DNA from: Apostichopus japonicus
Taxonomy: Eukaryota > Echinodermata > Holothuroidea > Aspidochirotida > Stichopodidae
Length of the DNA stretch: 64,000 nt
Direction of reading: 5' to 3'
Assembly (NCBI RefSeq): GCF_037975245.1
Contig: NC_092569.1
Coordinates: 15,745,501 to 15,809,500 of the forward strand
Below the pieces are notes generated by a model. It was not told where the DNA came from. It made no database searches and saw nothing but the letters and a program-made list of their open reading frames with translations. This document shows positions 1-64,000 of this stretch, in pieces; position 1 is the stretch's first letter, and the number at the start of each line of letters is the position of its first letter. The translations under genes and the position numbers were made by a program.

Positions 1-2527
1 AAAGTGTACTTGTAATAATAACCGACTGATCTGTGAGGACTACAGATGCAGTACCGATGCTGTTTGTGATGTCAGGAATGAAATACGACAGTGTTATTGT
101 GATGAGGGATATGAAGGTGACGGTGAAACTTGTGAATCCTTGTATACAGACTGTCAGGATGTTTATGACGCTGGACAAAGGCAAGAAGGCATATATACAA
201 TCATGCCTACTGGGTGGCCTGGTTTACCATTCGACGTACATTGTAAAATGGAAAACGGCGGAGGATGGACCGTAAGTCTTCATTGAAACTCTATGAATGT
301 TTCAAGTATGTTTCCGTGTTTTTCATATATGTATTAGTCTATTGTAAACGGTTATGAAAGTACGAGTTCATGTTTTCGGTTTGGTTGCACGTTTATATTC
401 CTTAGTGTTGATTCAGTATATTAAATATACTTGAGTAAATGAAAATGGTGATAATCCTTAAAATTAACCTCCTCTTAAGAAAAAAAAAAACAACGCTAAG
501 AAATGTCTTAAGTTTATCAGACTGAAATATTATTCTCTAGATATATAGTTGTGAGGTATTCTTAAATTAACTGTGTATGTTAGCATGCTTCAACGACTCC
601 CATTATTTTATTTCTTTCATTATTCTTACCCGCTAACCTTCCAGGTGTTTCAACGTCGTAACGATGGATCTTCTAGCTTTGATCAAAACTGGGCTGCGTA
701 CAAAGACGGGTTTGGTGACAGCAGGAACTTATGGCTAGGAAATGAAAAGCTTCATTACTTGACTAACCAAAGAAACTACAAGCTTCGTTTTGACATCACT
801 ACTTCTAGTGGATCGGCTAAATATGCTGAGTATACAGAATTTCAAGTCGAGTCTGAAAGCAGCAAGTACAGAATGAATAAACTGGGGACTCACAGTGGAA
901 ATACAGGTTTGTTGCATGTGTGATATTTGCGCCTTATCTTGGAAAATAGGTCAAGTTAAAGTTACTAGTGTGTTCACAATAAACTTCATGAGATAATGTT
1001 CGTCACGGTTTCAACACATCTTGATGTTAAATGATAACTCCAAAGTATGCTCTAAGTACACTGGATCAGAAACCCTTACAAAGATGGTTTGGTGTAACAC
1101 CCCACACCTTTCACAAGCCACACCACCGTGTCTACGGTTGTATATACGAGATTAGTAAAAAGTCGATGATCCATTTCTGGGTATGTATGATAAAATTCAC
1201 GCATTAATTAGAACAAAAAACAAATAGAAACAGAACAAAAATGAATAAATAATACCACGCATATTGAACCATCTTAATTAGTTGCAATTGACGTGATGAA
1301 CCATCCTTACATTCGCCAGTTTTGGTGTTGTAATATTGGAAGAGCAAAGAAGGTTTTGTCCCGAACGGGATTTGAGCCAGTGATCTGAACAATTGCGAAA
1401 AAAGTATCGTCCCATCTGGACCCGTTACTTTAAAGAACAGTACAGTGTTAGATATTTACCGTATCATCGTATCAGCTGGATACCGCTGGTATCATTACAA
1501 CATATTAAAGTAGTCTGACTAGCCGATGAAAGAGAATATATGCTGAATGAGCATGCACCAGTCTAAGAACAGGAAATGTCATGGAAGAGAAATACGACCA
1601 TATATATTCATAGAACTATTAACAGAGAATAAAGGTTTCCAGTAAACACATACTACTAACAGAATAATTTTTTTTTACAAGATCTGTGAAACAATTATAC
1701 CAAGAAGAGCCACACACCGTGAGGACAGAGACAACCCTAGACAAAGATACAATTACAATGAGAAAATAATAGCTAAAAACTAGTCAATGGAAAGCCTAGG
1801 ATTTAGTTCTCATTTACAATCAAACACAATATTTACTAATTTAAACATAATATTTAATATCATTAGACAATTAGTTCCTATATACAAGCCTAGTTTTCAT
1901 ATTAAACATCATCCATTTAAATTCAAATCAATGGTCAACTCCATTGAGAAGTAAACCTGATTAAAATAAAGAGCAATAATGAATAAATCAGCTTATAAAG
2001 TATTTATAATGATCACGGAATTATCCCATTATGAATGTATTCTGAATCTCTTTCAAAGTGAATCCTCACCCCCCCCCCCCTTCTCAGTATACTGTAAAAC
2101 TTATTTTATATCCCATCAAAAGTGTCCAATATGACAGGATACTTACGCTATTGTTTAATGATCAAGTATTAACCACTGATGTTTCTTGCTGTTTTCCAAC
2201 ACAGGTCATGAACTCTCGTATAACAAAGGAAAACAATTCAGCACGCATGACCGAGACAATGACGCATGCGATACCTCCAACTGCGCAGAGAAGCACAAAA
2301 GCGGCTGGTGGCACTCGAATACTTGGTGCTCTTGTTATAGTTATAGCTATTGCTATTATTTCCAATACAGCAGTAGCTGCAAGGCAGTTTGTACGGGTGA
2401 CAACCTCAATGGTGTCTACAATGGTGGCGACGGAGAAATGATCTTCTCTTACAATTATTATTATTATCATTATAGTGTATTCTGCAGCCCCCAGTTCGTT
2501 GAAATGAAAATTCGACCATCCTCTTGA
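1..2527 (+). CDS. Gene 1 (3' part): secreted fibrinogen-related protein, EGF-like plus C-terminal FReD
   Basis: Exons are 1-271 (5' end cut by the window edge), 645-906 and 2205-2527 (stop TGA 2525-2527). The first exon starts inside the VWC-like segment, runs through an EGF-like domain (CYCDEGYEGDG) and opens the FReD (DCQDVYD... to GGGWT, donor gtaagt). The second begins VFQRR and contains WLGNEKLHYLT. It ends in phase 1, and the last exon completes the codon. The last exon has the calcium-site motif DRDND, WWHSN, LNGVYNGG and the C-terminus EMKIRPSS. Fibrinogen-related lectins are usually secreted and bind glycans or acetyl groups; that role here is inferred from the family. The NYT glycosylation sequon of the paralogs is replaced by KYR. 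Signal peptide, half FReD and TIL exons must lie left of the window. Confidence 0.87.
1340..1440 (-). repeat. Possible tRNA-derived SINE remnant in intron 7
   Basis: On the minus strand the segment reads GGCTCAAATCCCG followed by TTCGGGAC. This differs at two positions from a tRNA-type B box (GGTTCGAATCCCG). The same sequence lies in intron 7 of gene 2 (18421-18440) and gene 3 (about 33773-33796), with a more decayed version in gene 4 (about 50160), so it predates the duplications. I could not define an A box or a 3' tail, so the class is tentative. Confidence 0.3.
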
Positions 2528-2858
2528 GTTAATGACGGATAGTCTGTCATGTGATTTCTCTCGAAACCATTGTGGAAAAATGAGTAGTAAAATGAATATA
2601 TATTTTTCTTTATGAGAAACACAAATCAACTGGATGAAACGAGCCCTTCGTAGTATCTGAAAAAAAAAATTAAATTATGTTTCATCTTCGAAGATTTTAA
2701 CCTCTCAAGAAAATTTTAATAAGGAATACTTTTTGGTCAAATGTGAGTCAAAGATTGAAAAACAGTCAATATTCGTTAATCTTCAGACACAATGTTGAAT
2801 ATTTATTTATTTGCAATAAGTATCTAAACTAATTCAGCTCTCAATTGCAATGAATATG

Positions 2859-2864
2859 AATAAA
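2859..2864 (+). terminator. Candidate poly(A) signal of gene 1
   Basis: AATAAA lies 332 nt after the stop codon. The hexamer and its surroundings recur after gene 2 (19911-19916) and gene 4 (61720-61725), which supports a shared 3' end. Confidence 0.5.
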
Positions 2865-5800
2865 CAAAATGGAACAGTATCATATGTGTCTTTAATTGGT
2901 TCATTGTGTTTATATCCCTAAAGTACAGTAACCAGCGGGGGCGGGGTTCTGGAGCTCCCCCTCCAGTCAAATGTCTCCCCCAAAGACATCGGTGGCCAAA
3001 AAATATTGATCGAAAGTTACAAAATGCATTTAAGGCTCAGTTAAACCAGTTCGCAGTTGACGTTCATCCGTAATTTACGGGAATTATCAAATTTATACAA
3101 GCCAATTGCGTTTGATTTTAAATATTATCCTATTATTTTGCCTTCTGTTATCTCTACGAGGCCCTCATCCCCATCCCTTTCGTGACACACGCTACCCAAC
3201 GAGATAACATGCAACCATGTTTGTTATACCATGTGCATGTTTATAACTTACTACCATCGTTAGTTATATTGACCGCCCGAAGTTATTCTGATATTGTTAC
3301 TCGGAGGCTGCAGAATGATATATTACGTAATTTCAACATCGCCCTTGTGAACTAACTCAGACTGATGAGTCTTTAGAATACGCTCATACAGATTTCATGT
3401 ATTAAAGAGCATGGACCATGGCGCTGGAAAACAGTTTTGTAGTGGCTGGAGCCTCAGTCGATGAAACTGACCGTCATATAAAAATGTATTTAAATCATCA
3501 TTATAGTAAATCATAGACAATGAGATAGCTTAAACTGTACTGTGGATAAATAAATAGTCCAAAACAACATTGGAACTTCAGACAAAACAATTGAAAGGCC
3601 AAAACTAAACCCATTTGTCAAAAACCCAGGCTGTACCATTTATGAATTTTTAAGTTTATCCAATTTCTAAATTTGATTAGGCAAAATTTTACTGAAAAAA
3701 AAACATCCAATTATAAAGAAATACATAGGCTTTTGTAGAAAAAGTGTGAGCGATACATTTATGCATTGCAGTATGAGAACAGAGCACACGGGGTTATCAG
3801 CTAAAAGTATGGTGACTTTATCCAAACGCGAAGCCAGGAGGCTAAAAGGGGCAGTCGCCCACCTCCTAAAAATTAATCAAAAAAGAAGGAAAAGAAAGAA
3901 TAAAGGTGGAACATTAGGCAGGGAGAATTTGGAGAACAACGTTAAGAGATCTCACACAAAGTTTCAAACTATGGAAATTCCCATACGTGTCTTCAAATAA
4001 CCAACATTTAGGATACCTACCCAAAGGCAAAATGTATTTGTTGCCTTTATTTTCTTGATTTGGCTGGTGAATTCTCTAAATTTGACAGAATGTGTTACAC
4101 AAAACTGGCAAACCTGCTGTAGGCTATAATCTTCCAACTGATACTAAAGCCTTCAAAGTTCACCATACTGTATAGCTGTAAACTGAGCATTTTACGAAAC
4201 ATTTTTCGTAATAATTCAGAAGTTAAATTTGTCTGACCAAACGCAGCCTGGTTGAATTGTCTTTATGGAGAACATCCTAAGAAAACATTATACCTTAAAA
4301 TTCAAAATTCACTAAAGAATTTCTTGTTTGAAAGTGAATGACAACTTTAAAAATCGGAGCAAAGACCAACAGAATATTCATTGCTCTACTGGTGAGTCAT
4401 TCATCACTGCAAATGACTACTGCGAGACCTAAACAACACTAAAATTACAATAAACAAAGTATTAAGAAAAAAAAAGTGTGTCGAGTTTTTATTTAAATTG
4501 TAAAAGTTTATAAAAAGAGAACCAGAGATAACAGTCGTACACACCATACACATCGAAATTCATAAATAGTTATTAGCATAACATTGCGTGTAAACCTTAT
4601 ACTATTGACATAAGGTGTAGTCTAAATGTGTCACATATATCTCACCCTTTTTTCGTATATACCCAGAACCCGCTCTATACATGACTAATTGAAATAAAGT
4701 GTTATGTTAACATTTGAAACATTACTCAACAACGTCTTCAACAGAATTAAGGTGAAAATGCCTGAACTTACATGATTGGTACTGTTGTGTTTTCTATATC
4801 AAAATGCATTCGAAATACAGTTTACCGGGTATACATATCTGTTGTACGAGATCCACGTAGTATGGACCTATTTTAAGTTAGACTGACCATACGTATAAGC
4901 TTGTTTGCCCGCCTGGGAAACAATAGCAGAGAAAGTTGGTATCCGTCACGTTTTCTTTTTTTTTTACTTCTTTGCAATTAATGAGGTACTGAAAGAGGGT
5001 CTATGGAGCAGTTTTCTCCCAACCCTTTTCAAAATACAACAAAATCGTTTCTGCTTATGTTACTGATTATTTCAACATTGAGCGTTTGATTTTTCATGCT
5101 CAACTTTTAATAAAATGCCTCAGTATTCTTTGAATATAGGTATTCTTAACTTCGAAAGAAGTTATTCCAGTTTATCATAGGGGAGTTAAAATTTATACAA
5201 TCCCCGTGTCTTTTTAAAATATCATAATGTGTTTTTCATATTATGTGAAATGTAAATCCGCGTGTAGTTACTAGTCGTTCACTATACTCACAAACAATGA
5301 CGTAATATATGAGATTTCAATTGAGAGAATATAGCCTACAATAAGCTGCAAATAATCGAGATGGTTAACCTCGTATCTCATAGCTTGCAAAAATCGTACG
5401 GAAACGGCCTGTCTTTTATCAAGTCGGTTGCTAATGAGGACTAATTTCGGAACAATTTCAATCGTTACATGGTTTACATTAGTGATATAAAAATTGAAAT
5501 GACAATGTTCAGTCTGTTTATTGTAGCACATTGTGTTAAGGTTTATTCTAAGTTTATTTGCTAGATATTTTGCACAAACACAACTTTATTTTATTGACAT
5601 GTTCAAAATTGGATACTTATTATTAAAGACATAACACCTTCTCACCTCCCCCCCCCCAAAAAAAAATGTAATAATAACATATTAACTCAAATGCTCATTG
5701 TATAAGAAGGGAACGAATCATGAACTCACTGAATATCTGTCTTAAAGTTTAGGAAAATCCGTCAGTATCAGAAATATAGCGTTTATCCCTGTTTTGTGAT

Positions 5801-8800
5801 GACAAATAGCGGCTCTTTTCTTTTTAGACGATGTGTTAGCCATTAGATTATATCCGTTTGAAGAACGTTCATCATATTTGGTATTATATTGGTTCAAAAA
5901 TGGTCAATATTTTCCACTCTGGTATTAATATAGAAGGGAATATTTGTCTATACTTATCTGACATTTCAAATCAATTTAAAAATAACATATCGTTAGGATA
6001 TTCTTCATTCAAAATAATATTAAGCGCGTTCCACCAATTCATCAGTAATAACGATTCGTTGCGAAAGAAAGAAGCAGTGTAAGAAATTCCAGCAATATTC
6101 AAATACTATACTGAGCACACATTGCGATTGCCTTGGTTGACACAGGTTATTACATAATGCGTTGTTACATTTCGTGTTATTTTGTATTGAAGTTTGCGTC
6201 AAAATGGTATTACATAACTCGTAAAATGCGTCTTGCGCCAAAAAATTATTAGGCCTACACGTTCAGTTATGAATTTTTTTTGCGGCGAAACATATCTGGT
6301 TAACACTACATTTTGCGTCAATTATTATATTTTTTAAAGACGATATTCAATATATGTTGACTGATTCACAGACTAAAAGGTATGTTGATAATTATGGGTA
6401 TAGGTAATAATGTCGCGGGTATACAGCATTCTTGCATAAGTTACCTCAGAGGAATAGCAGTATCATCAAGCAGTGTGCTCATGCAATTAACATTCCAAAA
6501 GAAAGAAATTGTTTGATTCTTAAAATGAAATAAAACTATAAATAAACTATGTATATAAATTAAAGAAAACCAAGATGAAACACGATTTCGTGTTCTGCTA
6601 TATTGTACTAAAGTTAACACAGACTGATCTTTTTTGTTGTTAAAATATGACTTCATATTAACAGAAGTCACTGTCAATTATGACTTCATATTAACAGAAG
6701 GCGCAAACGAACTTCAGTATTATGGTAGAATATCAAATTTGGCTTAACACTGTCCTTAAGATGTCGGCATACCACAACCATGATTGTTCCATTGAATTAA
6801 ACCCGCGGTAGACCCGAAATAGAACTTGCGTAATCCCATTGTAATATTTTACCCATTCCGCAAGGCCATAACACTGATGGGTGTAACTACTTCTGTTCAC
6901 TTTATTGGGTCCTGACTGGAGCAATATGCTAACGAACGGTAGTAGTTTTAGGGGTATGCCGGTTTCCAGCTTGGAAACAACATCCGTCTATAGTAATTTC
7001 CCACAACTGTGTAGGGCGAGTTTTCGTCAACGCCTGGCCAGACTTGACAGATCGGGATTTACATTCCATAAATCAGTAAGGTCTGCATATGTTCTTTCTT
7101 ATATAACCTAGTAGCCAGATCGCAAGTTAGACTTTTGCGAATGACATAGAAAATGTATCAAAGACTTTTTCCTTAGACTTCTTCACCCTCTCCCCCCCCC
7201 CCCCCATTCAATTCAATTCAAGATATGGTACGTGTACACAGAGAATAGTTAGCTTTTATAGTGTTAGGAATTTTCATATACGCAGATGTTTGTCATAAGA
7301 AAACAGTTTTTACATATACTATTACTTTCTCGTTGTGCTTCAATAACGCACATTTAACACAACCCGTTTATCTAGATACCATAAAGATTTGGAGTCTAGA
7401 CATTAACATCTACTAAGTTAAATTACCACTGTTATTGTTCGGAAATGTTCATTTGTTTACGCTAGAAATTCTTTCCGTTTATCATAAACTTCCCCAAACA
7501 ATAATCTGCACAAGGTTATAAACGTAATAGAAAATCACGATTGAAGAGAGACACATTTATATGTGTGCCAAATATGCAATTTTATTTTGGAAAAGATAGT
7601 TAGTTTATAGGCCGTTAAGTAAAGATATCTTACAATGTAAATATGCAAGTATGCATACACATGGTATCTATAAGTTTATCCCTTCTGTTGTCAATGATAC
7701 GACATTGGCTAAGTTGTTAGGTAGCCAAAGTACCATTAAACTAGGCACGTATGCAGATGTTGGCATGTAACTTTTTCTTTGTGTTGTCGAAGCTACGAAC
7801 TTTCCCTTTTGTTAAATGATGTACTACCAGCATAAACAGTACAAGGTAATACAGGGTTGGGTTCAGTTGCACAAAATCTAGAAACATGCAGGCATACATC
7901 ATGTATGCCGTGTAAGCCCTTATATACTTGGTAGAGTTCAAGAATCATCATCGCGTGGGATGAGGTAATGTCTTGCATGGCAGGCAGATAGCCAGCGTTC
8001 GTGATATGATGGAACAAACGAATCTTTATCACCATCCTAAGAGTCCGAGAACAAAGGTTTCATGATACGATGTAGGCTCTAACCTAGCGGGGCAAGCATA
8101 TTTTTTTTTGTAGTGGGAGGATAAGATATGTTACCGTCCAGAGAAGGGTCTAAACAGACATTTATCACCTTTTGGGAGTTTTAGTAAAAAAGGAAGGAGC
8201 TTAGATGCAACATGGTGCTATATTTTGCAACTTTTTAATAAAATGTTGAAGGATTTCGACTGCATATATATCAACTATTAAAAGAATACTTCGTATTTTT
8301 TTGTAAAAGTCTGTCTGTCAGTGGAAAGGAGTTGGGTGGGCTTCCTGATTTCTTCTGGGGATTGAAACCGCCAAAGATGTACGTTGTTGCACCCTTGATT
8401 TACCCTCTGTATCGATTTCAAATTTTAGTTGGGGAGGGGGGGGTCACCAAATTTGGCTTACATCCGTTATGGGGAAAGATCTTAGCAAACATGTTTACTT
8501 TGGTAAATGGGGAAATTATGATATTATTTCCATCATCTACAATACATTTTGTAGTAGAACTTCAAAACTTCCCAAAGCACTTCCCTATTTAACATTACAA
8601 GCACGTTGTATATGATGATAGTATTGACCGCGGAAACTAAAGTCTAGCGAAAATGTAATATCATTATTGTTTCCTTACATTTTTCAACTGTTCTAGGATC
8701 AAATTGAATACAAAATCTACATATTTCATGGAGGCAGATTTTTGTGACGCATAAAGTCGTACGGTTAAGTGTTTTATTCAAAAAAATGAGAATAATCTTG

Positions 8801-8892
8801 TTTTACTTAACCCGCTTCCTTGCATTAAATAAACACATCTACAAAACTGTAGATTGCAAATTCTCGTACAATGCGTAAATAGTTCCGCAACG
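2865..8892. other. Spacer between genes 1 and 2
   Basis: No supportable gene was found. The stretch aligns with the spacers after genes 2 and 3 through most of its length, including homopolymer C tracts near 5648 and 7191. Relative to the gene 2 spacer it lacks about 640 bp at about 4170, the segment that carries a decayed last-exon copy there. Short open frames on both strands (for example 5271-5531 and 7793-8035, minus) recur in a sister spacer but are interrupted in the third. Confidence 0.7.
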
Positions 8893-9004
8893 TGACGTAA
8901 CATGTATCAGTTCTTATTGACCGACTGAAGGTCATCATATGGGATGGGTGCCTTGGAATCCGTATCTGTTTACAACTGAAAGACGGTGTGACGACGTATA
9001 AGTA
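8893..9004 (+). promoter_or_regulatory. Candidate promoter of gene 2: CRE-like site and TATA-like box
   Basis: TGACGTAA (8893-8900), preceded by TTCCGCAA, and TATAAGTA (8997-9004) lie about 266 and 162 nt before the start codon. Both sit in a block that is strongly alike in front of genes 3 and 4. The transcription start is not known. Function is inferred from motif identity, conservation and position only. Confidence 0.4.
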
Positions 9005-9158
9005 CAATGCGATCTGGCTAAGAAACATCATCATTTTACAACTTTGTAAGTACACTTCAGGTCATCCGTTGCTTTCAGGAACATCGAGGATATTTCTTAC
9101 CTATGGAGATACATTTCATTTGAATTGTCTTTCATATTATACCAAGACATTCACAAAT

Positions 9159-9239
9159 ATGGAGCTTTCCGTGGCTGTTCGAGCAGTATTTGCATTCTTG
9201 TGCACAGCAACCATCGCCTTTACGTCCTCGGACGAAACG
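9159..9239 (+). CDS. Gene 2 exon 1: signal peptide
   Basis: 27 codons beginning MELSVAVRAVFAFLC, with a hydrophobic core over residues 5-22 and small residues (A, T, S, S) where cleavage would fall. The donor gtgagt leaves phase 0. The exon recurs as 26814-26894 and 43170-43250, with few substitutions. Confidence 0.85.
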
Positions 9240-12200
9240 GTGAGTTAAACATTTTTCAGTTTATGTTCTTCTTTCTTATAAATCGTTGCGTTTACGTTTT
9301 TTTTTGTTCCTTGTTAGATGTTATAATTTAATCCTGGGTAACATGTTTTAACATGTTTCTTTCTTGCTTGCTGGATTATATAATTTCCCACAAAAGTTAA
9401 GAAAAGTTTTATTACTTGATAACCTGTTTTACAATTTTTAATACAACATTTTTGTTTTCAGTAGCTTATGCAGTTGAAATATTGCAACTGATATGAAAGT
9501 AATTTGAATTTTGCGAGTAACAATTCTTCTTCAATAAATTCCTTCTTTCCAAAATAATTATCTTCTACAGCCTACAGAAGGGTGCGTTTTTGGTGTAAAA
9601 TTTTCACTGCACCTTATGATGAAAACATTACATAACAAATTCTATTTTTTGCTTAGTTACATTTGAAATTTTACATTGCCTTGAGAAACGTTATCTTAAA
9701 TTGTCAATTAATATCGCACGTTATCGCTTATGTATCCCTAAATTTATCTATTTAACCACTCGTCGCTGATTTGTGCAATATAACACTAACGCTTAAAACT
9801 AGAATCGTATGTTTTACGTAATGGTTTAGAACATAACCATTAACAATTTCAGAATAACATCAACATTTGTGAAAGTTATTTTAAGACAATTGAACAGTTA
9901 TATCCTAACTATTTTAGAAACTTTGATGTTACAACGTAGACCTCACTTAATTTCATTAACCATCATCAAATCTCTATATTTCCTAACTAGATACGGATAA
10001 CTGCATCTTGACAAATCGATTTCACTACATTAGTACGCTAAGTATTGAAAAACTACAGTATAGGTTAATCGTACTCGAATAAAAAATAAAAAAAATAGAA
10101 TAAGTAAGTTTCTATCTTTAGCTTGAATTGTTTTAATTGTAGTGAAAAATATATAATATTAATAATCATTATAATTGCCGTCCGCTTTCTGTTACATAAA
10201 ATCACTCCACTTCTTGTCAAAGTAGGCGCCTTTGCCGTTACGCATGAACAATAGTCAAAGTTAGATATTTTTTAAAAATCTATTGCATACATGATAAAAT
10301 AGTTAAGATGATAACGTTGTTTGCTATTGCACAATCATAGACTTTTAAATAGTTACTTCGGAAATATCTACAGTGATAATTTAGACATAACAAATACCCC
10401 TTTATGATAAAGTTTATAATTCAAATTCGTCCTCTTTGTCCTTGTTTATCAATCAACGTCATTTAACAAAACTGAGTTTATTTTCGGGTTTAGATTACTT
10501 AATTTTAATGAAGAAAAAACAGATGTTTTCAAAACTTGCTGCAATCATTAACTAATATATTTTCAAATGAGTTTTATTTGATTTTTTTCTTAGTAAGCAT
10601 TGATAAATCTTTGAAAGGAAACATAAACACCAATGCATTTTTGCTTCGCTTTACTGAACTTAACAGTTAGCTCCTACGGAATACTTACTTGAGTAAACTT
10701 CAAAGGCTACACATCACTTGCAATACTATACTTTAGTCTATACCGTATTCACTTGCACAATATTCAGAACATTGAAATTATTGTTAGTTTAAACTAATAA
10801 TATCGAATATGTATCTATGTTTATCTCGTTCAAATTCGTCCTTCTCGTTGTCTTAAAAATTACTTAGAGTTCCAAAAACCGATCACCCATGGTTTTGATT
10901 AATATTTTCAGAGTAAAACAAAAAAAATTGTGAAGTTATTTTAAGAAATTTGAACAGTTATATCCTAACTATTTTAGAAACTTTGAAGTTACAACGTAGA
11001 TCTAACTGAATTTCATTAACCATTATCAAGTCTCTATATTTCATAACTAGATATGGATAACTGCCTCTAAACAAATCGATTTCACTACATTAGCACGCTA
11101 AGTATTGAAAAACTACAGTATAGGTTAATCGTACTTGAATAACAAAGTAGTAAAATCTTTAAATTTCATTAATTAAGTATTCAACCTTAAAGCTTAAAAG
11201 TCTTTAATTGTAGCGAAAAATATATAATAATCATAATAATCGCAGTCCGCTTTCTGTTACATAAAATCACTCCACTTCTTGTCCAAATGGCGCCTTTTTA
11301 CGCGTGAACACTAGTCAAAGATAAATATTTTAACAATCTATTGTATAATTTTAGAAAATGTGTAAATTTCTTGATCTTTCCATTTCTTTTTTTCTCTTTG
11401 TCGTATATGTTTTTAAATTATTGTTGAGCGTTAAAAACATAGGAAACTTATGGTCAATATATTAATATCATACTCAAAGTATCAACAAAGTTGTGTCAAT
11501 ATTACAGGCGGAACTGTAAAATAATAACGTTGTTTGCTATTTCACAAACATTGACTTTCATTTAGTTACTTCGAAAATATTTATGGTGATAACCTAGACA
11601 TAACAAATACCCCTCCCTTTATGTTTATAATTCGTCCTCTTTGTCCTTGTTTGTCCATCAACGTAGTTTAACGAAACTGAGTTTATTTTCGGGTTTAGAT
11701 TACTTAATTTTAATGAAGAAAGAACAGATGATTTCAAAACTGGCTGCAATCATTTACTATTATATATTTTCAAATGAGTTTTATTTGATTTTTTTCTTAG
11801 TAAGCATTGGTAAATCTTTGAAAGCAAACGTGAACACCGATGCATTTTTTGCCTCGCTGAATTGAACTTAGCAAATAGCTTCCATGCAATACTTGCACGG
11901 GTAAACTTCAATGGCTACAAATCTCTTGCAATAATATACTTTAGTCTATACTGTATTAACTTGTACAATTGTCAGAACTTTGAGATTATTGTTAGTTAAA
12001 ACTAATAATATCGAATATGTATCTGTGTTTATCTCGTTCATATTCGTCCTTCTCGTTGTCTTAAAAAGTACTTAAAAGTTCCAACTACCGCCCTCCCATG
12101 ATTTTGAAGATTAATGCACAAGTATAGAGTTTATGTCCTTCAACTATCGAGCAAGTAGTTTTTAACTTGACAATAAGACCCTTAAGTACAATATTTTGAT

Positions 12201-15200
12201 ATTCTTGGAATTTGAAAAGTATCTGCTTAGGAGCTATACTATAAAGATTGTTGTCGACGATTTCGCATTATGACGTTTACAACAATTGCATCCTTAATTC
12301 GTTTTACTGTATGTGTTATGTAAGGTTAACTCGCGTTATAACGCAGACAAACCAGGATCGGATATAGCCAGGTACTTACACTTGTGTTATTTTTTGAGGC
12401 CTTGGTATATTTGCAATTTAAAACCATTTTTATTGCATTTACATCGGCCAATATCTCATGTAAACCTATCGCATGCAATTGGTGCAATTCATACCGTGCC
12501 ATATTTCAATGTCAACCAGTAGTGTACTTTCACTGTGTAAGAATGGTTTTACTTAATAAATGCAATATTTGGTGTATACAATTTTCTGTCATATACTCAA
12601 TTCCATTTACAAAAGACATAAAATGTTTGCTGTGTTTGTTTTACACCTTAACGCACGTCGTATACTTCATTTATTGAAATAATTGATATGTTTTATCAAG
12701 CTACAAAACACTCGTAATATCTTATAAGCGATAGGCTCAAGTAATCATTTAACTTATATTCACTTCGTTAGTATTCAAAAACATTAACTCTTTCACAATT
12801 AGGCTATTCTTAATTGCAATCGTCATTAATGTATCACCTCTGACAACGCTGCGATAGTACCGTTGACGATCTCTGATAGTGTAAGAAGTTTTTTTTTTTT
12901 ATATATCAATTTGAGGATCTTTATCAATACAAAAACATTACTTTATTTCACTAAATGCAAACAAATAAACGATACAATTTTGATAACAAAAACTTTCATT
13001 GTAAAATATAGCGGTATAATTATATTGCGACGTTGTCCATGTTGCTATGTAGTGAATTCAACATTTAAAGATTATTTGTCATGTTTTCTTCATACACCGA
13101 AGTTACTACTTCTAGACAAAATACAGTCAAATATCGATCTTAATTATATGCTGAGATGACTGTGAATATAAAAATTAATGCTCACAAACATATTTTGCTC
13201 ACATTTTCGTTAGTGTCAGAAAGTAAAATTCGAAATTCTTTAATCTCTATTAAGTTTTTATCGCTAACATAGTTTTGCGAAAAATAAATTCTATTTTCAT
13301 CTGTTTTCCTTGAATGTATAACTCATATATTTGCAAATATTTCTGGTGCAATTAGGAAAACAAGAATACACAAGTAGATTGAGCTTCAACTGTAGCCAAT
13401 GTTAGTGAAACAACCACCTCCACTTTCCTCCACACCCACCCCCCCCCAAAAAAAAATGATATATGGGATATATTTCCAGTCAATTCTGATTGTTTTTTAC
13501 TCATTACATCAAGTTGGATAGATATTTCAAAATTAAAATTTAATAATTGTATCGCTGTTATGGATGAAGATATCAAACATCCTGACATAGGCAAGAATGT
13601 TTGTGAACAACCGTTTAGATTATTAATCATTATGAAATTGCTTTTTCCAAGTTTGAACATTCTTAAATTGCCTGTACATGATTATTTGATAAATGATATT
13701 TAAAAAATCTTTACAAGCAGTTACAATCTATTAACAGAACATATTGACATATATTTTTGGATGACTCTTCTTCTCATTAATAGAGTATTCACCGGAGAAG
13801 TGTACCTTTAACAACAGATGACACTCAAAGTAAGATATTTCACCTTAACTGCTTTGTTTTTCATTCCATAAATATTTAAAAAAGAAATGTAATTAACCGA
13901 AATAAATGAGTTTTGTTATTTCCAAGATAATTTTGTATTTTTGTTTCTGTTTCATTGACCGTATCTGTGTGAGACAGCATTTAGTATGTTACTTTCGACG
14001 ACTTAAAACGATGCAAAAATTACAAACTGTAATACCGTGAACAAGACAAGAAATGTTGTGACAAATGTTTTATAATGTAAATAATATTGACCCCACCCCG
14101 CCCCGAAAAAAATAATAAAGCAAAAAGTAGTTAGGGAATAGGACAGGGAGGGAGAGAATAAATGCAACGTATTCTAACACAGGAAATGATATATGTACAA
14201 ACTTTGACGTTAGGTTTCCATGTTACTTTTCAAGTTCCATTTTTCCTGTTGCGGTTTTAGCTATCTCGTAAAATCACAGAGAATTGTCAATTTCTTGCAG
14301 GATTTTCTTTAACGGTCAAGTATTGCATACGGTGACAAGGTTTTGTTACAAATTGAACACAAAGCTTGTATATTATATAAGTTTTTAATGTTTTTATCTC
14401 TTTATTACAGTGGCACATTACTTCTTTTATCAACGTTCTGAATATCCAAAAGACTGCCGAGACGTTCAAAGTCAGTGTTCTACGTCCAAATCTAGCGGAG
14501 TATACATTATCAAGCCAGATGGATTTGAAGAGCCATTTGAGGTGTTCTGCAACAACGACGTTGGTGGAGGAGGCTGGACGGTACGTCTAAATGGAAATGT
14601 TGATGTCATGTTTTAAACGTGATAAAGCCTTTCGTTAGCATGTAGGTATTATGACTTGAAATGTGTAGGGGTAATCAACAAGTCGCATCCTCCACTCAGC
14701 AACGTCGAAATTGGGAAATAGCTATCATTTTCGGAGACGATCTTTCTTAATACAGGGGCGTATCCAGGGGGGCGCAACAGGCGCGCCCCCCCCCCTATTG
14801 GCCGTCACCCAAAAAAAAAAAGTTTAGCAAAAAAAAAAAAAAAAATTGATGACGACCTTTATGTGAGATGTCGGTGATCGCTCAACCCCCCCCCCCCTCC
14901 CGTATGCTTTATTTTTTGTTTGCCAAAAAAAGGTTCTGGCGAAGTTCGGCGGCATAATAGTTTTAGAAACATAGATGGTAATTGTGTTTGTATTATCACT
15001 ATAATCACTAAATGACATGCCAGCCATACTAAATTGTGCATTTTGTGTCCATATTTACTGGAAATGTTGCTTATTATTAAGGTCGAAAAATGGATCACAT
15101 ATGGCCATGGGCGGCGATCCTGGGTGGAGGGGGGATATATCCCCCCATGAAAATGGGTGGAGGGGATGTAATGCACCATATCCCCCCCCCCCCACCAAAT

Positions 15201-18200
15201 GCCAGGGATAAGAATATTTTCATGCCTACATTTATGCATCTTCGTTAATGTACGGCTCTTTTTTAGCTTCATTTCTCGCCTACCATAAACGCAGTGCGAT
15301 CTTTTCATATAAAGCGTCTTTATAAAGCAAAAAAAGTTGACTGTAGGCTTCATTGGCCCTATAACAACAAAATGTATTATTGCGCCCACGGTATTGATAT
15401 AGTACATATATGCACCCTCATAGTATTCATATAGGCCCTATAGTAGGCCTACACACGTACATGGTCCCTCGAACAGCTGAGAATCTCATGTAACCAGGGT
15501 AATGCTTAATACACGTTTCACCTGGATGCCCTAGCAATCGGTAACTATGTGTAATTGTGTATTGCATGTGTATAGGCCTAATATCGCCTGCATGAGGCCA
15601 TTTTCTTCATCGAATAATATAACAGAGCTCTCGAACATTTTAACGTTGCGCCTGAAACAAGATTGACAGGGGCAGTTTTCCCAAAATAACACCCGAAATT
15701 TAAAAAAAAAAAAGGATTTTGGATCCTGATTATGAGATATTTCGGACATGACATCCCTATTTTAAAGTTGGGTATATGCCGCTTGGAAACCTCGGGAAGT
15801 GCCGTTTCCGGCCATCTAGAGGGTTTGTTAATCCCAAAATTTTCTTGTACGCTTCGCGCCAACCCATGGTGGCGCTACGCTTAGATAGTCAACAAGGTCA
15901 TACCCCCCCCCCCCCACTCGGAAGTACGGATCGCCGCCCATGCATATGACACCATTTTGCATTTCAGCCCTACTTTGAAAGCAAAAATTGTACACCCCTC
16001 CCCTTAGACCCATCCCCCAGGACGGCGATCATTCATGCCTGGCGCCCCCCCTATTGGAAAATCCTGGATACGCCCCTGTTAATAGTTATATAAATGGAAA
16101 ACATAAATTGTCCATTTCCTACTAGTGTTCTCAATGTTTTTCTTCTGTTATAGGTCATACAACGCCGCGATAGTGGAGCTGTGAATTTCAATAGGAGTTG
16201 GTCACAATATCAAGATGGATTTGGTTTCCTCTCAACTGAGTTTTGGCTCGGTAATGAAAAGTTATCATACTTGACGAACCAAGCAGACTACGAACTTCGT
16301 GTGGACATAGAATTATCTAATGGAGCTTCTTTCTATACAACATACAAAGGTTTTCGTATCACTGATGAACGGGGGCAATATAAGGTTACACATATTGAAC
16401 CACTCGAAAGTAATGCACGTAAGTATAAAACTTAGTAAACTTAGTAAAAAGGAAAATCGAAACGTTTCAACCATAACTTTAATAATAGTGATAATAATAA
16501 AAATAGTAATAATAATAATAATATTCTACTTTTATATAGCGCTTTATACTAGCAATAGGTTTCAAAGTGCTTTACAGACGATATGTACCCCTGATCAATG
16601 ATAACATGTCCCATAGACAATCCCTCTGTATACATATACATCTAATACGTTTTCTACAATCTGCATGATCTTTAAATGTAATTCCTTCTTATTTTACTAT
16701 TTAACGGTAATATTTATAAGCGATCATTTTTTCATGGCAGAGGTATTTGCAAACATTCTTGTCAAAATTGGATGTCTTTTCTTGATCTTACCAACTGACA
16801 GGTCCATTTCCCTCTATATGTCCTACGAACATGATCTACGGAACATGTACTTGTCAAGCAACATGTGAAGATCCCAACGGACAATCTGGTTGTTATAGTG
16901 ACTGTTTGGGTAGTGAGGGTTGCACCTGTCCAGCTGGTTTCTTGTTGCAAGGGAGCGACTGTATCCGTGCGAGTGAATGCGGGTGTTTCGTGGCAGAGGC
17001 CAACTTGGTTATACCAGTGAGTATATATATGATTCATTTCAATATCACGTGACTATGCAAACGAAACAGAAACGAAAATTAGGCTAAATGACGTTGTGAT
17101 TACACAGAAACTTAGAAAAAAAAATCCAATGTGTAATAAATACTATTAATTTTTATCTATTTATTCTAGGATGGAGAAACATTCGTTAACGATGACTGCA
17201 CACAGAAGTGTTCTTGTATCAATAATCAACTGATCTGTGAAGACTACAGATGTAGTACCAATGCTGTTTGTGATGTCAGGAATGAAATAAGACAGTGTTA
17301 TTGTGATGAGGGATATGAAGGTGACGGTGAAAACTGTCCACCCTCAGTGTCCTATAGAGACTGCCAGGATGTTTATGACGCTGACCATAGGCAAGATGGC
17401 GTATATACAATCATGCCTACTGGGTGGCCTGGTATACCATTCGACGTACATTGTAAAATGGAAAACGGCGGAGGATGGACCGTAAGTCTTCATTGAAACA
17501 CTATGAATGTTTCAAGTATGTTTCTGTGTTTTTTATATATGTATTAGTCTATTGCAAACGGTAATGAAAGTACCAGTTTATGTTTTCGGTTTGGTTGCAC
17601 TTTTATATTCCTTAGTATGGATTCAGTGTATTAAAAATACTTGAGTAAATGAAAATGGTGACATTATTATCTTTCTTTTATTATTCTTACACGCTATCCT
17701 TACAGGTGTTTCAACGTCGCAACGATGGCTCTCCTAGCTTTGATCAAAACTGGGCTGCGTACAAAAACGGGTTTGGTGACAGCCGAAACTTTTGGCTAGG
17801 AAATGAAAAGCTTCATTACTTGACGAACCAGAGAAACTACAAGCTTCGCTTTGACATCACTACTTCTAGTGGATTGGCTAAATATGCTGAGTATACAGAA
17901 TTTCAAGTCGAGTCTGAAAGCAGCAACTACACAATAAATAAACTGGGCATTCACAGTGGAAATACAGGTTTGTTGAATGTGTAATATTTGCGCCTTGCCT
18001 TGGAAAATAGGTCAAGCTAAAGTTACTAGTGTTCACAATAAACTTTATGAGAAAATGTTGGTCACAGTTTGAACACATCTTGATGTTAAATAATAACTCC
18101 AAAATATGCTCTAAGTACACTGGATCAGAAACCCTTACAAAGAGGGTTTGGTGTAACACCCCACCCCCTTTCACAAGTCACACCACTGTTTCTACGGTTG

Positions 18201-19581
18201 TATATACGAGATTAGTAAAAAGTCGATGATCCATTTCTGAGTATGTATGATAAAATTCACGCATTAATTATCACAGAAAACAAATAGAAACAGAACAAAA
18301 ATGAATAAATAATACCACGCATATTGAACCATCTTAATTAGTTGCAATTGACGTGAAGAACAATCCTTACATTCGCCAGTTTTGGTGTTGTAATATTGGA
18401 AGAGCAAAGAAGGTTTTGTCCCGAACGGGATTTGAGCCAGTAATCTGAACAATTGCGAAAAAAGTATCTTCCCATCTGGACCCGTTACTTTAAAGAGCAG
18501 TACAGTGTTAGATATTTAGCGTATCATCGTATCAGCTGGATACCACTGGTATCATTACAACATATTAAAGTAGTCCGACTAGCCGATGAAAGAGAATATA
18601 TGCTGAATGAGCATGCACCAGTCTAAGAACAGGAAATGTCATGGAAGAGAAATACGACCATATATATTCACAGAACTATTAACAGAGAATAAAGGTTTCC
18701 AGTAAACACATACTACTAACAGAATAATGTTTTTTTTACAAGATCTGTGAAACAATTATACCAAGAAGAGCCACACCGTGAGGACAAAGACTACCCTAGA
18801 CAAAGATGCAATTACAATGACAAAATAATAGCTAAAAACTAGTCAATGGAAAGCCTAGGATTTAGTTCTCATTTACAATCAAACACAATATTTACTAATT
18901 TAAACATAATATTTAATATCATTAGACAATAAGTTCCTATATACAAGCCTAGTTTTCATATTAAACACCATCCATTTAAATTCAAATCAATGGTCAACTC
19001 CGTTGAGAAGTAAACATGATTAAATAAAGAGCAATAAAGAATAAATCATCATATGAAGTATTTATAATGATCACGGAATTATACCATTAAATATGAATTC
19101 TGAATCTCTTTCAATGTGAATCCTCATCACCCCCTCCCCTTTTCCAGTATACTGTAAAACTTATTTTATGTCCCAACAAAAGTGTGCAATATAACAGGAT
19201 ACTTACGCTATTGTTCAAAGACCAAATATTAACCACTGATTGTTCCTGCTCTTTTCCTTCACAGGTTATTATCTCTCTTATAACAAAGGAAAACAATTCA
19301 GCACGCATGACCGAGACAATGACGCATGTGGTAACTTCAACTGTGCAGAGAAGCACAAAAGCGGCTGGTGGCACTCGAATACTTGGTGCTCTTGTTACAG
19401 TTATAGCTATTGCTATTATTTCCAATACAGCAGCAGCTGCAAGGCACTTTGTACGCCTCACAACCTCAATGGAGTCTACAACGGAGGCAACGGAGAAAGG
19501 ATCTTCTCTTACTATTATTATTATTATAATTACTACTGCAGCCCTCAGTTCGTTGAAATGAAAATTCGACCATCCTCTTGA
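9159..19581 (+). CDS. Gene 2: secreted half-FReD / TIL / EGF-like / FReD protein, 8 exons, 555 aa
   Basis: Exons: 9159-9239, 13784-13829, 14411-14580, 16154-16418, 16802-17016, 17170-17481, 17706-17967, 19265-19581. All junctions are GT-AG and keep frame. Predicted domains: signal peptide about 1-22; linker to 43; half FReD about 54-187 (KDCRDVQ, GGGWT, WLGNEKLSYLT); TIL about 194-247 with the CPTNMIYGTC start; VWC-like and EGF-like about 260-315; complete FReD about 321-555, with DRDND calcium motif and EMKIRPSS end. The protein has no transmembrane segment, so a secreted pattern-recognition or adhesive lectin is the likely role, inferred from the family. NRS and NYT sequons are present. Intron 1 (4.5 kb) is enlarged by a tandem duplication and intron 3 by nested transposons. 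The start was chosen as the ATG that opens the hydrophobic leader and is conserved in genes 3 and 4. Confidence 0.87.
9848..12116. repeat. Tandem duplication of about 1.1 kb inside gene 2 intron 1
   Basis: Copy A is about 9848-10902 and copy B about 10930-12116. Both contain AACAGTTATATCCTAACTAT, the CTTTCTGTTACATAAAATCA block and the TTCGTCCTTCTCGTTGTC block in the same order. Copy B keeps about 150 bp near 11340-11520 that copy A lacks. Gene 3 intron 1 has one copy only (about 27500-28680), so the doubling happened after the unit duplication. I see no open frame or splice sites that would make either copy coding. Confidence 0.8.
13784..13829 (+). CDS. Gene 2 exon 2: 46-nt micro-exon
   Basis: Acceptor attaatag and donor gtaaga frame 46 nt encoding SIHRRSVPLTTDDTQ plus the first base of a Met codon. 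Exon 1 ends in phase 0 and exon 3 needs phase 1, so only this insertion keeps the frame. Equivalent exons at 30347-30392 and 47082-47127 are also 46 nt and read SIHRRSLLSTTEDTQ and IIHRRSLPSTTVDTQ. Confidence 0.82.
14411..14580 (+). CDS. Gene 2 exon 3: N-terminal segment of the half FReD
   Basis: Encodes AHYFFYQRSEYPKDCRDVQ through GGGGWT. This is the FReD A-subdomain with its paired cysteines (DC and FEVFCNN). The end after GGGWT in phase 0 matches exon 6, which marks exons 3-4 as an internal duplicate of the 3' part of exon 6 plus exon 7. Confidence 0.88.
14753..16078. mobile_element. hAT-like non-autonomous transposon in gene 2 intron 3
   Basis: The 16-bp terminal inverted repeats CAGGGGCGTATCCAGG face each other at the ends. 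They are flanked by the direct repeat TTAATA (14747-14752 and 16079-16084). Gene 3 has the uninterrupted sequence cttaatagttat at the matching place, so this is a clean 1326-bp insertion. CAGGGGCG ends are typical of hAT families. The 6-bp duplication is shorter than the usual 8 bp. No transposase frame is present. Confidence 0.82.
15106..15942. mobile_element. Second inverted-repeat element nested in the hAT-like element
   Basis: The terminal repeats CATGGGCGGCGATCC (left) and its complement (right) bound 837 bp. The flanks catatggc (15098-15105) and catatgac (15943-15950) form a near-perfect 8-bp target duplication, as expected for hAT. The interior has long C/G runs and no protein-coding frame that I trust. 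Confidence 0.65.
16154..16418 (+). CDS. Gene 2 exon 4: second half of the half FReD
   Basis: Encodes VIQRRDSGAVNFNRSW, DGFGFLSTEFWLGNEKL and THIEPLESNA, the FReD core strands. It ends in phase 1 after ESNA, exactly where exon 7 ends, but the next exon is TIL rather than the calcium/ligand exon. FReD1 is therefore structurally incomplete. Exons 3 and 4 together form a symmetric 1-1 cassette of 435 nt. Confidence 0.9.
16470..16600. repeat. TAA-rich stretch and dispersed repeat end in intron 4
   Basis: A run of TAA/AAT triplets leads into ACTTTTATATAGCGCTTTAT, with GTGCTTTACAGACG following. Gene 3 has a shorter relic at about 31725-31800 and gene 4 lacks the block. TTTATATAGCGCTTT is, from memory, a recurrent end of dispersed repeats in marine invertebrates; the family was not determined. 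Confidence 0.45.
16802..17016 (+). CDS. Gene 2 exon 5: TIL cysteine-rich domain
   Basis: It starts with CPTNMIYGTCTC and continues with eight more cysteines (QATC, SGC, SDC, EGC, TCPAGF, DC, SEC, GC). This is the trypsin-inhibitor-like pattern that usually accompanies VWF-type modules. The split codon with exon 4 encodes Arg here and Pro in genes 3 and 4. Donor gtgagt, phase 0. Confidence 0.88.
17170..17481 (+). CDS. Gene 2 exon 6: VWC-like, EGF-like and start of the second FReD
   Basis: DGETFVNDDCTQKCSC resembles the short VWC-like tail seen after TIL domains. An EGF-like six-cysteine pattern ending EGYEGDGENC follows, then the FReD start YRDCQDVYD and the GGGWT end. One exon thus links three modules. 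Confidence 0.87.
17706..17967 (+). CDS. Gene 2 exon 7: core of the second FReD
   Basis: Encodes VFQRRNDG, NWAAYKNGFGD, WLGNEKLHYLTNQ and a phase-1 end at GNTG. It keeps the Trp and the NYT sequon that vary in the paralogs. Confidence 0.9.
19265..19581 (+). CDS. Gene 2 exon 8: calcium/ligand segment of the second FReD
   Basis: Starts YYLSYNKGKQFST and carries DRDND, NCAEKHKSGWW and LNGVYNGG, with the C-terminus EMKIRPSS and stop at 19579. Eight cysteines are present where ordinary FReDs have two. The usual region between WW and LNG is extended by a Tyr/Ser/Cys-rich loop, and a Tyr run precedes the last Cys in place of the usual GI.W..W.G pocket strand. Confidence 0.9.
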
Positions 19582-19910
19582 GTTCATGACGGAAAGCCTG
19601 TCTGGTAATTTCTCTCGAAACCATTGTGGAAAATGAGTAGTAAAATGAATAGATAACTTTCTTTATGAGAAACACAAATCAACTGGATGAAACGAGCCCT
19701 CGGTAGTATCTGAAAAAAATATTTGAAATTATGTATCATCTTCGAGGATTTTAACCTCTCAAAAAACTTTAATAAGGAATACTTTATGGTCAAATGGGGG
19801 TCAAAGATTGAAAAACAGTAATATTCGTTAATCTTCAGAAACAATGTTGAATATCAATTTATTTGCAATAAGTATCAAAACTAATTATGCTCTCAATTGC
19901 AATGAAAATG

Positions 19911-19916
19911 AATAAA
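19911..19916 (+). terminator. Candidate poly(A) signal of gene 2
   Basis: AATAAA 330 nt after the stop, at the same place as in genes 1 and 4. Confidence 0.5.
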
Positions 19917-22900
19917 CAAAATGGAACAGGATCATATATGTGTCTTTAATTGGTTCATTGTGTTTATATCCCTAAAGTACAGTAACCAGCTGGGGCGGGG
20001 TTTGGGGGCTCCCCCCTCCAGTCAAATTGCCCCCCCCCCCTCCAAAGACATCATTGCCCCCAAAAATACTGTTCGAAAGTTACAAAATGCATTTAAAGCT
20101 CAGTTAAACCAGTTCGCGGTAGACGTTCATCCGTAATTGACGGGAATTCTCAAGTTTATAGTAGCAAATTGCGTCTGTGGTTAAGTATTATCCTACCATG
20201 TTGCTTTCTGTTATCGCTACGAGGCCATCATTCTCTTACATTATTTACACACGCTACCCGACGAGATAACCTGCAACCATGTTTGTTATATCATTTGTAT
20301 GTTTATAACTTACTACCGTCGTTAGTTACACCGACTGTACGAAGTTAATCGGATGTTTTTACTTGGAAGCTGCAGCATGATATATTACGTAATTTCAACA
20401 ACGCCCGTGATCAGTCGTTAGAATACGCCCATACATATTTAATGTATTAAAGAGCATAGACTATGGCGCTGGAAAACAGTTTTGCAGTGGCTGGATGGAG
20501 CCTCAGTCAATGAAACTGACCGTCATATACAAATGTACTTAACCCAACATTATAGTAAATCATAGAAAATGAGATAGCTTAAACTGTACTGTTGATAAAT
20601 AAATATTCATAAACAAAATTAGAACTTCAGACAAAACAATTGAAAGGCCAAAACTAAACTCATTGGTCAAAGTCCCTGGCTGTACCATTAATGAATTTTT
20701 CAGTTTATCCAAATTCTAAATTTGATTTGACAAATAACAAATTTTACTGATTTTTTATCCAATTATAAAGAAATACATAGGCTTTTGTAGAAAAAAGTGT
20801 GAGCGATGCATCTATGTGCTGTTGTATGAGAACATAGCACACGGGGTTATCAGCTAAGAGTATAGTGACTCTATCTAAGCGAGTAGTCAGAAGGCCAGTC
20901 AACCCCCCCCCCCCCCACCCATAAAAAAAGAGGAAAAAGGAGAAAATGCGGACCATTAGCGGGGATAATTTGGAGAACAACGCAAAGAGATTTCACACGA
21001 AGTTTTAAAAATGTGGAAATTTCAATACCACATTCCCAATACTAAAATTTTCTTTCATAGGCATTGGTGTTTTCGAACTACTGAATTTGTTTGCCTTTAT
21101 TTACTCGATTTGGCTGTTGAATTCTCTAAATTTGACAGTTTGTGTTACAGAAAATCTGACAAACCTGCTGTAGGCTATAACCTTTAAACTGATATCAATA
21201 TCGACCGATTGTAACAAATTTCAGCCTGTAAAGTCCACCAAACTGTATAGCTCCCAGGGACTCCGCCCCTTGATCCCACTCAGACAGCGCAAAACGTTCT
21301 CGTTGACAAGTCATTTAACTGAATCCGCCCCACCCCTAAGATGAACTCCTGTATATGCGCTTGACTTTCTCTACAATATATCAAGGTCATATTTCTAGTT
21401 GGACCATCCCTTTAACAATTTAGCACATTGAACTCAAAAAGTGAACTGTTTAATTTGGTTGAGAAACATTCATAACAGTACTGTTACCATGGTTTCAAGT
21501 GTTTGGGAATGGGTCAAATGGCAAAGGTACGAAACTTGTACCAACCACTCGAACATTTTTCACCCTTCCATCAGCCCCCACCCCAGGGGAAAAGTCTGGT
21601 TACGCCACTGCTAAAGAATAAACAAATTTTACGGAAGTAAATACCTTAGGCTAGAGAAAAGCGTCCATTTATGATTATATCTTTCATAATAATGCGTTAA
21701 AAACTAAAAATTAAGAAAATTGAATTGGAAGACATTTGTACGACTGTAAACCTCAACGCTGTGTTCAAATGGAGGCAATGAAGAAATTATTTCCTCTCGC
21801 TATTATTATTATTACTACTGCAACGTCCAATTCGTTGAGATGAAATTCGTACATCTTCTTGAGTTAATGAGCAAGATGACTGTGAAACTGAGCACATTGC
21901 GAGACATTTTCGTAATAATTCAGAAGTTTAATAAGTCTGACCAAACGGAGCGTGGCTGAATTGACCTTATGGAAAACAATCTAAGAAAACATTAAAACAT
22001 TCACTATAGAATTTCCTGTTTGAAAGTGAATGACAACTTGAAAAATCGGAGCAAAGACCAACAGAATATTCATTGCTCTACTGGTGAGTCATTCATCAGT
22101 GCAAATAACTACTACGAGACCTAAACAACACTTACATTACAATAAACATAGTATTAAGACAAAGAAAGTGTGTCGAGTTTAATTTAAATTGTAAAAGTTT
22201 ATAACAAGAGAACCAGAGATACCAGTTGTACACACCATAAACATCGAAATTCATAAATAGTTAGTAGCATAACATTGCGTGTAAACCTTATACTATTGCA
22301 ATAAGTTGTATTCTAAATGTGTCACATATATCTCACCCTCTTTTCGTACATACCCAGAACCGCTCGTTACATGACTAATTGAAATAAAGTGTTATGTTAA
22401 CATTTGAAACAATACTCAACAACGTCTTCAACATAATTAAGGGGAAAATGCCTGAACTTACATGATTGGTACTGTTTGTGTTTTCTATATCAAAATGCAT
22501 TCGAAATACAGTTTACCAGGTAAACATGTCTGTTGTACGAGATCGACGTAGTATGGACCTATTTTAAGTTAGACTGACCCTACGTAAGCTTGTTTGCCCG
22601 CCTGGGAAACAATAGCAGAGAAAGTTGGTATCCGTCACGTTTTTTTTTTTTGTCTTCTTTGCAATTAATGAGGTACTGAAAGAGGGTCTATGGAGCAGTT
22701 TTCTCCCACCCCTTTTCAAAATACAACAAAATCGTTTCTGCTTATGTTATTGATTATTTCAACATTGAGCGTTGGAGTTTTCATGCTCAACTTTTAATAA
22801 AATACCTCAGTATTGTTTGAATATAGGTATTCTTAACTTCGAAAGAAGTTATTCCAGTTTATCACCGGGGAGTTAAAATTTATACAATCCTCGTGTCTTT

Positions 22901-25900
22901 TTAAAATATCATAATGTGTTTTTCATATTATGTGAAATGTAAATCCGCGTGTAGTTCCTAGTCGTACACTATACTCACAAACAATGACGTAATATATGAG
23001 ATTTCAATTGAGAGAATATAGCCTACAATAAGCTGCAAATAATCAAGATGGTTAACCTCGTATCTCATAGTTTGCAAAATTCGTACGGAAACGGCCTGTC
23101 TTTTATCAAGTCGGTTGCTAATGAGGACTAATTTCGGAACAATTTCAATCTTTACATGGTTTACATTAGTGATATGAATATTGAAATAACAGTGTTTAGT
23201 CTGTTTATTGTAGCACATTGTGTTAAGGTTTATCCAAAGTTTATTTGCTAGATATTTTGCACAAACACAACTTTATTTAATGACATGTTCAAAATTGGTT
23301 ACTTCTTATTGAAGACATAACGCCTCCTCACCCCCCCCCCCCCTAAAAAAAATAGTAATAATAATAACATATTATCTCAAATGCTCATTGTATAAGAAGG
23401 GAACGAATCACGAACTCACTGATTATCTGTCTTAAAGTTTGGGAAAATCCGCCAGTATTAGAAATATAGCGTATACCCCTGTTTTGTAATGACAAGTAGC
23501 GGCTCTTTTCTTTTTAGACGATGTGTTAGCCATTAGATTATATCCGTTTAAAGAACGTTCATCATATTTGGTAGTATATTGCTTCAAATATGGTCAATAT
23601 TTTCAACGCTGGTATTAATATAGAAGGAAGTATTTGTCTATACTTATCTGACATTTAAAATCAATTTAAAAATAACATATCGTTATGATATTCTTCATTC
23701 AAAATACTATTAAGCGCGTTCTACCGTTGCGAAAGATAGCAGTGTAAGAAATTCCAGCAATATTCAAATACTATACAGAGCACACATTGCGATTGTCTTG
23801 CTTGACACAGGTTATTACATTATGCGTTGTTACATTTCGTGTTATTTTTTTATTGAATTTTGCGTCAAAATGGTATTACATAACTCGTTAAATGCGTCTT
23901 GCTCCAAAAATTAGTAGGCCTACACGTACAGTTATGAAAACATTTTGCGGCGAAACATATCTGGTTAACACTACATTTTGCGTCAATTATTATATTTTTT
24001 AAAGACGATATTCAATATATGTTTACTGATTCACAGACTAAAGGGTATGTTGATAATTATGGGTATAGTTAATAATGTCACGGGTATACAGCATTCTTGC
24101 ATAAGTTACCTCAGAGGAATAGCAGTATTAACAAGCAGTGTGCTCATGCAATTAACATTCCAAAAGAAAGAAATTGTTTGATTCTTAAAATGCAATAAAA
24201 CTATAAATAAACTATGTATATAATTGAAAGAAAACAAAGATGAAACACGATCTCGTGTTCTGCTATATTGTACTGAAGTTAACACAGGCTGATCTTATTT
24301 GGTGTTAAAATATGACTTCATATTAACAGAAGCCATTGTCAATTATGACTTCATATTAACAGAGGGCGCCAACGAACTTCAGTATTATGGTAGAATATCT
24401 AATATGGCTGAACACTGTCCTTAAGGATGTCGGCGTACCACAACCATGATTGTTCCATTGAATTAAATCCGCGGTGGACCCGAAATAGAGCTAGCTGGAT
24501 CTCATTGTAATATTTTATCCATTTTGCAGGGCCATAACACTGATGGATGTACCTACTTCTGTTCACTTTGAATTTGCTTCTGACTGGAGTAATATGCTAA
24601 CGAACGGTAATATATAGAGGGGTTAGCCGGTTTCCAGTGTGTATACAACATCTGTCTATAGTCATTTCCCACAACTGTGTAGGGCAAGTTTTCGTCATCG
24701 CCTGGCCAGACTTGACAGATCGAGATTTACATTCTATAAATCAGGAAGGTCTGCATATGTTCTTTCATATTTAACCTAGTAGCCAGATTGCAAGGTACAC
24801 TTTTGCGAATGAAATAGAAAATGTATCAAAGACTTTTTCCTTAGACTTCTTCACCCCCCCCCCCCAATTCAATTCAAGATATAGTACGTGTACACAAAGA
24901 ATAGTTAGCTTTTATATTGTTGGGAATTTTCATATACGCAGATGTTTGTCATAAGAAAACAGTTTTTACATAGAGTATTACTTTCTCGTCGTGCTTTAAT
25001 AACGCTCATTTAACACAACCCGTTTATCTAGATACCGTAAAGATTTGGAGTCTAGACATTAATATCTACTAAGTTAAATTACCACTGTTATTGTTCGGAA
25101 ATGTTCATTTGTTTACGCTAGAAATTCTTTCCGTTTATCATAAACTTCCCCAAAAAATAATCTGCACAAGGTTATGAACGTAATAGAAAATCACGATTGA
25201 AGAGAGACACATTTATATGTGTGCCAAATATGCAATTTTATTTTGGAAAAAATAGTTAGTTTATAGGCCGTTAAGTAAAGATATCTTACAATGTAAATAT
25301 GCAAGTATGCATACGCATGGTATCTATAAGTTTATCACTTCTTTTGTCAATGATACGACATTGCTAAGTTGTTAGGTAGCCAAAGTACCATTAAAATAAG
25401 CACGTTTGCAGATGTTGGAATCAAGCTTTTTCTTTTGTGTTGTCGAAGCTACGAATTTTCCCTTTTGTTGAATGATGTACTACCAGCATAAACAGTACAA
25501 GGTAATACAGGGTTGGGTTCAGTTGCACAAAATCTAGCAACATACAAGCATACATCATGTATGCCGTGTAAGCCCTTATATAATTGGTAGAGTTCAAGAA
25601 TCATCATCGCGTGGGATGAGGTAATGTCTTGCATGGAAGGCAGATAGCCAGCGTTCGTGATATGATGGAACAAACGAATCTTTATCACCATCCTAAGAGT
25701 CCGAGAGCTAAGGTTTCATGATACGATGTAGGCTCTAACCTAGCGGGGCGAGCATATTTTTTTTGTAGTGGGAGGATAAGATATGTTACCGTCCAGAGAA
25801 GGGTCTAAGCAGACATTTATCACCTTTGGGAGTTTTAGTAAAAACGGAAGGAGCTAAGATGCAACATGGTGCTATATTTTGCAACTTTTTAATAAAATGT

Positions 25901-26548
25901 TGAAGGATTTTCGACTGCATATATATCAACTATTAAAAGAATACTTCGTATTTTTTTGTAAAAGTCTGTCTGTCAGTGGAAAGGAGTTGGGTGGGCTTCC
26001 TGATTTCTTCTGGGGATTGAAACCGCCAAATATGTACGTTGTTGCACCCTTGATTTACCCTCTGTATCGATTTCAAATTTTAGTTGGGGAGGGGGGGGGT
26101 CACCAAATTTGGCTTACATCCGTTATGGGGAAAGATCTTAGCAAACATGTTTACTTTGGTAAATGGGGAAATGATGATATTATTTCCATCATCTACAATA
26201 CATATTGTAGTAGAACTTCAAAACTTACCAAAGCACTTCCCTATTTAACATTACAAGCACGTTGTATATGATGATAGCATTGACCGCGGAAACTAAAGTC
26301 TAACGAAAATGGAATATCATTATTGTTTCCTTACATTTTTCAACTGTTCTAGGATCAAATTGAATACAAAATCTACATATTTCATGGAGGCAGATGTTTG
26401 TGACGCATAAAGTCGTACGGTTAAGTGTTTCATTCAAACAAATGAGAATAATCTTGTTATACTTAACCCGCATCCTTGCATTAAATAAACACATCTACAA
26501 AACTGTAGATGGCAAATTCTCGTACAATGTGTAAATATTTCCGCAACG
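19917..26548. other. Spacer between genes 2 and 3
   Basis: Aligns with the other spacers. It contains C homopolymer tracts (about 20029, 20901, 23331, 24856) and one decayed last-exon copy at about 21.74 kb. No intact gene is supported; the recurrent short frames lack splice or codon evidence. Confidence 0.7.
21737..21864 (+). pseudogene. Decayed copy of the 3' half of FReD exon 8
   Basis: The segment starts at the TGT of the C-T-x-x-NLNG motif and continues through the Tyr codon run to QFVEMK and the old stop region. A one-base frameshift between NL and GG breaks it. No acceptor, upstream exon or full FReD surrounds it. It is most simply the remains of an older gene copy. Confidence 0.75.
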
Positions 26549-26660
26549 TGACGTAACATGTAGCAGTCTTTCTTGACCGACTGAAGGTCATCATATGGGA
26601 TGGGTGCCTTGGAATCCTTATCTGTTTACAACTGAAAGACGGTGTGACGACGTATAAGTA
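26549..26660 (+). promoter_or_regulatory. Candidate promoter of gene 3
   Basis: TGACGTAA at 26549-26556 and TATAAGTA at 26653-26660, at nearly the same spacing to the start codon as in gene 2. Confidence 0.4.
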
Positions 26661-26813
26661 TAATGCGATCTGGCTGCGAGACAGCATTATTTTACAACTT
26701 TATAAATACACTTCATGTCATCCATTGTTTTCAGAACATCGAGGAAATTTCTTACCTCTGGAGATACATTTCATTTGAGTTGTCATTCGTATTATAGCAA
26801 GACATTCATAAAT

Positions 26814-29800
26814 ATGGAGCTTTCCGTGGCTGTTCGAGCACTATTAACATTCTTGTGCACAACAACCATCGCCTTTACGTCCTCGGAAGAAACGGTGAGT
26901 TAAACGTTTTTCAGTTTCTGTTCTTCATTCTTATAAATCACGTTTCTTTCTTGTTTGTTAGATGTTACCATTTAAACCTGGGTAGCATGTTTTAACGTGT
27001 TTCTTTCTTGCTTGCTGGATTATATAAATTCCCACTAAAATTCAGAAAAAGGTTATTACTTGATAGCCTGTTTTACAATTTTTAATGCAACATTCTTTTT
27101 TTTTAGAAGCTTATGCCGTTTGAATATTGCGACTGATATCATTTTTTTGGCGAGTTACAATTCTTCTTCAATAAATTCCTTCTTTCCAAAATAATAATCT
27201 ATCTTCAGCAGCCTACAGAAGTGTGTTTTTGTTGTAAAATTTGCACTGCAACTTATCATAAAAAAATTGCATAACAAATTATATTTTCGGCTTAGCTACA
27301 TTTGAAATTTTACCTTGAGGTTTTGCCTTGAGAAACGTTCTCTCATATTTTCAAATAATATCGCACGTTATCGCTTATGTATCCCTAAATGTATCTATTT
27401 AAACACTCGTCGCTGATTTGTGCAATATAACACTAACGCTTAAAACTAGAATCGTATGTTTTACGTAATGGCTTAGAACATAACCATTAACAATTTCAGA
27501 ATAACATAAACATTTGTGAAAGTTATTTTAAGACATTTGAACAGTTATATCCTAGCTATTTTAGAAATTTTGATGTTACAACGTAACTTTGATGTTACAC
27601 TAAATCTCATTAACCATCATCAAGTCTCTATATTTCCTAACTAGATACGGATAACTGTCTCTTTACAAATCGATTTGACTACATTAGTACGCTAAGTATT
27701 GAAAAACTACAGTATAGATTAATCGTACTCGAATTAAAAAATTAAAAAAACCTTTAGCTTGAATTTTTTTAATTCTAGTTAAAAATATATAATATTAATA
27801 ATAATCATTATAATTGCAGTCCGCTTTCTGTTACATAAAATCACTCCACTTCTTGTCAAAGTAGGCGCCTTTGCCGTTACGCATGAACAAAAGTCAAAGT
27901 TAAATATTTTAAAAATCTATTGTATAATTGAGAAGATAGGTAAAAATTCTTGATCATTCCATTTTTTTTTCTCTTTGTCATATATGTTTTTAATTATTGT
28001 TGAGCGTTAAAAAATAAGAACTTATGGTCAATATATTAATATGATACTCAAAGAATCAACAAAGTTGTTTCAATATTACAGACGGAACTGTAAAATAATA
28101 ACGTTGTGTGCCATTGTACAATCATAGACTTTCACATAGTTACTTCGCAAATAACTACGGTGATAACTTAGAAATAACAAATAACCCTTTATGATAAATT
28201 GTATAATTCAAATTCGTCCTCTTTGTCCTTGTATGTCCACTAACGTCATTTAACGAAACCGAGTTTATTTTCGGATTAAGATTACTTAAGTTTAATGTAG
28301 AAAGAACAAATGTTTTCAAAATTATCTACTATAATTTACTAATATATTCCAAATTAGTTTTATTTGATATATTTCTTAGTAGGCATTGGTATATCTTTGA
28401 AAAATATATAAACACCAATGCATTTTTTGCCTCACTGAATTGTTAGCAATTAGTTCCATGCAATACTGCACGGGTAAGCTTCACTGGCTTCAAATCTCTT
28501 GCAATAATATACTTTAGTCTATACCTTATTACCTTGTACAATTGTCAGAACTTTGAAATTATTGTTATTTAAAATTAATACTGTAATATCTTTGTGTCTA
28601 TGTTTATCTCGTTCAAATTCGTCCTTCTCGTTGTCTTAAAAAGTACTTAGAAGTTCCAACTACCGCGCTCCCATGATTTTGAAGATTAATGCACAATTAT
28701 AGAGTTTATGTCCCTTAAACTATCGAGCAATTAGTTGACAATAAGACCCTTAAATACAATATTTTGATACTCTTGTAATTTGACAAGTATCTGCATGGGA
28801 ACTATACTATAAAGACTGTTGTCGACGATTTCGCATTATGACGTTTACAACAATTGCATCCTTAATTCGTTTTACTGTTCGTGTAATGTAAGGTTAACTC
28901 GCGTTGTAACACAGATAAACTAGTATCGGATATTGCCAGGTACTTGCACATGTGTTATCTTTTAACGCCTTGGTATATTTGCAATTTAAAGCATAATTTT
29001 TTGTATTTGCATCGGCCAATATCTCATGTAAACCTATTTGCATGCAATTGGTGCATTTCATACCGTTCCGTATTTCAACGTCAACCAATAGTGTACTTTC
29101 ACTGTGTAAGAAAAGTCTTAAGTAATAAGTACAATATACGGTGTATACAACTCTTAATTTCTTTCATATACTCAGTTCCATTTCCAAAGACATAGCATGT
29201 TCTTTGTGTTTGTTTTACACATTAACTCACGTGGTAAACTTTATTCATTGAAGTATTTGATATGTTTTACCACGCTAGAAAACACTGACAAATATTTTAT
29301 AAACGATAGGCTCAAATTATCATTTAACTCCAAGTCACGTCTTTAGTCTTCAAAAACATGACTCTCTTAATTGCAATCGTCGTTAATTTATCACCCCTGA
29401 CAACGCTATACCGGGGACGATATCTGCGTAAAAGGTGTCAGAGGTTTTACTTTTGTATGTCAATTTGAGGATATGTATCAATACAAAAAGCATTGCTTTA
29501 TTTCATTTCATGCAAACAAAATGAAACGATACAATTATGATAACAAAAACTTTCATTGTAAAATATACCGGTTCATAAATGTTGGGACGTTGTCCACATT
29601 GCCATGTAGTAAATTCATCATTTAAAGATTATTTGTCATGTTTTCTTCATGCACCGAAGTTACTACTTCTATAGACAAAATACAGACAAATCTCGATCTT
29701 AATTATATGCTGGAATGACTGTTAATATAAAAATTAATGTTCACAAACATATTTTGCCCACATTTGCGTTAATGTAAGAAAGTAAAATTCGAAATTATTT

Positions 29801-32800
29801 TCTATTAAGTTTTTATCGCTTACATAGTTTTGCGAAAAAATATATTCTATTTTCATCTGTTTTCCTTGAATGTATAGCTAATATATTTGCAATTTCTGGT
29901 GCAATTAAGAAAACAAGAATACTACACAAATAGATTGAGTTTAAATTCTAGCCAATGTTTAGTCACACAACCACCTCCACTTTCCTCCACACCCACCCCC
30001 CGCCTCCCCAAAAAATGATATATGGGATATATTTCCAGTCAATTCCGATGGTTTTTATACTCATTTCATCAAGTTGGGTACACATTTTAAAATTAAAATT
30101 TAATAATTGTATCGCTGTAATGGATGAAGTTATCAAACATCCTGACATAGGCAAGAATGTTTGTGAACAACCATTTAGATCATTAATCATTATGAAATCG
30201 TTTTTTTCCAACATTCTTAATTTGCCTGTACATGATTATTAGATAAATGAGATTGAAAAAAGGGCAATAGTTCTTTACAAACAGTTACAATAAATAAACA
30301 TCACATATTGACATATATTTCTGATGACTCTTCTTCTCATTTAAAGAGTATTCATCGGAGAAGTTTACTTTCAACTACAGAGGATACGCAAAGTAAGATA
30401 TTTCACCTTAACTGCTTTGTTTTTCATTCCATCTATATATGAAAAATGTAATTAACCAATATAAATGACTTTTGTTATTTCCAAGATAACTTTCTGTTTT
30501 TATTTCTGTTTCATTGACCGTATCTGTGTGAGACAGCATTTAGTATGTTACTTTCGACGACTTACAACAATGCAAAAATTACAACCTTTAATACCATGAA
30601 CAAGACAAGAAATTTTGTGACAAATGTTTTATACTGCAAATAATATTGACTCCATCCACCGAAAAATATAATAAAGCAAAAAAGAGTTAGGGAATAGGAA
30701 AGAGAGGGAGAGAAAGGAATGCAACGTATTCTAACACAGGAAATGATATATGTACCAACTTTGATGTTAGGTTTTCATGTTACTTTTCAAGTTCCATCTT
30801 TCCTGTTGCGGTTTTAGCTATCTCCTAAAATCACAGAGAATTGTCAATTTCTCGCTGGATTTCCTTTAACGGTGAAGTATTGTATACGGTGACAAGGTTT
30901 TGTTACAAATTGAACACAGAGCATGCATATTATATAAGTTTTTAATGTTTTTTATCTCTTTATTACAGTGGCCCATTACTTCTTTTATCAACGTTCTGAA
31001 TATCCAAAGGACTGCCGAGACGTTCAAAGTCAATGTTCTACTTACAACTCTAGCGGAGTATACATTATCAAGCCAGATGGATTTGAAGAACCATTTGAGG
31101 TGTACTGCAACAACAACGTTGTTGGAGGAGGCTGGACGGTACGTCTAAATGGAAATGTTGAAGTTATATTTCAAACGTGATAAAACCTTTCGTTAGCATG
31201 TAGGTATTTTGACTTAAAAGTGTAGGGGTAATAAATAAGTCGCATCATTCACTCAGCAACGTCGAAATTGGGAAATAGATATTATTTTTGTAGACGATCT
31301 TTCTTAATAGTTATATAAATGGATAACATAAATTGTACATTTCCTACTCGAGTACAATTGAGATGGTGTTTTTAATTGGTGATAGTGTACTCAATCTGTT
31401 TCTCTTCTTTTATAGGTCATACAACGCCGCGAAAGCGGAGCTGTTAATTTCAATAGGAGTTGGTCACAGTATCAAGATGGATTTGGTTTCCTCTCAACTG
31501 AGTTTTGGCTCGGCAATGACAAGTTATCACATTTGACGAACCAAGCTGACTACGAACTTCGTGTGGATATAGAATTATCTAATGGAGCTTATTTCTATAC
31601 AACATACAAAGGTTTTCGTATCACTGATGAATGGGGGCAATATAAGGTTACACATATTGGCGCACTCGAAAGTAATGCACGTAAGTAAACAATAATAATG
31701 AAAAGTAAAAACGAAACGTTAATAATAATACAACCATAACAATAATAATAATATTCCACTTTTATATAGCGCTTTACAGACGATATGTTACCACTGGTCA
31801 ATGATAACCTGTCCCAGAGACAATCCTTCTTTATACATATACATTTAAGTCGTTTTCTACAATCTTTCAATGTAGTTCCTTCTTATTTTACTATATAACT
31901 GTAAAATTTAAAAACGATCATATTTCATGGCAGAGGTACAGTACTTGCAAACATTCTTGTAAAAATTTGATGTCTTTTCTTGATCTTACCAACCGACAGC
32001 TACATTTCCCTCTATATGTCCTACGAACATGATCTACGGAACATGTACTTGCCAAGCAACATGTGAAGATCCCAACGGACAATCTGGTTGTAATAGAGAC
32101 TGTTTGGGTACTGAGGGTTGCACCTGTCCAGCTGGTTTCTTAATGCAAGGGAGTGACTGCATCAGTGCGAGTGAATGCGGGTGTTTCGTGGCAGAGGCCA
32201 ACTTGGTTATACCAGTGAGTATATATATGACTCATTTCAATATTACGTGACTATGTAAACGAAACAGAAACGAAACTTAGGCTAATTGACGTTGTGATCA
32301 CACATAGTCTTAGAAAGAAAAATCAAATGTATAATAAATACTATATATTTATATTTTATCTATTTATTCTAGGATGGAGAAACATTCGTTAACGATGACT
32401 GCACACAAAAGTGTTCTTGTATCAATAATCAATTGATCTGTGAAGATTACAGATGTAGTACCAATGCTGTTTGTGATGTCAGGAATGAACTAAGACAGTG
32501 TTATTGTAATGAGGGATACGAAGGTGACGGTGAAAATTGTCCACCCTCAGTGTCCTATAGAGACTGCCAGGATGTTTATGACGCTGACCATAGGCAAGAT
32601 GGCGTATATACAATCATGCCTACTGGGTGGCCTGGTTTACCATTCGAGGTAAATTGTAAAATGGAAAACGGCGGAGGATGGACCGTAAGTCTTCATTGAA
32701 ACACTATGAATGTTTCAAGTATGTTTCTGTGATTTGTTTGTATGTATTAGTCTATTGTAAACGGTAATTGAAGTACGAGTTTATGTTTTCGGTTTGGTTG

Positions 32801-34936
32801 CACTTTTATATTCCTAACTATGGATTAAGTATGTTAAAAATACTTGAGTAAATGAAAATGGTGACAACCCTTAAAATTAACCTCCTCCTAAGAAACAAAC
32901 AACGCTAAGAATTGTCTTAAGTTTATCAGACTGAAATATTATTCTAAAGATATATAGTCGTGAAGTATTCTTAAATTGAGTGTGTCTGTTAGCATGCTTC
33001 AACGACCCCCGTTACTTTATTTCTAAATTCCTTCATTATCCTTACCCGCTATCCTTACAGGTGTTTCAACGTCGTACTGATGGCTCTACGAGTTTTGATC
33101 AAAACTGGGATGCGTACAAAGACGGGTTTGGTGACATCAGGAATTTATGGCTAGGAAATGAAAAGCTTCATTACTTGACGAACCAGAGAAACTACAAGCT
33201 TCGCTTTGACATCACTACTTCTAGTGGAGCTGCTATATATGCTGAGTATACAGAGTTTCAAGTCGAGTCTGAAAGCAGCAACTACACAATGAATAAACTG
33301 GGAACTCGCAGTGGAAATACAGGTTTGTTGCATGTTTGATATTTGCCCCTTGCCATGGATAATAGGTCAAGTTGAAGTTACTTGTGTGTTAACAATAAAC
33401 TTCATGAGAAAATGTTCGTCACTGTTTCAACACATCTTGATGTTAACTATTAACTCCAAAATATGCTCTTAGTACACTGGATCAGAAACCCTTTCAAAGA
33501 GGGTTAAGTGTAACAGTAACACCCCCACCTCCGTTCACAATTCACCGTTTCTACGGTTGTATAGAAAAGATAATTTAAAAGTCGATAACCCATTTCTGAG
33601 TATGTATGATAAACTTAACGCCTTAATTAGAACAAAAACAGATAGAAACAGAAAAAGTGAATTAATAATGCCACGCATATTGAACCATCTTAATTTGTTG
33701 CAATTAATGTGAAGAACCATCCTCACATTCGCCAGGTTTTGTTGTTGTAATATTGGAAAGCAATGAAAGTTTTGTCCCGAACGGGAATTGAGCCAGTGAG
33801 CTGAACAATTGCGAAAACAATATAGTCCCATCTGGACCCGTTACTTTAAAGAAACAGTATAGCGTTAGATATTTACCGTATCACCGTATCAATTGGATAC
33901 CGTTGGTATCATTTACAAAATATTGAATTAATCTGACTAACCGATGAAAAATAATATATGCTGAATGAGAAAGCAGTCTAAGAACAGGAAATGTTATGGT
34001 AGAGCAATACGACCACATATCTTCAAAGAACGATTAACAGAGAATGGAGGTTTCCAGTAAACACATACTAGCCTACAAGATCTGTGAAACAATTATACCA
34101 GGAAGAGCCACACACCGTGGTTGAAGACAAAGACAACCCGTGACATAGATACAATTACAATGTGTAAATAATAACTAAAAACTAGTTAGTGGAAAGCCGA
34201 GGATTTAGTTCTCATTTACAATCAAACACAATATTTACTAATTTAAACATAATATTTAATATCATTAGACAATAAGTTCCTAAAGACAAGTTAGTTTCCA
34301 TATTTAACATCATCCATTCAAATTAAAATCAATGGTCAACTCCATTGAGAAGAAAAACTGATTAAAATAAAGAGAAATAAAGAATTAATCAACTCATGAA
34401 GTATTTATAATGATCACGGAATTATCAAATTTAAAATGAATTCCGAATCTCTTTCAATGTGAATCCTCACCCCCCCCCCCCCTCCTTCCAAGTATACTGT
34501 AAAACTTATTTTATGTCCCAACAAAAGTGTGCAATGTGACAGTATACTTACATTTACGTTTTTACTTGTTTAATGACCAAGTATTAACCACTGATGTTTC
34601 TTGCTGTTTTCCTTCACAGGTTATTATCTCTCTAACAACAAAGGAAAACAATTCAGCACGCATGAACGAGACAATGACGAATGCGATACCTTCAACTGCG
34701 CAGAGAAGCACAAAAGCGGCTGGTGGCACTCGAATACTTGGTGCTCTTGTTATAGTTATAGCTATTGTTTTGATTTCCAATACAGCAGCAGCTGCACGGG
34801 ATTTTGTACTATTGACAACCTCAATGGTGTCTACAATGGAGGCAACGGAGAAATGATCTCCTCTCACCCTTATTATTATTATAGTTCAAACTGCAGCCCC
34901 CAGTTCGTTGAAATGAAAATTCGACCATCCTCTTGA
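26814..34936 (+). CDS. Gene 3: secreted half-FReD / TIL / EGF-like / FReD protein, 8 exons, 555 aa
   Basis: Exons: 26814-26894, 30347-30392, 30969-31138, 31416-31680, 32000-32214, 32373-32684, 33061-33322, 34620-34936. Exon lengths and phases equal those of gene 2. This is the least disturbed unit: intron 1 has no internal duplication and intron 3 is only 277 bp. Differences include NNNVVGGGWT at the exon 3 end, NAVC followed by DVRNELRQCYCNEGY in the EGF-like domain, and WLGNDKLSHLT in the half FReD. In the last exon the variable loops read CFDFQYSSSCTGFC and SSHPYYYYSSNC. The eight exon-8 cysteines, DRDND-type calcium motif (here ERDND) and NYT sequon are kept. Role as for gene 2: a secreted lectin-like protein, inferred from family. 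Confidence 0.9.
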
Positions 34937-35003
34937 GTTCACGACGGATAGTCTGTCATGTGATTTCTCTCGAAACCATTGTGGAAAATTGAGTAGTAAA
35001 ATG

Positions 35004-35009
35004 AATAAA
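35004..35009 (+). terminator. Candidate poly(A) signal of gene 3
   Basis: AATAAA lies 67 nt after the stop. The hexamer used at the equivalent distal place in the other genes is mutated here (AATATAAATT near 35270), so this gene may end earlier. Confidence 0.4.
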
Positions 35010-36990
35010 TATTTTTCTTTATGACAAACACAAATCAACTGGATGAAACGAGCCCTTGTTAGTGTCTGAAAAAATATATTAAATTATGTATCATCTTCGA
35101 GGATTTTAACCTCTCAAGAAAACTTGAATGAGGATAGTTTTTGGTCAAATGGGAGTGCAAGATTGAAAAACAGTAAATATTCGTTAATCTTCAGACACAT
35201 TGCTGAAAATTCCTTTATTTGCAATAAGTATCTTTTAAACTAATAATGCTCTGAATTGCAAAGAATATAAATTAACAAAATGGAACAGGATCATATATGT
35301 GTCTTTACTTGTTTTATTGTGTTTAAATCCCTAAAGTACAGTAACCAGCGGTGGTTTCGGGAGCTCCCCCCTCCAGACAAATATCTTGCCACTACCCCCA
35401 CCCCCCCCCCCCATGACAATGGTGGCCATATTGGTCGAAAGTTACAAAACTCACTTAAGGCTCAGTTAAAACAGTTCGCGGTTGACGTTTATCCGTAATT
35501 CACGGATATTTTCAAATTTATTCACACCAATTGCGTATGATGTTAAATATTATCCTATCATTTTGCTTTCTGTTATCGCTACGAGGCCCTCATCCCCCTC
35601 CCTCCGTCACACACGCTACCCACGAGATAACCTGCAACCATGTTTGTTACATCATGTGTATGATTATAACCTGCTACAATCGTTTGTTATATCGACCGCC
35701 CGAAGTTAATCTGATATTGTTATTTGGACGCCGCAGTATGATATATTACGTAATTTCAACATCGCCCGTGTGTTAGAATACGCTCACACATATATTTAAT
35801 GTATTAAGAAGGATGGACTACGGCGATGGGAAACAGTTTTGTAGTGGCTGGATGGAGCCTAAGTCGATGAAACTGACCGTCATATACAAATGTATTAAAA
35901 CCAACATTATAGTAAATCATAGAAAATGAGATAGCTTAAACTGTACTGTTGGTAAATAAATAGTCCATAACAAAATTAGAACTTAAGACAACACAATTGA
36001 AAAGTAAACCCAAAACTAAACCCATTTGTCAAAATCCCAGGCTGTACCATTTATGAAATTTTCAGTTTATCCAATTTCTAAATTTGATTTGGCAAATAAC
36101 AAATCTTACTGAAAACAAATATTCTTCCAATTATATAGAAACACATAGGATTTGTGTAGACAAAGTGTGAGCGATGCATCTATGTACTGTAGTATGAGAA
36201 CAGAGCACACGGGGTTATCAGCTAAGAGTATAGTGACTTTGTCCAAGCGCGTAGTCAGAAGGCCAGTCATCCCCCCCCCCCCATAAATTTAAGAAAAAAG
36301 GAGAAATGGGGACCATTAGCGGGGATAAATTGGAGAACAACGTAAAAAGATTTCACACGAGGATTCAAAAATGTGGAAATTTGAATACCACATTCCCATT
36401 CATGACTGAAAAATTTCTTTCATAGGCATTGGTGTTTTCAAACTACTCAGTTTGTTTGCCTTTATTTACTCGATTTGGCTGGTGAATTCTCTAAATTTGA
36501 CGGTTTGTGTTACAGAAAATCTGACAAACTTGCTGTAGGCTATAAACTTTAAACTGATATAAATATCGGCCGATTGTATCAAATTTCAAGTCCCCTAAGC
36601 CTCTGAAGTCCACCAAACTGTATAGCTTCTAGGGACTCCGCTCCATGATTCCACGCAGACAGCGCAAAACGTTCTCGTTGACAAGTCATTAAACTGAATC
36701 CGCCCAAACCCCTTAGATGAAATCCTGTATATGCGCTTGACTTTCTCTACAATTTATCAAGGTCATATTTTTAGTCGGAACACACCTTTAGCAATTTAGC
36801 AGATGGAACTCAGAAAGTGAACTGTTTAATTTGGTTTAGAAACATTCATAACAGTACCGTTACCATAGTTTCAAGTGTTTGGGAATTGGTCAAATTTCAA
36901 AGGTACGAAACTTGCCCCAACCACTCGAACTTTTTGCACCCCTCCGTCAGCCCACGTCCCAGACGAAAAGTCTGGTGACGCCACTTTTAA

Positions 36991-37509
36991 AGTATAAACA
37001 TATTTTACGGAAGTAAATCCCTTAAAAGAGAGAAAAACGTCCATATTGTATCATTATACCTTTCATAATAATTTACAGTTAAATATAATGCGTTCTTAAC
37101 TAAAAAAGACGAACATTGAATTAGAAGACATTTGTACGACTCAAACTAATTATGCTTTCAGTTGCAATGAACATGAATTAACAAAATGGAACAGGATCAT
37201 ATATGTGTCTCTAATTGTTTTATTGTGTTTATATCCCTAAAGTACAGTAACCAGCGGGGCGGGTTTCGGGAGCTCCCCCTCCAGTCAAATGTCTTGCCCA
37301 CCCCTAATGACATTGGTGGCCCAAAAAAACATATTGGTCGAAAGTTACAAAATGCATTTAATGCTCAGTTAAAGTATAAACATATGTTACGGAAGAAAAT
37401 CCCTTAAAAGAGAGAAAAACGTCCATATTTTATGATTATACCTTTCATGATAGTTTACAGTTTAATATAATGCGTTCTTAAGTAGAAGAACATTGAATTA
37501 CAAGACATT
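36991..37509. repeat. Local duplication with an ectopic copy of the gene 3' flank
   Basis: A segment of about 140 bp (TTACGGAAGTAAATCCCTTA and onward to TTTGTACGACT) occurs at 36991-37140 and again at 37372-37509. Between the copies lies about 230 bp that matches the region after the gene 3 stop (about 35237-35471), including TGGAACAGGATCATATATGT. Together with the adjacent last-exon fragment this looks like the 3' end of a lost gene copy, partly duplicated. Confidence 0.7.
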
Positions 37510-37617
37510 TGTACGACTGAAGACCTCAACGGTGCCTACAATGGAGGCAGCGAAGAAATTATTTCATCTCGCTATTATTATTATAATTACTGCAATGTCC
37601 AATTCGTTGAGATGAAA
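37510..37617 (+). pseudogene. Open fragment of FReD exon 8
   Basis: Reads CTTEDLNGAYNGGSEEIISS, then a Tyr run, CNVQFVEMK, without interruption. It then diverges from the exon. Unlike the 21.7-kb copy it has no frameshift, but it lacks the upstream half of the exon, an acceptor and the stop context. Considered a remnant. Confidence 0.7.
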
Positions 37618-39885
37618 GACATTTTTCGTAATAATTCAGAAGGTAAATAAGTCTGACCAAACGAGGCGTGGTTGAATTGACTATATGGAAAACAACCCAA
37701 GAAAACTTCCAACCTTATCATTGAAACATTACCTAAAGAATTTCTTGTTTGAAAGTGAATGGCAACTTGAAAAATCGGAGCAAAGACCATTAGAATAGTC
37801 ATTGCTCTACTGGTGAGTCATTCATCACTGCAAATAACTACTAGACTTTAACACTACATTAATGACAATACATAAAATAATAAGAAAAAGAAAGTGTGTA
37901 GTGTTTTAATTTAAATTGTAAAAGTTTGTAATAAGAGAACCAGAGACACTAGTCGTACACACCATACACATCGAAATTCATAGTTATAAGCATAGCTTTG
38001 CGTGTAAACCTTATACTATTGACATAAGTTGTAGCCTTAACGTGTCACATATATTTAACCTTTTTTTCGTATATACCAAGAACCCGCTCTATACATGACT
38101 AAATGAAATAAAGTGTTATATTAACATTTGCAACATTACTCAACAACGCATTCAACAGAATAAGGGCGAAAATGCCCGCACTGACATGATTGGTACTGTT
38201 GTGTGTTCTACATCAAAATTCATTCGAAATACAGTTTACCAGGCATACATATCTGTTGTACGAGATCCACGTAGTATGGACCTATTTTAAGTTAACTAAC
38301 CTTACGTTAGCTTGTTTGCACGCCTGGAAAACAATAGCAGAGAATGTTGGTATTCGTCACATTTTTGTCGTCTTTGCGATTACTAGGGAGACTGAAAAAG
38401 GGTCTATGTTCACCCCACTCTTTTCAAAATACAACAAATTCGTTTCTGATTATGTTATTGACTATTTCAACATTGAACCTTTGATTTTTCAGGCTCACGG
38501 CTAGTAAAATGCTTCAGTATTGTTTGAATTTAGTCCTACTAAAATTTGAAAGAAGTTAATTTCAGCATATCAAGGGGTAGTTAACATTTATATTATCGTG
38601 TATTTTTTTTAACATCATAATGTGTTTTAGGCCTACATATTATGTGAAATGTACAGCCGCGCGTAGTCCCTCATCGTACACTTTACTCACAATACAATGA
38701 CGTTATATATGATATTTCAATTGAGAAAATATATCCTACGATAAGCTTGGGGATCGAGACTGTTAACCTCATATCTCATAGTTTGTAAATATCGTACGGA
38801 AACGGCCTGTCTTTTATCACGTCGGTTTCTAATGAGGATTAATTTCGAACAATTTCAAGTTTTAAATGGTTTACATTAATGATATAAATAGTGAAATAAC
38901 GGAGTTCAGTCTGTTTACGTAGCACATTTTGTAAAGGTTTATCCTTCGAACCCGGTAATTTATTTGCTTGTTTTTTTTTTGCATAAATATTTTTTTATTG
39001 ACATGTTTAAAATTGGTTACTTATTAAGACATAACGCATCCCACCCCACCCCAATTTTTATATATATTTTTGATCATAACATATTTTCTCGAATGCCCAT
39101 TGTATAACGAGGGAGCGAATCAAGAACCCACTGAACATCTGTCTTAAATATTGAGAAAATCCGGCAGCATTAGAAATAAACCATACATCCCTGTTTGGAA
39201 TTACAAATAGCGGCTCTTATTTTAATTGACGATGTGTTAGCCAGTAGATTATATCCGAATGTTCATTATATTTGGTATTATATTGGTACAAATATGGGCA
39301 ATATTTTCTACGCTGGTATAAACAAAGAAGAAAATATTTGTCTATACTTATCTGAAATTTCAAATCAATTTAAAAATAACATCTCGTTTTATGATATTCT
39401 TTATTCAAAATAATATTAAGCGCGTTCCACCTATTCATCGGTAATAGCTATTCGTTGCGAATGATAGTAGCGGTGTGAATTCCAGCAATATTCAATAACT
39501 ATACTGAGCACACATTGAGCTTGTCTTGGTTGACACAGGTTATTACACGATGCGTTGTTACATTTCTCGTTATTTTCTTATTACATTTTGCGTCGACATG
39601 TTATTACATAACTCGTTAAATGCGTTTTGCGCCCAAAATTAGTACACGTTCAGTTAAGAAAACATTTTGCGGCGAAACATATCTGGTTAACACTACATTT
39701 TGCGTCAATTATGACATTTTTCAATGACGATATTCAATATATGTTGACTGATGTACAGACTAAAGGGTATGTTGATAATTATGGGTATAGTTAACTATGT
39801 CACGGGTATACATCATTTTTGTATAAGTTACCTCAGAGGAATTTCAATATAAAAAGCAGTTTGCTCATGCAATTAACATTCCAAA

Positions 39886-40345
39886 CTCGGTGCAAACTAT
39901 TATTCATTGTCATGTATGACATAAAGCCCATGAAAGGACATGGCATTATATTCAACTTACTTTATTATCTCAACTGTCAAAAATTATGTTGTTTAACTAT
40001 ACCTCAGTAATATATAACGTACCGGAAAATTACGACCATAACATTCAAACAGACCGATTTTATACGTAGTCTGCCTACTTCAAAGTTAGATATATGGGAA
40101 AAACAACGTAGTATCAGTCGTTAGCTTGAATATAACAGCAACGCACTGTGTTACGTACGGTAGTTATCACATGCTGGATTGTTTCTAAAACGATCAAGAA
40201 TGTCGACATTTTTTCTGTATTCACATTTGATAATATCTAAGATGAAATATTAATCCCATTTTCGACACCGCTGTACTAGTGGAGTGCTCAGCTTCATGAT
40301 GCACCATTTTGCTTGTGTTGTCTTTAGTAAGGATTTCTTCCTCAT
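39886..40345. other. Unit-specific insertion upstream of gene 4
   Basis: About 460 bp interrupts a stretch that is continuous in the sister spacers (cattccaaaagaaagaaatt in the gene 2 spacer). I found no clear terminal inverted repeats, poly(A) tail or long frame; its class is unknown. Confidence 0.55.
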
Positions 40346-42903
40346 AAAGATAGAAATTGTATGATTCTTAAAATGCAATAAAACCATAAATAAACTATGT
40401 ATATAATTTTTAAAAAAAACGAAGATGAAACACGATCTCGTGTTCTGCTATATTGAACTTTTTTTGTGTTAAAATATGACTTCATATTAACAGAAGTCAC
40501 TGTCAAATATGACTTCATGTTAAACAAGGGCGCTAACGAACTTCAGTGTTATGGTAGAATATTTAATATGGCTTAACACTGTCCTTAAAGATGTCGGCAT
40601 ACCACAACCATGATAGTTCCATTAACTTAAACCCGCGGGGGACCCGAAATAGAACTCCCATTGGATAATTTTACCCATTCCGCAAGGCCATAACACTGAT
40701 TGGTGTATCTACCTCTGTTCACATTGGATTAGCTTCTGACTGGAGCAATATGCTAATGAACGGTAATATTTTTATGAGTATTCCGATTTACAGCTTGTAT
40801 ACAACATTTGTCTATAGTTGTTCCCCACAACTGTGTATGGCGAGTTTTCGTCATCGCCTGGCCAGAATGGACACATCGAGATTTACATTATATAAATCAG
40901 GAAGGTCTGGATATGTTCTTTCTTATTTTACCTAGTAGACAGATCGCAAGTTAGACTTTTGCGAATGGAATAGTAAAGTTATCAAAGAATTTTCCATAGA
41001 CTTCTTCAAACACCCCCCCCCCCCCCTCCCAATTCAAGTCAAGAAATGAAACGTATACACAAAGAATTGTTAGCTTTTATATTGTTGGGAATTTTCATAT
41101 ACGCAGATGTTTGTCATAAGAAAATAGTTTTTACATAGACTATTACATTCTCGTTGTGCTTCAATAACGGACATTTAACACAACCCGTTTATCTAGATGC
41201 CATCAAGATTTGGAGTCTCGACTTAAATATCTATTTAATAACCACTGTTATTGTTCGGAAATATTCATTTGCTTACGCTAGAAATTCTTTCCGCTTATCA
41301 TTTACTTCCCCAAAAGAATAATCTGCACAAGGTTATAAACGTAATAGAAAATTACGATTGAAGAGAGACAAATTTATATGTGTTACAAATATGCAATTTT
41401 ATTTTGGAAAATATAGTTAGTTTATAGGCCGTTAAGTAAAGATATCTTACAATGTAAATATGCAAGTATGCATACGTTGGTATCTATAAGTGTATCCCTT
41501 CTTTTGTCAATGATACGACATTGCTAAGTTGTTAAGAAGCCAAAGTACCATTAAACAAGGCACATATGCAGATGTTGGAATCAAGCTTTTTCTTTTGTGT
41601 TGTCGAAGCTACGAATTTTCCCTTTTGTTATATCGATGTGATGATGTACTACCAGCATAAACATTACAGGGTAATACAGGGTTGGTTCAGTTGCACAAAA
41701 TAAAGCAACATACAAGCATACATCATGTGTACCGTGTAAGCCTTTATATATATAATTTGTAGATATCAAGAATCATCATCGCTTGGGATGTGGTTATGTC
41801 TTGCATAACAGGTAGATAGACAGTGTTGGCAGTGTGAAGGGACAAAACTAATTGGTGTCACTATCCGAAAAATCCGAGAGCTAAAGTTTCATGGTACGAT
41901 GTAGGCTGTAACCTAGCGGGGCGAGCATATTTTTTTTTGTAGTGGGAGGATTAAATATGTTGTCGTCCAGGGAAGGGTCTCAGCAGACATTTATCACCTT
42001 TGAAAATTTTGTTAAAAACGGAGGGTGCTCAGATGCAACAAGGTGATATATTTTGCAACTTTTGAATAAAATGTTGAAGGATTTCGACTGCATATATATA
42101 TTAATTATTGAAAGAATACTTTTTTTGTTTTGTTATAGTCTATCTGTCAGTGGAGAGGTGTTGGTTGGGCCTCCTGATTTCTTCAGGGGATGGAAACCAC
42201 CAAAGATACGTTGTTGCACCCCTGATCTACCCTCTGTATCGATTTTAAATTTTAGTTGGGAGGGGGGGGGGGGTCACCAAACTTGGCTCTCATCCGTTAT
42301 GGGTAAAGATCAAAGCAAACATGTTTACTTTGGTAAATGGGAAATGAATTTATTATTTCCATCATCTACAATACATTTTGTAGTAGAACTTCAAAACTTT
42401 CCAATGCACTTTCCCGCTTCTGATAAACCACTGATTTTTGTATGAATTTGTGTGGGTGAGTATCAAAAGTACAAATACTAAATAAGAGAGGGAAAAGAAA
42501 TGGAGAGAGTAGAAGACGTTGTTTCCACGAAATGTTCGAATTATTTGATACCTTTAACAAAGGCTGTATACCAAGTGCTTGCCGTATATTTAACATCACA
42601 AGCACGGTGTGTTATGGTAGTATAGACCGCGGAAACTGAAGGCTAACGAAAATGTAATATCATTATTGTTTCCTTACATTTTTCAATTTTTCAACTGTTC
42701 TAGGATCACGTTGAATACAAAATCTACACCATATTTCGTGGGGGCAGATTTTTGTGACACATAAAGTCGTACGGTTGAGTGTCTTATTCAAATAAATGAG
42801 AATAATCTTGTAATACTTAACCCGCTTCCTTACATTAAATTAACACATCTACAAATACTGTACATGGCAAATTCTGGTGCAATGCGTAAGTATTTCCGCA
42901 ACG

Positions 42904-43015
42904 TGACGTCACATGTATCAGTCTTTCTTGACCGACTAAAGATTATCATATGGGATGGGTGCCTTGGAATCCTTATCTGTTTACAACTGAAAGACTGTGT
43001 GACGCCGAAGAAGAA
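42904..43015 (+). promoter_or_regulatory. Candidate promoter of gene 4, TATA-like box lost
   Basis: A perfect CRE, TGACGTCA, is at 42904-42911. At the position of the TATAAGTA box of genes 2 and 3 the sequence reads gccgaagaagaacaatg. The rest of the block is well conserved. Confidence 0.35.
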
Positions 43016-43169
43016 CAATGCGATCTGGCTGCGAGACATCGTCATTTTAAAACTGTGTAAGTACACTTCAGGTTATCCGTTGTTTTCAGGAACATCAAGG
43101 ATAGTTCTTACCTCTGGAGATGCATTTCATTTGAGTTGTCATTCATTTTATATCAAGACATTCGTAAAT

Positions 43170-46100
43170 ATGGAGCTTTCCATGGCTCTTCGAGCACTAT
43201 TTGCATTCTTGTGCACAACAACCATCGCCTTTACGTCCTCGGAAGGAACGGTGAGTTAAACTTTTTACAATTTCTGTTCTTCATTATTATAAATCACGTT
43301 TCTTTCTTGTTTGTTAGATGTTATTATTTAAGCCTGGGTAATATGTTTTACACGTTTCTTTCTTGCTTGCTGGGTTATATAAATTCCCACAAAACTTAAG
43401 AAAAGTTTTATTACTTGATAGCCTGTTTTACAATTACTAGTACAACATTCTTGTTTTTAGTAGCTTATGCAGTTGGAATATTGCAACTGATATGAAAGTA
43501 ATTTGATTTTTGCGAGTAACAATTCTTCTTCAATAAATTCCTTCTTTCCAAAATAATAATCTATCTTCTACAGCCTACAGAAGGGTGCGTTTTTGGTGTA
43601 AAATTTGCACTGCACCTTATAATGAAAATATTGCATAACAAATTCTATTTTTTGCTTAGTTAATTTTGAAATCTTACATTGCCTTGAGAAACTTTCTCTT
43701 ATATTGTCAATAAATATCGCACGTTATCGCTTATGTATTCCTAAATATATCTATTTAACCACACGTCGCTGATTTGTTCAATATAACACTAACGCGTAAA
43801 ACTAGAATCGTATGTTTTACGTAATGGCTTAGAACATAACCATTAACAATTTCAGAATAACATAAACATTTGTGAAAGTTATTTTAAGACATTTGAACAG
43901 TTATATCCTAACTATTTTAGAAACTTTGATGTTGAAACGTAACTTTGATGTTACACTAAATCTCATTGACCATCATCAAGTCTCTATATTTCCTAACTAA
44001 ATACGGATAACTGTCTCTTTAAAAATCGATTTGACTACATTAGTACGCTAAGTATTGCAAAACTACAGTATAGGTTAATCGTACTCGAAAAAAAACCCTT
44101 TAAATTTGATTAATTAAGTATTCTACCTTCGCTTGAAAGTCTTTAATCGTAGCAAAAAATATATAATAATCATATGTGCAGTCCGCTTTCTGTTACATAA
44201 ATTCACTCCACTTCATGTCCAAGTGGCGCCTTTTCCGTTACGCGTGAACAAGAGTCAAAGTTAAATATTTTAACGATCTATTGTATAATTGAGAAGATAT
44301 TAGAAATTATTGATCATTCCATGTCTTTTTCTCCTGTTATATATGTTTTTAACTTATTGTTGAGCGTTAAAATCATATGAACAAAGTTGTTTAAATATTA
44401 AAGGCAGAACTGTAAAATAACAACGTTGTTCGCTATCATAGCGCACTATCATAGAATTTCACATATTTACTTCGGAAATATCTACGGTGATAAATTACAT
44501 ATAACAAATACCTCTTTATGATAAAGTTTATAATTCAAATTCGTCCTCTTTGTCCTTGTTTGCCCAATTAACTTCGTTTAACGAGACTTGGTTCATTGTC
44601 GGATTTAAATTACTTAATTTTAATGAAGAAAGAACAGATATTTTCAAAACTTGATGCAATAATGTACTAATATATTTTCAAATTAGTTTTATTTGATTTT
44701 TTTCTTAGTAAGCATTAGTAAATCTTTGAAAGCTAACATAAACACTAATGCATATTTGCCTTGCTAAATTGCACTTAACAATTAGCTTCCGTGCAATACT
44801 TGCACGGGTAAACTTCAATGGCTACAAATCTCTTGCAATAATATACTTTAGTCTATACCGTATAGTAACTTGTACAATATTCAGAACTTTGAAATTATTG
44901 TTAGTTTAAACTAATAATATGTAGATGTTTATCTCGTTCAAATTCGTCCTTCTCGTTGTCTTAAAAAGTACTTAGAAGTTCCAAATACCGCTCTCCCATG
45001 ATTTTGAAGATTAATGCACAATTATAGAGTTTATGTCCTTAAACTATCAAGCAAGTAGTTTATAACTAAACAATTAGACCCTTAAGTACAATATTTTCAT
45101 ACTCTTGGAATTTGAAAAGTATCTGCACAGGTTCTATACTAGAAAAATAATTCTCGGCGATTCGCATCAGAAGTTAACAAAAATTACACCCTTAATTCGT
45201 TTTACTGTTTTTGTTATGTAAGGTTAACTCGGGTTGTAACTTAGTATCGGATATTGCAAGGTACATGCATATGTGTTATTTTTTCGATTTAGTGTATTTG
45301 CACTTTGAAGCATATTTTTTTCTAGTAACATCGTCAATATCTCAGGTTAACCTAACGTATGCAATTGGTGCATTTCATACAGTGTCGTATTCCCATGTCA
45401 ACCAATAATGTACTTACACGGTGTACAAAAGGTCAGGTACATCCCTCACTACCCAAAAAGTCACTTTAACAACCAGATTTTCCGTCGGAATCTTCACATG
45501 TTGCTTGGCAAGTACATGTTCCGTAGATAATGTTTGTTGGACATGTAGATGACAATGTAGCTGTCAGTTGGTAAGACCAAGAAAATACATCCAATTTTGA
45601 CAAGAATGATTGGAAACACCTCTGCCATGAAATGTGATCGTTTCTCCATTTAACAGTTATATAGTAAAATAAGAAGGAATTACATTGACAAATATGGAGA
45701 TTGTAGAAACGACTGGATGTATATGAATAAAGTTATGTTGTATTAGTATTAACGTTTAGTTTTTTACTTACGTGCATTACTTTCGAGTGGTCCAATATGT
45801 GTAACCTTATATTGCCCCCATTCATCAGTGATACGAAAATCTGTGTATGTTTTGTAGAAAGAAGCTCCATTTGATAATTCGATATCCACACAAACTTCGT
45901 AGTCTGCTTGGTTCGTCAAATATGATAACTTTTCATTGTCGAGCCAAAACTCAGTTGAGAGAAAACCAAATCCATCTTTATACTGTGACCAACTCCTATT
46001 GAAATTAACAGCACCGCTATCGCGGCGTTGTGTGACCTATAACAGAAGAGGAACATATTGCGAATAATATAACCAATTAAATACACTCTCGAGAATGTAC

Positions 46101-49100
46101 TCGAGTAGGAAAAGTACAATTGAATGTATCCATTTATGTCACTATTAGGAAAGATCGTCTCCGAAAATAATAGCTATATCCCAATTTCGACGTTACTGAG
46201 TGGGGATGCGACTTCCTGATTACCCTGCACATTTTCAAGTCATAGTACCTACATGCTAACGAAAGGCCTTATCACGTTTAAAATATGACATCAACATTTC
46301 CATTTAGACGTTTCGTCCAGCTTTCCACCAACGTTGTTGTTGCAGTACACCTCAAATGGTTGTTCATATCCATCTGGCTTGATAATGTATACTCCGTTAG
46401 AGCTGGACGCAGAACATTGACTTTGAACGTCTCGGCAGTCCTTTGGATATTCAGAACGTTGATAAAAGAAGTAATGATCCACTGTAATAAAGAGATCAAA
46501 ACATTAACAAATTATATAATATGCATGATTTGTGTTCAATTTGTAACACAAACTTGTCACCGTATACAATACTTCACCGTTAAAGAAAATCCTGCAAAGA
46601 AATTGACAATTCTCTGAGATTTTAGGAGATAGCTAAAAATCGCAGCAGGAAAGATGGAACTTGAAAAGTAACATGAAAACCTAACATCAAAGTTGGTACC
46701 TATGTCATTTCCTTTGTTAGAATACGTTGCATTCCTTTCTCTCCCTCTTTGTCCTATTCCCTAACTATTTTTTGCTTTATTATTTTCTTCCGGGGTGGGG
46801 TTGATATGATTTATATAATAAAACACTTGTTAAAAATTTCTTGTCTTGTTTACAGTATTATAGGTTGTAAAATAGCACCTATTTGACATATATTTTTGAT
46901 GACTCTTCGTCTCATTAATGAAGAATTTATTTATCGTAACTGTTTGTAAAGAACTATTAATTTTTTTTCAATCTCATGTATCAAATAATCATGTACAGAC
47001 AAATTAAGAATGTTGGAAAATAAACAATTTCAAAATGACACATTGACATATATTTTTGATGACTCTTCTTCTCATAAATAGATTATTCATCGGAGAAGTT
47101 TACCTTCAACTACAGTGGACACTCAAAGTAAGATATTTCACCTTGAACTGCTTTGTTTTTCATTCCATCTATATAAAAAAATGTAATTCACCAAAATAAA
47201 TGACTTTTGTTATTTCCAAGATAACTTTCTGTTTTTGTTTCTGTTTCATTGACCGTGTCTGTGTGAGACAGCAATTAGTATGTTACTTTCGACGACTTAC
47301 AACAATCCAAAACTTACAACCTTTAATACTGCAAAAAAGACAAGAAATTGTTGACAAATGTTTTTTATAATGTATGTAACATCGACCCCAACCCCGATAA
47401 AAATAAAGCAAACAAGGGTTAGGGAAAAGGGCAGAGAGGGAGAGAAATGAATGCAACGTGTTCTAACACAGGAAATGATATATGTACCAAATTTGATATT
47501 ACTTTTCAAGTTCCATCTTTCCTGCAGCGGTCTTAGCTATCTCCTAAAATCTCAGAGAATTGTCAATTCAGGAATTCAGGCAGGATTTTCTTTAACGGCC
47601 AAGTATTGTATACGTCGACAAGTTTTTGTTACAAATTGAACACAAATCATGCATATTATATAATTTGTTAATGTTTTGATCCCTTTATTACAGTGGATCA
47701 TTACTTCTTTTATCAACGTTCTGAATATCCAAAGGACTGCCGAGACGTCCAAAGTAAGTGTTCTACGTCCAACTCTAGCGGAGTATACATTATCAAGCCA
47801 GATGGATTTGAAGAACCATTTGAGGTGTACTGCAACAACGACGTCGGTGGAGGAGGAGGCTGGACGGTACGTCTAAATGGAAATGTTGATGTCATATTTT
47901 AAACGTGATAAAGCCTTTCGTTAGCATGTAGGTCTAATGACTTGAAAATATATAGGGGTAATCAGGAAGTCGCATCCCCACTCAGTAACGTCGAAATTGG
48001 GAAATAGCTATTATTTTCGGAGACGTTCTTTCCTTATAGTTACATCAATGGATAACATAAATTGTACATTTCCCACTCGAGTACAACCGAGAGAGTGTAT
48101 TTGATTGATGATAGTGTTCCCAGTCTGTTTCTCTTCTGTTATATATAGGTCATACAACGCCGCGATAGCGGTTCTGTGAATTTCAATAGGAGCTGGTCAC
48201 AGTATGAAGATGGATTTGGTTTTCTCTCATCTGAGTTTTGGCTCGGCAATGAAAAGTTATCATATTTGACGAACCAAGCAGACTACGAAGTTCGTGTGGA
48301 CATAGAATTATCTAATGGAGCTTCTTTCTACACAACATACAAAGGTTTTCGTATCACTGATGAATGGGGGCAATATAAGGTTACACATATTGGACCACTC
48401 GAAAGTAATGCACGTAAGTTAAAAACTTTATAAAAAGTAAATACGAAACGTTAATAATAATAATACAACCATAACTTTATTCATATGCATCTAAGTCGTT
48501 TTCTACAATTTGCATACATTTTCAATGTAATTCCTTCTTATTTTAATATTTTACTGTAAAACTGAGGAACGATCATATTTCATGGCAGAGGTGTTTTCAA
48601 TCATTTTGCCAAAATCGGATGTATTTTCTTGGTATTACCAACTGACAGCTACATTGCCATCTACATGTCCAACGAACATGATCTACGGAACATGTACTTG
48701 CCAAGCAACATGTGAAGATCCTGACGGAAAATCTGGTTGTAAAAGTGACTGTTTGGGTAGTGAGGGCTGTACCTGTCCAGCTGGTTTCTTAATGCAAGGC
48801 AGTTACTGTGTCAGTGCGAGTGAATGCGGGTGTTTTGTAGCAGAGGCCAACTTGATTATACCAGTGAGTATCTGAACGAATTTCATTTCAATATCACATT
48901 ACTATAGAAATGAAACAGAATCTAAGCTAACTGACCTTGTTTCAACACAAAGTCTCAAAGTCTGAGAAAACACACCCACAATGTTTAATAAATATCATTT
49001 TTATATTTTCATTAAATAACTTTTAGAGTGGGCAAACATACGTTAACGATGACTGCACACAACATTGTTCTTGTAACAATAACCAACTGATCTGTGAAGA

Positions 49101-52100
49101 CTACGTCTGTAATACTAATGCTGTGTGTGATGTCAGGAATGGAGTACGACAGTGTTATTGTAATGAGGGATATGAAGGTGACGGTGAAAATTGTCAATAT
49201 AGAGACTACCAGGATGTGTATGACGCTGGCCATAGACAAGGTGGCATATATACAATCATGCCTACGGGATGGCCTGGTTTACCATTCGACGTAAATTGTA
49301 AAATGGAAAACGGCGGGGGATGGACCGTAAGTTTTAATTGAATCACTATAAATGTTTCAAGTATGTTTCTGGGATTTTTTTAATGATCTAGTCTACTGTA
49401 AACGGTAATAGAAGCACAACTTTATGTTTCAGGTTTGGTTGCATTTTTGTAATTCCTTACCATGGATTCAGTATATTAAAAGAACTTATCAATGAGTAAA
49501 CGAAAACGGTGACAACCCTTAAAATGAACCCCTCCTAAGAAACAAACAACGCTCAGAAATGTCTTAAGTTTATCAGACTGAAATATCATTCTATAGATAT
49601 AGGCTATAATCAGTCGTGCGGTATTCTTAGATTAAGTTTGTCTGTTAGCATACTTCAACGACTCCCTTATTATCTTTCTTTTATTTTTCTTACCCGATGT
49701 CCTTCCAGGTGTTTCAACGTCGTTCTGATGGCTCTACGAGTTTTTATCGAAACCGGGCTGCGTACAAAGACGGCTTTGGTAACAGCAGGAACTTATGGCT
49801 AGGAAATGAAAAGCTTCATTACTTGACGAACCAGAAAAACTACAAGCTTCGATTTGACATCACTACTTTTAGTGGATCAGCTTTATATGCTGAGTATACA
49901 GAATTTCAAGTCGAGTCTGAAAGCAGCAACTACACAATGAATAAACTGGGCACTCGCAGAGGAAATACAGGTTTGTTGCATGATTGATATTTGCGCCTTG
50001 CTTGGGTGATAGGTCAAGTTAAAGTGACTAGTATGTTCACAATAAACTTCATTAGAAAATTGTACGTCATGGTTTCAACACATCTTCATGTTAAATATTT
50101 ACTTCAAAAATGCTCCATGTACACTAAGTGTTGTATTGTTGTAAGGGAAAAGAAGGTTCCGTCTCGAAAGGGATTGAGCCAGTGATCTGAACAATTGCAA
50201 AAAAATCTCGTCCCATCTGGACCCGTTATTTTAAAGAAACAGTTATGTGTAAGATAGTTACCGCATCATTGTATCAATTGAATACCGGTGGTATCAATTA
50301 CAAAATATTGAAGGAGTCTGACTAGCCGATGAAAGAGAATGTATGATGTATGAGAAAGCATCAGTCTAAGAACAGGATATATAATGGAAGAGAAATACGA
50401 CCATATATCTTTCCAGAACCATTAATAGAGAATATAAGTTTCCAGCAAACACAAACTTCTAACAGAATAATGTTTCTTTCAAGATATGCGAAACAATTAT
50501 ACCAAGAAGAGCCACACACCGTGTTTGAAGACAAAGACAACCCTGGATAAAATTACAATGTGAAAGTAATAACTAAAAACTAGTTAATAGAAAGCCCAGG
50601 ATTTACTTCACATATAGAATCAAACACAATATATTCTAATTTAATCATAATATTTATTATAATAATGCAATAATTTCCTTTAGAAAAGCCTAGTTTTCAT
50701 ATTAAAAATCATTAATTTAAATCCAAATCAATGGTCACTTCCATTGATCTGTAAACCTGATTAAACTAAAGAGCAATAAAGAATAAATCAGCTCATGAAG
50801 TATCTTTAATTATCACGGAAATATCACATTAAAAATGAATTCTGAATCTCTTTCAACGTGAAACCTCATCGCCCCCACTTCTCAGTAGACTTTAAAACTT
50901 ATTTATATTCCAACAATAGTGTGCGACATATCAGGTTTCTTACGCTATTGTTCACGGTCAAGTATATTGATCGCTGATGGTTCTTGCTGTTTTCCTTCAC
51001 ACACTGTAAATTTTAATTAGTCATATACACATGCCAAAATGGTCAAATGACTAATTTTGCATTAGTCAGAATTTTTGACTAATTTCATCGGTCATATGAC
51101 TAATTAAAATGGCTAAAGACCAATGAAAGTTAGTCATTGTCCAAAATAGTGACGAAGCATAATTAGTCAATTGGGAATCACGAAATTTGATTTCAAAGCT
51201 TTATTTGTTATTTTTGGTCTTCAAGGTTTTTTGTTATTTACTTACAAACAACTTCCGCGCCACAATATGGATGAATATTAAAAAAAAAATTCTAAAATCA
51301 CCAATAATTAAAAACCCAAGGAATAATGGATATGCTATATAACAATTTTCGGTTAAGTGTAAACTCTAAGACGTCATAAGAAAAATTTCCACAAATTTTT
51401 GGGGGAAATTGATAATTACTTATAGCAAAAACTTAATGAGGTTAAGGCGATATTCCAGCACCGGTACTAAAACGTCTTCGTCATTTGACTAATTTAGAAT
51501 TCACAAATGACGTCAGATATACGTAGCCGCGCGTGCGCACTCTGCAGGCGCCAGGCCTCTAGCTCTCGATGATTTCGACGCCATATTTGATACTGCAGTA
51601 AGAAATTCTGGAGCCGAGAAAATGTCTGCAATCGCAAGGTGGGTGTATCTTATAACTTTACTAAATTGTGATTTAATTGCAAGTTATTCTTTATTTAGTA
51701 TTTTTAGAATAGATAGTTAAATTGATGAAAAGTAAATTACCAGTTTTAGTTCTGCTTAGCAACAACGAACGTTCGTCGTTCTAGCCTAACGTTATGCCAT
51801 ATGCATGATATGTGCAGGATACCTCATACTCACAGGCCTAACGTGATGTGCACACAAATTTATCTTTGTTTATTTTTAAATGTTAACCTGAGTAGGGCTT
51901 AGCTTATTTACTGTTCAAATCGATGAAATTGTCAGACTGAAAGTAACGGTGAACAGCGTTATAACTACGGTGGTCGGCACTGGGCGGGCCCGACCAGCAC
52001 GGAGGATTTCCGCCAACCACTCCGGATGAAAAACACTGCTTCCGACCGGCACTAATTTCACATAAAAAAACTGCTTAAAACGTAACTATTTGTGAATAAA

Positions 52101-55100
52101 AGTGTTACTTGCATTAATATTTCCGTCCTTAATCGTGTTTTATTTGCAATTGTACAAGAATCATGTTTTGCGAGGACTATTTTCCTGAATGTTTGAGATT
52201 TAAAAATCTAAAAAAACTGAAACCAAATCACAATCTAACTTCTTGTACACGTGCACATTAGCGTGAACCAGAGCCTAAACATACAGGACGGCTATAATCC
52301 TACCTATGGAGAACAGGACCTAAACTCTCTAGCTAGGTGGAAAACAAGAGCCCAAGGGCACTGTGGTTCCTTGCTTGGGGTATATGACAATACACATAAT
52401 ATTATCAAGCAAGATTGAGCTCAAATAGTCCAAGTAATTGTGGTCCTACATGTTCCCATAGAGTAACCAACACTATAGCCAACACTTTTGTGATCACAAA
52501 ATGTGATCGGATTTTGGATCAAAAGGCACTTTTGAGATCTAAATATGGCGTCGAAAATGTAAGAAATATAAGAGACCTACAAGCGTGTCAACAGATATGA
52601 TAACATTGGTGACCTCAGATGACATGACCTTTAAGTTTCAAAATGTTCCACCACCCCGTTCACAACTTGTCCCAAAATATCAACCATGTCACACCTTGGC
52701 ATTGAGATTTAATTGCATTAAATTAAAAAAAATTAACTTTGAACTTGTATACATAACTTCACACGCAAAGGTCACCCGAAGGTCAACCAATTGACATTTT
52801 TGATCGGTGAGACCTAAATAGAGCATGACTGTAAAAATTCAAACATTTTTTCTTTGCCCATTTTCTCCCCCCAAAATACTACTTTTTTAACATTAGCTGA
52901 CCTTTGGTGACGTTGGACCACATGACCGTTAAGTTTGAAAATATTCCCCTATACCATTTGCAACTTGTCCAAAAAAATAAACCTTGTCACACCTTGGCAC
53001 TGGGAGTTATTGCATTAAATGTGTGAAAATTAACTTTGACCTCATATAACTTCGCACACGAAGGTCACATGGGGGTCAACCCATTGATATTTATGATCAG
53101 AAGGTACCTTTAACATCTGAAAATAGCATCGAAACTGTAAAAATCCACAAAACACGAAAAGATCAACAGAGGTCAAATTGAGGTCAAGGGTCACCCAGAT
53201 GCGAGTCGACAATTGGATTACATTGAAGCAACTCCCAACCCTAACGGACAATTTCTTCTCAAGTTATCGCAAAAATACTAATTTTTTTATCATTAATTGA
53301 CCTTTGGTGACCTCGGATCACATGACCCTTAAGTTTGAAAATATTCCCCTATACCATTTGCAACTTGTCTCAAAATATCAACTGTGTAACACCTCGGCAC
53401 TGAGAGTTATTACACTAAATGTCTGAAAATTAACTTTGACCTCATATAACTTCGCACACGAAGGTCAGACGGGGGTCAACCCATTAACATTTATGATCAG
53501 AAGGTACCTTTAACATCTGAAAATAGCATCGAAACTGTAAAAATCCACAAAACACGAAAAGGTCACCAGAGGTCAAATTGAGGTCAAGGGTCATCCAGAT
53601 GCGGGTCGACAATTGGATTACATTGAAGCAACTCCCAACCCTAACGGACAATTTGTTCTCAAGTTATCGCAAAAATACTAGTTTTTTATCATTAATTGAC
53701 CTTTGGTGACCTCGGATCACATGACCGTTAAGTTTGAAAATATTCCCCTATACCATTTGCAACTACTCCAAAAATATGAACCTTGTCACAACTTGGAACT
53801 GGGAGTTATTGCATTAAATGTGTGAAAATTAACTTTGACCTCATATAACTTCGCACACGAAGGTCACACGGGGGTCAACCCATTGACATTTATGATCAGA
53901 AGGTACCTTTAACATCTGAAAATAGCATCGAAACTGTAAAAATCCACAAAACCCGAAAAGGTCACCAGAGGTCAAATTGAGGTCAAGGGTCACCCAGATG
54001 CGGGTCGACAATTGGATTACATCGAAGCAACTCCCAACCCTAACGGACAATTTCTTCTCAAGTTACCGCAAAAATACTAGTTTTTTATCATTAATTGACC
54101 TTTGGTGACCTCGGATCACATGACCCTTAAGTTTGAAAATATTTCCCTATACCATTTGCAACTTGTCTCAAAAAATCAACTGTGTAACACCTTGGCAATG
54201 GGAGTTATTACACTAAATGTCTGAAAATTAACTTTGACCTCATATAACTTAACATACAAAGGTCACCTTGGGTCAACTTATTGACATTTTTGATTGATGA
54301 GACCTAAATTAGAGCATCAAACTATACAAATTCAAACATCTTTTCTTTGCCCATTTTCTGCCCCAAAAATACTAGTTTTTTAACATTAATTGACCTTTGG
54401 TGACCTCGGATCACATGACCGTTAAGTTTGAAAATATTTCCCTATACCATTTGCAACTTGTCCAAAAATATCAACCATGTCACACCTTGGAACTGGGAGT
54501 TGTTGCATTAAATGTCTGAAAATTAACTTTGACCTCGTATAACTTCGCACACAAAGGTCACACGGGTGTCAACCAATTGACATTTTTGATTGGAAGGTAC
54601 CTTTGATATCCAAATCTAGCATCAAAACCAAACATTTCCTTTTTTGCTCGTTTCCTCCCAAAATAAGCACATTTTTTCTAATGTGACCTTTGACCTTTTG
54701 ACCTTGGTTTCAGTTGTAGTTTAATCTCCTGATTCCAAAAAACAAAACGACAAGTCTGTACAACCATCCAAACTCCGACCGAAAAACTTTGACCCCATAT
54801 AACTTCGCACATAAAGGTCACACGGGGTCAACCTATTGACATTTATGATCAGAAGGTACCTTTGACATCTGAAAATAGCATCAAAACTGTAAAAATCCCC
54901 AAAAACACGTAAAGGTCACCAGAGGTCAAATTGAGGTCAAGGGTCACCCAGATGCGGGTCAACAATTGGATAACATTGAAGCAACTCCCAACCCTAACGG
55001 ACATTTCGTTCTCAAGTTATCGCAAAAATACTAGTTTTTTATCATTAATTGACCTTTGGTGACCTCGGATCACATGACCGTTAAGTTTGAAAATGCTCCC

Positions 55101-58100
55101 CTAACCAGTTCACAACTTGTCCCAAAATATCAATCTTGTCGCACATTGGCACTGGGAGTTATTGCAGTTTTAATATTTTCAGTTTTTGGACCATAACTGA
55201 CCTTTGGTGACCTTTGTGGGCACCAGAAACAATAGGGCACACCTTCTCCATATGGCGGATCTATAGTCCAAGTTTGGCCTCAATCCAACATTCCCTTATT
55301 GAGATAGAGCGTACCCAAGCAAGTGTCACAGACACACACACACACACATACATACACACACACACACACGCCAACCTGACTGCATAGGTTCCTTTTGCTA
55401 AAGCAAGGAACCAAAAATCGGTTTGCTGTAGGGCAATTTTCGCACTCCAGCGGATCTGTACTTTTTTTTTAGCGAGCTAAATGGTAAACATCCCTTTTCA
55501 TATCATGTATTGATCACTGGATTGGGGGTTTACAGCATTTGGTCAAGTTTTCTCGAAAGGGTGTATTACAATAACGTTTCTGGAAAAGTTTGTCCAGTAC
55601 ACGTGTCATGATCATACCGGGGCTGAGCTATACAGCAGCTTGAAGGTCCTCTGCTTCATGCACTGCAATACGATGTGGTGAATTGAACTGAAACTGTTTC
55701 GCAAATAAGCTTGCATAAAATTTTCACCGAATAGTCACTTATATCTCTAACCCTATGGCAGCCTAACAACACACTAAGTCAATGGGGGAAATCAAGTCTA
55801 ACTATATGTTTATTCGCTGAACCTGTGACGCAGTAGGCTGGCACTAAAATTATCCATGGTTTAGAGGGCTGTACTACTATTATGCAGATATTAACGTTAC
55901 GGTCAATGGTCTTTGTAGTTAGCATATATGTGTAGCGTAGCTTAATTGTTTTGTTTGACTTTTGGTATGTCAACATTGGTTTTCTGTAGTTCTTGGGGGC
56001 ATAGTTTTAATGCAAATGGCTAATTCCCATTTTCAATTGTAGTTGCTTACCACTCGTTGAACAAGGCTAACAATGTACAAGGCGCAGGTAAAGGCTATAC
56101 TTATGTGCTGTTTTTATCAGACTTTCGAGTAGCCCATTGTCACAATCATTGATAAGTGACTAAGAAATTATATTTATGAGGTTTGATAACGAGGAAGATT
56201 TGCAAGAATTATACATAGTATTGACTCTCGGACATTTGGTAGCGGCGGATTTTAGTGTATAAGGCAATTGTATTAATGTTTTGAGGGAGATAAAATTGGA
56301 CTATATTTCATTAAAAAATGCCAGATTTCTACAGTTTCGAGTGAAATTCAATTAACCAATGCGAATTGTATCCATCGATATTTGGATTAGTCTCATTCTG
56401 TTGGTGTATGTAAGAAACAAAAAGTGAATTCATCAATCCCATTAACACATTTGAAAATCAAGGGCACTACGGTCAATGGCAGGTTGTTCCTACTAGGCAG
56501 AAACCGTACTGAGCCCTATATTTGTTATCCAAAATTTAAATTCTTTTAAAGTATTATAGTTTTTTGGGTCAACTATGCTCTTTATACTTTTTTTGGCAAT
56601 TGCACTTTTTATGCCAATTAAGGTCTCTAGTGATGTCAAGAGTGAAGAATTCCTAAACACTTCCTGATAAATTTGAATTTGTTAGTGATTTTTCAGAATG
56701 CTGTTGGGTGTGATCATGTTAAGTGCCAAATCATGCCACAGTAATGACTGTTTCTGCCTTCATGATATTGTGGGGAAATGTCAATGATGTAATGGCTTCT
56801 AATAAGGAGAAATTACATGACTGAACAGCATTGGCAATTTGGCACTCAGCCTGTGACACCCCTTGAAATTTTAGCTGCTCCTGCACTAACACCCACTAGA
56901 AGTAACCTTTATATTCAACTTGATTTTTTCCCTCACAACCAATAATGTAAATATCAGTGAATGGTGTGCAAGTAGGTTTATTTGTCAAACCCTGATATTG
57001 ATATTTCTGTATATTTATTTCCAACAGGTATGCAAAGAAGAGGGCATCCATGATTTGTTCATAGCTCCATGGTTGTAGGAAGGTCTTATGAAGTATGGCA
57101 AATCTGTACTACTTAAGGTGTGCCAGTCGATGAAGAGAAAGGGTGAGGTCTTTTCCTGGGCAGTTGATGAGATGCAAGGGCAATGAGATGAGCAGAGTAA
57201 GAAGGGTACATTCCATTATTTGATTATTTATTAATATTCAGTGAGGAAGTGTTGAATGACTTATCTCTTTGATTTAATAGAGCCCAAGTCGGGAATGGCT
57301 TAAAGATTCAGGTAACATGGAATTAGAGGAGGGACTTAACCTTAGATGTAATGTTGCACAGTACACCAGTATTTGAAAAAAATATTGGTAATTACCAGTT
57401 CAAGCAAGGTACGATACCACAAAAATGAAAGGACCGAAGTACCATCAGTGGCAATACTTATGAAATAGTGTAACTGGTGATAGCATGTATTACACATACC
57501 CTATATCACATAGTTCTGAAGACAAAGTAAAGTATGTTGCTTATTTATCTTTTTTTGGGAACCCAAGTATTTCTGTGAAAACACTGTATTATCGGGTGCC
57601 ATTTTTGTCAGTACAACTAGTGCTTGTTTTCAACAGTACCATGCAATTTCACTCAGATGGGTTCATCAGCACGAAAGCAAGCATCAAATAGTGGATCCTA
57701 AATAATTGAAGCAGACATTTTGCCTGTCATGTTTATGACACACATGTTTATGATTGCTTGTGTGGTGCTTCCCGGGTCAGTACTAAAAAGGAATCCTGAT
57801 CAATGAAGGGAGACTATTTTGCTGTCATGTTGTACAGGTTATATCAGCAGAGCTCTGACAAGGTTTATAATAGTTACATTGTTATGAATTGCAATAAAGT
57901 CCTGGTGAGAAGGAGCCATGTTATGAATTTGTATGAAGTCCACGAAGCGGCTATCCTGAGGTTTGTCCGATTTAAGAAGAACACAAGGTGCTGCAGAACA
58001 ATAAAGACGAAGCGTTATTCAGAAACATTAAAATTTCAATGTATAAGAGAAGTAACCGACTTTATATGGGTATCATTGTCATTGTACACATCTAATTATA

Positions 58101-61100
58101 ATTCTTATTTATTTTGTCAACAGATGCCACTGCTGTTGCTGCTGTGCTTGGTATTCCATTGCTGTTGAAGGAGAAAATAAAAAGCTTCCTGATATTTGCT
58201 GATGAAAGTGTAAGGACATATTTTACCCTTCAAGTCCCATGGGATCTTGTCATAATTGATTTGCAAGTGCACTTTTCAAAAAATTAAAACTAGACTTTAC
58301 CATTTCGCTACGTTACAGGACTGTTTGGTGTCATTCAAAAGAGCTAATCTTTTTTTCAGAAATAAAATGACACTTTTTTATGGTGGGGGGGGGGAATATT
58401 GAATACTGCCCTCCACCACACAAGGGCAGTCCAGACAAAGGGGAAAAAGTTCCCCTTTACAGTGTTGGATATATATATATTTCACTTGGGAACAACGGCA
58501 GTTTTTTGACAAAATATGAAATTTAGACAAAATTGGCATAAAATCCAACAAAATTTGCTTGAATTTCTGATGTAACCTCAAAAGCCAAAAAAAGGGTCAA
58601 GTACCAAAAAAAAAAATCGAAATTTTGTAAAACAAGTCTCTAGGATCAAGGGCATGTAGTGTGGGGGAAACTTCTGCCAGCCATGTTAAGTCCGCCATTC
58701 AGTGGGGTGGGGTGCTGGGAAACTGTATGAGGTTCTTGTTGTATTCGCCATTGTGTGCCCTTTTTCAACACAAAGTGCCCCTTTTGTGGGGATTTGTCCC
58801 CTGCCCTATTCCCATGTAGGCGTCCCTGTTTGTACATTCTTTTACCAAAAGAATATATGTGGATGCCTTTATGATCTGTAGATAGCCCCTAATGTTTTTA
58901 TTAGTGATATATATATGGTCAATTCCATTTAAACTTAGCATGGTGGTGTTGGTGTAAACATTTGCCATTTTAATTTGTTCAGATTAATTTTCATGAGTGG
59001 ACAGGGACAGCAATGAATTTCCTACAAAACGCTTGTAAATCTCATGAGAAGTAATGTGATGGGTGTTAAACCAAATTAATAGCCAGTTTGAATTTCATCT
59101 TGAAAGCAAATGTTTTTTCATGGTATTTGGAAACAACAGTTGGCACTAACTGAAGGTGAAGAGTTGGTCTCTGAAAATGTAGGCCATGTGACCATACCTT
59201 TGACGCATAAGGAACAGCTGTGCAAAAAAATATGACCTGTAAAACTGTTCATAATCTAAGCACATTAGTATTATAAATTTCTTATCAATATATGTGTGGA
59301 GTGTATGGTTTTGGCAGATTGTTTTGTGATTTTATTGTTACTTTTGAATTGTCCAGGGTTAGTGTTAGAACTAATTTTTAACAGAGAAAACAAATTTTCC
59401 AAATTTAAATGCAGCTTGATTGGTTGGGATTTATTTTACTTGTCGTGAAACTGCATGCAGCTAGACAACAGCCATTTTGCTTAAAATCACACTTGAATGG
59501 GAATTTAAAAAAGTGGTGTAGAAAGCCAAATTATTTCAGGTTCAAGTAGGGTGACTAAAAGCCACATTGATACCAATAATCACCTGTATCATACCATGTA
59601 AAATATTATGGTGTATTTTCTTGCTTATAGAATGAAGACCCCCAAGCCTCTACATCAGGGGAAATGGTGCCACTTATGGAGAATCAACCTGCTTTACAAT
59701 ATTTGTTGATGGGGAAGAAGTTGGATCTTGCAGTCTGCTGATTTCGGATTTGTCTTCATACATTGCATCGTTTTACGTTTTCGACTTAGCTTACCCCACT
59801 ATTTGAAAGAAGACCATGGTATTCATTCAGAAAATCATCTTAAGCATTAATGACAATTTTAAGTTAGACCTTTCCATTTTAAGTGTGTTGGAGAGGGTTA
59901 ATCAAAACCTCTAGGTGTAAAAACAAGAATAGACATCTGACCGTTGTCGTTTGTCTGCTGTTAAAATGAAATTATCATACTTTTAAACTAGTTGATACTT
60001 AAAATGTAATTCATAATAAGATTTAAATATTTAGCCCTCTACATCAAGGGAAATGGTCCCACTTGTGCAGAATAAACCCACTTTACAATATTTGATGGGG
60101 AAGAAGTTGGCTCTAGCAGTTGGTTGATTTCAGCTCTGTCAGCATACATAGCATACATAGCATCATACTATGTTTTCAACTTGGCTTATCCCACTGTTTG
60201 TAAGAAGACCATGGTCTTCATCCAGAAAATCATCCAGTATTTTCTGGTCAACTTCACATTTGTTGTGTAGCAGTACATTTTAAAGCAAGGATTTGAGTCA
60301 TGACATGACATATGTTTTTAATAGAACTTTGACTTTTCAGTTCTTATTAAAATGTATTTGTCCATTATGTATGAGTGGACATACTGCTGTATAATTTTTA
60401 TATCAATATATTGTATTTCCAATCCTCTGACACAATTTGGTGATTGGGACAGCCATTTGGGACCAACTTGTTTATAATATTTGCATCCCTTGAAACAGTT
60501 CTCTGAAAATATTGGCTTAATCTGACAAAGTTTTTTATAATGATTGAACCATGGGAGAAATATCACCCCATTCTAGCTGTAACACTCCTATTGAGGGTTT
60601 TCATGTATGCTTTTCAAGATATGTTATAGCAATAAATGGGTCTGGTAAAATAAAGCCATGATTTCTGTATTTTTCATTCAAACATACCTTTTCAACCTTG
60701 CAATAGGATTTCCTTCATTTACCCCACAAGACTGCCCAATTTGTTTTGTTTTTTTTTCTGGGAGGGGGGGGGGTCGGATTGTATTAGCAACAGCCAGCAG
60801 GAACCCTGAGTGAAATTTACAGATTTTATGCACACGAATATCTCTACACAAACTGGAGGCCCAAAACATCTGCTAAAGTGAAATCAAAATCGTGATGGAT
60901 GGCGCATTAGTCTGATGACTAATGAATAACAGGTCAAGTGCTGTGTAGGACTAATTTTGGAAGTCACCAGACTAAATGAATGGTCATATGACTATGATAT
61001 ATTAGTCACTTGACTAGTTTAGCTAATTAGTCATACGACTAATCTTTGCTGGTTAGTCATTTGACTAATTTTAATAAGGCGTACGAAGCACTGTGCAGGA

Positions 61101-61459
61101 CTAATTTTAATTAGTCAATTTGACTAACTTAGATTAACAGTGCAGGTAATTCTCTTGCTAATAACAAAGGGAAACAATTCAGCACGCATGGCCGAGACAA
61201 TGACGAATGCGATACCTTCAACTGTGCAGAGAAGCACAGAAGTGGCTGGTGGCACTCGAATACTTGGTGCTTGCATTGTCGTGATGGAAATTGTCTTTAT
61301 TTCCAATACAGCGACAGCTGCCATTCTCTGTGTACTGATGACAACCTCAATGGTGTCTACAATGGAGGCAACGGGAAAAAGATATTCTCTTACTATTATA
61401 TTTATAGTTACCACTGCAGCGCCCAGTTCGTTGAAATGAAAATTCGACCATCCTCTTGA
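43170..61459 (+). CDS. Gene 4: rearranged but open half-FReD / TIL / EGF-like / FReD gene, 8 exons, 551 aa
   Basis: Exons: 43170-43250, 47082-47127, 47694-47866, 48149-48413, 48649-48863, 49027-49326, 49709-49970, 61146-61459. All frames and GT-AG sites are open. Exon 3 has one extra Gly codon, exon 6 is 12 nt shorter, and exon 8 is one codon shorter. The second FReD has lost its first cysteine (RDYQDVYD instead of RDCQDVYD) and the usual Trp (RNRAAYKDGFG instead of QNWAAYKDGFG). Exon 8 keeps eight cysteines, but the loop reads CLHCRDGNCLYF. Intron 1 holds an inverted copy of exons 3-5. Intron 7 is 11.2 kb because of a 10.1-kb transposon ending 3 nt before the exon. It may be a functional divergent paralog or a gene starting to decay; transcript data would decide. 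Confidence 0.8.
45431..46481 (-). pseudogene. Antisense copies of FReD exons 3 and 4 and a TIL exon fragment
   Basis: The exon 3 copy (46314-46481) has a 2-nt deletion before its end and its donor GT is changed to AA. The exon 4 copy (45772-46036) is still open, with acceptor and donor intact, and has WLDNEKLSYLT and YEVCVDIEL. The TIL fragment (about 45431-45560) has an in-frame stop after SGC and is truncated at the junction. With no leader or second FReD on that strand, this is not a gene. Confidence 0.82.
45431..47030 (-). repeat. Inverted duplication inside gene 4 intron 1
   Basis: About 45431-46865 is the reverse complement of about 47311-48780 and so carries exon 3, exon 4 and part of exon 5 in antisense. 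A short direct piece (about 46883-46920) and another inverted piece (about 46925-47030, matching sequence before the micro-exon in gene 3) follow. The arms are about 1.4 kb with a spacer of about 0.45 kb. Genes 2 and 3 have no such structure. Confidence 0.85.
52607..55130. repeat. Satellite-like array of about 300/400-bp repeats
   Basis: The block GGTGACCTCGGATCACATGA begins repeats at about 52607, 52909, 53307, 53706, 54106, 54398 and 55058. Spacing is near 399 bp, or near 295 bp when a segment of about 107 bp is absent; the last interval is longer and degraded. The long form contains AGGTCAAATTGAGGTCAAGG, a cluster of AGGTCA half-sites. Confidence 0.85.
55332..55369. repeat. CA microsatellite
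   Basis: Alternating CA with a short CATA interruption, next to the right end of the composite repeat. Confidence 0.9.
58125..58207 (+). pseudogene. Exon-like fragment inside the CMC element
   Basis: After a tttgtcaacag acceptor the frame reads DATAVAAVLGIPLLLKEKIK followed by SFLIFADESV, then a gtaagg donor. The clean borders suggest a former exon of an element-borne or captured gene. I do not recognise the protein with certainty, and neighbouring frames are broken. Confidence 0.4.
59630..60290 (+). pseudogene. Two degenerate tandem copies of a coding segment
   Basis: The first copy (about 59640-59850) reads DGEEVGSCSLLISDLSSYIA and FDLAYPTI, then a stop, then KKTMVFIQKII. The second (about 60025-60270) reads DGEEVGSSSWLISALSAYIA, then YYVFNLAYPTVCKKTMVFIQ and QYFLVNFT. 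Upstream frames shift in both. From memory this resembles the C-terminal part of high-copy uncharacterised proteins of fish and marine invertebrates; that link is unverified. Confidence 0.45.
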
Positions 61460-63278
61460 GTTGATGACGGATAGTCTGTCATGTGATTTCTCTCGAAACC
61501 ATTGTGCGAACAATGAGTTGTAAAATGAAAACATATTTGTTTTTTGAGAAACACAAATCAACTGGATGAAGCTTTGTAGTGTCTGAGGAATAGTTGTTGG
61601 TCAAATGTAAGTCACAGATTGAAAAACATGAAATCTTCATAAATCCTCAGACACATTGCTGAAAATTCCTTTATTTGCAATAAGTATCTTAACTAATGCT
61701 TTTAATTGCAATGAATATGAATAAACAAAATGGAACAGGATCATATATGTGTCTTTAATTGGTTCATTGTGTTTATATCCCTAAAGTACAGTAACCAGCT
61801 GGGGCGGGGTTTGGGGGCTCCCCCCTCCAGTCAAATTGCCCCCCCCCCCCTCCAAAGACATCGTTGCCCCAAAAAACATTGTTCGAAAGTTACAAAATGC
61901 ATTTAAGGATCAGTTAAACCAGTTCGCGGTTGACGTTCATCCGTAATTTACGGGAATTATCAAATTTATACAAGCCAATTGCGTTTGATGTTTAATATTA
62001 TCCCATCATTTTGCTTTCTGTTATCTCTACGAGGCCCTCATCTCCCTTCCTTCGTGACATACGCTACCCGACGAGATAACCTGCAACCATGTTTGTTATG
62101 TTTATAACGTACGACCATCGTTAGTTATATCGACCGCCCGAAGTTATTCTGATATTGTTACTTGAAAGCTGCAGTATGATATATTACGTAATTTCAACAT
62201 CTCCCGTGTGAACTCACACAGACTGATGAGTCGTTAGAATACGCCCATACAGATTTAATGTATTACAGAGGATGGACTATGGCGCTGGAAAACAGTTTTG
62301 TAGTGGCTGGATGTAACCTCAATCGATGAAACTGACCGTCACATACAAATGTATTTAAATCATCATTATAGTAAATCATAGAATATGAGATAGCTTAAAC
62401 TGTACTTTTGATAAATAAATAGTCCAAAACCAAATTAGAACTTCAGACAAAACAATTGAAAGGCCAAAACTTAACCCATTTATCAAAATCCCAGGCTGTA
62501 CCATTTATGAATTTTAAGTTTATCCAAGTTCTAAATTTGTTTTGGCAAATAACAACTTTTACTGAATAAAGTAATCATCCAATTTTAAAGAAATGCATAG
62601 TCTTTTGTAGAAAAAGTGTGAGCGATGCATTTATGTACTGTAGTATGAGAACAAAGCACACGGAGTTATCAGCTAATAGTATTTTGGCTTTATCCAAGCG
62701 GGTAGTCAGAAGGCCAGTCACCCCCCCCCCCCCCCCTAAAAATGAGGAGAAAATGGGGACCATTAGCGGGGATAATTTGGAGAACAACGTACAGAGATTT
62801 TACACAAAGTTTTAAAAATGTGGAAATTGGAATACCAGATTCACATCCATGACTAAAACTTTCTTTCATAGGCATTTGTATTTTCAAACTACTCAAATTG
62901 TTTGCCTTTATTTACTTGATTTGGCTGGTGAATTCTCTAAATTTGGCAGTTTTTGTTACAGAAAATCTGACAAACCTGCTGTAGGCTATAAACTTCAAAC
63001 TGATATAAATATCGGCCGATTGTATCAAATTTCAAAGCCCCTAAGCCTCTGAAGTCCACCAAACTGTATAGCTTCCAGGGACTCCACCCTGGACTCCTCG
63101 CAGATAGCGCAAATCATGCTCGTTGACAAGTCATTAAACTGAATCCGCCCACCCCCTAAGATGAAATCCTGCATATGCGCTTGACTTTCTCTACAATATA
63201 TGAAGGTCATATTTCTAGTTGGACTATACCTTCAACAATTTAGCAGATGGAACTCAGAAAGTGAACTGTTTAATTTGG
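61460..63278. other. Spacer after gene 4
   Basis: Matches the 3' flanks and spacers of genes 1-3, with a C tract at about 62721. No gene was found. It is broken off at about 63280 by an insertion. Confidence 0.7.
61720..61725 (+). terminator. Candidate poly(A) signal of gene 4
   Basis: AATAAA 261 nt after the stop, homologous to the signals of genes 1 and 2. Confidence 0.5.
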
Positions 63279-64000
63279 TTAAAGAAGTTATGAAATGGAA
63301 ATTTTTTTCTTTATCATCGTATTCTGTACACTAGTAGCTTTTCAATGATACCCAATTTGTGTCAAACGAAGCTTGCATCCTCGAGGAATAAAGGATCAAA
63401 AATTCGAGGGTAATAAAAACTTTCTAAAAATTGTTGTATTTACGGTAATGCGGCGTGACGTCAGTCGAGGAACTCAGCTCACTTCCGAGACGCTATGTTT
63501 ACATTCTTAAACGTCTGAGAACACACAACATTACACTGTTGCAGTGCTCCGTAGTAATTGAGATTCAAGGTGTTTGGAGTTTTGTTTTTACGTAAATTTA
63601 TCTCGTAACTGTTAAATATGCCGAGCCGATATGTGGTATCAGGTTGCTCTACCACAAGTAAAGACGGATTTTTACTGCAAGCTTTTCCAAAAGATGACAG
63701 AAATCGAAGAATTTGAACACGACTCGTTCAAAACACTACACATAGGCCTACACTAAGTTACGAGTGCCTGTAGGCCTATTTTGTTGCCAAATTACTTGTT
63801 ATGACCATAGCCTAGGCCTCCTTGATGCAGCAAATGACGATTTATTTTTTGGTTACCTAATATTTTGCACAAAACTTAAAGCCAGTTGGTTATAGAACAA
63901 TCTATACTAGATCTGCAAGTTTTCATTTGTGGTAAAACTGGCGTTGTGTTGTGATTTTACGTAACAGCTGGATGATACAATTACACGGGCTAGCCTGTTA
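63279..64000 (+). mobile_element. THAP-bearing DNA transposon remnant, right end outside the window
   Basis: Homology to the sister spacers stops at ttggtt (63280), within TTAA (63279-63282). The new sequence has a TGACGTCA motif at about 63457 and then a THAP-type start. TTAA targets and THAP domains occur together in Kolobok transposons, and P elements also have THAP domains. The right boundary is not in the window, so the class is a suggestion. Confidence 0.5.
63618..63778 (+). pseudogene. Broken THAP zinc-finger domain
   Basis: The frame reads MPSRYVVSGCSTTSKDGFLL, then QAFPKDDRNRRI, stop, TRLVQNTTHRPTLSYECL, stop. THAP domains have a C2CH zinc site and a conserved Trp after the RR. Here the first zinc cysteine is Tyr and the Trp codon position is TGA. 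Both are single-base changes, so this is an inactivated DNA-binding domain. The later zinc ligands are not seen in frame. Confidence 0.7.

Follow-up and report, generated by a model that had tools for sequence, protein, structure and literature searches.

Large lectin families are found in echinoderms, which to our knowledge have no adaptive immunity, and the FREPs of molluscs constitute a secreted multi-gene FReD family that is thought to recognise pathogens. Several described protein families share parts of the architecture reported here. Mollusc FREPs carry one or more immunoglobulin-like domains before the FReD, ficolins carry a collagen-like region before the FReD, and FCGBP and other TIL-E proteins (zonadhesin type) carry TIL followed by TILa, together with VWD and C8 domains.

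Among holothurians, FReP-A of Parastichopus parvimensis (P19477; Xu and Doolittle 1990) is a fibrinogen-like protein named in the accessible portion of PMC2702171, and it is likened to the present genes by description only. In Apostichopus japonicus, the accessible text of PMC5638244 (PLoS Biol 2017) presents FREPs as the most expanded gene family, with 21 tandem FREP genes on one scaffold and the clusters for the most part on a single linkage group, and stresses the rise of FREPs in regeneration. The genes analysed here are likewise FReD genes that lie in tandem and mostly on one chromosome; they may belong to that expansion, although the two sets of genes cannot be matched one to one. The part of PMC5638244 on FREPs that was accessible mentions neither a half FReD, nor TIL, nor the domain order. 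The preliminary description of this locus knew of no named family with the order half FReD, TIL, EGF-like, FReD, and our literature searches combining FReD with trypsin-inhibitor-like, TIL or EGF found none either, with most subscription journals outside their scope. The FREP expansion is known already; for the half-FReD/TIL/full-FReD layout we found no description.

The window, that is, the whole stretch of DNA analysed, spans 64 kb of contig C9 (C9:15745501-15809500) in a searched genome of 671,581,487 bases in 35 contigs. One of the contigs, C35, is a mitochondrial genome of 16,099 bases, and the order of its genes and tRNAs, derived from 16,000 of those bases, is that of echinoids and holothuroids; the species is very probably Apostichopus japonicus. 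Self-comparison of the window revealed four units, genes A to D, whose long matching stretches take in the introns and are 79-92% alike, and likeness of this extent rules out chance as its source. The tandem FReD gene array claimed in the preliminary description is real, with eight exons in each of genes B, C and D and a partial gene A at the window edge. All four genes lie on the + strand, and the coordinates below are those of the window.

Gene B, modelled by hand, comprises eight exons with AG/GT at all internal borders and a coding length of 1668 nt, giving 555 aa plus a stop codon, which reproduces the eight-exon, 555-aa protein proposed earlier. Exon 1 (9159..9239) encodes a signal-peptide-like start judged by eye. 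Exon 2 (13784..13829), a short linker, was chosen under set thresholds from two candidates in intron 1 on the basis of splice sites kept in both C and D. The half FReD is encoded by its exon one (F1) in exon 3 (14411..14580) and its exon two (F2) in exon 4 (16154..16418), which ends in phase 1. TIL is encoded by exon 5 (16802..17016); TILa, the weak EGF-like part and full-FReD exon one by exon 6 (17170..17481); full-FReD exon two by exon 7 (17706..17967); and the P subdomain, a Cys-rich insert, a Tyr loop and the stop by exon 8 (19265..19581). Gene C consists of exons 1 (26814..26894), 2 (30347..30392), 3 (half-FReD F1, 30969..31138), 4 (half-FReD F2, 31416..31680), 5 (TIL, 32000..32214), 6 (32373..32684), 7 (33061..33322) and 8 with the stop (34620..34936). 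All eight exons of genes C and D are present, with AG/GT splice sites and without internal stops; as genes of eight exons, both B and C are intact.

The claim that the genes share exon lengths holds for B and C, in which the lengths are identical (81/46/170/265/215/312/262/317 nt), but not for D, in which exons 3, 6 and 8 measure 173, 300 and 314 nt. Gene D comprises exons 1 (43170..43250), 2 (47082..47127), 3 (47694..47866), 4 (48149..48413), 5 (TIL, 48649..48863), 6 (49027..49326), 7 (49709..49970) and 8 with the stop (61146..61459), the last behind an 11-kb intron 7 that contains a satellite. Every exon of gene D is open, but it carries odd changes, namely an extra codon in exon 3 and the replacement of a full-FReD cysteine by tyrosine in exon 6, and the gene shows signs of weaker constraint. 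Gene A enters the window from upstream. Inside the window are the 3' part of exon 6 (1..271; the full exon starts at C9:15745466), exon 7 (645..906) and exon 8 with the stop (2205..2527), and exons 3-5 sit just upstream of the window.

Pfam analysis of the gene B protein supports the domain order claimed earlier, with TILa added and the EGF-like part below threshold. Behind the signal-peptide-like start come the half FReD, then TIL and TILa, the weak EGF-like part and, last, the full FReD. Fibrinogen_C was found in two stretches (286.2 bits, cut-off 22). The C-terminal copy covers positions 2-220 of the 221 model positions and is complete, P subdomain included. The N-terminal copy is a half only, aligning to solved FReDs over about the first 120-130 residues; it comprises the A and B subdomains and the P subdomain is missing. 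A FReD without the P subdomain and last strand may be unable to fold alone, and the layout raises the question of how such a FReD works. TIL (PF01826) scored 31.1 bits against a cut-off of 24.5, TILa (PF12714), between TIL and the EGF-like part, 39 bits against 27, and EGF_3 22.8 against 28.5, below its cut-off. The TIL-TILa part aligns with repeats of FCGBP (8rde). In contrast to TIL-E proteins, a single TIL-TILa pair is present and the Pfam scan found neither VWD nor C8 domains; nor did it find the immunoglobulin-like domains of mollusc FREPs or the collagen-like region of ficolins. The C-terminal FReD is alignable with those of ficolins and techylectin 5A, and the DRDND stretch at the calcium site is kept. 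From these parts we predict one secreted protein in which a signal peptide and a FReD cut short after two exons precede a TIL-TILa-EGF-like stalk, with the complete FReD at the C-terminus. Oligomers might be built or linked by the half FReD together with the stalk.

Extension of the copy count beyond the window revealed a family far larger than the array. Genome searches with exons 4, 5, 6 and 8 scored the best 150 matches each and the counts are therefore lower bounds. On C9, at least 67 units anchored by exon 6 were found at an identity of at least 63%. TIL is present in at least 65 of these, exon 8 in at least 61 and half-FReD exon 4 in at least 44, and at least 40 of the 67 contain exons 4, 5, 6 and 8 in order. 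The earlier figure of at least four copies is correct for the window and a great undercount for the contig. A half-type F1 query matched at least 150 places, with 145 on C9 and five on C20 among the matches listed. A TIL exon lies 0.9-3.3 kb downstream in 83 of the 150 matches listed: on C9 in 78 of 145 (one of the 78 being an inverted pseudo-fragment), leaving 67 without, and on C20 in five of five, at 1.2-1.3 kb. At least one C9 place that appears unlinked in this listing, at 18.288 Mb, does carry TIL below the scored level, and three unlinked places, at 16.17, 25.60 and 32.32 Mb, proved on reading the DNA to be simple FReD genes. The array makes up a small part of a FReD superfamily. A small local cluster is ruled out by the count on C9 alone, and confinement of the half FReD to the local array is ruled out by three distant relatives in which the full order from half FReD to full FReD was found. 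A reading of the locus as a small, separate lectin cluster is not supported, the locus being part of a chromosome-scale expansion of FReD genes, and a FREP expansion is already reported in the accessible text of PMC5638244.

We consider it probable that these genes belong to a FREP superfamily of sea cucumbers and encode a single secreted protein of half FReD, TIL-TILa-EGF and full FReD. This layout most likely arose by one fusion and was later multiplied and altered by copying, recombination and loss, and the protein would bind a ligand through its P subdomain.

The predicted ligand site lies in exon 8, which differs from ficolins and from the simple genes in two places: an insert occurs at WWY..CH..NLNG, and the loop before the last strand is altered. 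The insert, of about 21-23 residues by hand count, bears extra cysteines and takes the place of the WWY..CH..NLNG loop of ficolins. Since this canonical pocket loop is replaced, the ligand binding of ficolins cannot be transferred to these proteins. Analysis of 23 copies revealed three loops with lengths of 15-19, 2-11 and 4-11 residues; the length of 2 belongs to one deletion copy, the others being 10-11. Tyrosine (31%), serine (19%) and cysteine (15%) make up much of the loops, and the tyrosine codon is TAT in 207 of 237 cases. The pN of the loops is 0.252 compared with 0.102 for the framework. Their dN/dS of 0.41 (bootstrap 0.22-0.68) does not exceed 1, which indicates looser constraint and gives no support to positive, diversifying selection. 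The insert is absent from three distant clades, and Tyr-rich loops occur at that place in two of the three.

The full FReD would bind its ligand through the P subdomain, with the calcium-site motif kept and the pocket loops carrying the variable Tyr/Ser/Cys-rich insert. Following the ficolin and techylectin literature, we take the variable loops to line the ligand pocket. Tentatively, the family might form a germline repertoire, in which dozens of genes share a fixed half-FReD/TIL stalk, back-end FReDs are swapped by recombination, and the pocket insert and the TAT-repeat loop vary in length and sequence, giving a bank of variable binding sites that share one frame. Variable Tyr/Ser/Cys loops carried by an unvarying frame, together with recombination between front and back, would open to direct tests the question whether sea cucumbers have germline recognition repertoires.

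The proteins may act in immunity or recognition, and it is possible, although in our judgement rather unlikely, that they function in building a matrix or in regeneration and not in defence. The accessible text of PMC5638244 ties A. japonicus FREPs to regeneration, but its genes cannot be matched to those of the array. Holothurian fibrinogen-like transcripts are also reported to respond to LPS: in the portions of the sources available, an A. japonicus transcript that is not tied to the array genes rose 2.58-fold (PMC4264123) and a holothurian response is described in PMC2702171.

Selection on each exon was estimated by the Nei-Gojobori method in 26 close copies (A-D, F, G and M1-M20; E was excluded as a near twin of A). 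After removal of rows with stops and of partial or unresolved exons, 23, 26, 25, 26, 26 and 23 rows remained for exons 3, 4, 5, 6, 7 and 8, with dN/dS values of 0.17, 0.29, 0.40, 0.39, 0.24 and 0.31, respectively. The half-FReD exons 3 and 4 are under purifying selection. In 24 further close units (A, E, F, G and M1-M20), exons 4, 6 and 7 are open in all 24, exon 5 is open in 23, exon 8 is resolved in 21 and exon 3 is open in 21, the other three being cut by the stretch read (two) or interrupted by a stop (one). Exon 3 measures 170 nt in every complete copy read except D, and exon 4 measures 265 nt except in M9. Some copies are broken: exons 3 and 5 of M14 contain stops, as do the exon-8 matches of several units.

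The constraint kept by the half FReD would also fit alternative splicing into ordinary single FReDs, with the half domain as an exchangeable front half that shares one P subdomain with the full domain. The reading frame is kept when exon 8 follows either exon 4 or exon 7, since the coding bases ahead of exons 5 and 8 number 562 and 1351, both 1 mod 3; exon 3 can also join exon 7, and simple F1-F2-F3 genes exist. However, in the four genes compared, the F2 exon of the half FReD shares just 40-47% identity with that of the full FReD in the same gene, and an elevated dS is common to exons 7 and 8 and absent from exons 3-5 (about 0.22-0.23 in exons 3-5, 0.61 in exon 7 and 0.53 in exon 8). We regard such splicing as improbable. 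The same identity, together with the separate clades of half and full domains, rules out that the half FReD arose by recent duplication of the full FReD within the gene.

Two adjoining genes, one for a short half-FReD protein and one for a TIL-EGF-FReD protein, were named in the preliminary description as the case against its architecture. The TIL-EGF-FReD part can stand alone, since units for which no half FReD was found nearby account for 14 of 46 tree rows. However, the exon 4 donor and the TIL start are both in phase 1, intron 4, which precedes TIL, is 178-848 bp long, and an in-frame ATG open to TIL occurs in just two of 26 copies. The same signal-peptide exon recurs upstream of exon 4: the exon 1 region has 34 genome matches, 33 on C9 (one of these only 45 bases), and for 29 of the 32 other C9 matches exon 4 was located 4.0-7.6 kb downstream; conversely, 29 of 33 close exon-4 copies are preceded by the signal-peptide exon 1, and two of the remaining four are inverted fragments. 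The constraint on the half FReD, the short intron 4, the recurring exon 1 and the same order kept in the three distant clades indicate one gene and not two, and make separate genes highly improbable. We consider it very unlikely that the half FReD has no function and is in decay: it was probably lost in some lines and some copies have stops or lost cysteines, but the low dN/dS of exons 3 and 4 across 23 and 26 copies and their almost unvarying lengths stand against decay.

The single-gene reading leaves the source of the half FReD to be explained. In a midpoint-rooted tree of 33 chosen rows (14 half, three simple and 16 full FReDs), the half FReDs form one clade with support of 100/97 and are joined with the simple FReDs at 99/95; the apparent link between the two thus depends on this rooting and on three simple genes. 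The three simple FReD genes share with the half-FReD genes the start YF(F/Y)YQEP(E/Q)YPRDC and F1-F2, then continue to F3, and TIL was not seen in the 4-6 kb read at each. By eye, the F2/F3 intron of the simple genes is in phase 1, as is the joint between half FReD and TIL. Because both joints are in phase 1, one old fusion with later losses is the likely origin and the simplest reading. Phase-1 introns would have let the 5' exons (signal peptide, F1 and F2) of a simple FReD gene join a TIL-EGF-FReD gene, which would explain why the first FReD has no third exon. The reverse event, in which a block from TIL to the second F2 (F2') was inserted between the F2 and F3 exons of a FReD gene, would give the same phases and anatomy. 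A FReD cut at an exon border and held under purifying selection in many genes would be a clean case of phase-1 exon shuffling.

When a protein tree of exons 5-7 (46 rows) is rooted on two distant relatives that carry the half FReD, presence of the half domain changes three times; starred branches force two of these changes, and the units without a half FReD (T and Q) nest inside the family. Losses of the half FReD fit these changes under this rooting, and a late gain is not favoured. No half FReD was found upstream in T1-T3 (about 3 kb read) or Q1 (3.9 kb read), and for T4-T12 and Q2 none was among the genome matches listed. A match resembling exon 1 was likewise not found in T1-T3 over the 3 kb ahead of TIL.

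Comparison of trees from front and back exons suggests that the two have recombined. Exons 3-5 reject (p-AU 1.6e-6) a nine-row group whose support is 100/100 in the tree of exons 7-8, and exons 7-8 reject (p-AU 4.8e-79) a grouping that keeps M1-M5 as one; both values are weakened by the choice of the groups after the sequences had been viewed. In these tests exon 3 was absent for M8, M14 and M20, exon 5 for M14, and exon 8 for G, M5, M7 and M13. Following the fusion, genes would have been copied in tandem, inverted and recombined between front and back, and the half domain would have been lost locally, to give the many genes, mostly on one chromosome. The window also contains two exon-8 relics and, inside gene D, an inverted broken copy of exons 3-5 (45431..46541, - strand) with stops and a lost donor.

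Analysis of genes D and G, two close copies on contig NC_092569.1 (C9), of which only D belongs to the array within the window, revealed an inverted copy of exons 3-5 upstream of exon 3 in each. The inverted copies lie on the minus strand at window positions 45431-46541 in gene D and at C9:15852796-15853867 in gene G. Genes D and G were found to be sisters in both the exon 3-5 tree and the exon 5-7 tree, and hence a single inversion of exons 3-5, duplicated along with the gene, is probably behind both copies. In the exon 7-8 tree, genes D and G are not sisters. In gene D, intron 7 spans 11 kb and contains a satellite with a 399-bp period (3.6 copies; window 52873-54294). Decayed exon-8 relics with stops occur about 2-3 kb 3' of gene B (window 21726-21870) and gene C (window 37501-37617).

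A near twin of gene A (C9:15744450) was identified 75,032 bases downstream (C9:15819482), with matching exon offsets. Comparison of the proteins of exons 3-8 revealed one differing residue, located in exon 6; the sequences point to either recent copying or an assembly duplicate.

In most copies read, three cysteines were found per half FReD, in exon 3; therefore, one may be free for an inter-chain link.

The PF00147 search gave 2732 first-look candidates genome-wide, and C9 holds the majority of the matches listed. Five COX1-like pieces are present on a contig other than the mitochondrial one (G000:C29:14745-31219), possibly representing further mitochondrial or mitochondrial-derived sequence.
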